From Branchiostoma floridae (Eukaryota > Chordata > Leptocardii > Amphioxiformes > Branchiostomatidae): a stretch of 64,000 nucleotides of DNA. The notes beneath the pieces are model-generated. The model searched no databases and was not told the origin of the DNA. It saw nothing but the letters and a program-made list of their open reading frames with translations. Made by a program: the position numbers and the translations under genes. Below, in pieces: positions 1-64,000 of the stretch (position 1 is the first letter of the stretch; the number at the start of each line of letters is the position of its first letter). The stretch lies in NCBI RefSeq assembly GCF_000003815.2, contig NC_049997.1, forward strand, positions 10,409,860-10,473,859, written 5' to 3'.

Positions 1-1161
1 GGTGCAGGGATCGTAGAATTCGGCAAAAATATCGGGAAATCGGCCAGGGAAGTCAGTCTGTGCCAAGGTTCTTGTCAGCAAAACTCCCCTGGCATGCCTG
101 GCAAATTATTCTCTCTATGATAGCCAGCGTCAGTCTGGTAAAGACTATTAAGCTGTAGCCTGTATGCCAGACCCCCGATATCAAGAATATCTAAACTGAG
201 GGGGTTGTTGTAGAATTTCCCTAATGGCATGTTGGCTTTAGAGCCGAGGAGTTGGCTTGCGTACGCCCTAGAAACAGTCTGGCATCCAGGCTTCCTTCGT
301 CTTGGGTAGAAACATGTCCCGCTTCCAGAACTAGTCTCCAAGCAGACGTGTCAGCTGGATCACAAAAGAGAAGAATTAAATCAAGAGTTTGGCCAAATAG
401 GGACAAATAATTTGCCATGGCATCTCAATCAGTTTTTTGTAGTGACTTAACTTCTACTAGGCTTTTATTCCTAACTTGTTCAAAGTTCCCTATTTATATA
501 CTACTCAGCCAGGCCGGAGTCTGGTAGAGTCAACACCCTAACCCGAGTCTATATACCAGCTAGAAACACGGAACAGCACTTTCCCCGCTAGACGTCATAC
601 TGTACGACTGAAATGTATATGAAAGTAGCCTGGTTACCAAACCCCAGCCCGATCTCAAGTATCGCCCGATCTCGAGTATCTATCGCACGAAAGATATTTG
701 AGGTTGGGGTATGGTATCCAGGCTACAGCTAGCGTCTCTCAGGGTCTATCTCACGGAGGTCTGTGTAAAATTTTCTTGGCGCCAACGCGCTGCTCTACAC
801 GTAGGCTCTGGAAGTAGTCTGACACCCAGGCTAGTGAGGCTGTTGTTCGTTAATGTTTTGTCGACTTGCAGAAACCGCGAGTGGTCTTGATGAGCGCAGC
901 TGGAAGTTGCGGAAGATGACAGGGTCCACTTTACTGATGAGATGCTTCAAATCTGCGGGGAAGCAAAAATGTGCTTACTCAAATGAGGGGGGGGGGGGGC
1001 ATCAAGATGTAGATCGGACAGTGTTTGTGATAATTGTGTAGAGTAGTCTGTTTTCTGTTTCTGTTTTCCGGCTGGAAAGATAGGCTGTCATTGTCAGTAA
1101 AAAATGTCTAAAGGTGCTTATGTATGTACTTGTGCCGGAAAACAACCCCAGTATGGCCTAC
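1..1161. other. Gene-free stretch with dispersed repeat pieces
   Basis: No exon could be supported. A motif of the form CTGGAAACAGTCTGGCATCC (with changes) appears near 267-293 and 805-835, and again near 4950-4981 and 7645-7672, preceded by a TTGGCTTTAGAGCC-like stretch. It is therefore an interspersed repeat. A poly-G run lies at 987-999. Confidence 0.5.
570..725. repeat. Palindromic MITE-like repeat, copy 1
   Basis: A left flank (GGAACAGCACTTTCCCC...) is followed by an inverted repeat whose arms read CCTGGTTACCAAACCCCAGC and, near 699-722, its reverse complement with a few changes. Nearly the same sequence recurs at 5259-5408, so this is a dispersed element and not a chance hairpin. No coding capacity is visible. 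Confidence 0.75.
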
Positions 1162-1543
1162 GTCACATTTCCTACGCGGGGCCCGGCCGGGCTGTTTATG
1201 GAAACGAAAAATTAGATTTTATGCCAATAAATATGCACAAGGCATGCCGTTGAATCGTTTTTGGCCTGTTTTGTGTTTTTGTTGTCTTTTTAAAAATATT
1301 TATCGTTCCCAAAAGCTGCCCGGCCGGGCCCCTTTGAGGAACCTTAACCTTAGGCCTACGGCCCATTTCCGGGGCCCGGCCGGGCAGCTTTTGGGAACGA
1401 AAAGTATGATATAAACGTCTTCAAAAGACACCAAACTATACAGGACGTAAAGAGAATAGTCGGGGGCATTATTTGTGTACGTATACATTTCTAGTTTTCT
1501 TTTCCACAAACAGCCCGGTCGGGCCCCTGTTTGGAAATGTGAC
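1162..1543. mobile_element. MITE with a second MITE nested inside
   Basis: The outer ends are inverted: GTCACATTTCC plus a GGGCCCGGCCGGGC core on the left, and its reverse complement ending GGAAATGTGAC on the right. Inside, 1304-1404 is a second, tighter palindrome (CGTTCCCAAAAGCTGCCCGG to CCGGGCAGCTTTTGGGAACG). Both carry the same GC-rich core. A single arm with this core also occurs at 8358-8400. Non-coding. Confidence 0.75.
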
Positions 1544-2184
1544 GAAGCCTGCCCGTGGTTTCCAGGCTCACTAGACCCAGTCCCGAGGAATCTCTACAGC
1601 GGTGATCTCTGACGGCCTCCCGCCGGCGGCATGCATGTTGGTCCTAATTCAGAGAGTCTGATTTTAAAACGAGAAGGCGGGATGCCTACAAAATATGGTC
1701 TGACAAACTGCTAACATCTAGTTTGTAAGTAGTGTCGGAATAGAGTTTTAAAAGCCTGGGAAGTGGCTAGCTGAAAGTTGCTGCCATAGTTGATATCTAA
1801 TCTTTTGGGTCACTGAGAATACCTTCGGTACTTTCACTCTGTCTGAGTTTAAACTGATGCAAAAGTCCAGGTCTTTCCGGTTCTCCTGAATCCTGGAAGT
1901 CATCCAGAGTAGTTTTAGCCATTAGAAGGTACATTAGACGGATCTTACAAATTGGCCCACCAAATTGGTTCACCAAACCAGTTGCATATGGAGGAGAGTA
2001 CCGCGGCCGCCACCAACAATTTTTGGGTAGACAGTACTAGACACTTACTTATTTTGGGGCAGACACTTACTTTTTCGGGGGTGGGGGAGAGAGGGACACT
2101 TACTTTTTTTGGCAGATACTTACTTTTTGTGTCTGCCGCCCAAAACGCACACTTTGCTGCTGTGTCAGTCAAGAACCTAAGGTT
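1544..2184. other. No gene recognised
   Basis: Short open frames overlap on both strands but show no conserved motif or plausible exon with paired splice sites. The sequence contains a few TTACTT-rich direct repeats at 2040-2130. Confidence 0.4.
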
Positions 2185-2428
2185 GGTATCTCACTGCACT
2201 TGGGGCACCAGTGCGGCACTGCGGGGTTCGAAAGTTTGCTCAATGAATTCCAAAGATAAAGAAAGAATTTTCGTACGTTTTTCGTATTTTGTTGTCTTCC
2301 ACGTCATACTTTTACGTATTACGCAATATCTGAATGATGACAAATCGTTGAAAATAACACAGCAGTGCCGCAGTGAACGAACCCCGCAGTGCCGCTCCGG
2401 TGCCCCAAGTGCAGTGCGATTCCACCTG
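2185..2428. mobile_element. MITE, GTGCCCCAAGTGCAGTG family, copy 1
   Basis: Terminal inverted repeats read CACTGCACTTGGGGCACC on the left and GGTGCCCCAAGTGCAGTG on the right. The interior (TACTTTTACGTATTACGC and flanks) matches that of the elements at 8411-8638 and 8652-8903, so the three form one family. Open frames across it are artefacts. Confidence 0.8.
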
Positions 2429-3267
2429 CGTACTTTGCTGCTGTGTGAGCCGAGAACCTAATCTCCACATCACTCCTATTCTCAGAAACACTTGGAATTT
2501 CTCAGAGGGCATATTTGACCTTGACCTACTAAATCTGAATTGGATCAAAATATAAACTTTAAAAGATGCCAACTTCATTGTAGATCATTTCTGATATCTG
2601 GAAACGACGGCACCCGTCATGGGTCGCCTTACCATAAACCAAGACCATTGTGTGCGAATGAAATGGAAAAGAAATTGAAATATTTCTTCTGACAGAAGTT
2701 CTGTGCACTTTGTCGCGGAGCCTCTTTAATTCATAAACTACTGTAACTCTTGTATTGTAATAACACGGCACGTGTTCAATATTTATAAACAATAAATTAT
2801 TCTTATTTTGTGTAACGCAAACACTGCTATAACTGGGCGATAAGTTGGGCGGGGCACTACTAGTATACCGCGACTTAATCAGGATACCTCTATCACTTTC
2901 TATCATTTCTAAGTCGAAAGTCACCACTGCCCTTGTTAGTACCAAACACCGAAAGTTTAATACCTTCCAGAAATTAAAAGTTCACCCACCGCGTTACCAC
3001 AGGTGATTTCTATTTCAGCAATTCCGCAAACTTGACCTTCCCCCGGGTTAACAATGTCATTTCACTCAACTTGACCTTCTCTTTAACAAGGTCATTTCTG
3101 CGCAATGTCAATGACCTTTAATGCATTACCTAGTCTAGAGTCTACTTCGCTGCATGCCGTTTCAGACGGCAAATTTGCAGGAGACAACAGGCAACAAGGG
3201 AGAAGTATGTGAATTAAGTGGTTTTGTAACCTGGAATTCAAGATGGAGTCCAGGTTCTACACAATCA
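2429..3267. other. Gene-free stretch with nuclear-receptor half-site cluster
   Basis: No exon is supported. TGACCT/AGGTCA half-sites are concentrated here: a head-to-tail pair at 2514-2527 and single sites at 3031-3039, 3071-3078, 3087-3094 and 3112-3118. Binding is not shown; the cluster is only a sequence observation. Confidence 0.4.
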
Positions 3268-4380
3268 CTGGCGGATCCAGAAATTTGCTAAGGGGGGGCG
3301 CGCACCATGACGCGGCCGAAGGCCGCGGCCGCGCAGCGCAAGCTGCGCGGGGGGAGAGCACGAGAGGGGGGTTCCCCCTCTCGTTGGGGGGGTATGGGGG
3401 GCCTCCCCCAGAAAATTTTTAAGAAATAGAGGCTCTCTGGTGCATTTTAGAGCCATCTCTGAGCAAATTTGAGAAGCAAACTAACACTAACTTTTTGTCA
3501 TGTCTGTGGCTGTCTAGTTCACGTTAGGGACATTTTTTTTTTACTATTTTTAGCAACTACCACTGAGGGCAAACCTAACAAACCTATAAACGAAGGCTAG
3601 TTCCTCCTTGTTAATATTCATGGATGACGCCACGCTATACAAACAATATCGCAAATTATTTGTACCTGGCTGACGATTTGCCCTTCACCGCGAAGCGGCT
3701 CACGCTCCTATAAAATCGCATAGAAATCTCGTGGGATCTGAGCGGCTTGCCGGAGACGATTTTGAAAGTGTGTTACGCATTTGAAATTGCATATATCTCG
3801 GACTCTTTTTGCTTCTGCGGTGGCAATTGATGACGATTAATCGGGGGAAAATGACAACAAAAACGTCAGCACGGTCATTGCGGCGACTGATCAGAACTGG
3901 AGTGGGGAGAGGGGTGTCGGCGCACGACGCCAATTTTCCTAAGGCGGGGTCGATCGGTTGCGTCTCTCTGATGACGGACGATAGAAATCACCAGTTTATC
4001 AAAAATAATTAAATTCCGCTGATTTTCTGGAGATCTTACAAAATTTTCACGCTCTTTCTATATCTTCGAGCGCCGATTTTGGCTTTAATACAGCGACCCA
4101 CCAGTTTCATGGGGAGAAATTGATGCGGCCGCGCCCCGGGCCTTTACCGTAAGTTTACGTGACTCGAAAGACCCAATATTAATTGCAAACTGCAAGTTTC
4201 TCTAAATAATTACCAGAAAATCTCCTCTCAAATAAGCGAGTTAGTTTTATAACGTTGTCAATATTCTTGGCATAACTTCCGAAGACCCCTAGTAGCCTGG
4301 GTTTATCTTGCTCATTTTTTTTTTTGCCAGCTGAAGGGGGAGGCGCGCGCCTGGCGCGCCTCCCCCTGGATCCGCGCGTG
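3268..4380 (+). mobile_element. 1.1-kb non-autonomous DNA transposon, copy 1
   Basis: The ends are GCGGATCCAG on the left and CTGGATCCGC on the right, forming inverted termini. GC-rich subterminal blocks (GCGGCCGAAGGCCGC; GGCGCGCGCCTGGCGCGCC) flank an AT-richer body. The same sequence lies inverted at 19739-20793, with small indels. There is no transposase frame, so it would depend on a trans-acting enzyme. Confidence 0.8.
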
Positions 4381-4444
4381 AAAAAGATCTAGATCCTCGG
4401 TACCAAACTCAACATATTGCCAAGGAAAATTTGCCCAGGACCTA

Positions 4445-4636
4445 CTCTCCAAGCAGAGGTTAGGCCCCGGCTGTCTTTTTTTTACGTTTCTTAGTCGTTT
4501 TTATCGGGCTTTCTATTTTGTATTGTTTCTTGAAGTCCGCCAGCCAATACAAGATACAATGCAAAATAGAAAGCCCGATAAAAACGACTAAAAAATGTTT
4601 AAAAGAACAGCCGGAGCCTAACCTCTGCTTGGAGAG
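4445..4636. mobile_element. MITE, CTCTCCAAGCAGAGG family, copy 1
   Basis: Arms CTCTCCAAGCAGAGGTTAGG and the reverse complement CCTAACCTCTGCTTGGAGAG enclose a second inverted block (CGTTTTTATCGGGCTTTCTA and its complement). Related ends occur at 42297-42587 and 49163-49280, and a sister subfamily at 16390-16551 and 44157-44306. Confidence 0.8.
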
Positions 4637-5258
4637 AACCCAGCACCCCCCTTCCCCTGGAAGGCCCCCTTGGGCTGTTAATTGAATTCAGGCAGACAAA
4701 ATCACAGGGGTGGGCCTAGGCTGGGATAAAACTGCCGAGGAAGTGTAGTCTAGGATCGTCTAGATCCTTGTTGCCTGACTGTTGTGAGAATTCAGGCTCG
4801 ACACAGACCAGCTCCTCAGCTGTAGTACCAAAATACGTACCGCACGGACCTCCTTCCTCTGGTTAGACCCTGGAATAGGAAAACTTTCCACGAGAGTATG
4901 TTGGCCTTAGAGCCGACTCGGCTGGACCATGACACCATTCACACTTTAAAAAACGAGGCCCTGGAAACAGTCTGGCATCCAGGAGGGAGACTAGGTTAAG
5001 AGATCAAGCGTAACAGGTTCTAAAACTACGGAACTTTGCCCCCCTCCCCCCAAGTAAGTCAACAGGTTTCCGGAAAGGTTCAGACCTTGACACCTGCTTC
5101 GTATTGTCTGAAAGACGACACGATATCAACGTCATTGACCTTGAACCGACCCTTTTGACCTTGAATTCGTGACTGATGACGCAGGCTTAAGGACGAACAT
5201 CACATGCACTTGTCAGACCGCATAACGTTATCTTCAGTGTGGCATTTTTCTTATATAC
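4637..5258. other. Gene-free stretch
   Basis: Holds another copy of the GGAAACAGTCTGGCATCC repeat (about 4955-4981) and two TGACCTTGA-type extended half-sites at 5135-5144 and 5156-5164. No exon is seen. Confidence 0.4.
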
Positions 5259-5408
5259 GGAACAGCACTATCCCCGCTAGACGTCATACTGTACGACTGA
5301 AATGTATATGAAAGTAGCCTGGATACCAGACCCCAGCCCAATCTCAAATATATCTATCGACCACACGATGGATATTTTTGAGATCGGGCTGAGGTCTTGT
5401 ATCCAGGA
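5259..5408. repeat. Palindromic MITE-like repeat, copy 2
   Basis: Matches 570-725 from GGAACAGCAC through the palindrome arms; the right arm here reads GGTCTTGTATCCAGG. The flanking non-palindromic 60 bases are also shared, so the mobile or duplicated unit is larger than the hairpin. Confidence 0.75.
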
Positions 5409-5637
5409 TAATATAAAAGTAACTTCGTGGAAATGACAGTTAGTACAGAAAGTACAAGAAAAGGAAAGTTCAAAGGAGGGTGCCTGTTATCTTATTTAAG
5501 TAGGCCACCAAGGAATATGTATTTCGTTCGGATGTCATTCTGGAATTTCCACACGTTCATCTACTGTTTGGTTTGTATGAATACATCTACATCTACATTG
5601 TGGTAACCCCCAAATAGCCCCGCGTGGGGCATCGTGG

Positions 5638-5653
5638 GGGGGGGGGGGGGGGA
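5638..5653. repeat. Poly-G run
   Basis: An uninterrupted run of about 16 G follows a GC-rich hairpin (CCCCGCGTGGGGC). Likely to be length-variable and hard to sequence. Confidence 0.85.
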
Positions 5654-5739
5654 GCTGACGCTCCCAGGTTAGGGCGGGCAGGCCGCCTGCCTGACACGGA
5701 AAATAATACATTATCCCTTTGCTAATTTAAGGCAATCTA

Positions 5740-6397
5740 ATTAATATTAAATAGTGAAGTTTATTTGCAAGTTCTTGCCCGAGGGCTAATTGCAACATGA
5801 AGCATACAGAAGATATAGTAAACATACATAAAGTAATTTGGTATAGATAACAATGGTGACAAGTGTAAACAAGTGACTATTCTAACAATGATATTGACTG
5901 CTGAGAGCTACAATCTACGCATTTGGGGTTTGATTTCTTTTCTGGAAGCAGTGGAAGACGAAGTACCCCACATTTTCTATGATGAGTGGGTTATGTGACG
6001 TCAACAGCTTTATAGTTTTGTTTTCGTCTGTAAGCGTTTCGAAATTTTTGTGTGTTTTGCAAACCTCTTCAAATAACTCCTTTCTTTCCTGGTCATTGGA
6101 GAGGCAGTTAGAGAAAAAATGTATTTCGTCTTCCAACGGTTTTGCAATACAATGGTTACAGGTTCTTTCGCCCACAGGTAGCTTTTTGTACCGCCCTCTC
6201 TCAATTTCAAGGGGGTGAGCGCTAATTCTAAGTTTGCACATTGCCGATCTGACTTCGAAATTATCTAGTGACGTTAAATAAGTTTCCATTGAGTATCCCT
6301 TCTTTAGTTTCTTAAAGAATGTTAACTTACCATTATCTATAGATAGTCTATGAGAAAATGTCTGGATATATATATCTTCCAACCTTTTTCTTAACAA
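5740..6397 (-). mobile_element. Non-LTR retrotransposon (LINE) 3' fragment
   Basis: Reading the minus strand, a 160-codon frame (6397 to 5915) has the C-terminal zinc-knuckle-like signature of CR1/L2-type LINE polyproteins: C-N-H-C, then EDEIHFF, then N-C. It ends in FQKRNQTPNA. The 3' UTR below 5915 contains TTGCAAATAAACTTC, also found next to the LINE tail at 26825-27015. The reverse transcriptase part is missing, so this is a 5'-truncated dead copy. Confidence 0.8.
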
Positions 6398-8003
6398 TGT
6401 ACATATATGCTTATTAGAGGATTCAAAGTGGAAATATTATGGATGCAGAGAAGGCCACAGAAGATGCCGACTCTTCCTAATTGATCATGACAACGTTTTT
6501 CTTTTTTTTTCTGCGCAAATATGATTGATCTGATAAGCCCGACCATTTGGTAAGAGTTATTGTCCCACTCTCACCGAGCCAAGCGTTCCTTACATTCTTC
6601 AGCTAGCTCCAGATCAAAGATAAAGGATGGGCGACTTTCTCCTAGCCTACTTCACAGACTTCTGGAAAGGCGGTGTTCATTATTGTTATTCCTATTTTTT
6701 TCTGTGGTTCGCAAAACTGAAGTCTATTCTACATTCCCAGGTCCTCGACAACTTCGTTTCATGCCCCTTTGCAACGGCACATTATTCCATCCTGCTTAGA
6801 GTAAAAAAAGTGCATCATTTCCTTGTATTTAAAACCACTGGATTTATATGCTCAAGCCGGGAACATCTGTTTATCAATTAGAAGACCGGCTAAACTGGAA
6901 AACCACCCTACGTGGCCGAAAGGATCTACTATCTGCTATATTCAGCCGTTTTCATCCTACCATCGACTATTCGCTCGCTCACAGGAATGTTTTAATTAGA
7001 CGCGTGTCACTCTCAATCCCTCTGTAAAACTTCGGGTCTTCTCGTTTTTCATTTGGGCCACACCACAGAACGGAAATTCGTTCCAGAAGTCCGAAATCCA
7101 CGGAGTGGGTACCCTATATACTGATAGGACGTGTACACAAACAAATCGTTCACAGTGGCTCCTGTGGAGTAATGAGGTTGTTGGACACAGAAACACAGAC
7201 TGAAAACAGATTGTAGTACTAATAAATGCGCGTAATAAGTTTCTACAGAAGTAGGAGTAAAGTTGGTCAGTAGGTCAGTTGGTTGCATGGCTGGTTTATG
7301 AAGTACTAAAGTATGCGTTCTTTGTGAATAGTATGATTTGAAGAGGCAATGGGGGCTGGCCGTTTTAAGCTTTGTGACAATTTACAATTACAAAGACATA
7401 AAACTTTCAAAAGACTTCGTATCGTAACTTTTGTAAGAAGGAAGTTAATTAAGACAGGATGTCAGATTGTTTCTAACAGGTCAGCCCTAAGGCTCTAGGG
7501 CCAACGTGCCCCAAGAACATGTTACCCCTCACCCCGCCTTCTAATTCTTTATCAAGGGTCTATCAATAGAGTCAAACTCAGAACTTAATGTGGTAAATTT
7601 CCTTGGAAGCATGTTGGCTTACAGCCTAGGATCTGACCTGTGTAGACCCTGGAAACAGTCTTGCGTCCAGGCTAGATGTAGGTCAAGTTAGCGTCAGAGC
7701 TATCTCTAATCCATGGTCTCTGTACCGCCTCCAGTGCTTTTGATGTCTCAAACTCTTCCCAGATATAAATGAAGCAAAATGGAACAAAAATGTCAATTAG
7801 CCTTCCAGAAATATATGTTCTTTTTAGATCGGAAATAGCACATCTTTTTAAGGCTCTCTATATAATCAAATTTAAAAATAGATATATCTCATTTGTATCT
7901 TACCAAGTAGATAGAGGAGAAATGCTTTTTCTTGTGGTTCATACAAAAGAATGGCATTCGCGGTAACTTTGATCGTCTGACATTTTCCATGTTTGTTTTC
8001 CAG
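6398..8003. other. No gene recognised upstream of gene P
   Basis: This is where a first exon of gene P might be expected, but no ATG followed by a hydrophobic leader and a phase-0 donor was found. It holds a copy of the CCTGGAAACAGTCTTGCGTC repeat at about 7645-7672. Several open frames lack any recognisable feature. Confidence 0.4.
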
Positions 8004-8072
8004 GCCATGCCCACATGTAGCAGCAGCACGACGTGTTCCAAGGACCAGTTCTGTCTGCGGGGGTCATGTCAG
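8004..8072 (+). CDS. Gene P exon P1, short cysteine module
   Basis: Twenty-three codons between a TTTTCCAG acceptor and a GTAATC donor. Residues include CSSSTTC, then QFC and GSCQ, giving C-x5-C-x5-C-x4-C. It is the first exon I can support; it has no leader sequence, so at least one exon is missing upstream. Confidence 0.75.
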
Positions 8073-11000
8073 GTAATCAGGAACACTCGTCTGGTTATCA
8101 GGCGATGTGTTATCTTTCTGCTTGTCTGATCAAGGAGAAAGTCTGATACTAGTGCTTGCTGAGATTTGTTAAAGATGGTCTCAAGTGTTGGGAAGCCATT
8201 TTTCAATATATAATTGGGCATACGATGTTGCATGTTTGGCGCAAGTCAAGAACTATTTTGCAATTGCCTCCGTCCATGAAAAAAAACAAACAATTAATGC
8301 CCTCGACTATTCTTTTTACATCTTGTGTAGTTTGGTGTCTTTTATGTCGTACTTTCCGTTCCTGAAAGCTGCCCGGCCGGGCCCCGGTTTGGAATGTGCC
8401 TAATTCGAATGGTGGTAATTGGGGCACCGATGCGGCACTGTGGGGTTCGTTCAGTGCGGCATTATTGTGTTATTTTTGACGATTTTTGTATAATTCAAAT
8501 ATTGCGTAATACGCAAACTATGACTGAAAAGACAAAAAAATACAAAAAACGTAAGAAAATTCGTTCGTTATCTCTGAAATTCGTTGAGTCATCTACGAAC
8601 ACCCGTGTTGGTGCCCCAAGTGCAGTGAGATACCACCTTAACGCATAATTCTTAAGGCCCCCTCTCACTTGACGTGCGGCACGCTTGCGGCATTGCTGCG
8701 TTCGGAAGATGCTCAACGAATTTCAGAGATAAAGAACGAATTTTCTTACTTGTTGTATATTTTGTCGTCTTTTATGTTATACTTTTACGTATTGCGCAAT
8801 ATCTGAATCATAAAAAATCGAAGAAAATAACAAAACAGTGACGCAGTGAACGAACGCAGCAATGCCGCAAGCGTGCCGCGCGTCAAGTGAGAGGGGGCCT
8901 TAACGCCTCTCTCCTCTCCTCTCTTCCTGGTGACGTCAGACGATGCCGTGCGACAAAGACAGGGACTGCAAGTACCTGGACATGGGGGTGGAGGCGACCT
9001 GTGACACCAGCTCTCCACAAGGGGACAGCGCCGGGCACTGCGTACAGATGAGCAGTGAAGTTGTACGTAATAGATTCCCAGAGTTCTCACCAGGCCTGAT
9101 TTTTCACAGCATAGGGGTATCCGGTACCGCAGAGCCACGTGGTACACAATATATTATGAGCATTTTCAGGGGTCTGGGGGGAATCCTCCTAAAAATGTTT
9201 TAATTTTAACTCCATGAAACACTGTTACCTGCATTTTGAGGGCCAAATATAGGGAAAAATAGCAATTTATATTTTACCTTTGTTACAAAACTACTAGTTG
9301 AAACACAGCATAGGGACCCAAATCGCAGCATATGCTGAAAAAGGCCTGGCGAAAACAAAGATGAGCAGTGACGTTGTACGTAATAGAATTCACTTTATTG
9401 TTTATTAGCCTGATTAAATCTCGCTTATAGCAGCCCGCCCGACATCCGCCGGTCTCCTAAAAGCGTCTGCGGGGAGGGGCCAGTTACAGTACCGGACAGC
9501 AGAGTTTGTGTTACATAGATTAATTGTTTATAACCAGATCATTGACGTCTGTTTTTGGCGACGTCTCAGGGGCGAGCCAAATGGAATAGTATTGTGTTCA
9601 GTCTGCAAAAGTTCTAGAAATTGTACAGGAATGTGTCCACGGGAATGCTGGTCTATAGGAATGTTTGGAATTCCAAGCGGAACACCAAAATAGATAAAAC
9701 AATCACACCATAAAAGCAAGTGGGAGGTTACTGTGGTGTGGTTGTAGAGATGTTGTGCTGTAATGACCTGAACTGCTGTGTTTAGATACACCATGGCTGG
9801 AAATAGCTTACCGTCTATAGTATCTTTCACGGCGATGAAAATAAATAGCGATGTTAAGGATAGATATATAATGAAGTTCAGCACAGTGCAATGGTGATGA
9901 TGATGATGGCAATGTGGCCTATAACAATACGTTTTTCCCATTACAGAAGACATCGCCACCGGGTCCTGTTCCATCCTCGGTGTCGTACCCGTCATCTTAT
10001 CCGTCCCCGTACCCATCGCCTTACCCGTCCCCGTACCCATCGCCTTACCCGTATCCGTACCCATCCCCATCGCCGTCGCCAGTACCCTCACCCGTGTCAT
10101 ATCCGTCCCCATATCCATACCCTTCCCCGTCGCCAGTGTCCTCACCAGTGCCGTATCCGTATCCGTCACCAGTGTCCTCGCCGGTGTCGTATCCGTCCCC
10201 GGTGCCCTCCCCGGTGTCGTATCCGTCCCCGTATCCATACCCTTCACCGTCACCAGTGCCCTCGCCGGTCTCGTATCCATCCCCGTATCCATATCCTTCC
10301 CCGTCGCCCTCGCCGGTGTCGTATCCGTCCCCGTATCCGTATCCTTCCCCGTCGCCAGTGTCGTATCCGTCACCAGTGCCGTCACCAGTGTCGTATCCGT
10401 ATCCTTCCCCGTCGCCAGTGCCGTATCCGTATCCGTCGCCATCACCAGTGGTGTCACCGGTGTCGTATCCGTATCCAGTGCCATCACCTAGTACTTCGGT
10501 AAGTATACTAAGTAGTTGTATAACAGATCGCCATAGTGGTAGCAGTGGCCGAAAAAGGATGATCATAGTTTTATAAGATCACGTGCTGTGAGTAGTGGGT
10601 TATTCTACCAGAAGAAGGTGAAACACGCACAAGAGGAAAGTCTACAGTGTTAGGCCTTTCTGAGACATCTGGGTGTCTTTTGCCAGCACAAATGCATTTT
10701 AGACCTACATGTATAGGGCCACAGGAAGAATACCAAACTAATAGTGGATCTTACTTGTCAACGTTAAAACTAAGGGCAAAATCAACGATGTTGTCAAAAC
10801 CAGTGACATTCAACGTTGCTGACATCTTATTATGTTTTTTTCAATCCCTCTTCAGGTAGGGAACACGGTGTACTGTAAGACCAGCGCGGAGTGTTCGTCC
10901 GGCACATCTTGTATCACCGCATACCATCTAGAGAGCACACCGCTCACGTACGGCTTCTGCGGGACGGGAAGAAGTCAGAATCCATACCCTTATCCGGCCC

Positions 11001-14000
11001 CTGCACCGCAGCCTGTACCAGCCCCAGCACCGTACCCCTACCCGTATCCTTCCCCGGTACCTTCCCCGGTCCCTGCACCGTATCCCTACCCGTACCCGTC
11101 CCCGGTACCGTCTCCTGTCCCAGCACCGGCACCGTACCCCTACCCGTATCCATCTCCAGTCCCTTCGCCGGTCCCGTCACCTTACCCCTACCCCTACCCG
11201 TCCCCGGTCCCAGCACCAGTGCCCGCCCCAGCACCGTACCCGTACCCATCACCAGTTCCTGCGCCGGCACCTTCGGTACGTACCCTTTGTATGCTAGTAG
11301 AAGCCGCTTAATTGCACACCCCATCTGCCAGCGTATTTCGTGCAATTATCCGCATGATGCAATAATGTGAAATTATCTAGCCAGACCCCCCTGGTTTGGG
11401 ATTTGGGGATTCTGTGCAGTTAACAGAACTGTGCGGTAATTCGCTGTGCAATTAACTGGCTTCTACTGTAGTTAGTCATATATCCTTCAAGGTACAGTAG
11501 AAGCCAGTTAATTACACAACGGATTAAAGCACACTTCTGTTAATTTCATGGAATGCCAAAATCCCAACCGGTGCTGTCTAGCTGGATAATTTCGCATTGT
11601 TGCACCATCCAGATAATTGCACGAAATACGCTGGGAAATGGGTTGTGCAATTAAAGGGCTTCTACTGTATTTCCATTGGGGAAATGTTTTCTTGCATTAT
11701 CTAGCACAAGGTAGAAGTTTCATTTCTCAGTTCTCTCAGGATGACTAAATCTTGACTAAATCATCACTATGACGGAATCTGTTCATCTTGTTTTCAGCAA
11801 TGTTACAGCGATTCTGATTGCTCATCAGAAATGTACTGCGCCGGAGGAGCTTGTTACCCCATGCTGGCTCCTGTTACAGTACCAATCTCTTCTCCAGCTT
11901 CTTACCCTAGCTCGCTGCTGGTAGGTCCGCTGGTATAAAGGTCCTATGAATGCCTATAAACAGAAAAGAAAGACGTTTTACTCTTTCGAAGCTGCTGGCT
12001 GTAACATAGGATAGTCATCATGCATGTACCCCAAGCATGACCCCCCGCTGCAGACGCTTGACCTACGGACGAACACTTGACGTCACACGTCTTGTGGTCT
12101 TTTCCAACGCAATGTGATGACGTCAGAGAACGCAATATTCTGACGTTGAACTTATCACGTCACACGCCTTTTGGTTTTCTAGTGGAGATGCACTTTACGG
12201 GATTTTTTCTCCAACTACTGCTTGGACACAGCAATCGCAGCATTTTACATATAGGTCATTGTCAAAGAACATGCAACATGCTTGGTACAAAACAATGTAC
12301 GGCAAGTTCTGTTCATTGTTGAAGTCACGGTTAGATGCATTTTGACTTACTTTTTACTTACAGAATGAATGGGTGGATCAGTTATATTGCGATTGTCATC
12401 ATCATCTGGGATGAACCAGTAACCTGATACATCATCATCGTTACTCTAAGCATTGCCACCAATGTTCGGGACAAAATCAAAACTTACCACCTCTCATTCG
12501 TAGCCTTGGTGCTCACCCGCTAACCCATGTGCACCCGGAAGTACCTGCATCGGTGGGAGGTGTGTACCGCACGGGGGACCGGTACCGGTAGGCCCGGTGA
12601 GTTCTTCCACTACAGGGCAGGCAACGATGAGCTTATTCTCTTGGGGAAGCACAGCTTCTCTGCTGAACACTGTTCGATGACATCAACCTTTGCTGCCTCT
12701 GCTTCTAGTGCAGTGTGTTCTTCTAGTCCTATGTACTTTCGAAAGTTCTGTTAAATGGCTACTGTATTCGTCTTTGCCATGCATGTGGGTTCCTGACATT
12801 GTCATTGGTCTTCAACCTACTTCAGTAGTTTGTAGGTATGTCGGACGGGGATTCTCGATTCTTCAAAAGTGCTGTTTGTCCACTCAGCTGCCTGTAGCCT
12901 TTTCTTTCAGCAATACATCAAAATATGATCAAGCACCTGCTCCCTATTCTTTTCTTCACTCGTGCTTGGCTGCTGTTAAGGAATCGCACGACTTGACTAG
13001 TCATGCAAGAACGTTCCGTCAGTTCTACCTGCTATCTAGAAGAATAGCTGTACCATGCTTAGTTTCAGTACAAAAATCTACTCAGTACATGACGACATTT
13101 GTAAAGAAGTTGTAAAATGATCCGCATATACTTACTTTCTTATCGTCGATATAACCTCGGCAGAACCATGGCACAGTGTTTAACATTGGAATGTTTCCTC
13201 CATAGCCTCAGCCTCAGTGTTCATCCTATAACCCGTGCCCACCCGGGGGTATGTGTGTAGGCGGGAACTGTGTTCCTCTAGTGCCGGTAAGTGTGAAACA
13301 GCAAGGGTGAAAACACGAAGCTAGCTGACGGCTTCTCCATCAAAGACATTGCTTTTGTTTGCTTTTTAATTTCACTAGCTTGTCTCCACTCCTTAGCTGA
13401 AATACCTCACGTACACATTTTCCTTGGTCGTCAATAGATTGTTAACTGTTATAGTTTTTTGGCATCATTTATATCTCGCAAGCGTTACATGTCAGCATTG
13501 TACTGGTCAGCAAAGCTTCTCAGCAGTGCTTGTGACCGGTGGCTGAAATGTAGCAACGAACATAAAGCAACATCCATGATGATTTACTTGCTTTGTGTTC
13601 AAGTCGCGTAAGTGGCATGGCACTGTCGCTGATTGATGAAGCTTCAAACTCCAATTGTTAAGAAATTCCCGGCTGTTCGATCCGATATTGACTTGATGAA
13701 ATACCTTTGTAGCCTCAGATGTTACTTCCTCATTACTGGACTTCAAGTGTTTACTTGGTTCTAATTGAACGTATTGCCATGCTGTAATTTATACTCTGAT
13801 GATGACATCTCCTTCATAGCCATCTGAATGCACACCGTACCGTCCGTGCTCAGTCGGAAGTACCTGCATCGGTGGGAGGTGCGTACCGCACGGTGGGCCG
13901 GTACCGGTAGGCCCGGTGAGTTCTTTCACTACAGGGCAGGCAACGATGAGCTTATTCTCTTGGAAAAGCACAGCTTCTCTGCTGAACACTCTCCAATGGC

Positions 14001-17000
14001 GTCAACCTTTGCTGCCTCTGCTTCTAGTGCGGTATTTTTCTTGTCCTCTGCATATTCGAGAGCTCCGTTAAATGACCTTCTTTCTCACGGGTTCCTGGAG
14101 TTAGTTTTGGTTGTCAACGTGGTTTTGGTTGGTGTGAAGCTGTATAGGACAAAGATTACATATAGCTCATTTCTGCAAACATGCTGTTTTTATCCATTCT
14201 GCTTTATAGCATTTTCTTTCCGAAACACATAAATATAATAATTACAGTCACGAATAGCCGTTATCTACTCAGTACTCACCGACATTTGTAAAGAAGCTGT
14301 AAGATGATCCGCATACAACATCTGAATACTTTCTTATCGTCGATATAAGCTCGGTAGAACCATGGCACAGTGTTTAACATGGGAATGTTTCCTCCGTAGC
14401 CTCAGCCTCAGTGTTCATCCTATAACCCGTGCCCACCCGGGGGTATGTGTGTAGGCGGGAACTGTGTTCCTCTAGTGCCGGTAAGTGTGAAACAGCAAGG
14501 GTGAAAACACGAAGCAAGCTGACGGCTTCTCTAGCTCTGCCAAAGACATTGCTTCTTTGCTGAACTCAGCACCGGCCTGATAAATTCTATAGATTATGTC
14601 CCACTTCCTTACAGGTACACCTGACGTTCTATTAGCTTACCTGGTCGTCGATAGTTTACAGTCGTTGACACGTTGTTTGGTATCAATTCTTGCTTGCAAC
14701 TGTTACAAGTCTTCGGCTTTATTGGCCATCAGAGCAACCCGGCAGTGCTAGTAATCGGTTGGTGAAATGTAGCAACGAACATAAAGCAACATCGATACAC
14801 AGAAGATTCGTCTCTTTGCTTGCTTTGTTTTCAAGTAGCCTCAGTGGCAATGTCGTTGATTGGTGAAACTTCGTACACTCAGACTAAGAATCAGGCTATA
14901 TGACTGCTGCTATTTGCTGCGACATTGACTTGATGAATTGCTTTTATGGATATGAACCACATATGTTGAGCCTTTTAACACTTCCTCATTATTGGACTTG
15001 ACAAAGTTGGTTCTACTTGGAAGTATTTTCATGATGCAATATATACTCTGATGATGACATCTCCCCCATAGCCATCTGAATGCACACCGTACCGTCCGTG
15101 CTCAGCCGGAAGTACCTGCATCGGGGGGAGGTGCGTACCGCATGGGGGACCGGTACCGGTAGGCCCGGTAGGCCCGGTAAGTTACCGTACAGATCCAGAA
15201 CGATGGACGAACTGACAACTTCGCTGGCCGACAAAGGCATGGCTTTTCAGCTGAACCATAGATCGCTTGACCTTGTATCCCCCGCTTATATTGGGAAGCC
15301 TCGCTGTTCTCTACATTCAACAGTACCACAAGTATGGCCTTGCCACCATTCGCTGCGAAACTGCCTTCGGGCTTAAACTCCCCGGAGCGCTAATATGAGA
15401 TCGGCGGGTTGACTGCCTTGGGCCCCCGAACAAAACTCGCTAGCTGCCTGATCCCGGCTGGCCCCCAGGGTAAGGCAACAGAAACATATCGGAAAGTTGG
15501 TCATCTGTTATATGTATGTTTCACACAGGAGAATCTTAGCCTTCTCAGGCGCCTGAGATCCTGCTTTCCGAATACATGCGTGTGGTAAGTCGACATAATT
15601 GAGCGGAAAAATACTCTAACTTTCGTAAAAGCATCGCCACTACTGGAACAAAATAAACGCTACCTTTCCGACGTCTGTCTTCCACTGCTATTATACGTTT
15701 TCCCTAGGAGTGCTACCTTTTTTGCATCGATACATGAAACTAGATGGCTTTTCGCTATGTCAGCAATCCGGACGAGCAGACAACTTTGCTGGCCGACAAA
15801 GGCATGGCTTTCATGCTGAACCCTACGCCGCTTAACCGTGTATCCCCCCATGTTCTTCGTTTATACTTCAATTACAGTAACACTATGGTTCAATTCTTTG
15901 CATGATGATGATCATGTGAAATTAAAGAATACTTCAAGAACTTCATTATGAGGAAGAATCGTGTCATTGTCGATGGTTTACTTCTAAAATTAGAGTTTTC
16001 AACAATCGTTTCCACAGGTATTGGGAGTGAGGGGAGTTTTGTTGATCTACTTTTCAATTTGAACTTATCATGCACAGATGTTGCTATATTATTTTTTCTC
16101 GTCGTTAAACCAATGCTGGAAAAATTGTCTTGAAAATAAAGGAGGTAAGACCTTGACCGACGGACTAACGTCCAACTTGATAACACGACATGTTTGACTC
16201 CTATCCAGACGACATGTACAGATAGTTCACAGTGCGGGTCTGGTCAGTCCTGTAGCCAGGGTAAATGTGTGTCGTCACCAGCGCCGGCACCTTCGTCGGT
16301 GAGTTTCCGGATAGGGCGTTAACGGCACAAGTGCTTGCTTTGCTGCTTGCATCTAAATGGCATACTACCGGCAGACCTCAGCCGCACGTAATCTTCAAGC
16401 AGATCATGCTGTGGCACAAGATAGTATCATAAGCTTGGGGTGGAGTTTAGCCGGCAGAGGAGTTTCATTGACCACAGCTACTCTGGCGGCTAAACTCTTT
16501 CCCAAGCTTATGATACTATCTTATGCCACAGCAAGACCTGCTTGGAGATTAAGCTGCACGCACACGCAGGGCTTGCTCACACACGTGGCTTTGATCGTGG
16601 AACCTGGCGGTAGGGGTAAGGCCCTACCCGACAATACGACGTAATATTTTCACCTCCTGCGGCATTGTGACGACATGCACAAGGCGACGATGCTACACTG
16701 TAGTTGTCAAACTCTGCGTAGACTTTAGGTCCACGTTTGTGCTATAGAATGCTTCTTTAACAAGCAATCTGCACTTGCACTAACGCATGTAACCACTGGC
16801 GTTTAATCATGTAGTTCTACAACCCAATTTTATGTAAAAGATGATAATGATGAAATGTCCATGTTTTGGCAGAGTTACTGTTCATCTGATGCCGAATGCG
16901 GGTCCGGATATCGCTGTGAGAGGCCAGCCGGAGGCTCCTACGGCTACTGCGTCGGCGCAAGTGACTATACATACTACAAGGCCGGGAAGGGGGAGTTCCC

Positions 17001-17073
17001 AGAGAAGCAGCTAGCTGAAGAGACCGAGGAGGAAACAGTCGAGCAGATGAAAATAGATAAGGAAGAAGATTAA
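8004..17073 (+). CDS. Gene P: modular cysteine-rich, Tyr/Pro-repeat protein
   Basis: Twelve exons (P1-P12) join in phase 0 to at least 677 codons ending in TAA at 17071-17073. Order: module P1, module P2, a 184-residue Tyr-Pro-Ser repeat (P3), module plus Tyr-Pro repeat (P4), seven short modules (P5-P11), and a last module with an acidic tail (P12). Eight of the eleven modules have a C-x5-C-x5-C-x4-C plan. No first exon was found, so the start is unknown; by analogy with gene M a signal peptide is expected. The Pro-rich stretches suggest an extended, extracellular, possibly structural or adhesive protein, but this is inference. The family was not recognised. Gene M faces it tail to tail 5.5 kb away. 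Confidence 0.8.
8411..8638. mobile_element. MITE, GTGCCCCAAGTGCAGTG family, copy 2
   Basis: Lies in intron P1-P2. Ends GGTGGTAATTGGGGCACC and GGTGCCCCAAGTGCAGTG are inverted. The interior, including GTAATACGCAAACTATGACT, is the complement of the interior of copy 1, so it sits in the opposite orientation. Confidence 0.75.
8652..8903. mobile_element. MITE with TTAA-flanked perfect ends
   Basis: Ends are TTAAGGCCCCCTCTCACTTG and its exact reverse complement, and the interior resembles the 2185-2428 element. The right end lies only 36 bases before the acceptor of exon P2, so it contributes to the splice-acceptor region. The TTAA or TAA ends may be target-site duplications. Confidence 0.8.
8940..9062 (+). 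CDS. Gene P exon P2, cysteine module with long loops
   Basis: Forty-one codons. CDKDRDC is followed by C-x10-C-x12-C, so both later loops are longer than in most modules. The acceptor is GACGTCAG after a strong pyrimidine tract. The donor is taken as GTACGT after Glu-Val (phase 0); an alternative phase-0 donor (GTACAG) lies directly after the fourth cysteine at 9041. The donor region is duplicated at 9359-9391. Confidence 0.7.
9046..9391. repeat. About 32-bp direct repeat flanking 280 bp
   Basis: AGATGAGCAGTGAAGTTGTA at 9046 and AGATGAGCAGTGACGTTGTA at 9359, each continuing CGTAATAGA. The first copy contains the P2 donor. The copies bracket about 280 bases of unrelated intron. Confidence 0.8.
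9947..10498 (+). CDS. Gene P exon P3, Tyr-Pro-Ser repeat exon
   Basis: A single 184-codon exon without any cysteine. After KTSPPGPVPSS it consists almost wholly of units built from YPSP, PYPYPSP, SPVP and SPVS, with Tyr-Pro about every three to six residues. Acceptor CATTACAG, donor GTAAGT, phase 0 at both ends. The repeat also leaves long open frames on the other strand and frames, which are shadows. The composition resembles extended Pro-rich structural proteins; the function is not known. Confidence 0.85.
10856..11275 (+). CDS. Gene P exon P4, module plus Tyr-Pro repeat
   Basis: One hundred and forty codons. The N-terminal 43 residues are a module (CKTSAEC, then C-x5-C-x15-C with the longest last loop in the gene), followed by NPYPYPAPAP and repeats of PYPYPSPVPAP. 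Acceptor CTCTTCAG, donor GTACGT. This is the only exon where module and long repeat are fused, linking P3 to the module set. Confidence 0.85.
11294..11471. mobile_element. MITE, AGTAGAAGCC family, copy 1
   Basis: Begins TAGTAGAAGCCGCTTAATTG and ends CAATTAACTGGCTTCTACTG, an inverted pair. It lies 18 bases after the P4 donor, and a second copy follows directly at 11492. Confidence 0.8.
11492..11670. mobile_element. MITE, AGTAGAAGCC family, copy 2
   Basis: Starts TACAGTAGAAGCCAGTTAAT and ends GGGCTTCTACTGTA. It sits 20 bases from copy 1, and another copy is nested at 42389-42558. Non-coding. Confidence 0.8.
11798..11920 (+). CDS. Gene P exon P5, short module with Ser/Pro linker
   Basis: Forty-one codons. 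QCYSDSDC gives the canonical C-Y-x-D-x-D-C start also typical of gene M; C-x5-C-x4-C follows (MYC, GGAC). The last 22 residues are a Pro/Ser/Val linker. Acceptor TTTTCAG, donor GTAGGT. Confidence 0.85.
12504..12596 (+). CDS. Gene P exon P6, short module (type a)
   Basis: Thirty-one codons: C-x5-C-x5-C-x4-C with GSTCIGGRCVPHGG and a GPVPVGP tail. Acceptor TTCGTAG, donor GTGAGT. Close copies are P8 and P10; the downstream intron is also similar (GAGTTCTT...CACTACAGGGCAGGCAACG). Confidence 0.85.
13206..13286 (+). CDS. Gene P exon P7, short module (type b)
   Basis: Twenty-seven codons: PQPQCSSYNPC, then GGMC and GGNC. Acceptor CTCCATAG, donor GTAAGT. The predicted peptide is the same as P9, marking a very recent duplication. 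Confidence 0.85.
13820..13915 (+). CDS. Gene P exon P8, short module (type a copy)
   Basis: Thirty-two codons, starting PSECTPYRPC, then GSTCIGGRC and GPVPVGP. It is closer to P10 than to P6 in its first ten residues. Acceptor TTCATAG, donor GTGAGT. Confidence 0.85.
14400..14480 (+). CDS. Gene P exon P9, short module (type b copy)
   Basis: Same peptide as P7, with matching exon bases and a long matching flank on both sides (for example AGAACCATGGCACAGTGTTT before the acceptor). Acceptor CTCCGTAG, donor GTAAGT. Confidence 0.85.
15072..15176 (+). CDS. Gene P exon P10, short module (type a, extended)
   Basis: Thirty-five codons. As P8, but the tail has one extra PVG unit (GPVPVGPVGP), a three-codon slippage-type expansion at a repeated GTAGGCCCG. 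Acceptor CCCATAG, donor GTAAGT. No type-b exon follows, so the third duplication unit is partial or has decayed. Confidence 0.85.
15190..15852. repeat. Diverged direct duplication in intron P10-P11
   Basis: The stretch at 15204-15285 (CTGGCCGACAAAGGCATGGC and surrounding sequence, ending GTATCCCCC) recurs at about 15765-15848. This is likely a by-product of the local tandem duplications. No exon is supported between the copies. Confidence 0.65.
16209..16298 (+). CDS. Gene P exon P11, short module
   Basis: Thirty codons: TTCTDSSQC, then GQSC and QGKC, with a PAPAPSS tail. Acceptor CTATCCAG, donor GTGAGT. The C-x4-C end matches P1 and P5-P10. Confidence 0.85.
16390..16551. mobile_element. MITE, AATCTCCAAGCAGAT subfamily, copy 1
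   Basis: Arms ATAGTATCATAAGCTTGGG and CCCAAGCTTATGATACTAT lie inside outer ends AATCTTCAAGCAGAT and CTGCTTGGAGATT. A sister copy is at 44157-44306. It lies in intron P11-P12. Confidence 0.85.
16873..17073 (+). CDS. Gene P last exon P12, module with acidic tail
   Basis: Sixty-six residues and a TAA stop. The module (SYCSSDAEC, GYRC, then a ten-residue loop with GSYGYC) has the long-loop plan of gene M. It is followed by a charged tail rich in Glu and Lys (FPEKQLAEE... KEED). Acceptor TTTTGGCAG. The tail has no counterpart in gene M. Confidence 0.9.
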   Translation, partial: SYCSSDAECGSGYRCERPAGGSYGYCVGASDYTYYKAGKGEFPEKQLAEETEEETVEQMKIDKEED

Positions 17074-18299
17074 TTACGTACTTCACGTATGCAGCTAGGG
17101 TAGTTATGTCCTTTTGAAGAAGATGATGTTGTATTCAACGTTAGTACCTATACTCAACATAATTATATATAACGTTGAGGTATTTTACATAACACGTCGT
17201 CATTCTTGCTGAATACATGTAGATGACTTTCTGACGATGATTGTATTAGCTTTGATTACAAGTGTGACATAGATATGGCAAAGCATTGTTTGAATCTAAA
17301 TGAGGGGGTAGTGTTGCTTGGTATGTAGAAATGTGCTGTGTTACTACTAAATCATAGACCATTCTAGAAAACATGAACTTGTGCTTCGCAGAATAGTTTT
17401 CCGAGAACACACAGAGTTCAGTTCATAAGATCAGTATAGCCTATTCAAGCTTTTACATGATATCGACCTTAACACCAGCTTGCCAGAATTATAAAACGTA
17501 TGAGAAAGGCACATACGGGGGTGGCAAATACCAAATGTCGTACTTGATATATAGGAGATTTAATAGGCGCTGTTGCAAGATATACGAGTATTTATATTTC
17601 CTCAGGTGCATAGCGCTAAAAAAATATCCATTTGGTGCCTTGCAGCGATATGTGTATAGTCAGTTTGATATAACGTTTCTTTCAGTTTTATATATCGTTA
17701 GGTTTCCTATAGTGGTATTGTGGTAGTGTGATAAGTACTTGTGCATAGAGTAGACATTGTCAATATTGCACAGGCACTCTTACTCGTTAAAATAGTTTAG
17801 TTTACTCTATTACGTATACATTTGTTATTATAAGTTTTTTTAAGTGTCAGGACTGAGATGATCACCAGAGGAGAGCTGGGATTGTGATATTTCATTTGCT
17901 GTGAATAAAAGCTAGGTTTTCAACAACTTTGCGCTTGTCTTACCTTGTACAGTCACACATCCATGTAGTACAACGAAAGCATCATCATTGATTGGGTTGA
18001 TAGTGGTAAGAATAGATTAGAGTGACAGAACTATGCTTGTCATGAAAATAAAACGTTACTTTAGGTTATGTTTCCGTTAAGAAATATTGACTATATCTGG
18101 ATCATCAGGACTACGGCAGCTGTGCTATAGGTAGGTTTTCGATTCGCATGTACAGGCGAATTGCATTGCGGGTAATATGTCAAAGGTGAGGTCCCTGAGA
18201 CACATACAGGAACATATCTGGACATTGTTACGCAGATATCTAGACAGTAATCGGAACAAGGAGTTAGGGTGCTTCACTTTTGACATATTTAAAAATATG
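17074..18299 (+). other. Probable gene P 3' UTR and downstream DNA
   Basis: AT-rich and without supported exons. AATAAA signals occur at 17904-17909 and 18047-18052; the first, followed by a GT-rich stretch, is the better candidate for the gene P poly(A) site. Short open frames look random. Confidence 0.55.
17904..17909 (+). terminator. Candidate poly(A) signal of gene P
   Basis: AATAAA about 830 bases after the stop codon, with GT-rich sequence (GCGCTTGTC) 30-40 bases downstream. Cleavage is inferred; a second hexamer lies at 18047. Confidence 0.5.
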
Positions 18300-18399
18300 N
18301 NNNNNNNNNNNNNNNNNNNNNNNNNNNNNNNNNNNNNNNNNNNNNNNNNNNNNNNNNNNNNNNNNNNNNNNNNNNNNNNNNNNNNNNNNNNNNNNNNNN
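18300..18399. other. Assembly gap (100 N)
   Basis: Exactly 100 N, a typical placeholder length, so the true distance is unknown. The flanks are intergenic. Confidence 0.95.
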
Positions 18400-18807
18400 A
18401 CGAACGTGAACATGAACCAGAAATACGTTTTACAGAAATGATCAAGTACCGTTTTCAGTATCTTCTCGAGAGGTGGGGTACCGGGCAACTCCGGGACGCC
18501 CGTTCGGTGGGACGGCCGAGACTGACGACAGGTAACTCTGACGTATCAGGCGGGTGTGTCAAAGGTCAGATTTGAACGCTTCCATTGTAGCGAGGGGAAA
18601 GAATGGCATTATGTCGTAGGCTATGTAAGAAAGAAACAGCCCTCTCTGTTTACTGGAGGCAATTTAGTGTGTATTTATTAAACATTTCATGAAAATGGTT
18701 TCCTATGTCCCTACCAAAACACCATAATAGCCACGTTCATGCGATTTCTGTTACCAATGGTTCAGGCCAAGTGTGACCTATGACACGACTGAACCTCACC
18801 GACCAGA
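18400..18807. other. No gene recognised
   Basis: Unassigned DNA between the gap and the mariner copy; no splice-supported exon or repeat arm was noticed. Confidence 0.4.
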
Positions 18808-19390
18808 TACGAGGGGCGTTCAATAAGTAATAACTTTGACCCACTTCCAGTTGTCTGATGTAAATGAAATTTTCCATGTGTAATGATTCATATCTCTATA
18901 GTGTATGTTGCAAAAAAAGAGCTCTGAACTAATTGTGGTTTCTGATTTACTTGTGTTTGAACTGAGTTAGGTGTGAAATGGACCAGGTGTGAAATGGAGC
19001 CAGTTGAGTGTCGCGCAGTGATCCGTTTTTTGTATTTGAAAGAACGCACACCAAAGGAGACTTTTGATGAAATGAAAGAATCTTATGGTGATGATGCCCC
19101 ATCATATGACCTTGTAAAACGCTGGCATCCTGAATTCAAACATGGCCGGAAGTCTGTGGAAACAGCTCCCAGACCTGGTCGTTCCTCTTCTGCCATTGAT
19201 GAGGCATCTGTTGGAGGACCAACCTGGGGTGTCCTACAAAAACGGTGTCCAGAGCTGCATCAAACGATGGGAGAAATGCATAACTCTGGGTGGTTCCTAT
19301 GAAGAGAAATACTAATAACTGTGCCAAGTTTCATTAATCTCCTGCTATGGGAAATTAGTCAGAGTTATTACTTATTGAACGCCCCTCGTA
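18808..19390 (+). mobile_element. Internally deleted mariner-type transposon
   Basis: TA flanks both ends, with inverted termini CGAGGGGCGTTCAATAAGTA and TACTTATTGAACGCCCCTCG. From 18994 a frame gives the N-terminal helix-turn-helix of mariner transposases (FLYLKERTPKE, then YGDDAPSYDLVKRW and EFKHGR). From 19235 to 19315, in another frame, comes the family's C-terminus (IKRWEKCITLGG). The DDD catalytic core between them is gone, so the copy cannot move itself. Confidence 0.9.
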
Positions 19391-19408
19391 GATGGCAGAA
19401 TTCCCTGA

Positions 19409-19521
19409 NNNNNNNNNNNNNNNNNNNNNNNNNNNNNNNNNNNNNNNNNNNNNNNNNNNNNNNNNNNNNNNNNNNNNNNNNNNNNNNNNNNNNNNNNNNN
19501 NNNNNNNNNNNNNNNNNNNNN
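19409..19521. other. Assembly gap (113 N)
   Basis: Gap beginning 18 bases after the mariner end. Nothing can be said of its content. Confidence 0.95.
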
Positions 19522-19738
19522 TGAAAGAAACTTCTAGTGACGTTAGTTCACGTAACGTTTACACATACAGACTGTTGATGTTAGAGCCTGTTTTGGCGGG
19601 AACTACAGTGCATGTTTGACTGAAACTCATATCAGATCGTGATCACTAGCCAAGACTGAAATTTAGACGTTGAAATGTGCCAATCTGTATACATACTATA
19701 ATAGGAACTCCATTTGCAAGTTTAAACCCGGGCTCGAA

Positions 19739-20793
19739 GCACGCGCGGATCCAGGGGGAGGCGCGCAGGGCGCGCGCCTCCCCCTTCAGCTGGCAAAAAA
19801 AAAAAAAAAAATGGCAAGATAAACCAAGGCTACTAGAGGTCTTCGGAAGTTACGTCAAGAATATTGACAACGTTATAAAACTAATTCGCTTATTTGAAAG
19901 GAGATTTTCTGGTACTTATTTAGAGAAACTTGCAGTTTGCAATTACTAGTGGGTCTTCCGAGTCACGTAAACTTACGGTAAAGGCCCGGGGGCCGAGCGC
20001 GGCCGCATCAATTTCTCCCCAAGAAACTGGTGGGTCGCTGTAAGCCAAAATCGGCGCTCAAAAATATAGAAAGAGCGTGGAAATTTTGTAAGATCTCCAG
20101 AAAATCAGCGGAAGTTAATTATTTTTGATGAACTGATGATTTCTATCGTCCGTCATCGGCTTAGAGAGACGCAACCCGCCCCCTCCCCACTCCAGTTCTG
20201 ATCAGTCGCCGCGGTGACCGTGCTGACGTTTTTGTTGTCATTTCCCCCCGATTTATATAATAATCGTCATCAATTGCCACCGCAGAAGCAAAAAGAGTCC
20301 GAAATATATGCATTTTCAAATGCGTAAGACACTTTCAAAATCGTCTCCGGCAAGCCACTCAGATCCCACGAGATTTCTATGCGATTTTATAGGAGCGCGA
20401 GCCGCTTCACGGAGAAAGGCAAATCGGCAGCCAGGTACAAATAATTTTGCGATATTGTTTGTGTAGCGTGGCGTCATTTATGAATATTAAGAAGGAGGAA
20501 CTATCCTTCGTTAGGTTTGTCCTCAGTTGTAGTTGCTAAAAATAGTAAAAGATGTCCCTGAAGTGAACTAGACAGCCACAGACATGACAAAAAGTTAGTG
20601 TTAGTTTGCTTCTCAAATTTGCTCAGATATGGCTCTAAAATGCACCAGAGAGCCTCTATTTCTTATAAATTTTCTGGGGGAGGCCCCCCATACCCCCACA
20701 ACTCCCCCCGCGCAGCTTGCGCTGCGCGGCCACGGCCTTCGGCCGCGTCATGGTGCGCGCCCCCCCCCCCCCTTAGCAAATTTCTGGATCCGC
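19739..20793 (-). mobile_element. 1.1-kb non-autonomous DNA transposon, copy 2 (inverted)
   Basis: The reverse complement of 3268-4380 over nearly its full length: it starts GCGCGGATCCAGGGGGAGG and ends TTAGCAAATTTCTGGATCCGC. A poly-A stretch near 19796 corresponds to poly-T near 4315. It lies between the ends of genes P and M. Confidence 0.8.
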
Positions 20794-22157
20794 AAACATT
20801 GGGGACATACATGATACATGTGACAATGTACGGCGAAAAACACCATTGAAAAAAGAGACTTCTCGAATTCTGGTGATCGCTATATTTGGACATGCAGCGT
20901 CTGACTTTTTTTGAAAGACAAAGAGTCCGCTTCGTCTACAATATAAGATGGATGTATATGTATGTGATGTATCATAACACAAAGTCGAATAATACTTGTG
21001 TATTTTTAAATTGTTTATTTTCCCCACAAACGTATACATTGCAATACAAGAATTAATAAATCGTGTGGCAAATAACACAATTTCTCCTACGCTGAAAATT
21101 TTAAACTGCCTGAAATCTAGTTTTTCTAACATGCTATCATTCACCATCAACTCCTTTTGTCCACTGAATGCTAGATAAGTACTCGATAAGACGTTGCCCC
21201 TCAATATTTTTGCTAACTAGATTTCCATAATGCCAGCTACATTGCACCAATATAAATAGATTCTTGTAAAGTCTTTTGTTTTCTTCCAAACATGGTTGGC
21301 AAGGGTTTGTATGAAATTGTATCCATAACTGTCATTAGAACTATTATTAGATAGGTCATAAATAACTGCCGAGAACTTTTGTAGTATATTGTTTAGGTCT
21401 GTCATCTAAAAATGACTATTGAATGTATTGTCATTTGAACGAACTCTAATGTACACTGCATAGATCACCTAAAGAGATATTCCTCATTTGACAAAGATAA
21501 TGATTGTAATAATACATGATGTAGAATTAATTCACACCTAATAGATCAAAGATGGACCTAAATATGGATTCTTAAGATAAGTAATACACATGTTCCGTTA
21601 GTTTTTGTCTTTCACAAATACATCTTATTTAATCGAAGCGACAATAAATAAATATAAACCTCATATTATAACATCTCACCTCATGCACGAACCTCTCCTT
21701 TATAAACAGAATTAGCTTTAAAATCATCATTAATGCAAAGAATTCCAAACCCAATTTCACAACGATGAGGTTTTTAAAATCGATGCAATATATACATACA
21801 ATTATTGATAAACAAAAGAAAGTGGTCACTGAGTCTCACAATAATAAAACTGACTCATAAAACTGACTCATTGAGGCTTGTATTGGAGTTATGATCAATA
21901 TGACAAAGCTATTTTAGAATGTTAAAATCCACTGACCACGTACATGTACAATGATTGATTTTTGCATAGTCCATGAAAGTAAATATTTCATAAGAGCACC
22001 AGAAAACTGACATCGTAGCTACTGAATCTGTCCTATTGTTACGAAATGATACGAAATTCGACTTCTGTTTCATTGGATGCTTTGTAAGATACGTATGAGG
22101 ATAATGTGATATGATTTGCCTTTTACAAGACTCCCATACTCAAACAATCACGGAGAC
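20794..22157. other. AT-rich intergenic DNA between genes P and M
   Basis: No exon is supported. TTTATT at 21014-21019 would be a poly(A) signal on the minus strand but is 1.5 kb beyond the gene M stop. Longer minus-strand frames (20773-21204, 21217-21405) carry no recognisable motif. Confidence 0.4.
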
Positions 22158-22467
22158 ATATAGTAAGGTTCGTTGAGCCCGGCCAAGGAGTACTTACTTC
22201 CAACGTTTCGGTGTCTATCAGACACCATCATCAGGGTAAAATGACTGCAAACTACTTCTTGCTGCTACTTATAGCCGATGTAGGTGGCGCTGCAGCAGCA
22301 AGAATGCCGTCCCAAACGTGGCTCAGCTTGCATCACCCCTTGTCTCTGTTCATGACTGGAGCTGATGTCTGATCCAAACTGCTTCTTTAATCCGGCGTGT
22401 TCTTCTGTTTTTCTCTCTGTCGATGACTCTTGCCCCCTTAGTTGTGCTTAAAGAACCTTACTATATG
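22158..22467 (-). mobile_element. Small element with hammerhead-ribozyme-like core
   Basis: Short inverted ends ATAGTAAGGTTC and GAACCTTACTAT bound 310 bases. On the minus strand 22201-22235 reads CTGATGA, a seven-base stem GGTGTCT/AGACACC with loop GAT, then GAAAC: the catalytic-core layout of hammerhead ribozymes. Such motifs are known from Penelope-like retroelements of animals. The expected UH cleavage position is not clear here, so activity is doubtful. Confidence 0.55.
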
Positions 22468-22575
22468 AATAATTGCCAACCTGATGAAGTTATTTACGAA
22501 TCATGAAAGACGTGTAAACAATTGTTACAGCACCGCAGCTTGTTGACACGGAAATGTGTGACGTCATCTGTGACG

Positions 22576-22668
22576 TCACTGCTTGCACCACCCTTTGAAG
22601 TAGTCCTCCTCCATGTGACACCTGGCGTTATACTGCTGGCAGTCCGACTCGGCGTAGCAGTCACGTCC
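22576..22668 (-). CDS. Gene M last exon M25, module and stop
   Basis: Thirty residues then TGA. RDCYAESDC starts the module, C-x6-C and C-x10-C (FKGWC) follow, and the protein ends only two residues later (KQ). The acceptor CCTGTCTAG follows a pyrimidine-rich tract. Confidence 0.9.
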   Translation of the reverse strand, partial: GRDCYAESDCQQYNARCHMEEDYFKGWCKQ

Positions 22669-25600
22669 CTAGACAGGTAAGGAAAACCGAGATTTATGCA
22701 AACCTTTAACATGTAATGTTAACAGAGTTTCATGCAATATTGTAACTAAGGTTAACCAAGATTCATGCAGAATCTGTAAGTTAGGTAATTAATAAAAGTT
22801 TAAGTAAAGTTGGGCGAGAGTCATACAAAATTGGAGAAAAAGCCAGTTGTCTCTTGATTGTTGAATTTGAAGTTTACTTTTTTCTTGTTAAGATTTTATC
22901 GTGTTCTATTTTTTTTATTAAGCTTTCAAAGGAAAATGATAAATACAATTAGTGAACTCAAAAAACGAAAAAAACAAACATACAGCAATGAAAAAAATTA
23001 AGAAAATATAAGTCATCTGCGCAGAAATTTCAAATATAACAGAGCAATGTGGTAATAACAACAGAAAGTCTGATGTAGTAAAACGTGTGGAAACTATGTA
23101 ATTGCTGTAAGCAATAAGCTTATGCTTTAACTTAACTTTAGGTACATTTTATCCAACCACAACAGACCGTATATAACTTACGATGCAGTAGCCCTTGCGT
23201 CCTTGGTTACAGATGTCAAACGAGCAGTACTCGTACGCTGGGCAGTCGTCGTACACATTGCACTCCCTAAAGGTTCCAAATCCGGTCCCTTCGAGTTCAG
23301 ACAGAGATATCGCGCAGCCAGTCTGCGAAATGTAAAAAAAGTACACATGTAAGAATTAATGACTACTAAGTGGCATCGAATGGTTGAGTGTCTAGACTAG
23401 CGGATATAATATCAAGGGGTCAAGAGTTTGAGTTCCAGTATTCCTGGCTAGGCGTTTTATACTTATAGTGACTTCGGGAAACGCAAGATACACAACGTTC
23501 CTCACCCCACCTAGTTGTACCTTGTTGCGAAAAAACTTGCCTTGTTGCGAACTGACGGTTGCGAACTGACATTGTTGCGAAACAACCTGTTAACGTTATG
23601 GTTAGTACAAATGGGTACCTGACTTCGACTCCAATATCGTGCCTTGGACACAGTGTATAACAACCTACTGCCCCTACGGCCTCAAAAGGGCTATGAAACT
23701 ACCTTTTTAAAAATGACTAGAACCACAGTTCAAATGTATAACAGCGGCTGATAGGGCAAGGTCCAAGGACATTATATAGGATCGATTGTATGACCTTGGT
23801 TTGGGTGATCTCCACTTCGCCAAAGAGTTCCAGCAAAGCTCCATACATGCATCTATTATCTATAGTGAAAGCATACTGTCTAACTCACCTGTGGGACTGG
23901 TTGCGGCTGTGGCTGTGGTTGCGGTTGAGGTTGCGGCTGAGGTTGTGGCTGAGGTTGTGGTTGAGGTTGGTATGGACTCTCTTCACAGACTCCAAACTGG
24001 CCATACAGAAGGTTGCAGCGTCCACCATTGCAGTCTCTGTCTTGGTAACAGATCTGTACAACAGACCAATCAAATGAATTGTTTATTACAATCCCTTGAC
24101 AAAAGTTCATTGTATAGCTTCTAACCGTTAACCTTTTTATTTTATAAGAAAGTTTATTGCAAATTCGTGCCCGTGTGCATGTACATTTTGTATCATGAAA
24201 GGCTACATACAGTGTATATTGATAAACTATCATAGGTCCCACTTACTTTTGAACGCCAAAATTAACATTACAGTTGTTAGTTTTAAGATCTAAGACGATG
24301 TCGATGCAAAGTTTATTCTACTGTAGTAGAATACAAAGCAACATGATGAAAGCTAACCCGCAGTCTAGATTTGGGCCATGAGAAATCACACCTGGACGAT
24401 CATCTGGGAGATGTACTGAACGCTGATCTCAAACCATTAAAACACAGTGCTTTTCCAGCAAATGATATCAGCTTTTTTTATCTTGTACTTTCGATCGCTC
24501 TTTAGATAAAATAGCGCTAGGACCTAACCGTTTATAAAACCTATAGATATCAAACTAAACTGACCACATCAGTTGGGAATGGCCCTCTCCTGCAGACGCC
24601 GTATGTTCCCGGCCCGATGAAGTCACAGAAGTTCCCCGGGTCGCAGTGTGAGTTCAGATAGCAGTATTTCGGCTGGAATGAACATCAAAAATCACGTCAA
24701 CCCTGTTTCCAAACAAAATTGTAATCAATCACATAAATACATAAAATCTATAGTCATCATCCTAGCATAGCGTGAACGATATGATGAAACAAGTGTGAGG
24801 ATGTACTGAGAGTTGAAGCGCTGTCGCTGAAGTTGAAGCAAACTTTTATCGGTTGTCAAGACTATTTCTTTTGTGAGTTTAGTCAACTGAGGTTTTCTTT
24901 GATATATAGCATATCTCTGTCACTGCTACGTTCATGCAGAATAACCAAAAAAACTAAAGTTATACACAGTTATGTAAGACCCTTACAACAAAATGGGTGA
25001 ACGTTGCTAACTTTCTTTCAATCTTACCAGTCCACAAGTTCCGTAAGGCTGACCGGGGACAATGTCGCACACACCTATGTCGAAGCAATCCTCATCACGA
25101 TTGCAATAGAAAACCTATCAAAACAACACCAATTGGTTACGTCTGATCCAGAAAACTCAACTGTTCCAAGAAAATTGAGGAAAAATCACAGGTATAATGC
25201 TTCGGTCACAATTGGAATAGGGGCCCGGGTAGTTTACTGGCTTTGTTTGCACTTTCCGTGGCCCTGCTGCTGTCCGGCCATATTTGGGCATGGCCGGGCT
25301 CCAAATTTAAAAACAAATCGGAATTAAAATCAACCCGGGACCCGGCGACAAACAAACGCAATGTCCTATAGGCCTAATAGCCAAAATGCCGAGAGGTACT
25401 TCCTTGGCAGTCTACCGGGACAAATCTGTGTCTTAAAAGCCCGACCGGGGCTGCAATCCCTACTAGTGGCGTCTCAGTTGTGACCGTAGCATAAGGAAAG
25501 TGGTGGACCTTAATTCACGAATGTTCTATGAATAGTGAAGACTGATATTACCGGCCCAGCACGAGTGCCTCTCTTGCAAATACCCGCCACACCGTAGCCA

Positions 25601-27774
25601 TTGACGATAGCTTCACAGAAGTGATCAGAGCCACAATCACGGTCTTCTGTGCAGAATTGGATCTACAGGGATGATTGAAAGAATTCAAGGCGAGAATCCC
25701 TAGCACTGAGACCTAAAAATGACCCTGTCATCACAGAGGACACCGGCGTAGTCCAGAGAGTAAGGATCCAATGACGATGATTATGATAACATGATTATGG
25801 CATAGCAATGATGATGATGTTGATATGATTATAGCATGACAATGATGACAATTATGAAGATGATAAGAATGATAAGAGCATGTGATAATGCGATTAACAC
25901 GATAACTTTAAGCAATGGTTGACAGCGGAGCGCAAAGCAGTTGTATCTTAAGATAACACAGCTGTATGAATTGTACATGTGCCACATCTTAAAGCTTAAC
26001 GTACATATATATTATCTATCTAAGAAAATGTCAGCTTTACAAAAGCATTTAAAAAGTGTTTCACCCCTCCAGGTCCTGTTGGTCTCTGGCCAGGTCTGCA
26101 GGTCCCGACCGCGAAAGGATTGTTGGGATCGCTGACGTCACAGTAGTTCCCGCGTCCGCAGTCCCGGTCGTTCATACAGCTTTGCCGCCGGGACTAGGGG
26201 TTGGAAATAGTTCGTGTTTTTAGTTCCGAGGTGATATCTTGTAATGTCACCATTTCTGTTCATGCAAATGAGATTTTTCTATTGATTCAATGGATGACAG
26301 TGAAAATTCCTGACCAGATACAACTGTTACATTCCAGTCCTGGGTTTCTGACTTCATCGACAACAACGTTTATTTCGTTACATGCCTATGGACCAAATTT
26401 GGACCCGGGCCAACTACGGGCACACGCCAACATGAACAAACAGGCAAACCCAAAACACTACCTCTGTTTTCACGGAGGTAATAAACTCTAACGGGAATAC
26501 AACTAGCAGAATTGAGCGATGAGTTGCGTTGCCTTCCGCCATTTTGTATGGTGAACCTTGATACGACAGATAGATGGACGAATAGCTTAAAAAACCCAGC
26601 AACGAAGCCTATATCCAGCTACTGTTGGGACTAATATAGTGGACGGAAATGATTGGTGTTCCACTGTTCCTACCGGATCAGGCTGTGGCGGCTGTGGTCG
26701 GATGTTCCCGGGTTCACACTCCCCGTACCCCAGGCTGGAGTGGAAGTTACATGTGTACCCGCTACCACAGTCTCTCTCCTCCAGACAGTACTTGGGCTGG
26801 GGAAACATGGTTTATTAATTTTAGAAAAGGTGGGGCTTTTCGTCTCCCTCTGCTTCCAAAAAAGAAGTCAAACCCAACCTGTTTAGAAATAGCCAACACT
26901 AGTATTAGAGTAGAATATTGTTCATGACTGTCCATTGACACTATGTTTATACCATGTACTTGCTATTAGCCCTCGGGCACGATCTTGCAAATAAACTTCT
27001 TCATTAATATTTGTTGACTTTGTCTTTGTTTGTGTCTGCGCGTCAACACGATAACTTAAGAAAATCAAGATTGGATAGTTTTGATAGTGCCTCATGTGGC
27101 GCGAGACTAACTGCAATTTGTATACCACTTAAAATACTAGATATTGTTGACAACATTTTCAGGAAATGAAGGGTACATGGGCTCAACATAGAATGAATGA
27201 TGTCAACATTTTCCTGCAGTTTCTTACGGAACGCGCCCATAAAAAGTACGTATTTTTAGATTGAAATAAATAAGAAGTCGAAACTCATGAATGAGAACTT
27301 ACCGGTCCTTGTGGCTGTGGTTGGGGTTGCGGTTGAGGTTGCGGCTGGGGTTGAGGCTGCACAATGCCCCCTGGCGGCGGTTGCACGCACTGCCCGTACC
27401 CTACAGCCGGGCGGGACTCGCACATCGTCCCTCGGGGACAGTCGGCGTCAGACGCGCACGACTGAGTAAGAAAAGTTCGTAAGGTGCGTTAGATTTTGTA
27501 TCACAGCTTCATCGATACGATTCAATCAATCAATCAATTACAGGCATCATAGTCTGATGCATAGTGGCTACAGACATGGAAAGTTCACGAGGGATCACCA
27601 GACAGATTCGATTCATTGTGTCAAAAACGCACAAAGGTAAATGTTATCAAACGAAATAACAGTTGCTGAAGAAGCAACGCATAAATCTAAACTTAAGCAT
27701 TTTTTACTTCCATGAAAAATGGAGGTATTGTTATTAATGTGTCTGTGTGTGTATGTGCGTGTGTGTCTGTACGT

Positions 27775-27826
<52 letters not shown>

Positions 27827-30800
27827 ATTTGGTTGTGTTTACGAGTATTTGTGGTCAGCATAACTTTTGGACCTTTGGACGGATTATGATGATATTTGGC
27901 ACGTGGATAAGGGTTGGGAAGACGAATTTCAAGGTCTATTTGTAGCCCCTGTTGTTTGACCTTGTTAATCGAGTGAAGAAACACAACATTCAAAATTAAA
28001 TTCCATGAAGTAAAAATCATATATGAGAGTAGTGAGAATACTGTAAATGCAGAAATGTTCGCGGTGGATTAATGTTCGCGGTTTTCGCGAATTTAAAACC
28101 ACCGCGAACATTTTTCTATTATGATATTAGATTGCAGTCTATGGTGTTACCGCGAACTTAAACCCACCGCGAAAAGTCCCTTTTCCCGCTACCGCGAAAT
28201 TAAATCCCCTCGAACTTAAATACATTTACAGTATGTGTCTGGTACATACTTCGGGTGTAGGTTGCCTGTCTATGCCGGGAACATTTCCGTAAATGCTCGG
28301 TTTGCAGGTTCCTGCGCCAGTAGCCGGGTCCACCACACAGTACTCCCCACTCCCACAGGAGGCGTCATTTACACAGCCCTGCAAGTATAAGCAGATGCAC
28401 TACCTATAGAAATGCTTAACAGGCATTGCACTATTGTTGTTGTTTTGCACCACTAGCAACAATGCTCCATGGAGAATACGTCGGACTGAATTTTACACCA
28501 TATATGCGCAAAGACAAATAAGGCGGTACACTTTTTGTTCATGTGCTATCTACATGTATTTGACTTTGTTGACATCTGTATCTTAATTTATGTATATGGT
28601 CTAACCGGTACCTCCATCCAACTTTGCAGGCACGAGGCGTGGCATCAGCTAGTTATATTACACTGAGCAACCTGTCACACCTAACCTTTGCACATCTATC
28701 TGCAAGCGTTACTGAAACCTGTCTAGTGAGGATCTCCCAACTGTTCTTGGTGCACGAGTTCTAGGGAAAAACAGCACTAAATGAACTTGTTAATCTTGGA
28801 TTTATAACTCTGGTACTTAAAAGGCGTTTCTTGTTCTTTTCTGAGCTGGCATTAGATACTAGTAGATGGTACGTCTGGTGCCTACATGACCGTGGTACTA
28901 CCTGAGGCGCCCGCTGTCCTCCGTGCTGAGGTACTCCGTCCACGCAGGTGCCCCTGCCACCCGCTCCCGGCTGGCACAGGCGCCCAGAGCCGCAGTCGTC
29001 ATCGCTATAGCAAGGCTGCAGGAGAGAGGCGCCGAAAGGCGAAGGAAGCAATAGAATCCCAATTGCCCAGCTCCCATGACTAGGTCGTAAGACCATTGCG
29101 ATTGGCTTTCGTTGTGTCCAATAATGCTTCAGTAGACAGACGATTCACATGTGAGAGAATTTCAGCATAAAACTAAATTCTTTTCTTGCCGACACCAATA
29201 CAATGTCCAATGTCCCTCTATCGCCACAACTTCTTTTATGGGACTGCTAAAATATGGAGCTATTTTTCTGGGAGTGCTTCCCAGATAAATACATCTCACA
29301 AGCCTTCAAAACCAATGTACGTCATAATTTCCTTACTTTTTCAACTTAAATCAGTGCATAGACGCCACCAAATCATGATTGCATTGAGCAACACCGTTAA
29401 ATAAGCTACTCTACTGTGCGCCCGTTTGCTTCAACAACTAGAGTTGTCTGCATTTTTCAAACAGGAGGCAATGCTACTTTTGTTTTAATGACGAGTACTG
29501 TAATGTCCTTATGATTGGCATTATGTAGTCACCACACTCGTCTTTCTATAGCTATCTGCAGACTTTTACTTGCAATTGTGCAGTTTGTCACCATGCGAAC
29601 TACAGCATGAGCTCTGCGATTTGAAGACAGGAGGAAGACATTTACTCCAACTAGATAAAACATACTGCTTACCGAAGCTGGCTGGCGTTCTCCCGAACCT
29701 TGCCGACAGGTCCCGAAGCCGTTGCCGCCAGACTGATCACAGTAAAACCCCGTGGGACATTCCTCAGGGCGGTAGCAGTATTGCTCCTGTAATGGGATAG
29801 GAAATACTCTTTTTGAATGAGTAAAAAATCAAACAGATTTGTCACAGTTCTACTACTTATTCATTCACTTTCATGAAAAAAGCTGACGAAGGGGCTTGGT
29901 AGATAGGACAGGATGTACACCAGGGATCGCCATCTACATAAAATCTACATAATTTTGGGGTATAATGGAGTAGGCTAATCATCAGTTTCGTTTTGTTCTA
30001 ATAGCAGAGCAGTCCTTGATATATTTGCCTATTTTTGCATTATGGAAGTTCTGACATCTAAATGTATATACAAATCTTACTTCTTACATCTTACATCTTC
30101 CCCAGGTAGGCTTTAGGGCCTGTCAGTTGAGAGCATCGTCTCTTCCACTCTTCCCGATCATGGAAGATCCCCTCCTCTTCCAGTCTAACTAGTCTGCCCA
30201 GTCTGTACTTTGTCAGTATCTCCTGTATGTTGTCCCTCCATCTCTTTCTGGGTCTACCTAAGGGACGCTTGCCCTTTGGTTTGTACTGGAGGGCTATCTT
30301 TGGAATTCTTCCCTCGTCCATTCTTTCAACATGTCCAAGCCATCTTAGGGCTGCTCTTTCTATGTCTTGTTCTATTGATGTTATGCCTAAGGTTTCTCTG
30401 AGGTACGTGTTTCTCAGTCTGTCAGCCCTCGTTTTGCCCAGCATGGTACGGACGACTTTCATTTCTGCGGCCTGTAGTCTACTGATGTCTTTCTTAGTTA
30501 GCACCCAAGACTCGCAACCATACAGAAGGACTGGTTTTAAGATGGTGTTGAAGATAGTTTTCTTCACTTCGTTGGAGACTAGTCTGTCTCTGAGAACTGG
30601 TTGGAGGGCAGCAGCTTGTCTGCTGAAGTTACTGATCCTCTCTGTGATCTCAGCTTTGTTTCCTGATTCTCGGGTTGTGACTGAGCCCAGGTACTTAGCC
30701 TGCTCAACCCTCCCAATAGTATCTCCATTCACTGTAATTTCTGCCTTGGGGGGGTTTCTGCCAAAGATCAGAACTTCTGTTTTGCCACTGGCTTTGTTCA

Positions 30801-33800
30801 TTTTCAGTCCTGCGTTAGTGAACTCATTGTCATATCTTTCTAGGGCCAGTTTTATTGCCTCTATGCTTCTTTCCCATTGGCAAATGTCATCTGCATATCC
30901 AAAAGTTTGAAAAATGTCAGTCTGTTCTTTGTTGACTTCTTGGAGGACGGTATCCAGATATGCAATGAAAAGTATTGGGGAGAGAACACTGCCCTGTTTA
31001 ACACCACTTTTGACATCAAACCACTTGTTGTGGGGATACCCGGTCATGACAGTGCAGGTGCATGGGTCATATGTGCTTTTGATTGCTTCTAGCAGTCTTC
31101 CTTTTATATCATACTTTGTGCTGAGAACATTCCAAAGGTTTTGACGTGGCACATAACATCTACAAATCTGTTTGTAGCATCAAGTTTCTTGAAATCTGTT
31201 GTGCTTGATTCGAGAAATATGAATAATTCATTGCATAAACTAACGTATCCAGAACATTCCATTATAAAGTGAAATTCATCTTCAATATGTTCTGGGCAGA
31301 ATGGACAGAACCTTTGGATATACTTACAGCGGGCGCGGGAGCAGGTGGATTTCCACTCCGACAGGTCCCCACTCCATACTGGTCCACGTCACAGTACTGT
31401 CCCTGGCCACAGTCGGGGTCATTGTAACAGAACTGTAATGTAAACATCAATTAAAGTTTGACCACTGTTCTACTAAAAAATAATGTTTAAGCCTTTACAG
31501 ATTGAGAGTAGACTGTCTGACATGTGCTAGGTTTCACGTTTTTTCGAGGACCGTCATTCTACTACACAAACCCTGATCCTTTTAAAAACATCCTTGAAGT
31601 ACATGTATGTCCAAGGTCTAAGGTCTAAAAGTGGCAAATTATAAACTTTGCGCATGCTTTGAGAGAGGTGCGCCTAAAGATCGAATTCCATGCATTATTC
31701 CATCCATATAACCAACCACCCCTCTCACCTTTGGTCACAACCATTGCCACAATTGTGGATATTCCGAAGCCCTGGCAAAACGTTCGTGTTAATGATGATG
31801 ATGGTGATGATTTATAAGTTATTTTCGGGGTAAACTTTGCGTGTTAAACCTACCCCGCTTGGTTGTGGTTGCGGTTGCGGTTGTGGCTGTACCGGTACCG
31901 GTTGAGGCTGAGGTGGACTCCCTTCCGTGCACACTCCATACCCAATTTCCTTGTCTTCTTTGCAGTACCTCCCAAATCCACATTCATTGTCGCTGTAGCA
32001 AAACTGTTGTTGCTGTAAAGAATGGATGAAAACGTTTATAAAGGATAGACGTTCAGGTGAACAATTTCTTAAGACAATTTCATCTCTTCAACTGAATGAT
32101 ATACATATATTTCCAGACTTTTGGAGTGACGTCCACCATTCTTTTTCAGCGACATTAGAATGAACTGGCAGAACAAATCTATCTTAGTACATCTAACATA
32201 AGACTGGTTGAGCATGACAAATCGCCAACTCATATGTATGAATGTACTGATGTTCATCATATAGAAGCTGAAGAAGAGTGATGGATGTCACCAAAAACGG
32301 GAGTAATCTGAATATCTTATCCAGTTTTCGTTATTTAACATGACTGTGCATGTCTACTATAACTTTGCACTTATAGCTATTCGTAAAACCTTACCAGCTG
32401 CAAAGGCCAAGCACTCTACAGACAAAACAGAACAAAGACATGGCATAAGCAAAAAGCCATGTGTAACTTCATGGTTGGTGAATAGAACCTACATTTATAC
32501 GGTTTAAAAACATATCCTGTTTCATGTTGTCAGTGGCTACGTACATGGGCTTTATCATGGTCATTATTGGACGGACGGAGGCTACATATGGGGTATATAG
32601 GAGAAGACTGAATAGGAATAAGTTGACCGAAGGCCCGAATCCTTTAGGGTTTGAGTGACGTTCGACTATGCCGCGTGCCAAAGTTGTCTACGTGAGAGCA
32701 CTACGAGGAGAGTTGACTGGAATGGTACTGCCAAGCCCGCTCACAGCGCGGTAGCGACACACTTGCTGTTAGCTGGTACCTTCTTATCCGTACTGAAGAT
32801 CCGCCACACATGGACTCCAGAGACGATCCTGTCTAGGTGGATGGAAGTGTTGAACTTCAAGAGCTTTTCGTTGATTCTTTTTATCCAGGTCATTGGGAAG
32901 GTTGGCGTAGAAGGTGCTGTCTGAAGAATTGTGCTTGTGTCTTTTGTATGAGTGGAGAAAGACTCAGTCAATCTCCTCACCAGTGCTGACTGTTCATTGA
33001 TTTGCGTGGGTACATCAGGTTGTTTCTCCATGGTAGGGGTTGAATGAGTAAGAGTACTTTGGGTAGTAAGTCTGGACAAGGCAGCTGGTGTATGGAATCT
33101 GTCTCCCTTCGGTTGAACAAGTTCGCCACGGTTCGTACTGCTCAATTGCCGGTTTGCCGTGGGCCTGTCTTTCTTAGGGATCCGTCGACGGCTTAGTCTA
33201 TGCTTTTCAGGACGACGAATCACAGTGCTTGTCTTATTTTTCCCTCGTTCATGAAGCCTCCCACGGTTAGGTCGCTTCCCTTTGGCTTTAGGTGGTTTTC
33301 GCTTGTTGGAATTTCTGCCCTTTGAACTTGGATGTTGATCTTCTGGTTTCACTTGATACTGCGATACATTTACTTTCTTACAAGTAGTGGGTTTTGATTC
33401 CACAGGATGCTGTGTGTTCGTCGATTTCGGTAGTTTTGTCCCCTCTGTCGTTGATTTTGTTTGGACGTGTAGAGTCAAGGTGTGATCTAGTGGAGGGGTG
33501 CTTTTTGGTGGTTCTTTTGGTCGTCGAAGGGGCATGGGAATTCTTGGTATTCTTTCCGTCTTCTCATTTTCTCTCGCTGACTTTGTAATTGGGAATTGAG
33601 TTGACCGTGCAGTTGTTGGCCAACGAAGCATCTCTAGTTTGCTGTCAGACTCTACTGTGTTTTTGGCTTTGTAATTCTCTGTCGGATGGAAAGACAATGT
33701 CGTATTTTGATCAGGTCCGATTGTCCCACTGCCTTTATAAACCTTTGTCATATTCGTCAGGTGTGGCAAAGTCGTGTTTTGGTTGTGTAGAATTCGTTTG

Positions 33801-36800
33801 GTAGTTGTGAGACTGGTTTCAGTTGCTACGTTTGCTTTGACGTTTTGTGTGGTGGACAGTGTTAGTGTTGTCGCTATATTGTATGGCGTAGTGGCCTCAA
33901 TATTCGATTCTTTGGAGACATTGTTGTTCCTCGGTTGATTTTTCTCATCACATTTCCAACTCCAAAGCCAACCTAATGGCCATCCCTGCATCCCCAAACA
34001 CTCGTTACTTATACCATTGTCTGTTCTATCCCGTTGTGAAATAGTTTGGGTGTAGTAATTTGTACTTGCCTGCTTATTGTTAATTTGCGACTCAGTATGA
34101 AACACAGCAGTATTCCTCGGTAAATAAGTAGTATTTGGTAGACCTTCGGTAGACGTATAAACTACTATGGATTCATTCTGATAAACGGTCGTGTTTCCAG
34201 GTTGATAGGAAGTATTTTGCTTGATATCAGACATGTCAGTGATGTTGGAAATATTCTGATACGCTGTCGTATTCCTGGGTAGATATGTGGTGTACTGACT
34301 GCTAACATTTGTGTTCGTATGTGCCGGTTTAGTTGTCGTTATCAGTGGTCTAGTTGTGGTTCTTTTTCTTATAATCTGGCCCGTTGTAGTCGTGACTCGA
34401 GTCGATGTGGTAGTTTGCTCATACGTTTTGGCTGCAGTCAATGTTGTTGTGTCCTTTCGGTGTTCAATTATCGTTGTTTTTCTATCGCAGTTTCATNNNN
34501 NNNNNNNNNNNNNNNNNNNNNNNNNNNNNNNNNNNNNNNNNNNNNNNNNNNNNNNNNNNNNNNNNNNNNNNNNNNNNNNNNNNNNNNNNNNNNNNNNNNN
34601 NNNNNNNNNNNNNNNNNNNNNNNNNNNNNNNNNNNNNNNCTCGCCAAACATTTGTCCAGTTCGTCTTTACTTTAAGCCTTGTCCTGTTGCACACGACTCG
34701 GGTCTCTAGCCGTTTTCGGAGATGGCGAATCTCGGGTACAGAAGTATTGTTGGCGTTTGCAATGGTATTTGCTATTTTAAGCAATTTCTGAAAACGCTTC
34801 CTCTTACGTTGCTTGGGTGGTACGCTTACGGACTTACGTCTATCTTTTCTTTGTTTCAAACGAGGAAGTTTCTGTCTTGTTCTTTTAGCATTTGTATCTC
34901 TTTGACGCTCTTGCTGTGCCCTGCGGTTTGCTTGCTGTCGCCCTCGCCTCGCGTGAAAGAGTTCTCTCACCAGCCAGGTTTCTGCCTCTCCCTTTTCCTT
35001 GGCCTGCCTTCTAAATCGTTTGTATAGTTCTGGAAAGTACCTCTGTCGAAAACATATCTATTTCATCAATACCTACAGAGTTNNNNNNNNNNNNNNNNNN
35101 NNNNNNNNNNNNNNNNNNNNNNNNNNNNNNNNNNNNNNNNNNNNNNNNNNNNNNNNNNNNNNNNNNNNNNNNNNNNNNNNNNNNNNNNNNNNNNNNNNNN
35201 NNNNNNNNNNNNNNNNNNNNNNNNNNNNNNNNNNNNNNNNNNNNNNNNNNNNNNNNNNNNNNNNNNNNNNNNNNNNNNNNNNNNNNNNNNNNNNNNNNNN
35301 NNNNNNNNNNNNNNNNNNNNNNNNNNNNNNNNNNNNNNNNNNNNNNNNNNNNNNNNNNNNNNNNNNNNNNNNNNNNNNNNNNNNNNNNNNNNNNNNNNNN
35401 NNNNNNNNNNNNNNNNNNNNNNNNNNNNNNNNNNNNNNNNNNNNNNNNNNNNNNNNNNNNNNNNNNNNNNNNNNNNNNNNNNNNNNNNNNNNNNNNNNNN
35501 NNNNNNNNNNNNNNNNNNNNNNNNNNNNNNNNNNNNNNNNNNNNNNNNNNNNNNNNNNNNNNNNNNNNNNNNNNNNNNNNNNNNNNNNNNNNNCCGGTAA
35601 CACACCTCGTCTACTTGCTGCAACAATGGAAATATCAATGACACAATCCAATGTTTACCTTAGGTATCTATCCTATACATTAACACTGTACCTCACTGTT
35701 AAATGTGTGGACAAGACATTTAAGGAAGACGACCATTTGGGCTCATGGAATATAACAGAACTGTCCTTGCTTTGTTTCGCCCGTTTCACATATCCACTGT
35801 CTTATATCTAAACGTCAAATCCTTACATGCATCAACCATCACCTTCTTAAGTGTGCACTTTTTAAGGACTTTAAGCAGAGCGATACAACAATGAAATTAC
35901 AGTATACTAAACATGCTGTCATGACCTTATGTCTATCCATGATAAGTAAGTAAGTATACTGTCGATTGTAGCATGGGTACCATCCGCCGCTGGCTAATTC
36001 TTTTGCGCTTGCTAAACACGGTTGTCAGCAAGCGAAATGATTGAGCCGGTGGTTACTACGTACAAAAAGAATGGTACTCAGACTATAGCCTCTACCAGGC
36101 TCCGAAGTTTTCTGTAAAAATACTAAAAATTGGCCAAGCGGACAGGTACTAATAACATACCAGAGGAATGAGCTGGCTTTGCCTTGGGAGTACAGTTTTC
36201 GTCTCTAGGTAGCTGACACTGTGCTCCACTGCCAGCTAACTCTTCTGGCACGTTATTTGTCAGCTTGGCCAATTTTTACTATTTCTACTGCGACTCGTGG
36301 AGCCTGGTAGAGGCTACCCTGGCTAGTTGAGTCGATATGCTACGTGTGTTTTACCGGCACGGCTACAGGACCGCGGGGGCCGAGTCTACAGGTGCCGTAG
36401 CCGTACTCTGCCCCGTCACAGTAACGTTCGGCCGCACAGTCATCGTTTGAGTAGCAGAAGTTGGGCTGGTGGTGAGAACGGTTAGTGATGATGTAGTTAG
36501 TCACACGGTGAGTTACATGATGGTGAAAGGTGTGAGAAAAGTAGGTTGGACTCATTCTCAAAGCTACCGACATCTTCCGCACCGCAGTTGTCCCTCAGTA
36601 AGACATCTAGAGCCGCAAAGTTCCTCAGGCCATCACCCAGGCCCCGGAGTTTCAGAAAATACTATAGCAAGGATCCATCCATTGATGTGTTTTTTTGTTG
36701 TTGAGTGGAGTCAGCTTGGTTACAGACTGAATAAAAGTACAGACTGAATAAAAGTTCTTGGCTGGAACTATGCGGTTCCAGATGTCTCACCGAGGGACCA

Positions 36801-39800
36801 CTGCGGTGTGACAGTTGTCGGTAACGTAAGGAACGAATCCACTCTACTTAACACGTGTATGGTGAAATGTCGTTATACACAAACATAGAACCATGTGGCT
36901 ATACCCCATTAATACAGTGATGTTTGTTTTAAATTACCATCTTCGTGACAGGTAACTTAATTACACACGATATCTAAAGTCTAGATCTGTGGTGTTTTAC
37001 AACATACAATGATATGAAAGGGTGACAAAGTATTAGATGTTGAATATACCTGACCACTCCACCCTTCCGCCATGTTTGTTAGATAGAATGTAGATTAGAA
37101 ACGTTAGTAACTCTGTGTGTGAGTACAATATGGGATGAGGTGTTATTTTGGTTATGGGGGGTGTTATTATGGTTAGTAGTGGTTGATTGGTGGAATTAGT
37201 GAGTGACTGAACGAATGATGATGGGGCAAATGACTGGATAGATAAGAAAGGGAACAGTTACACAAGTGACTGCATAGATTTTGGAACGGTCAGATTTTGG
37301 AACGGTCAAACGTTACCGGTAGCTACCTTTCATCGGTTGCTGGACAAGAGACTTTTAAACAAGAACTTTGAATTGATACGTAAATGATGCGGAGACAAAT
37401 TTTACACAGTCTATCAATTGTTCATGCGTGATAGTGCTATTCCATTCAAAATTGGACCAATGACGATTCTAAAAGGACGTTGACGGGAAAACTACCTTAG
37501 GCATTTGCTCCTCAACGCCAACCATACTTACTATATTGTTTGCATGTAACGCCTTCTTTCGTCCGTTTCATACGACTTCCTACTTACTCGTGCGGTGCAG
37601 CAATTGGAGATCCCTAATTGTGGGCTAACCATCCCATTTACGAACAGCCTACCCTGATATTTGCTTGGACAGTGTGTCAATAAGTTACCCAGTAGTCCCA
37701 TCCCCTCTCACCAAGTTCTAAATGTAAAAGTTCTGAACTGTGCCTCTTGAAACTCTGTGTAGACAAATAACTTCATTCGAGTTATGAATGAATGTATGAA
37801 TCTCAAAGTTTGGTATATGACAGCATCTTCCAAGTCTAATTCAACAAATACCCGTAAGCTTCCACACCTCCTACATACTACTGCTGTTCGCACAGCGGCC
37901 CATGGAATCCTGTAGAACACAGTCAGCTGCTGCGTTGTGGCTCAAGCCTAATGAAAAATCACAGTCTCTCACAAATCAGCATGAATTAAGAGGTGCTCGG
38001 CAACTAGGCTGTCACTGAAATGCACTTATTTCTAAGTGCGACGTAGCAAAAATGTATGTGATTATGCTGACACTATGTACTCTTTTTCAAAAACATAAAA
38101 AAGCCAGAAACTGTCCATACAACCCAATGCGTATATTCTCTATCAAAAACATTTAAAAAAAACTCTCCATACAACCCAATGCGTATACTCTCTATCAAAA
38201 GCCAGAAACCGTCCATACAACCCAAAGCGTGCGGCAAAACTGCCAAGCACCAGCGATCGAGCCCTACCCTTCCTCGTATGTCAATCTCAATCTCCCGGTT
38301 CCCCAACAGACATTCCCCGAACCCTTTGGCCAGATCGACTCGGCAGATGTGCCCAGCTTTACATTCTTTATCCACGAAGCAAAAACCTGCCTGCAGATGA
38401 GAAAATTCCGGCTAGAATTACGATAAATCGTAAAAATGTTCGCGGTGGCTTTATTTTCGCGTTGGTCTCTTACGCCTAGATCGTAACACCGCTTGTTTTC
38501 CACCGCGAAATATCATTTTACTTCCTATCGCGAAATGAAACCACCGCGAAAATAAATGAATTTACAGCAAATAGAGTGTCGGCATTTGCAGTGATGACAC
38601 CAATTTTCTAATGCTACAATTATCAATGGATGGAAATGCTCTGCAATTTGTAGCTGGTAAATTCTTTTTTTTTACCTCTTTCATACGGTCGTTCTGTACT
38701 CATTACTACAGGATAAAGGGTTGGCAGTAAGACATGGTTTAGTAGAGGTTAGAAATCAACTTTACGGTAAAGAAATGTTAGATGAAAGTAGCGGGGTTAA
38801 ACATGGAAACATACACGCAGAATTGTCCCCATCATGCACTAATATATATAAGAAGAATTCGAGCGACATCCGAATTGCTAATATAGTTAGTCGTTATTTA
38901 TGCAGTAGCAACGTCTGTCTTTTAGTCATACATCATCTTTTCAGATCATATTGGTGCACATTGCATGTAACATATAGTTATACTGGACGTCTTACCTTCA
39001 TCCAGCAATTCTATCGTAGAATTCCACTAAATAAGTACTTTAGATAACAAAGTCCTTCCTTCACATGTTGCAATTTTGATGCAGACCAAACAGAAGGGCA
39101 TATGTTTAAAACATTGTTTCATCAAAGTCATTGGACAGACTGTTGTCACTTAGGAGAAGGCCATGATACTGTCATTGTCAATGTCAATGTTTAAGACGTC
39201 TCAGTGTTTTCTCGTGACATTGTGTTCCGTACCTTGTCAGGCGTCTGGTCCGGCGTGATCTCATTGGTTCCTCCGGCGCCTGCGCACATGCCGCCCTTCT
39301 CCGTCATCTCACACTTCACTCCTGGGTCACAGTCGGAGTCGGCGTAGCAGAACATGTTTCCTCCCTGAAATACAAATAAACATTCGATACTCGTAGGTCA
39401 AGGAAGGGTAGACATCCAGATACACCAAATATCCGTTACTCAAGCAACTGGATATATAATTTTGGAAATGGTCATCTCACACTTCATGCCTCGGTCACAG
39501 TCGAACATGTTGCCTCCCTGAAGCACAAGCAGACATTTGCTCTGTGATTCAAATATCTACACAAAAAATAGCTATATAAAACTATGAAATCACGACTATG
39601 TCCAGAACACGAGGTGCCAAAGTTCCTATGCGGTACCTTAGAAAGCCACCAGAGGGCCCGCTATCGAACGTCACTTTCCCAAGCCATACCCGGCTTACCA
39701 AATATCATAAGGATCCATATACAGCCTCTCGAGTCATACTGTCCATAGACACACAGAAACACAAATGGCACCGAAGACATAACCCTCTTGGCAAAGGGAA

Positions 39801-42800
39801 CTACGGGTTCTTACCTTCAAGCCAGTAGTCGACAAACCTTCTATTTGTTACCTCCAATGTAAAATATGTTCACGTTACTAGAATACCCTACAAGAATCCA
39901 TAGTTTTTCCTGTAGATTTTCTTTACTTTTTCATGTGGAAGGTATGAAATTCACGGAAATAGTGGGCCATAAGTACAAGGACAGAATACAACTCCGTACA
40001 CATACACTGCATATCATGTTTTACACATAAATGTTAATTACTTTGAACAAGACTATATCGTACCATACTCACGTCTGGCTGTGCCTTGCCGTCTTCAATA
40101 CAGATCCCGTACACACCGTTAGGGGAGAGTTTGCACCTGAAGCCAGCTCCGCACATGGGGTCGTCATAACAGTAGACCGGCTGGGGGAAATGAAATAATT
40201 ACGTTTATCGAAACATACCGTCATGTCATATGTCTCAAAGTCACAATCTTTGATAAAAGCTTGTTACTTTAGTTTTTTTTTAACAACATGTATTCGTATA
40301 TACTGTGGTATCTGGACTGCCTTCTACCAGAGTCAGTGTACTTAGAGACTGTCAGACACGTCTTGTTCCTTCAACTACATCCTGCTGCGTGTATTGTTGA
40401 AGGACACATCAACAGTACTGTGTACGTGATTGTTGTAGGCAGATGATATCCAGTATGGGTAAGTATGCTTAAGGTCATTACACCTACCTCTCCCCGTCTG
40501 CTGCCCCGAACACATTCTCCTACAGTCCTGCCGTCTGGTTCCATCCTCAGGACACAGTAGCTGTTCACTCCACAGTCCGGGTCTTGTTTACACGGGATGC
40601 CCTGAAAAACAAGCGTTATGTGTTTACATTGTGCTGTGCAATATCAAACGAAACCATTAGTGTAAAATTTGTTTGTCCCAGAGGCATCGCCAAACACTCT
40701 AGTCATGCGCAAAGAGCATCACGCCTCAGTCAGGGTCTTATTTCGGGATTCCCTGAAAACAAGAGTTTTTTTTTTACTTTGTACTTTGCAATATCAAGCG
40801 AAACCATTAGTGCAAAATTTGCTTGTCCCAGAGGCATCGCCAAACACTCTAGTCATGCGCAAAGAGCACCACGCCTCATGATCAGTCAAAGTCTTGCTTG
40901 CACAGAATACCCTGAGGACAAGCGTTAAGTTTACCTTGTGCTATACAATAACGTGGACAATAGTGCACCATTTGGCTCGCCGCAGAGGCGTCGCCAAAAA
41001 ATGTTTAGCCATGTGTAAAATCACGCCTCATGTTTACCGTGTGTTCTGCAATAGTGTACAGTGTACATCGTTTGACTCGCCTCTTTGGCGTCGCCAAAAA
41101 TGTCAGCCAGCAAGGGAATGCAAGGGAATCAAAATTTGTGTTTGAGGAGACCTACGTACCAATCACGTTACCACCGTACTCATCAAAAAGATTTAGGGTC
41201 CAACTCGGTGCGAGTGGATCAACTTTACAGTCGCCATCGGTACATAGGCTACAGAATCTTCAGCAAGTTGAAGCTGGTAGTTATGGTAGTCTCAAAAGAA
41301 CAAGAAGAGTCTAAGAGCTGAGTACATGGATTAACTCCTTAGGCCCCCCTTTCACTAGACGGCGATCGCGCTGCGCTCTCTCTGCGACTAAAGCTGATGT
41401 GTGCAACCTTCGATTCCGTACTAGGTACATCATAAAAACTGTGAAAGTGTGACTGAAAGGACGACAAAACATACAAATCGTAAAAATATTCGTTTTCATT
41501 TCTATACAATTCGTTGAGCTATCTGTCAAATTTTAGGTCGCAGAGAGAGCGTGGCAGTAGCGCCGTTCTAGTGGAAAGGGGGTATTACCGTGTACTGGCC
41601 ATCCGGTGCAGGTTGGCCTCGGTCAGGCTTTACAGGCTCCTGAGGTTCCGATGGGACGACGTACGGCGGAGGGTCCCGACAGATGCCGAGCTCCAGCTCA
41701 GGGTCGTGTTTGTCACAGTACCTCCCGCCGGGACAGTCGATGTCCTTGTAGCACACCGTGATCTGGAGAAGAAAGTAAATTGTCCAGAAGTTTGTTGTTT
41801 CATCTTTTCATCTGTTAAGATAGTTATGGACCTTCATAAAATAATCTTTATTGACACGACAAGAGTACAGCGACTTTCGTATGGTCTACATGTATAACAA
41901 CTACTTACAGTACAACTAAACACACATATATGTATGAATACATCAACATATAGGGTCTAGCATGTCATTTACACTATTGGTTCTACATATACTTCCTATT
42001 TCAAACTACATTTAAGGTATCTAAAAATCTTTATTGCAGAAAAGAGGTATTTTTGAACCTGCTCCAATCGGTACACTAGCCAAGTGAGTGGAGTGTTCGC
42101 TTTCAGTTTGATCCACGACCGAGTCATATCTAATACTTAAAAATGGTTTCTTTGCTTAGCACTCGAAATTTGGGAAGAGTATGAACACTAGCCACATGCT
42201 GCAGTTATTGTACAAAGTTGTGAGGTCCAACGGCTAATGAAATAGAGATTGGCGCCGCCCTATGTACCATCTTAAACTTAAACCTGAATCTGTCTAATTC
42301 TCCGAGCAGAGGTTGAGTCGCGGAGATAGCAGTAGTTGGGATTCTTACTGAGGGAAACGAGCCAATAAAAATCCCAACCACTTCTACTACAGTAGAAGCC
42401 AGTTAATTGCACAACTGCACACTTCTGTTAATTGCACGGGATCCCAAAGTCCTGTAGTCATGCGGTCCAGCGGAATAGCTTCGCTTTGTTGCACCATCTG
42501 GATCATTGCACAAATTGTGCTGACAAATGGGGAGCGCAATTAAACGGCTTCTACTGTATCTCCAAGACCCAACCTCTGCTTGGAGAACAAATCTGTCTTA
42601 CCCCTCCGTGTAACTGTCGATGTTGCCGTTTTCGGCACATCCCGTTTCCGTCCGGTCCGGCTGTCATGTCGCAGAAGTACGACGTCTCGCACATCGAGTC
42701 GCGATTGCAGAGGACGCTCTGTAGAACACATCAACCATAAATCATCGCTTTTCAAGTTATAACCTGACTTAACAGACTCCCTTCGGGAGCATGCAGAGCT

Positions 42801-45641
42801 AAGTGAGTGAGTAACAGTCTGGCAGAAGGGGCACAACTGCAAAAGTCACAGTTAACCCCCAAATTTGACAAAACTAAAGAACCTCACCAAGGAAATGGAT
42901 AAAGTACATTGCAAAGCATTCTGGTTGTCATGCATCTTAACACATCAATTAATGTATTACATCCTGACAAAGTTCTTTCTTTCTTTTTCTTCCACCTGAC
43001 AAAAACCACCTGCTCTTCACGACGAATCACGTCAAGGTGAAACGAAATCGTGATGGTACCAGTTCTGACCACAATGCACCGCGCCAAACGTCACTGATGA
43101 CGTCATGACACAAGGAGGAAAATGGAAGAATGGATGGATGACGGTACCATCACCTCGTTAGTTTAAAGTTGTTTGGAAACATGCTGTTAGTAATGGACGA
43201 ATGTTTTAGAAACATGCTGTTAGTAATGGGCGAATGTTTCACATCAGGAAAACCCCTGAAGAGCAAAGACAGGAGACGAGCGATTCGAGGGGCTTATTAT
43301 CAGGTATCTATCATAGCTACCTCTGGAGGCTTGGATCCTTTTGCGCATGCCCCTCTGGGCGTTCTAACACCGACGGATTCTGCAAAGTCACAGAAGCTTC
43401 CTTCTTTGCAATCATCCTGCTTATAGCAGTCCAGGCCCTGGGCAACGCAAACGAGAGAGGGATGCTTCATACTTGTCCATTTGTGAATCTTTTATCTCTA
43501 TTTAGATATCGTTGTCACTGACTTTATAACCAAAAGCCCTGTGCTAAGGAAGTTGACACAAGGTTTATTTTGCGGTTCACACGAAGAAAAAAGTTCTTCA
43601 CATAACCAGTGATCAGCTGGAAAAAAGTTAACATAAAGCATTGAAATCAAACTTAAAACAAACATATAGGTTTTGTTTGTAAAAGTGTAGCAAAAGCGAT
43701 CGAACCTCAGACTGAGGACAAAGCATATGCGCATGACGCTTTTTTTGTTAGCTAGTAGTGCAATGCTGCTTTATTTTACTGTTCGCGTGTTGTATATAGG
43801 AGCAGAATTCTGGGTTGTTTTAATGATACTTACCAGGCACATGCCTTTCGCGCCCGGCTCAGCAAAGAAGCAGTATTCGAAATTTGGGCATTCTTGATTG
43901 GAGCCGCACTCGACCTTGGTTCCTATGAGACCATTCTGTAAGGACAGAGCAAGATTATGTCAGGTTGGACAAGGTAGTTCCTTGCAATCAAAATCTTTCG
44001 TGGACATACACTTGTTAAACTGTTGCTGTGAGATAAGGTACACGTAAGATAATGTTAGCTAATTAGGTTGGACAAGGCAGATTCATGATATTAAAAATCT
44101 TTCGTGGACACGTATATTAAGCTATGGGATAAGTTATATTCTAAAACATGGAAGTACTAATCTCTAAGCAGATCTTGCGTGGCATAAGATAGTATCATAA
44201 GCTGTGGAAGAAGTTTAGTTGACAGAGGAGTTAATTGGCCACGGCTAAACTCCTTTCCCAGCTTATGATACTATCTTATGCCACGCAATATCTGCTTGGA
44301 GATTAGGAAGTACAACGTCAAAGGATGATGCACAGTACTTTCAAGTATAGTTATCTTTGTCCAGCATTACAAAGTCAGAGCCCTTCTTGGTCGATCATGT
44401 CTTCAGGGACATGCAGCCATAACACTTGTGATAATTGACACCATTAGCCCATATATTTCGTGTATTACCGTATATATGTCAGGATACATTAGATTGAATG
44501 ACCCAAATATTACTTCTGAAAATAGTTTCATCAGGTTGGTAGAATATTGGATATAGGAGAATTCTTTTTACACCAGAGGTACTTACAATGCTTAAGTTTC
44601 TTACGTTTCTGAGAGACATCGAAATGTAAGCAATGTAAGTACCTCTGGTTGCAATTGTGTAAAAAGAATTCTCCTATATCCCAGTTATTACTATTGGAAA
44701 CATACCGCGCTCGGTTGGGGTCGTGTAGCGTACGTAACTGTAGAGCATTTGGCTCAGAAGCCAAATCTAGAGGGCATGGGTTTAAATCCTGGCATGCTAC
44801 CGATCTCGGGAGGTACTTTGCACAACTTTTCTCATCCCACCCAGGGGTAAAAAGGGGCAATTGACTTCGGTTGGGGAGGTAAAGGGCGGTGGAAGAAAAG
44901 GGCTAGGATGAGCTCCGCCTCCCAAAACGGTGCCTTAGATACAGTAGATAACATCCCACTGTCTCTATCTACCCTCTGTCTGTCCTTCACAGGTGGTACT
45001 GTTATAATAAGTTACTAACTCGAGTACAGTGCTATATTGTCCTCGTTTGTCTTAAAGTAAGTGACCGTGAAGCTGTCTTGTAAATCTTGGGTCATATTTG
45101 CCCATAGTTAGTACATTTTACGCGGCTCAAGGAGATGTAGACTAATTCGAAGCCAACCGTCTTTATTTCTCCAGTAAACGTTTCAAGAAGGCCGTGTAAA
45201 GGTGGGGTCGCACATGCGTATATATTCAAGTCCGTTTTAGGTGCGTATGAAGCTCTTAGTCTCTACCAGGCTCCACAGGTCGCGAGGAAAATAGTACAAA
45301 TTGGATGAATATAGATACATAACATGCAAGATGAGTTAGCTGACCGAGAAGTATGGTAAGCGACCCAGCTAACTCGTCTGACATGTTACCTGTTTACGTT
45401 TGTCCAATTTCTATGATTTTTCCAACGACCTGTGGAGCCTGGTGGAGGCAAATACTCCCATGCGCGCCTCATACGGACTTAAATATATACGCAGGTGTAA
45501 ACCCACCTTTACGAAGGAGACTTTGTTCAATGGATCTACCAACCTGATGAAACTATTTACGGAGATAAAGATTACCCTTACCCCGTATGGAACAGCCTGT
45601 AGCACCAGGGACAGCATCAGCAAACAGAGACTGGACGTCAT
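22576..45641 (-). CDS. Gene M: secreted protein of about 23 cysteine modules
   Basis: Twenty-four complete exons (M1-M10, M12-M25) give 964 codons in one phase-0 frame from ATG at 45641 to TGA at 22576; exon M11 runs into a gap. M1 is a 20-residue signal peptide; each later exon holds one module, C-x5-C-x(4-6)-C-x(8-14)-C, usually starting C-Y-x-D-x-D-C and ending G-x-G-x-C. Linkers of 1-30 residues vary, three being Pro-Gln repeats. The protein is predicted to be secreted and stiffened by disulphides; no transmembrane segment or enzymatic motif is seen. The module spacing resembles the first half of Dickkopf N-terminal domains, but family and role are unknown. Gene P is its convergent relative. 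Confidence 0.85.
23182..23322 (-). CDS. Gene M exon M24, six-cysteine module
   Basis: Forty-seven codons. An N-terminal extension with an extra cysteine (TGCAISLSELEG) precedes ECNVYDDC, AYEYC, then FDIC and KGYC. Two additional cysteines could pair with each other. Acceptor TTTCGCAG, donor GTAAGT. The PxxEYC-F stretch is close to M2. Confidence 0.9.
23376..23710 (+). mobile_element. tRNA-derived SINE-like copy, interrupted
   Basis: A B-box-like GTTTGAGTTCC near 23428 follows GACTAGCGGATA. The 3' part (CACTGCCC-like CTACTGCCCCTACGGCCT at about 23670) matches the elements at 44700-45062 and 59290-59666. A block of TTGTTGCGAA-type repeats (23520-23590) interrupts it. Confidence 0.6.
23889..24053 (-). 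CDS. Gene M exon M23, module with Pro-Gln repeat
   Basis: Fifty-five codons: ICYQDRDC, then a shortened C-x4-C (NGGRC) and a ten-residue loop ending FGVC. An uninterrupted run of about ten Pro-Gln pairs follows, ending VPQ. Acceptor GTTGTACAG, donor GTGAGT. The repeat DNA (GGTTGCGGCTGTGGTTG-type) is prone to slippage. Confidence 0.9.
24565..24672 (-). CDS. Gene M exon M22, module
   Basis: Thirty-six codons: PKYCYLNSHC, GNFC, and a ten-residue loop ending TYGVC, with linker RRGPFPTDV. Acceptor CATTCCAG, donor GTCAGT. Confidence 0.9.
25028..25114 (-). CDS. Gene M exon M21, compact module
   Basis: Twenty-nine codons, the shortest full module exon here apart from M25-type ends: VFYCNRDEDC, IGVC, a loop ending YGTC, and only two linker residues. 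Acceptor TTTTGATAG, donor GTAAGA. Confidence 0.85.
25552..25662 (-). CDS. Gene M exon M20, module
   Basis: Thirty-seven codons: IQFCTEDRDC, DHFC, and a twelve-residue loop ending VAGIC, with linker KRGTRAGP. Acceptor CCCTGTAG, donor GTAATA. Confidence 0.9.
25700..25920. repeat. Degenerate GATGAT/ATGATT low-complexity tract
   Basis: Imperfect repeats of GATGAT, GATAAG and ATGATTAT in intron M19-M20. No coding signal. Confidence 0.7.
26065..26193 (-). CDS. Gene M exon M19, module with Gly/Pro linker
   Basis: Forty-three codons: SCMNDRDC, GNYC, and a thirteen-residue loop ending VGTC, then RPGQRPTGPGG. Acceptor CCCCTAG, donor GTGAAA (weaker than the others). Confidence 0.85.
26674..26796 (-). 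CDS. Gene M exon M18, module
   Basis: Forty-one codons: PKYCLEERDC, GYTC, and a loop ending LGYGEC, with linker EPGNIRPQPPQPDP, a short Pro-Gln tract. Acceptor TTCCCCAG, donor GTAGGA. Confidence 0.9.
26825..27015 (+). mobile_element. LINE 3' tail fragment
   Basis: A plus-strand frame ends LCFQKRSQTQPV and stop, matching the FHCFQKRNQTPNA end of the 5740-6397 LINE. TAGCCCTCGGGCACGATC and TTGCAAATAAACTTC then match that element's 3' UTR. It sits 28 bases from exon M18, antisense to gene M. Confidence 0.8.
27303..27461 (-). CDS. Gene M exon M17, module with Pro-Gln repeat
   Basis: Fifty-three codons: SCASDADC, GTMC, and a ten-residue loop ending GYGQC, then VQPPPGGIV and about eight Gln-Pro pairs ending GP. 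Acceptor TTACTCAG, donor GTAAGT. Confidence 0.9.
27462..28039. repeat. Intron M16-M17 with (GT)n microsatellite
   Basis: A pure GT run occupies about 27777-27822, preceded by imperfect GT/CGTA repeats. The following sequence (CAGCATAACTTTTGGACC...) has no recognised function. A long His/Thr frame across the run is an artefact. Confidence 0.9.
28040..28232. mobile_element. MITE, TTCGCGGTGG family, copy 1
   Basis: Ends TACTGTAAATG and CATTTACAGTA enclose repeated arms ATGTTCGCGGTGG and CCACCGCGAAC. A related element lies at 38422-38567. Its end is 16 bases beyond the M16 donor. Confidence 0.85.
28250..28378 (-). CDS. Gene M exon M16, module
   Basis: Forty-three codons: GCVNDASC, GEYC, and a ten-residue loop ending TGAGTC, then an eighteen-residue linker ending PTPE. 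Acceptor ACTTGCAG, donor GTATGT. Confidence 0.9.
28902..29015 (-). CDS. Gene M exon M15, module
   Basis: Thirty-eight codons: PCYSDDDC, GRLC, and a Gly-rich loop ending GRGTC, then a polar linker (VDGVPQHGG...). One of the closest exons to the consensus. Acceptor CTCCTGCAG, donor GTAGTA. Confidence 0.9.
29673..29786 (-). CDS. Gene M exon M14, module
   Basis: Thirty-eight codons: QYCYRPEEC, GFYC, and a loop ending GFGTC, with linker RQGSGERQPAS. Acceptor CATTACAG, donor GTAAGC. Confidence 0.9.
30070..31155 (-). mobile_element. Non-LTR retrotransposon, reverse transcriptase part
   Basis: A 353-codon minus-strand frame (31152 to 30091) carries the RT landmarks GVKQGSVLSPILF and FGYADDIC, then YLGSV, LLYGCESW and RWLGHVERM, ending in GRPRKRWRDN. 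The endonuclease and first RT blocks are missing (5' truncation at about 31155). The 3' end has an AGATGTAAG-type short tandem tail at 30070-30095. The frame is intact over this span, so the insertion may be recent. It lies in intron M13-M14. Confidence 0.9.
31156..31325 (-). mobile_element. Second LINE fragment (C-terminal zinc-knuckle)
   Basis: One minus-strand frame reads QRFCPFCPEHIEDEFHF, then C-S-G-Y, the C-terminal motif seen in the 5740-6397 LINE but from a different lineage. It begins a few bases after the M13 donor and stops where the RT fragment begins, so the two lie next to each other or are nested. Confidence 0.75.
31328..31432 (-). CDS. Gene M exon M13, module
   Basis: Thirty-five codons: FCYNDPDC, GQYC, and a nine-residue loop ending GVGTC, then RSGNPPAPAPA. 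Acceptor CATTACAG, donor GTAAGT directly followed by LINE sequence. Confidence 0.9.
31854..32012 (-). CDS. Gene M exon M12, module with Pro-Gln/Val repeat
   Basis: Fifty-three codons: QQQFCYSDNEC, GRYC, and a loop ending GYGVC, then PQPQPVPVQPQ and further Gln-Pro pairs ending SG. Acceptor TTTACAG, donor GTAGGT. Confidence 0.9.
32741..35042 (-). CDS. Thr-rich/basic long exon (nested gene or alternative end)
   Basis: An open frame runs from a possible acceptor (TTTCGACAG, 35043-35051) to TGA at 32741, broken by a 143-N gap. An in-frame TAG lies just upstream of that acceptor and no early ATG exists, so it should be an internal-start, terminal exon. The first ~130 residues are very basic (RRGRQQANRR, KQRKRKRF). 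After the gap the protein is Thr/Asn-rich with many N-x-T/S sequons and imperfect repeats of YLPRNTTAYQ. Then comes a Lys/Arg/Pro-rich part and a C-terminus with FNTSIHLD. It may be a mucin-like extracellular protein. No domain is recognised. Confidence 0.55.
34497..34639. other. Assembly gap (143 N) inside the Thr-rich frame
   Basis: The frame is open to within a codon of the gap on one side (a TGA abuts its low edge on the minus strand) and fully open on the other, so continuity of the exon across it is likely but unproven. Confidence 0.95.
35083..35593. other. Assembly gap (511 N) hiding most of exon M11
   Basis: The gap separates the beginning of exon M11 from the Thr-rich exon. The 3' part of M11, its donor and possibly more exons are missing. 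Confidence 0.95.
35594..35617 (-). CDS. Gene M exon M11, partial, cut by gap
   Basis: After the acceptor CATTGTTGCAG, eight codons read QVDEVCYR and then the gap begins. The phase and the C-Y start match other module exons such as M12 and M23, so this is very likely another module. Confidence 0.7.
36088..36314. mobile_element. MITE, CTCTACCAGGCTCC family, copy 1
   Basis: Ends GCCTCTACCAGGCTCC and GGAGCCTGGTAGAGGC are inverted. Inner arms TTGGCCAAGC and GCTTGGCCAA also pair. A second copy is at 45258-45450. It ends 40 bases from exon M10. Confidence 0.85.
36355..36465 (-). CDS. Gene M exon M10, module
   Basis: Thirty-seven codons: PNFCYSNDDC, ERYC, and a loop ending GYGTC, with linker RLGPRGPVAVP. 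Acceptor CACCACCAG, donor GTAAAA. Confidence 0.9.
36466..38267. other. Intron M9-M10 (1.8 kb), no exon recognised
   Basis: A CCGAGGGACCACTGCGGTG stretch at 36790 resembles TGAGGGACAACTGCGGTGC on the opposite strand near 36585, a weak inverted pair. Nothing else was identified. Confidence 0.4.
38268..38390 (-). CDS. Gene M exon M9, module with acidic linker
   Basis: Forty-one codons: GFCFVDKEC, GHIC, and a loop ending GFGEC, then LLGNREIEIDIRGR, a charged linker unlike the Pro-rich ones. Acceptor ATCTGCAG, donor GTAGGG. Confidence 0.9.
38422..38567. mobile_element. MITE, TTCGCGGTGG family, copy 2
   Basis: Arms AAAATGTTCGCGGTGG and CCACCGCGAAAATAAAT are inverted, with an internal TTTCCACCGCGAAATATC. 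It starts about 30 bases upstream of the M9 acceptor, within the zone where the branch point is expected. Confidence 0.75.
38568..39232. other. Intron M8-M9, no exon recognised
   Basis: AT-rich sequence with no further module exon or clear repeat. Confidence 0.4.
39233..39364 (-). CDS. Gene M exon M8, module
   Basis: Forty-four codons: MFCYADSDC, GVKC, and the shortest last loop of the gene (eight residues, KGGMC), then AGAGGTNEITPDQTPDK. Acceptor ATTTCAG, donor GTACGG. A decayed partial copy lies upstream at 39471-39522. Confidence 0.9.
39471..39522 (-). pseudogene. Decayed partial copy of exon M8
   Basis: On the minus strand TTCAG-GGAGGC-AACATGTTC is followed by GACTGTGACC and a sequence matching M8 up to the Glu-Met-Thr codons. 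Fifteen bases are deleted (five codons including the first cysteine), and the second half of the exon and the donor are absent, so it is not expected to be a working module. Confidence 0.75.
40073..40180 (-). CDS. Gene M exon M7, module
   Basis: Thirty-six codons: VYCYDDPMC, GFRC, and a loop ending VYGIC, with linker IEDGKAQPD. Acceptor TCCCCCAG, donor GTGAGT. Confidence 0.9.
40488..40601 (-). CDS. Gene M exon M6, module
   Basis: Thirty-eight codons: IPCKQDPDC, NSYC, and a thirteen-residue loop ending VGEC, with linker VRGSRRGE. Acceptor TTTTTCAG, donor GTAGGT. Its first bases and acceptor are part of the tandem array upstream. Confidence 0.9.
40586..41105. repeat. Tandem array with exon M6 acceptor fragments
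   Basis: Units of about 150 bases each contain CCCTGAAAACAAG-like (the M6 acceptor in reverse), TTTGCAATATCAAGCGAAAC, GGCATCGCCAAACACTCTAG and CATGCGCAAAGAGCA. Two are clear (40590-40735 and 40736-40890), followed by more diverged units (40891-41105). Only the first is joined to a complete exon. Confidence 0.8.
41341..41587. mobile_element. MITE, GGCCCCCTTTCACTAGACG family, copy at M5 donor
   Basis: Ends TTAGGCCCCCCTTTCACTAG and CTAGTGGAAAGGGGGTATTA. Subterminal GATCGCGCTGCGCTC and GCAGAGAGAGCG match the copies at 47486 and 56908. The right end touches the M5 splice donor. Confidence 0.85.
41589..41762 (-). CDS. Gene M exon M5, module with long Pro linker
   Basis: Fifty-eight codons, the longest exon in gene M: VCYKDIDC, GRYC, and an eleven-residue loop ending LGIC, then thirty linker residues rich in Pro, Glu and Asp (PPPYVVPSEPQEPVK...). 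Acceptor TTCTCCAG, donor GTAATA, of which only the first bases precede the MITE end. Confidence 0.9.
41763..42296. other. Intron M4-M5, unassigned part
   Basis: AT-rich, with no exon or clear repeat recognised apart from the nested MITEs that follow. Confidence 0.4.
42297..42587. mobile_element. Nested MITE pair
   Basis: The outer element has CTCCGAGCAGAGGTTGAG and CCCAACCTCTGCTTGGAGA ends (CTCTCCAAGCAGAGG family). Inserted within it at 42389-42558 is an AGTAGAAGCC-family element with ends ACAGTAGAAGCCAGTTAATT and AAACGGCTTCTACTGT. The outer right end is 14 bases from the M4 donor. Confidence 0.85.
42602..42718 (-). CDS. Gene M exon M4, module with basic linker
   Basis: Thirty-nine codons: VLCNRDSMC, SYFC, and a loop ending NGMC, then RKRQHRQLHGG, a strongly basic linker that could be a proprotein-type cleavage site. 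Acceptor TTCTACAG, donor GTAAGA. Confidence 0.9.
42719..43320. other. Intron M3-M4, no exon recognised
   Basis: Contains a short direct repeat, AAACATGCTGTTAGTAATGG, twice at about 43177 and 43211. No coding signal. Confidence 0.5.
43321..43437 (-). CDS. Gene M exon M3, module
   Basis: Thirty-nine codons: LDCYKQDDC, GSFC, and a fourteen-residue loop (the longest in gene M) ending RGAC, with linker AKGSKPPE. Acceptor GTTGCCCAG, donor GTAGCT. Confidence 0.85.
43834..43935 (-). CDS. Gene M exon M2, first module
   Basis: Thirty-four codons: VECGSNQEC, FEYC, and a ten-residue loop ending KGMC with one linker residue. It opens with NGLIGTK, which follows the signal-peptide exon directly. Acceptor CCTTACAG, donor GTAAGT. 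Confidence 0.9.
44157..44306. mobile_element. MITE, AATCTCCAAGCAGAT subfamily, copy 2
   Basis: Arms GCATAAGATAGTATCATAAG and CTTATGATACTATCTTATGC pair over 20 bases, with outer ends TAATCTCTAAGCAGAT and CTGCTTGGAGATTA. In intron M1-M2. Confidence 0.9.
44549..44682. repeat. Long palindrome (hairpin element)
   Basis: GGATATAGGAGAATTCTTTT pairs with AAAAGAATTCTCCTATATCC, continued by CCAGAGGTACTTACA and its complement TGTAAGTACCTCTGG. Only a short centre is unpaired. Probably a MITE. Confidence 0.85.
44700..45062 (+). mobile_element. tRNA-derived SINE
   Basis: The 5' part carries a B-box-like GGTTTAAATCC (about 44779) after TAGAGCATTTGGCTCAGAAG, as in a tRNA-derived head. The body (TTGACTTCGGTTGGGGAGGT, CACTGTC) and the tail (TTGTCTTAAAGTAAG) match 59290-59666. 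Confidence 0.75.
45258..45450. mobile_element. MITE, CTCTACCAGGCTCC family, copy 2
   Basis: Ends TCTCTACCAGGCTCCACAGG and CCTGTGGAGCCTGGTGGAGG, with an inner pair GAGTTAGCTG and CAGCTAACTC. In intron M1-M2, 130 bases from exon M1. Confidence 0.85.
45582..45641 (-). CDS. Gene M first coding exon M1, signal peptide
   Basis: Twenty codons from ATG: a short polar start (MTSS) and a hydrophobic core (LCLLMLSLVLQA), then VPYG and a GTAAGG donor. It is a typical secretory leader with likely cleavage near LQA. This ATG is the first in the frame; upstream in-frame codons lack another ATG nearby. Confidence 0.9.
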
Positions 45642-45699
45642 CGTCACGGTAGACACGTCTTCGGCATAGGTAGGGTTCAGAATCTGTTAAACACCTGCA

Positions 45700-45990
45700 A
45701 ACAGACCAACATTGTAGTGCATTAAAAAACAGACCAACATTGTAGTGCATTAAAAAAACAGACCAACATTGTAGTGCATTAAAAAAAACAGACCAACATT
45801 GCACCAATGAACCAATATTGTACGTAAAAAGTAGACCAACATTACATATGGGAAAACCAAACAACACTGCACAAATATAAGAAACCAATATTGTACATTA
45901 AAATAAACTTTTAAATAAACTATTGAATAAACTTAATTTCTCATATGAAAACAGACGAACATTGCAACAACAACAACAACAGACTAACAT
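45700..45990. repeat. Minisatellite upstream of gene M
   Basis: AACAGACCAACATTGTAGTG followed by CATTAAAA repeats with a period of about 28-30 bases: three near-identical units to about 45785, then degenerate ACCAACATT or ACCAATATT units to about 45990. It starts 60 bases upstream of the ATG, so it overlaps the 5' UTR or promoter region. Confidence 0.85.
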
Positions 45991-48098
45991 TGCAAACAAA
46001 CAATTGGACACAATGGTTCTGAATAAAGTTAAACTGTTATTTCCACACAAAAAACTTCATTAACCTACAAACAAATTTATGGATACGTTGATTGTAATTA
46101 TTCTAATCGCTACCTGTGCCCCCCTCCCCACTCCGACACATGTTGACCTTCTTGACCTCTTGAATACCTGAATAGCGAAGCTCATCATCACAGGTGTCTG
46201 CACGGTCAGGGCAATGACCCGTGCCTCAGGTCAAGTAGGAGACAATACCTGGTGTTTCTTATGTCTCTTCAGGTGTGATACACATGAATAAGCACCCCCC
46301 CCCCCACTACCACCCAGAAAAGTTTCATCTGGTTCCAATGTTATAGGAAAATATATCAAAGAAGGTTTTGACATTAGAAATTCCTCCAATGATTGTAAAG
46401 GCCTCCAATGATTATAAGAAACTTATCCAATACTAGAACTCCTGTATTAGTTAGATAAGCCTTAAGTTAAGCTATAGAACTGTAGTTATGTAGATGCCAT
46501 ACTTTGTACCTCGTACAATTGTTGTGCAATAAGTTATGTTGTTACAACAAGACACCAGCTTGCTTTTTTAACCTTGCTCAGACTGGCATTTTGAGTCAAT
46601 CCTGGACCGGGGGGAAGTTTTTAAGGCCCGCCCTCCTGACCTGTAACTCTTTGACGACTTATCATATGACCATCAATTTTTAATAGAATAATGTAGACAT
46701 AATATCTAAGGATTTTGAGAAATATGACGCTATTATAACGTATTATGACGTATTTATGACGCCATCATTTTTATTCTTTTGGCTGGAACCACGAAACCTC
46801 ACCCCCCCCGTCTGAATAGGGTTCAAGAGTAACTTCTTTGTAAGCTACCAATAGTTAATGTAGCTACTGTACAACAATCGTGTTCGTTTGACGTTGTATA
46901 TATATATGTATCATGTCTCTGTCAACTTTCCCTTTGTTGTGACCTGTACTTAACCCAGTGGTTATATGTACAATAAATCAAGGTCTTAATCAATTTATTC
47001 AATACATGTACACTGTAAATACAATGTTAATCCAAATCCAATGATCATTATACTTACGCATCTAGGAGGCTAGAAACCGACAATAGGGATACCCTAGCAA
47101 CGTAACAAAATAAACAAAGCGAATATCTTAATCTTGAATGACAACCCAATCCTCCACATGCCATACTTAACTAATGATAGCTTTCTATGATCAAAGAATA
47201 CAGTTTCAGGCAAGGTAACATAGTACAATTCCATCGTTCATAACTATCAATTACTGGATCATTCAACAACAGTATGCCACAGCTACGTGAACTGTCCTAC
47301 TTCTGAGTAAGTCGTTTCTTAACAATGAATGGTACTAAAGTATTCGTTAAGAACTAAACATCAACGTTATTAAATCATTTGCAATATTAAGGGCAGGTAT
47401 TTATAAACTATCATGGATGCACATTTCCTGCATGGCTTGTATGCAACTATTTCAAAGTGTTAGAGTAGTCCCCATGGCAATCTTTTAGGCCCCCTTTTCA
47501 CTAGACGGAGATCGCGATGCGCTCTCACTGCGATCTACAACCTTTGATTTCATACTGGGTATATCATACAGCATGTAAAAGTGTGGCTGACAGGACAGCA
47601 AAACACACAAAGCGTAATTTTTTTCTAAACAATTCGTTGAGCGATCTGTCAAATTCTATGTCCCGGTGACAGCGGGGCTAGAGCGCCATCCTAGTGAAAA
47701 GGGGGTATAAGGAAACATGCTATTAGGCTGGCCAAGGCGACCCAAAAGATTGCATTCCAATGTGATACAAAGGACTGTCATGTGTCACAGGTTTCATAAC
47801 GCAATAGAAGATGACAAATTGCTATCTTTAATGCATTTAGGCGTGAAACTATGATTAGCCGGATTTTCTCCAGGGCTTTATGAAATATCATACCGAGATC
47901 ATGTTACCTGCCCCCAAAGCCTACCGGATCTTTTAAAGTGCCGTTTAAAGAAATTCTTTTCCCCATAACCTATCATTAAGGATTTCCTTTTCTAAGTGTG
48001 CAACTGACAACAATATAAACTGTAACTATTTACCAATCCAGGTTATACTTCTTCTATTTTTATTCATAATTACCCCCAATGTCTCTAGGCAATCTTCT
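45991..48098. other. Intergenic DNA with LINE tail and MITE
   Basis: A LINE 3'-end sequence (TTGTGACCTGTACTTAACCC and an ACAATAAATCAAGGTCTT tail) lies at 46890-46995 and recurs at 53640-53726. A poly-C run is at 46296-46307. A MITE is listed separately. No exon is seen. Confidence 0.5.
47486..47710. mobile_element. MITE, GGCCCCCTTTCACTAGACG family
   Basis: Ends TTTAGGCCCCCTTTTCACTA and TAGTGAAAAGGGGGTATAA. The interior shares AATTCGTTGAGCGATCTGTC with the 41341 copy. Confidence 0.85.
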
Positions 48099-48988
48099 GC
48101 CTAGGTTACACATAGCCGACTTTGGCTCCCGAACACCAGCCGACTCTTAGCCGACCCAAGTCGGCAGAAGTTCGGGAGCAGTCTGACCAGTTTAGGCCAC
48201 GCCTACTTTTTTAGCGCCGAACATGTCCCGAACATCTCCCGACCAGTAAATGACTTACTCTCAACTGTGTCCTGAATGCTGTCCAACCTATTCCCTACCA
48301 TGCCGACCTCTAGCCGCAGACTACCGAATCACTCATGACTGATTCCCACCCGATTGCCGACCCTCTCTCGACTTGAAATAGACATAATCAGCGATTTTCA
48401 AAAGAGTGCTCATTTTCGTTTTTAATCAAGATTATCCTTTCCTCTATTTTGTAAACATCACCAAGAGATCAAATTTGGATCACAGATAGCTCCAATACGG
48501 TATTTATGGTTCTTTTTGTTTTTGGCTGGATGTCGGTCGTGTGAAGTTCGGGAGTGATTCGTCTACGTCCTGGCAATAATCTTTTGGCTTGGGAATGAGT
48601 TAGCAGAGATTTTTCTACGGTCTTGGGGTAATCATTGGTTAGTTGGAAACAAGCTGGGAGTAAGTCAGCAGTGTTTATGGCGTGTTTAAGATTTAATTTG
48701 ACTGCTGACTTACTCCCGAACACCAACCGAACACTAGCCGACCGTGCCGAACACCAGCCGACCACCAACCGACCCATTTCAGAGTTGCCGTTCAGAGCCG
48801 AATGTTTTGAACATTTCAAAACATTCGGATGGAGCAGCCGAACACCAGCCGACTGAGCAGAACGCCAGCCGAACGCCAGCCGACTGAGCCGAACGCCAGC
48901 CGACTACAGCCGACTAGCTCCCGAATTACTCCTAAACCATAGTCGGGAGAGAGTCGGGAGCCAAATTCGGCTATGTGTAACCTAGGCA
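48099..48988. mobile_element. 890-bp DNA transposon with TIRs and CCGAAC repeats
   Basis: Ends GCCTAGGTTACACATAGCCG and CGGCTATGTGTAACCTAGGC are perfect inverted repeats. Both halves are filled with GAACACCAGCCGAC- or GCCGACTGAGCCGAACGC-type repeats in opposite orientation. No transposase frame. Confidence 0.85.
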
Positions 48989-49835
48989 TTAGGCTACTCG
49001 ACAAATGATAGATAAACCATAGTATAGAGCTCCGATTCACACACTAATAAAGGTTAAGTATGCTATGTACATGTATATACACCTTCGGGGCACATTTGTC
49101 TGTACTATCATAGCAAAGCAATACTATTCATGTTGTTGTATTTTTGTATTGCTTGTATTCATTACTCTCCAAGCAGAGGTTAGGCTCCTGTTGTTTTTGA
49201 CGTTTTAGGCGTTTTTATCGGGCTTCTCTATTTTGTACCGTTTTCTTGATGTCTCACCAGAAAAGATCTCCTTGGAGAGTTTTTAGTCATCACATGTATA
49301 GCTAGTTCAACCTTTAAGTGTACATACGGTTGAATTCTAGTAAAAGAAGCCCAAATATTTCTACTGTACATGTTAAGACCATTCTGTTACTTGTCTTTAG
49401 TTGTTTGAGACGCACGCAGGTGGGTAAGGGTTCACACCTGGATGACATCCATAAAACAATCGTCACTGTTTGAAACCGGTCAAGCCCAATCAATGTTCTA
49501 AAGACTGCGGATCGGAAACTAATCTCTGCACACATAGCTGACCTGCGCTGCAGCTGGGTGATTTATTACAGGCTGTTGTTTGGCTGTTAATTGTAAAGAT
49601 CACAATACATGGCTTCTATTAGTCAACCAGAGTCTGGCCAACCGTCTGCACTTGGATAAACGAAGAAAGAAAACTAATTATCACCAGGAGTTTAACAGCA
49701 TTACAAGCAAAATAGCCTACAACAACGCATGGTTTGTATCGTTTTGTCCACAAGCCGGCACAACTGGCAACCCCCGGTCACACAAGCACCAAGTTGGTAC
49801 ACGTGCGTTTGATCAACCTGACATCAAAGAAGGAA
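48989..49835. other. Gene-free stretch with MITE fragment
   Basis: The CTCTCCAAGCAGAGG family recurs at 49163-49280 (left end plus TTTTTATCGGGCTTC, then a CCTTGGAGAG end), internally deleted. No exon is seen. Confidence 0.5.
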
Positions 49836-51033
49836 CTTCTTGAACTTGATGTTCGTCGGTCTATCTTCCTTTGATCTGCGATTTTCACTCACCTGTGGAG
49901 TACCCCAAGGCACGAAGCTTGGTCCCATGGTCTTCCTTGCCCTCATAAAAGATGCAACCCCCCAAGAGGATACTTCAGCAGAAGCCTGGGAATATGTGGA
50001 CGATAAATCTCTTGCAGAGGCCAGACGTGTGACACGTCCTTCTAAAGCACAAACTGATCTGAACAATCTAGCTAGCTGGACTGACAGAAGCCACATGCAA
50101 CTCAATCAAAGTAAATGTCAGGTTTTGTTCATATGTTTCTTGCGAAAACGATCTGCAATAAATAACCAGACTGTTTGTTGGTGCATCTTAACTCGAGGTT
50201 GTGCACATGCCCAAGGTCCTTAGTCTTATCTTACAAGCAAACTTGAAGTGGACTGCGCATGTAACAATGATTGTGGGCAAAGCTAGCCGCTGACTATACA
50301 TGGTTAGGTGTTTAAAGAAACGCGGTCTGAGCTCAAACGACTTAGCACTTGTGTACATATGGTTTGTCCGCCCCACCGGTGCACCCTACGCTTGCCAGGT
50401 TTGGCACCCAGGGCTTACAGTAGAACAGTCATGTAAGATTGAACGTGTCCAGGTCAAAGCCTGTNNNNNNNNNNNNNNNNNNNNNNNNNNNNNNNNNNNN
50501 NNNNNNNNNNNNNNNNNNNNNNNNNNNNNNNNNNNNNNNNNNNNNNNNNNNNNNNNNNNNNNNNTGTCTGAAGGTTGCCAAATCCCTTGTTCATCTGAAG
50601 TTTTCAACTGGCTACCACTATGCAAGGCGCTCTGGAGCACATAGTAAGGGCCTTAGAAATGCAAACAACTTCAGTCAGTTTAGACGTTGAACATACCACT
50701 TTGCCATATTGTGTAGAGCTTTTGAACTCCAATTAGACTTTAAAATAGTATATTTAATATTTCTTAATAGTTTTTTTATATCGATCACAGAACGATTTTA
50801 ATACTTCTGCAAATATTTCATATAGATAGCCACATGTAATTTCAAATAGTACAGTTCATTGATTAGAAATGGACGTTCTTTTATTTCAAAGCATAGAAGT
50901 TAACAATAGACTTTTTGGACTTTTCCTGTATTGTATATTGTACGATGTTATTCAGTTTTCTGACCACCATGTTGTACTTTGTGTGTGTTGTTATCTAAAT
51001 AAACCAGTTCTGTCTGTCTGTCTGTCTGTCTGG
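49836..51033 (+). mobile_element. CR1-like LINE, broken reverse transcriptase
   Basis: The frame at 49840-50220 has the RT blocks TCGVPQGTKLGP, WEYVDDKSL, and LASWTDRSHMQLNQSKC. It is then interrupted by stops and frameshifts. The frame at 50300-50464 continues with LKKRGLSSNDL and ACQVWHPG, a gap follows, and the C-terminus ends in LRNANNFSQFRR. The 3' UTR ends in a TCTG microsatellite (about 51008-51033). Dead copy. Confidence 0.85.
50465..50564. other. Assembly gap (100 N) within LINE
   Basis: A placeholder gap inside the LINE coding region; its true length is unknown. Confidence 0.95.
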
Positions 51034-54000
51034 TAGTATTATTTTAAGATGGGTATCGGTCTAGCTGATCTACTGTCTTTCACAGTAAGAACAACAGAAT
51101 AAACCTGGATATTGATCAATCCAAAAAGGTTTACCAAACACCAAGAACAGTAGGCAGGAAGTTACGCACAGGAAACGAACACAGACAGGGCTAATCGTTC
51201 GTCTGGCACGAACCATTGTTCCTTATCATCAATCAAAACATCCAAGGTTGTCAACAATTCAGAAATGATAAAAGACAAACCGCAAACTGGATGACCGAGT
51301 TTGACTCGTCATTTGCTTATGTTCGGATTGTCTTTATTTCACAGAGTATGCATAATACCGGTTTCCTTTCCGGAAACCAATAATTTCTAATATCTGTGGG
51401 CATGTCAGTTATACCGACTCTTTATGATCTAAAGTCGTGAAAGTCATGGCGGCTCTTTTGATCAACTCAAACATGAGAAGAAAATGATAAAAGAAGATCA
51501 AACGTAGTTCGCCGACCCTTTGACATCGCCAGCTTAAATATTATTGGACCTGGCACATCTCTGTAAAGCTGCCTTGTTTTTATCCAATGGTCCGTTGCTC
51601 AAGTTTGGCGTCTTTGTCACGTTTTGTTCGAGTAAATGTTGTGACCAGATAACCTGTACTGAGATTTACCATGCGGTGTTCTTTTGTAGTTTGGTAACCG
51701 TCTTAGATCAGGAAAGTAACAAGATCAATCTTACATTCTACGCGAAACTTTCTATCACACGATCTCCTACGTACTACTTTGTTTTTCTCTCGACATTTTG
51801 GCTCTACCACACGCAAAGGTACACAAGGTGGCCATTCCATAACGACTGACTAACTCTCTATGGGTGGCCATATACCTGTTACACAATGTGGCCTAGGTGT
51901 CACAAATATGCATATCACTCTACGGGTTTCTTCAAACTTTCACTGCTGGTGAAAGTTAGAGTTCTACACACAAACAAAACAGAGCAAAAGAAAACAAACC
52001 ACAGCAATGCCAATCATACCGCGCACGATGCAAAGTACTCATTCCAAAATTCCAGCTCCGCCACATACCACAACTTCCCTACTACACCGTTTCTTTTGTA
52101 TCCCCTCTCCGCAAGACATTGTAGAACGGAACGTACCATTTCTGATTCAAATCATCATAATTTACAAACCAACTGTCAGTCCACACATTGTAACTTTGTT
52201 TACCATACGAAGCTTAAACAGATTCCATAGTTGGCAGGGGAATGCAATAAGGCATCGCATCTTTGCAAAGATGCTCTCGAGGAATGCCCTTTAGTGACTA
52301 CCACTCAGCCCTTTACTTTATGCCTGGCCAAATGTGAAATGAAAAGGGCCTGTGGCAGATCATCCTTTGATAGATACCTTTAGTTGGCTTTATACTAATC
52401 TATGAAACATCAACGTATCAGATATCTAACATTGTTTTTGTAAACGAAAATTCAACAAACACTTATGCTTGTATAACAAACAAGGATTCCTTATGTCCTC
52501 AGATGACTGTTGTATCAAAACAAGTGGAACAGAAGGGAATGTGAGTACGCTTTATCTCCTAATCTCAGCTCTCACACGAACAGCTTTCATAACCACTGGA
52601 GCCTGTCAGGCAATAGGGGAAAGTTTCTCCATACCAAACAGATGTAACAGGTGGTTGAATACATCATTTGGAAGATATGGTGTTCATTATATCATTGACA
52701 AAACTTTCAAAAGTATTCATTATTGAAACAATTCTAATACCATACTAATAATGTGAGCATTGTATGGGCAGTGCAAATGTTTATGTAGCTGACTATTTAG
52801 GACTTCCTAATCATTGAGTTGATAAATATGATAAGAGTTGGTGAATATCTTAGAATACATGTTGGTGTGAAGACTAGAAAATTAAGTTTCTAATCTACCC
52901 AAAGCTAGGTTACATTTCAAAAGTTAAGCTTTTTTATGGAAACATGGTCAATTTGCTAAATTTTCATGTGCATGATGACATCGGGTATTGTTCAGACTTT
53001 AATGCTAGTATGATTGTCACAGCCACTGTTACATTTCCCATACATTGCACATACCACATTGTGTATGCTCGTTAAGTTGTGATAATGTTTTCATACAGGT
53101 CTGTCCCTTAGTTGCATGTATGCATGTACTACCTAATTTGAAGATAAAACATTGCATTCCCTTTGGTGTTGCTGATTCCCTGTCATCAAGATGTCATATT
53201 TGTACTGGGGGCACATTGACTTAGAGATGGCAATGTGGAATAACTGGAGCTCATGTATCTACCTTAGTAATCATTTGGGTAGCTTTTCGATGACCACTAA
53301 CAAACTAGAAATACCAACATGGACCAAAAATTCATTTAAATTTTCGTAACTGCTTATTACGAACTGAATCATGAAGCCATGCATAACCGCACTCCTCTAG
53401 AACAAAGATTCTGTCAGTTTTGTTGTTGATTGTACTATGTATGTTAAAGAAATACTCTATCTAGCTATATAGAAAGTAGATTCCCCCCACTTTAGACATA
53501 TGAGTAGCACTGACAAATTCATATACCTCGTACGTTTTGACCAACTGACTGCCATACAAATCTACATTTTACCATTACCAAGAAGCGAGAAGAAGCCGAC
53601 CATCTGTGTAGACTATAGCTAGGACTAGGTCTATGATACTATTATGTATGTTCTGTCTCTGTTGTGACCTGTACTTAGCTCGGTTGGGCAAAAATATACA
53701 ATGCAAGTCTTCATTCATTCAATCAAACATGATCAAACACATTGGTTTAAAGATTCCTTAGTCGAACCACCCAAACTCACATAACTACCTTGATTGGATA
53801 GTTAAGTTGTTTAATGCCCACCAAATAGCAACATTGGACCAAAATGCATTTAAATTTTCATAACTGCTCATCAAACATGGCACATTCCCTTAAATATGCC
53901 ATAGTCGATCCAACCAAACTCTTGATTGGGTAGCTGTTCAATGCCAGCCGTCAGGAAATGACAACATGGGCCAACAATTCTTTGTAACTTCTTACTAAAC

Positions 54001-56907
54001 ATAATAAGAAAATGTATTATTGTAATAGAAGAATCACCCAATGCCCAGACCTATGTACGAAAGGAAATGAGTAATCAAGCCAAGAAGTCAGATATATCTA
54101 CACAGAGCAAAAGTTGGAGGATAAACACAGTGTTCAGTGCCTTACCTGGTTATTGGTGACTGCCACACGCGGTAATATGTGTTATAAAGCCGTGTTGGTG
54201 ACAGCCAGACCTGACAGAAACTATGATAGCTATTTTTTGCACCATATGGTCTAGACTTGGTGACCTTATGACCTTCAGGCATGCGGTGAATGAATGAGAG
54301 AGCGGGGAGAAGCCCGTCTCACCGGTATGTCACCCGAAATATTACCCCATTGTAGTTTTTGGTGGGGACCGTCCCAACTGGTCTTTGTTTATTCTAAACA
54401 AACTGTAACTGTTACGAACGTTGATAGATACAATTATATCGTTACTAAACGTCAGGTGATGCACTTAAGCTGACTTACCTGATATTGATCGGAAGAGAAT
54501 TGCAACAAGAGGGTATATTAAATGGTTGTTCTGTTACTGTTGTCATTGTAATGCATAGGATTCCCATGGTACCATCAATTAGACCAAGGAATTCATTGAG
54601 TCCTACCTGGCTTTTGTTAATGAGATCTTTATCTTACGATTCTGCAAACGTAGCTTGACAGTTCCTCTGTGTTCTCAGAAATCATTCTTTTTATTTATTT
54701 ATTTGGCCCATAAAAACAGACTAAATTTGCATTGCACAATAATTGCGGACACAAAAATTACACTTGCCCAGATCATCAGATGTTCCTCTGTTCATTCCCT
54801 TACAAAGTCAATGGTCCAATGTTTGTCAATTCCTTGACAAAGACTGGATACTCGAACGTTTGAGTAAATGACATTTTATGACAGTTTAACTTGCTTCAGT
54901 TTTGTTACCTTGTAGCTCTTTTTATACAGGCTAATGTTTGAATGGACTTTATTGCATGATAATTGTACACAACGTACGGCAACAAATACTACACAAACAC
55001 AAAATAAAGGTAGAGGGTAAAAAGTAACATCATAATTACAATAACAAGAAGAGCTAGCATACGTTTTGATATAGTTTCAATCGAGTGGGGCTAGCCATGA
55101 TATACACGATAGTAACGTTATAGTTTTTATTTATTTTTTGTTATCTTGGTTTCCCAAAAAGTACGAAAGCTCCAGTCCGAGAATGTCCCTGGTTACCACC
55201 TGTGGGGTGGGCTGGAACTGTACCTAATCACTTCATCAAGAACAAATTACATTTTCAAACTTGTTTACTGCACAGCAACATTATCAAAGGCGGGGTTCAC
55301 ATACCCTAGAATTGAACTTGTACAACAAAGTAATCACATCAGTTGCTACCTTCTTGATTGACACCCATTCCCAAAAGCGTATCTGTAGTTTAGCTTAGTT
55401 TTTGTGCTTTTCAAACTTTTGAGAAGATAATGATAATGATTCAGACATAATGGACGTTTCGACACTTGTAATTATCTTAATTCGATTCCTTGACATACCT
55501 TAAGACGGAAGGCAAGGACAGTCTCACTCTATTTTACCCGCCAATCAAGACAAAAACAAACGCGCCATTCTGGTCGTACATGTAGATCGCCTTCGGGGAT
55601 TACGTTAACGATTTAGGTAAGTCAAAACATAAGGAGCTTGTGATTCAGTAACAATAAATTCTATCTGTATTCTAAGGATCTGAGCTGTATTGTAAAACTT
55701 ACGTATGAGTCCCAACATTAAATCGTAATAAACTTTCCAACACACCTGACCAAGCACACCTGTGGAAGAATTAAGGTTGACACGACAAAAAGCTGAGGGG
55801 GAGGGGCCGGGAAATCTCCCACTCTTAAAACTATGTAGCCATCTGCCGAGACGACTCAGGCTATAAAACTACCCTACAATTTACATGCAGTCTAATTCCT
55901 CTTCGCAGTAGGTCATCTTTAGCAAATCTCTAACTTAACTCAGACGAAGATGTCTTAAGTAAGAAGACATGGCTGGGTACGAAGAATGGACAGGAAACCA
56001 AAGAAGGGACGGGAGCTTTTGAAGCCGACAATCGGGTTTGTCCCGAACAATAGAACACGACGTTCGTTGATTTCTGTTCTTCGAAATTCAATTTTCCGGA
56101 GCGACCTTGGAGCTGAACCAAGAGTGAGGTGAGACAATACTGCCGCTGTTTGGGTGTAATGTGAACTAATAATGTGGACTAGAGTGAAGGAATGGCAAAC
56201 TCGCACGGCTGTTAAACGGTGTGAAAACCTGAGTGTAGCACCTCGGGGTACGTTCTATCCCTTTATCCCTCCACAGTTATGTCGGCACGGCCATTAAAAA
56301 ACGCACACTTGTTGCTACACTACAGCAGTGTCCTTATCTAAATTGATAGGAGATTATTTACTCTATCGTCTCATGGGATCCATGTTGATAAAGTTTACAG
56401 ACGACTCTGCTTTTCAGATGCAAGAATGTCGTAATGTCCTTTTCATAAGCCCAGGCTTAACAATTGTTGTTGTTGTTGTTGATATCCTAACGCACAGTTT
56501 CAACACCATACTCAAAACCCATTGTACGGAAATACACAGGTGCATGACGTATCACAGATATGAGAAGTTATGCGATGTTCTACAACTTACAGTGGGGCTA
56601 TCTTACCTTGTGCTGGACTGACGATCGTACAACCGCACTCCGCACCTGCTTGTTGCAACTCACGTCACTTCTGAAGCACAAGACGCATGAATTCTCTCCA
56701 GGGACGGCCGGTTCTTGTCTCAGAAGGCGCCGTCCTGTCACGTCAGATCGTCCCCCAGTAAATTGACGGGCACTAGCCGCCAGGTTGCCCCGACAATTAA
56801 GTGACCACGTGGGCTGGTCCCATATCGACCTCGCGCTGTCCCGGCCACCTGGTCGTCACAAGATGGCGGCTGGACACAAAGATGGCGGACGATGGTTCGT
56901 AATAGTC
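51034..56907. other. Gene-poor intergenic DNA
   Basis: No splice-supported exon was found in either strand. It includes the LINE 3'-end repeat at 53640-53726 and sequences such as TGGACTTTATTGCATGATAA at about 54950, which look like a LINE tail on the minus strand. CAACATGGACCAAAA-type short repeats recur between 53310 and 53990. Confidence 0.45.
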
Positions 56908-57147
56908 CCCCTTTCCACTAGGACGGCGCTCTCTCTGCGCTCTGTCTGCGACCTAAGATTGGACAGATCGCTCAACTAATTGTATAAAAAAGGAAAATTT
57001 TTACGCTTTGTGAGTTTTGTTGTCTTTTCAGTCACACTTTCACAGTTTGTATGACATACGAAGTATCGAATCTAAAGTTACACACATTCGTTTTAGGTCG
57101 CAAAGAGAGCGCAGCGCGATCGCCGTCTAGTGGAAAAGAGGCCTAAA
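56908..57147. mobile_element. MITE, GGCCCCCTTTCACTAGACG family, far copy
   Basis: Ends TAGTCCCCCTTTCCACTAGG and CTAGTGGAAAAGAGGCCTA. The inner GCGCAGCGCGATCGCCGTC is the complement of the 41341 copy's GACGGCGATCGCGCTGCGC. Confidence 0.85.
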
Positions 57148-57237
57148 GTGGGTCCCCGTGGTTATAATCAGCTCACCGAACTGGATTTGTGTGGTTTAGC
57201 TGGGTACTGTAGCGTACCGATTGAGCTGAGCAGGCGG

Positions 57238-57702
57238 CATTTTAGGATGAGGTGTATCTGTCGCCATCGTCTCTTGTGACAATATTGTCTTACATTCTAA
57301 TAGACATGTACAGTCCACCGAGTGACAGATGTAAAACAAAATTGTAAAATTGTTTGAAATGTTGTGCTCATTTCTTTATAAAACCCTGAACACTAAGCCG
57401 GGTTGTTTACAAACACAAACAGGCGTAGAAGTCATAACACTTGATTCTGTAATTTCTAACTGACGACATTTTATGATGAGGTGTATCTGTCGCCCTCATC
57501 TCCTATGATAATATTGTCTGACATCCTGATTGACAGTCAGATATCCAGAGTGATAGATGGAGTAATTGTACTTTGCATCAGTTAGAACACACGTGCTTAT
57601 TTCTCTTTAAAAACTCTGAATACTAAGCCATTTCGTTTAGTGTATTGGCGAACACAAGCAGATGTCACAAGTCATAACACTCCATTCTGTATTTTATAAC
57701 TC
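57238..57702. repeat. Tandem duplication, 229-bp unit x 2
   Basis: CATTTTAGGATGAGGTGTAT starts the first unit and CATTTTATGATGAGGTGTAT (57467) the second. Both run through CTGTCGCC, ACTAAGCC and AAGTCATAACAC. They are clearly diverged, so not recent. Confidence 0.85.
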
Positions 57703-58496
57703 AAATTCGCTTTAATGACACAAATCGCTTTATGCTCTGTTTAATTGATGTACACGTCCATAGAGATGGCAGATATAGCAGATATATGACTTAAGCGGCT
57801 ATGATGTTAGTGAACTATGTTATATGTTGCTATTCCATATCATTATTGTTATCATCGCTAGTTTTTATCGTAAGTTTCTTCAGTTTATTTTGTTTTTTTG
57901 TTCTTTGTATGCGTCACCGCATTTAAGCATGCACTGTTAGAATAGGGTACTATTTTGATTGCGGTGCCACATTGTCCTTGTTTTTGTCTTAAAACAAATT
58001 TGGAAAGTAAGATATTTCTATCCACGTTGTGTCATTACTTCCGTGTTGCCAAACACACACCGTCTCACTAGGTCAGTCTACTGCATGTTACTTGTTGGTG
58101 CATAAATTTGTTACCAGATGTTTGCTGTAAACACGTTAGATAGGGTCTTTCCGCTTGATTCTACCAGTTACAGCCACCGGGTCGTGTATTGGTGATGGTT
58201 CAGTGCACAGGTAACGCTTGACTTGTTCCAGTCAGGTATATATACTGTGGCTTGTATAGTAAAGGACAAGGGAAGGCCTAGTTCTCGTAAAACGATGAAT
58301 CAGATGTTGCAATTTGTCTGTTTCCATTGCATACCTCATGGCGTTACACACCTGGTTTGTACTGAAGAGTACAAAGCTGCACACCTGGGCATATTTATCT
58401 GATCTTCTCATACCGGGATGGACCCGTACTCTTTTCGAGAAGTGTGGTGGGTTCTTTTACGTGTCCTATGTGTGGCTGTCCTCAAAGTTGACCTCC
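57703..58496. other. No gene recognised
   Basis: AT-rich intergenic sequence. A TTGTCTTAAAACAAATTTGG stretch near 57987 resembles the SINE tail. Confidence 0.4.
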
Positions 58497-58740
58497 ATTT
58501 AACATCCTATCCGATAGACATCCCCAATTGAAGCTTATCGCAATTGAAGCTAGGTTCTCATTTTCGTCCGAGCGAAGCGATGAAATTCGTGCCTTTCCCA
58601 GGGGCACAACGTCGGAGCATATCAGGAGACTCGAACACAGGACCTCTGGGCTTTGACCAAAAACACCTACCGTTACGCTACACGACGCCACGCTGCCTGG
58701 CAACCTCCTTTCTAATTGTATATTGTAGTTTCCCAAAGGA
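58497..58740 (-). mobile_element. SINE-like copy on the minus strand
   Basis: GAGACTCGAACACAGGACCT at 58629 is a reversed B-box-like segment in a tRNA-like context (ACCGTTACGCTACACGACG). The rest is diverged and the tail is not clear. Confidence 0.5.
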
Positions 58741-59289
58741 ACAAGTGCTAGAGGTTAATATTATAACGTATTTTGTGTATGTTCTAGATATTCATGTTTT
58801 CCTGTACATTAATCGCTGAATAAATGCTGAAAATCACACGGACAATTACACCATCATCTTGACGCAATCGACACCCCAGAATTACGATCTTAAGGTGGTA
58901 CAAATTATGTATAACCATGTTCAATGCATTGTATGTAACAATTTTGATGTGAATACGATTCTTTCCATTGTTTCCTCACTTTCTGCAATTCAAGTCTCTC
59001 AGAGTTTGTTTTTGGTTCTTTAAGATATATTGAATACAGAATAACTGAAAAATATCCTAACGTCAACATCGATTTTCTGACGTATACGTTCTGCACTTTG
59101 ACCTTTGACCTCTCCTCTCTGCAGGTATTTGACCCCTGTTACCCTTAATGATCAGAGCCTGCGGCTGAATCTAATGGAGCGAACGCCAGGTGACCTCGTG
59201 GAACAGCTGTGCGATCAGACAGTTTGTTTACTTCAAATCTCGGCACTGCAGTGAAGCAATTGTCAGTTCTATTACGCTATTAGCTGTAG

Positions 59290-59666
59290 TGGAGTCGTGT
59301 GCCTACTTACCAACTGCTGTGTGTTTGACCCAGAACCCAGGAGTCCTGGGTTCGAATCCTCTCATGCTACCGGTTTTGTGCCATTAGGAAAGGTACTTTA
59401 CACGACTTTCCAAGATACATCCATGTGTGAAAATGGTAACCTTACTTCGGTTGGTGAGGTAAAAGGCAGTGGAAGGAGAACGATTGGCCTCCTTTCCCAA
59501 TACTTTACCCAGAGCAAATGATTACAACGTTAACAATCCACTGCCCATACGGCCTAAAAATGTACCTTCTGTCTTCTGTTTGTACTTTGTATGTGGCACT
59601 GTCAAAGTAAGTTACCGTACTTGAGTGCAGTGACACTATTGTAGTTGTCTGTCTTAAAGCAAATTA
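59290..59666 (+). mobile_element. tRNA-derived SINE, second full copy
   Basis: The B box GGGTTCGAATCC at about 59348 is better preserved than in the 44700 copy. The body (TTACTTCGGTTGGTGAGGTA) and the tail (TTGTCTGTCTTAAAGCAAAT) agree with it. An A-rich stretch follows. Confidence 0.75.
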
Positions 59667-59994
59667 AAAAAAAACACACAAAAAAACACATAATTATCAT
59701 GTCTCGCCGTCTGCAGTGTCCCAACTGTCGCCATTTTTATCTCCGCCATTTTGTCAATGGCGACAGTTTCGTGACACCTACGCATATTCTAACATCAATA
59801 AACCTACTTTTGGCACTTTATGGTGACTTGTATGGTATCTGTTTCATTGACAGACTTTTGGCAATATATACAGTGGTCGAAAAATAAATGACCTGGAAAC
59901 ATCTATAACATTAATCGAATAATGTGTACATGACTGTACGCCGGGTTCAGGGCATCCAAATCACGCACTTTAGGAGACGGGTTCTGACTGCATT

Positions 59995-60345
59995 GTCTGT
60001 ATCACAAACAAACCTTTATACTACTTTAAACAAACCATATATATGTACTACATTGGAGTACGAGGAAAATGGCCAGTTGTCACAACAGATTGTATTGACT
60101 GAACGTTGGAACACACGTGCTACCATATCACAAACAGACCTTTATGCTACTTTAAACAAACCATATACTGCATTGGAGTACGAAGAAATTGAACACAACA
60201 GAACGTTGGAACACACGTGCTACCTGTATCACAAACAGACCTTTACCATATATTACGTTGGAGTACGAACAAACTGGCGAGTTGTCACAACAGAGTGTAT
60301 TGACAGAACGTTGGCGCACATACTCGTACACGTGCTGCATTCTAC
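59995..60345. repeat. Tandem array around CAAACAGACCTTTA / GAACGTTGG
   Basis: Three units of 105-130 bases share TATCACAAACAGACCTTTA, TTGGAGTACGA, and GAACGTTGGAACACACGTGC. They stay open in one frame for about 130 codons, but that follows from the repeat and gives no recognisable protein. Confidence 0.8.
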
Positions 60346-61200
60346 ACTTTGTGATTTACCACCGCAATTCACCAGTGAGACAACTTAATGTTTCATTCAT
60401 TCGTAGACAAATAGCTTATTGGTCTTCTAGCTTACATTGTAGTACCAATAATCGTATTTGTCCCTACAGTTTTAAAGCTGCCTTTGTAGCCAGCCTCTCA
60501 CATCCATTGAGCGCGCTAAATGGTTTGAAAAATGCCCCTGGCGCCTTCTGGAACTCGGCTATAGAGTTATAACTAGACTCAGTCATTCGGCCAATTACTG
60601 CCCCGTTGATGGACAGGGGTCGACACTTCGGTTGATGTGGTGGGTACGGTCCTATTGTGTGCGAGGGAGAAGTATTTTAGCTCCGGGCCTGGCGTAACCA
60701 CATAACCTTTCATCACCTCACTTTAACAGCCCTGCCTCCCTTTGTAGCACCCTCTTTTGTTAAGTTTCCCAAATCCGCGTTTTTTTTACCTGCAAAGGCG
60801 ATCAGACGTCTTCTCCTGTTGCCATAGTGACGCCTGTGGGAAGACTGTCAGGTTTACAGGTGTTGTCAGGTCGGTGTTTGTTGTAGGTTTGCAGCAGGTT
60901 AAGTTGTGAAAACAGGTGTTAAGGGATGAGCTGGGACTAAACGAACTCAGGTGACAGAGCAGCTTCAGGGGAAAAGATACTAACGACCCCCCCCCCCCCC
61001 GACACACACTAAAGGTGGTAAAGTACGGTTGAACCTTCTACACAATTATGCCAGTTGGAGAATTAGAACACAAACAGTTGAAAAACGCTTGAATAAGTCT
61101 CAAAGCATTACAAGGCATCCAGCCGACGAAGAATGTGCAGTCTATTTATGTCGAATAGACTGTGTCAAGTTATCATAGGGTTTATTTGGTTGTACATTTT
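60346..61200. other. No gene recognised
   Basis: Holds a poly-C run (60990-61001). No exon or transposon end was recognised. Confidence 0.4.
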
Positions 61201-61645
61201 ATTTGGATTCATGTTCACCGCAAAGAATCTAACGATATTTGGCCTGCTCTGTGGATTGTTTGCTCGCAAAGTTACATGTGCTGCGCCGCCTATTTCATAT
61301 GTTACGCAATAAGTTATTCCCATTCATATATCTAAATACATGTACTACAGATTTCAAGATACTCCATACCATAAGTAGATCAGACTATATCTTTAGATCC
61401 GACAGCCCTCATAATTCTACGATATGTAAATACATAAAGATTGCTTTGTGATCAGAAAATACATGTTTAGCCGCATGCCCTGATTGTGTGGAGGGTTTCT
61501 TATTACCCTATATTGTTTAGTTAGTAGAGTTTTAAGATTTATTCTATCTACTTTGTTGTAGTTTATATTTGGCCATACAAAGGTCACTATACTTATTGTC
61601 GTGTCGATAAAGCTTGATCGATTGATTGATTTGATTGATTGAAGT
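61201..61645 (+). mobile_element. LINE C-terminal and 3' end fragment
   Basis: The frame ending at 61451 (RNKLFPFIYL ... CKYIKIAL) has the length and ending style of the LINE C-terminus after the zinc knuckle. It is followed by about 180 bases of UTR and a GATT microsatellite tail at 61617-61640. Assignment rests on pattern only. Confidence 0.55.
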
Positions 61646-62014
61646 ATTGACCTTTGAGTGATGTTTCAAAACTTGCTTCTTAAGAAAGTTGCTAGTTCTG
61701 AAGGCTTTAATTGAAGCGTCTGAAACGAAGCAATTAAAATAATCTCAAAATGCACGACGCAAAACAAAAACAATATCACTTTACTCTAGGGTCCCTTTCA
61801 ACAGCCGATCTCCACAATAACAACGGTTTTCCTCTCTCTTTCGGGACTCGTTAAGGTTTGATAATTAATCCCTGTTGAGGGTGCTTCACAAGATGAAATG
61901 TATCCGATATCCCTGTGCGGTCTTCGCCACTGGTGGATAAAGGATGAAGCATATCTTTCGTCCTGTGCAGTCGTGATGTTTGCATCTCAACAAAAGAACC
62001 CGAAAGGAACCGTC

Positions 62015-62255
62015 AAAGGCAGAGGAAACAGTAAACGACATAGTTTTGATTGAACTACAATCCCATTGATGTACCCAACACTAGGACCGACAAAGGCAAA
62101 GGAAGACAAAAACGACATTTTTGATTGAACGACAATCCTATTGGTCTATACCAAACACTGGGACCGACAAAGGCGTAGGAAGACAAAAATTGACATTTTT
62201 GATTGAACTACAATCCAATTGATCTACACATAGATACATTCAAACGACAAAGGTA
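62015..62255. repeat. Tandem array, about 77-bp unit x 3
   Basis: GGACCGACAAAGGC and TTTTGATTGAACTACAATCC recur at about 62084 and 62161, with a first, more diverged unit before them. Non-coding. Confidence 0.85.
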
Positions 62256-64000
62256 GCCGTAAGTCCTCTGTGTTGTTTCCTAAAAATGTTTGGAGTCAAG
62301 CTTTGTTGTCGCTCCCCAAAGGTGCAATAAGTTGGCGGAATTCTGCCAATAAGTTGGCGGAAGTGGACATCAAGCTTTGGGAAGCGACTTTAAGCACAAT
62401 AAAGCTGGATTCTAGACTACGCGCAATTTTTTTTATCACAACACAACATCATTTGCTGCCTGTGTACAAACAAAACGTGTCTCAAAGGCGCCACCTAGGG
62501 ACCCATGTGAAAACTGCAGGAAACTTGATGCATGACATATAGAATGGTTTATTCATACATATATACATACATACATGGATATACTAAAACAACAGTACAG
62601 CCTGTTATACCTTGCTGTAAAAAGTTAGTTTTAGTCTTAAAATAGTAACCTTAACAACTATTCCTTTTGGCTTCCTTTAAAGACGTTCAATAACTATGAG
62701 CTTACAGATGGTCTCGTATTTAGTATTTATTTATTTATTTCGTATTTATTTATTTTTATTTTTATTTTTTTTTACAGATGGTCTCGTATTTAGGGTTGTT
62801 ATAGACCCAGTCTTACACAGTTAAAATCTACTGCAAAGTGCACATGTGTTAGGCCAAGAGGCTATCGCATTGTTTCACAGGACCAGTACATTGAATAAAA
62901 CATTACTTTTTATGTACTCTATACAGAACTCTGGACTCACTGTCATAAATATCGAGTTTATATATATAATTATAGACTTTTTCTGTTTCGTACAATATAC
63001 AATACATATACAATATAGCTCTCAAACGAACTGATCAATAAACAAACTGTTGATATCTCAGACATCTACAAAACATTTTTACATGTTTAGACAGTTGGCA
63101 AAATATATTTACAAAATCTTCATAGAGATATTAAAATAATCCTTTTTCTTACTAATTTCAAAAACATGCCCACCAGGCATGTATGTAACGAGTGTAGGTT
63201 GATGTCCGGTAGACTCGAGTTGGTAAAAGTGCGGAAAAATATCCTGATTATTTTGAATGATTTGGACAAAGATTTCCTCTTAAACTATACATATATACAA
63301 GAAGAACAAGTATCATCTGAACATCATTAATTACCTACTGGCCATGGAAAATTGAAGTATAGAACATTGATCTCGGGAAACGTAATGTTCCATAACATTA
63401 TTAGACTTGTATTGTTCAAAACAAATATGACAACGTAAAAGCAGTCTACGTATATTACATCTTGTATCCAACATCAATCCTTACACATTGTGTAACTCCA
63501 ATTTTCCATAAGCAATAACGTCCTTGTTCGACATTCTTCCGTTACTATTGATTGAGATACATATTCTATTATAATAATAATGGTTTATTTGGTCCATTAA
63601 AAGTGTACAGAATAGCAGGACTCAAAAAATGGGCCCTGAATTGCTCTTGTACTCACATGATACTTAATGAGGACACTTAAAATCGTTTACAGTTATCAAA
63701 CGTATTAAAATATATACATATTGGATTGACCGGTAAAATCGACAGATAAGGTAAAAACAACGCAGTTCATGAGTTCAACAGTCGGACGATGTGCGGAATG
63801 GTACTGTTCTTATACCGCTCCGTTCTGGCATTCATAGTGTACAGTTTGTTGTGTGATATTTGATATTTCAGTCCGTGTATTTCTTATGTTTGTAATTTGC
63901 ACACTCTATGTTTTTCCCTTCCCGTTGGATCAATGGATTCTGTTTGTATATGTCCTTATGTTTTATTCATGTAATTTGTGCATTTTGGAGGACAAAAATG
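62256..64000. other. Intergenic DNA to window end
   Basis: ACAGATGGTCTCGTATTTAG occurs at 62705 and 62774, flanking a T/A-rich microsatellite. TGGTTTATTTGGTCCATTAA at 63581 resembles a LINE 3' end on the minus strand. No exon was recognised. Confidence 0.45.

Follow-up and report, generated by a model that had tools for sequence, protein, structure and literature searches.

Two convergent genes encoding tandem arrays of a small four-cysteine module, designated M and P, lie within a 64,000-nucleotide stretch of the Branchiostoma floridae genome (contig NC_049997.1, positions 10,409,860 to 10,473,859; the window), and with two neighbours, Q and I, form a cluster of four genes across 96 kb. M occupies the minus strand from 45641 to 22579 and comprises 24 exons encoding 964 amino acids, arranged as an ATG with a signal-like exon of 20 residues, 22 internal module exons and a terminal module exon carrying the stop. 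P occupies the plus strand and runs through 12 exons of the window (8004-17073) to its stop codon, a Pro-rich spacer without cysteines being one of them; its start is probably the signal-like exon at -1767, the better of two candidates. Coordinates throughout are those of the window, with negative values for features in the 50 kb included to its left.

Each of the 36 exons of P and M, as rebuilt from the window DNA, keeps the reading frame, with a length divisible by three and phase-0 junctions, and C-x5-C is present in each of the 34 modules (23 in M, 11 in P), in keeping with a preliminary description of this DNA; the two convergent genes that it proposed are likewise found in that orientation, although as members of a cluster of four. 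Circularity in the assignment of phase was guarded against by weighting and scoring every GT and AG in any phase around the 34 module exons, which are the 36 less the first of M and the Cys-free spacer of P, whereupon phase 0 provided the top acceptor in 34 of 34 cases and the top donor in 30 of 32. The two donor exceptions, at which the called site ranks second, follow 28902 (M) and 9062 (P), and for the P exons at 13206 and 14400 the called acceptor is second to a different phase-0 site. Four-cysteine open segments bounded by scored phase-0 splice sites number 16 in the window, compared with a mean of 0.01 and a maximum of 1 in 100 first-order Markov resamples. The exons listed in Table 1 are predicted to be spliced together in vivo.

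Table 1. Features of genes P and M in window coordinates, with strand and the basis of each assignment.
Feature	Position	Strand	Basis
P candidate signal exon, 60 nt, phase 0 end	about -1767, ~1.8 kb left of window	+	
P, first of the module exons inside the window; P-type, C-x5-C-x5-C-x4-C	8004..8072	+	gene rebuild
P exon, long-loop module; called donor rank 2 of 12	8940..9062	+	rebuild, splice scoring
P exon, Ser/Tyr/Pro-rich spacer without Cys	9947..10498	+	gene rebuild
P exon, module and Pro-rich spacer	10856..11275	+	gene rebuild
P exon, P-type module	11798..11920	+	gene rebuild
P exon A1, P-type module	12504..12596	+	rebuild, duplicate blocks
P exon B1, P-type module, duplicated at 14400-14480	13206..13286	+	rebuild, duplicate blocks
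P exon A2, P-type module	13820..13915	+	rebuild, duplicate blocks
P exon B2, P-type module	14400..14480	+	rebuild, duplicate blocks
P exon A3, P-type module	15072..15176	+	rebuild, duplicate blocks
P exon, P-type module; AlphaFold model source	16209..16298	+	gene rebuild
P last exon: M-type module, then an acidic tail and the stop	16873..17073	+	gene rebuild
M exon 1, signal-like peptide MTSSLCLLMLSLVLQAVPYG, phase 0 end	45582..45641	-	gene rebuild
M exon 2, four-Cys module, 102 nt (as Q exon 2)	43834..43935	-	rebuild, splice scoring
M exon 3, module; closest counterpart of Q exon 3	43321..43437	-	rebuild, pairwise comparison
M exon 4, module	42602..42718	-	gene rebuild
M exon 5, module and linker	41589..41762	-	gene rebuild
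M exon 6, module	40488..40601	-	gene rebuild
Stretch preceding M exon 6, present twice in tandem (123 nt, 91%, spacing 150)	40606..40878	-	
M exon 7, module	40073..40180	-	gene rebuild
M exon 8, module	39233..39364	-	gene rebuild
M exon 9, module	38268..38390	-	gene rebuild
M exon 10, module	36355..36465	-	gene rebuild
Thr-rich large open frame between M exons 10 and 11	32744..34492	-	sequence, B. belcheri model P0001
M exon 11, module and PQ linker; first 37 residues used for AlphaFold model	31854..32012	-	gene rebuild
M exon 12, module	31328..31432	-	gene rebuild
M exon 13, module	29673..29786	-	gene rebuild
M exon 14, module; called donor rank 2 of 13	28902..29015	-	rebuild, splice scoring
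M exon 15, module	28250..28378	-	gene rebuild
M exon 16, module and PQ linker	27303..27461	-	gene rebuild
M exon 17, module	26674..26796	-	gene rebuild
M exon 18, module	26065..26193	-	gene rebuild
M exon 19, module	25552..25662	-	gene rebuild
M exon 20, module	25028..25114	-	gene rebuild
M exon 21, module	24565..24672	-	gene rebuild
M exon 22, module and PQ linker	23889..24053	-	gene rebuild
M exon 23, module with extra Cys	23182..23322	-	gene rebuild
M exon 24, last module with the stop; closest counterpart of last Q module	22579..22668	-	rebuild, pairwise comparison

In the neighbouring gene Q (plus strand, -49873 to -33485), a signal-like exon precedes seven module exons; every exon length is divisible by three and each module has an exon to itself, as in M and P. 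Gene I (minus strand) begins with a 30-residue signal-like exon at -24297, followed by one giant exon without introns, in which 18 modules are recognised by pattern count; the open frame holding this exon spans -26069 to -29485 (1139 codons stop-to-stop). In its second half, several modules appear by eye to carry an extra C-x2-C start and a further cysteine behind the module. An isolated four-cysteine pattern at -22663 to -22607 (minus strand), upstream of the first exon of I, may be a chance match or an exon relic. Two open frames of about 420 codons lie between Q exons, at -40865 to -39618 (minus strand; ankyrin-like by eye) and at -44557 to -43295 (plus strand). Two near-alike repeat elements of about 1 kb in opposite orientation were noticed by eye flanking the P exons (~3270-4380, plus; 19750-20790, minus), and a reverse transcriptase fragment (Pfam RVT_1, 44.9 bits) is present in an M intron (window 30094-31179, minus). 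No RNA families or tRNAs were found within the window, and pattern scans of its remainder and of 20 kb to its right gave no further convincing module.

Database protein relatives of the cluster were found for I and part of M: LOC144865801 (P0002, 1160 aa, Branchiostoma floridae x B. japonicum) is 99% identical to I over its full length, Bbelb_154170 (P0003, 1125 aa) matches I over its full length at 74% by BLASTP, and Bbelb_154110 (P0001, 725 aa, B. belcheri) matches 60% of M at 66%. The near-consecutive Bbelb numbers suggest that gene order is kept in B. belcheri. No database relative of P or of the 5' half of M was returned by the protein search, for which length limits or word sampling may be the explanation. 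All relatives found belong to Branchiostoma, a restriction resting on searches that require shared five-residue words and similar length. Elsewhere in the genome (513,431,437 bases in 431 contigs), a profile search with hit counts that are lower bounds identified at least two Dkk genes (on contigs C3 and C10), weak hits and one two-module exon on the same contig as the cluster and 5 Mb from it (C19:15346421, minus strand). This exon has two four-cysteine modules and, by eye, phase 0 at both ends, and each half scores above shuffles with one of two module HMMs. A short pattern search of the genome (5494 forward, 5463 reverse matches) fell below its control and is thus uninformative.

The preliminary description had seen in the module no domain that could be named with confidence, its spacing being closest to the Dickkopf N-terminal domain, and had taken a strong hit to a characterised domain as evidence against an undescribed protein family. 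Such a hit was obtained: M matches Pfam Dickkopf_N (PF04706) at 83.1 bits (1.7e-23, 10 stretches; cut-off 25) and DUF7107 (PF23416) at 29.5 bits (9.8e-7; cut-off 24.6), P matches DUF7107 at 64.0 bits (1.5e-17) and Dickkopf_N at 26.0 bits (1.1e-5), and I exceeds the Dickkopf_N cut-off at 46.0 bits and falls below that of DUF7107 at 19.7; an EB module (PF01683) was rejected for P, at 21.9 bits against a cut-off of 24.3. Joined with their linkers trimmed, 12 of the 23 M modules score 87.7 bits with Dickkopf_N and 59.8 bits with DUF7107, and none of five shuffles with fixed cysteines searched against Pfam, from eight made, matches anything up to E 10. The module can therefore be named, its guessed kinship in spacing is borne out, and the domain class is already known; what survives of the undescribed family is an architecture not found described, namely half-domains in long arrays with one exon each, plus a one-exon paralog. 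No description of M, P, Q, I or single-subdomain Dickkopf arrays was found in the part of the open-access literature covered, nor was any paper naming DUF7107, a domain itself uncharacterised, found in the open-access literature searched.

The modules possess four cysteines as a rule, with no vicinal pair in those listed, and so contain neither the ten cysteines, five disulfides and two joined subdomains of Dickkopf_N nor the ten-cysteine fold of the prokineticin/colipase class. Their last loop (C3-C4) varies: it has 8-14 residues in all but one of the 23 M modules, 10-17 in 16 of the 18 I modules and 4 in eight of the ten P modules counted; C-x2-[GP]-x2-C occurs in 14/23 M, 9/18 I and 8/10 P modules counted. 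Placement on the Dickkopf_N profile is at positions 1-26 and 2-25 for two single M exons, and at 32-51 for the best P match, whereas the best stretch of the whole of M (2-46) spans two successive M-type modules, so that the profile does not cleanly separate the two halves of cysteine-rich domain 1 (CRD1). In I, a module with a short loop (x5) comes ten residues after an M-type one, and the two lie together under the best Pfam match.

Fold prediction, a check proposed at the outset, yielded AlphaFold models with a knottin-core fold and a predicted hairpin for both an M-type module (the first 37 residues of M exon 11) and a P-type module (exon 16209-16298), the latter model fitting the squash trypsin inhibitor EETI-II at 0.8 A over 23 residues. 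The first cysteine of EETI-II and its disulfide are missing from the module, as is the part preceding the aligned stretch, where the inhibitory loop lies; a protease inhibitor was rejected on this ground. Min-23, as described in PMC6259850, is EETI-II trimmed to two disulfides, and such a unit folds alone. A PDB sequence search with 863 residues of M gave no match up to E 1, and Dkk4 CRD1 entries are absent among the matches listed in second-look lists, which cannot exclude them. By analogy with EETI-II and Dkk4, cysteines I-III and II-IV would pair.

Disulfide-directed hairpin (DDH) peptides, including scorpion U1-LITX-Lw1a and sea-star KASH2, share with the modules four cysteines and a hairpin, here a predicted one. 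The DDH consensus is C-x5-19-C-x2-[GP]-x2-C-x6-19-C, of which the central element recurs in the 14 M modules noted above; the P-type last loop, of 4 residues in most, is shorter than its minimum of 6. The single-domain DDHs named in PMC11891777 are small single peptides, in contrast to the 7-23 modules in tandem here. That the modules are half-Dickkopf or DDH-like units is considered highly probable: each would be equivalent to a single subdomain, and so to one half, of the Dickkopf CRD1/colipase fold and would form a cystine-stabilised beta-hairpin with two disulfides.

The closest characterised counterpart is Dkk4 CRD1 (PF04706; PDB 5O57), for which two subdomains with conserved disulfides C41-C53, C47-C63 and C73-C85, C79-C90, superposing at 1.2 A, are given in PMC6078440. 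Residue numbers in that source correspond to C-x5-C-x5-C-x9-C and C-x5-C-x5-C-x4-C, the first spacing fitting the M-type module and the second being that of the P-type, alongside the profile scores above cut-off. Unlike Dkk CRD1, the modules are single subdomains with 4 rather than 10 cysteines and without a vicinal pair; unlike Dkk proteins, the arrays comprise 7-23 modules with no CRD2, and in M, P and Q every module found has an exon to itself. Neither a ten-cysteine domain nor a CRD1-then-CRD2 arrangement was found in the M, P and I sequences, and no other Dkk-type profile is among their Pfam matches up to E 1, a search lacking a positive control.

Whether this resemblance reflects ancestry or convergence was approached through the two Dkk genes of the same genome, both with CRD1-like and CRD2-like frames by eye. 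Convergence, in which C-x5-C-x5-C disulfide-directed hairpins arose separately and the modules stand outside the Dkk/colipase lineage, is a serious contender with somewhat less than an even chance, and has been argued for sea-star DDH in PMC11891777. Module HMMs exceeded shuffles with fixed cysteines on lancelet Dkk CRD1 in just one of four tests, as convergence would predict: the M HMM scores 11.5 on the C10 gene against a best of 8.0 in 200 shuffles, and 10.9 on the C3 gene, exceeded by 4/200 shuffles (top 16.8); the P HMM (six rows) scores 6.2 on C3 and 7.0 on C10 against best shuffles of 8.1 and 15.3. Across lancelet CRD1 and CRD2, the HMMs mostly detect nothing beyond cysteine spacing. 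The best pairwise z among the 23 M modules is 2.5 for C3, as expected of convergence, and 5.2 for C10, which speaks against it. Also against it are the complete loss of the Pfam match in shuffles with fixed cysteines (0/5) and the way in which the CRD1 exon of each lancelet Dkk gene opens, by eye: in phase 0 with C1 two residues further on, much like the module exons. The Dkk CRD1 exons end in phase 1, unlike the 0-0 module exons. Descent of the modules from the same ancestor as Dkk is a proposed but unproven interpretation. Dkk and colipase domains have been suggested to stem from a one-subdomain ancestor by Patel et al. 2018 (PMC6078440). A fuller version, in which the genes are living single-subdomain relatives of that ancestor, M- and P-type modules represent the N- and C-subdomains of CRD1 on separate phase-0 exons, Dkk CRD1 is a fusion of one exon of each and I retains a fused intermediate arrangement, is unlikely.

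In P, duplicated blocks 1.2-1.3 kb apart are 98% (B1/B2), 90% (A1/A2) and 91% (A2/A3) identical around these exons, with two more blocks at the same spacing (82% and 89%). In M, a tandem duplication of 150 bases adjoins exon 6; behind its upstream copy there is, by eye, a degenerate sequence that resembles the beginning of exon 6 and contains stops. Phase 0-0 module exons in M, P and Q would allow exon-plus-intron duplication to add modules with the frame intact. Of the exon shuffling and duplication previously proposed, duplication is thus visible as exon-plus-intron blocks in P, but shuffling between unrelated genes was not seen, the copies outside the cluster in the lower-bound profile search being those listed above. 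Cysteines are identical between B. floridae and B. belcheri at 52 of 52 aligned positions in M exons 11-24 (other aligned residues 0.89) and at all 78 aligned in I, out of the 84 it contains (others 0.87), a difference that fits selection on a disulfide fold. The genes are best read as lancelet arrays in which half-Dickkopf modules multiplied through duplication of their exons. Pairwise, the third module of Q is nearest the third of M and the last of Q nearest the last of M; the nearest matches of Q2 and Q7 are not M2 and M23, so shared ends of Q and M are only partly supported.

The pairing of M exons 3 and 24 with the single gene Q also bears on whether M is itself one gene. Division into two, comprising exons 1-10 and the Thr-rich exon with exons 11-24 (or a Thr-rich frame that is an unrelated nested gene), is plausible, if less likely than not: the B. 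belcheri model P0001 runs from within the Thr-rich part to exon 11, and intron 10-11 contains two assembly gaps, between which lies an open frame upstream of the Thr-rich part with a possible phase-0 acceptor near 35042. Besides the pairing with Q, an unsystematic look noticed neither a stop or terminal exon after exon 10 nor a signal exon before the Thr-rich frame, which argues for a single gene. Within a single M, the Thr-rich open frame, which is also basic and gave no Pfam match over 583 residues scanned, could be an additional exon.

In each of the four proteins, which are apparently secreted, the first exon encodes a hydrophobic, signal-like peptide, and a membrane anchor was rejected for each, no 19-residue Kyte-Doolittle window exceeding 1.4 after residue 35. 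The pI lies in the acidic range for M, P and I, at 4.7-4.9, and is 8.6 for Q. N-glycosylation sequons are absent from M (964 residues), P (697) and I (1160), counted without the Thr-rich frame, and Q has one; this seems few for secreted proteins, and several are seen by eye in the Thr-rich frame. Taken as a whole, the reading favoured here with moderate confidence is that M and P belong to a lancelet cluster of four genes whose apparently secreted products consist of tandem miniature domains, half-Dickkopf beads probably acting as multivalent extracellular scaffolds. Pro-rich linkers would space out rigid disulfide beads, the variable C3-C4 loop (4 to 17 residues) could offer a binding or contact surface, and the proteins would be soluble or matrix-bound; the scaffold step, considered on its own, is tentative.

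Polyprotein precursors cut into free knottin-like peptides, either progranulin-like or active in injury responses like sea-star KASH2, would equally present repeated disulfide units downstream of a signal-like exon. The granulin module has 12 cysteines. Progranulin is likewise a secreted chain of small cysteine-rich modules, differing in module type and in release by proteolysis, for which candidate sites are few here: dibasic pairs number 6 in M (23 modules), 0 in P, 3 in Q and 5 in I, and R-x-[KR]-R is absent from all four. With the Pro-rich linkers resembling spacers, precursor processing is disfavoured and held to be improbable, even with a single-unit DDH peptide, KASH2, present in a sea star (PMC11891777). 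Wnt-pathway regulation by multimeric Dickkopf relatives binding LRP5/6 or Kremen, rejected as a main reading, is very unlikely despite the Dickkopf_N profile match, given 4 cysteines per module rather than 10, relatives found only in Branchiostoma, no N-x-I-[RK] LRP6 motif in M, P, Q or I, and no CRD2 seen, the region that mediates tight LRP6/Kremen binding (PMC6078440).

Scaffolds of half-Dickkopf beads remain the preferred reading for the cluster, and no long array of single two-disulfide units in a chordate was found in the literature searched. The locus provides a clear case of phase-0 exon duplication visible in DNA, beside a paralog with all modules in one exon. It also makes the idea of a one-subdomain ancestor, as put forward in PMC6078440, testable with natural proteins, and likewise the proposal, in PMC11891777, that the two-disulfide hairpin is an ancestral fold related to the cystine knot.
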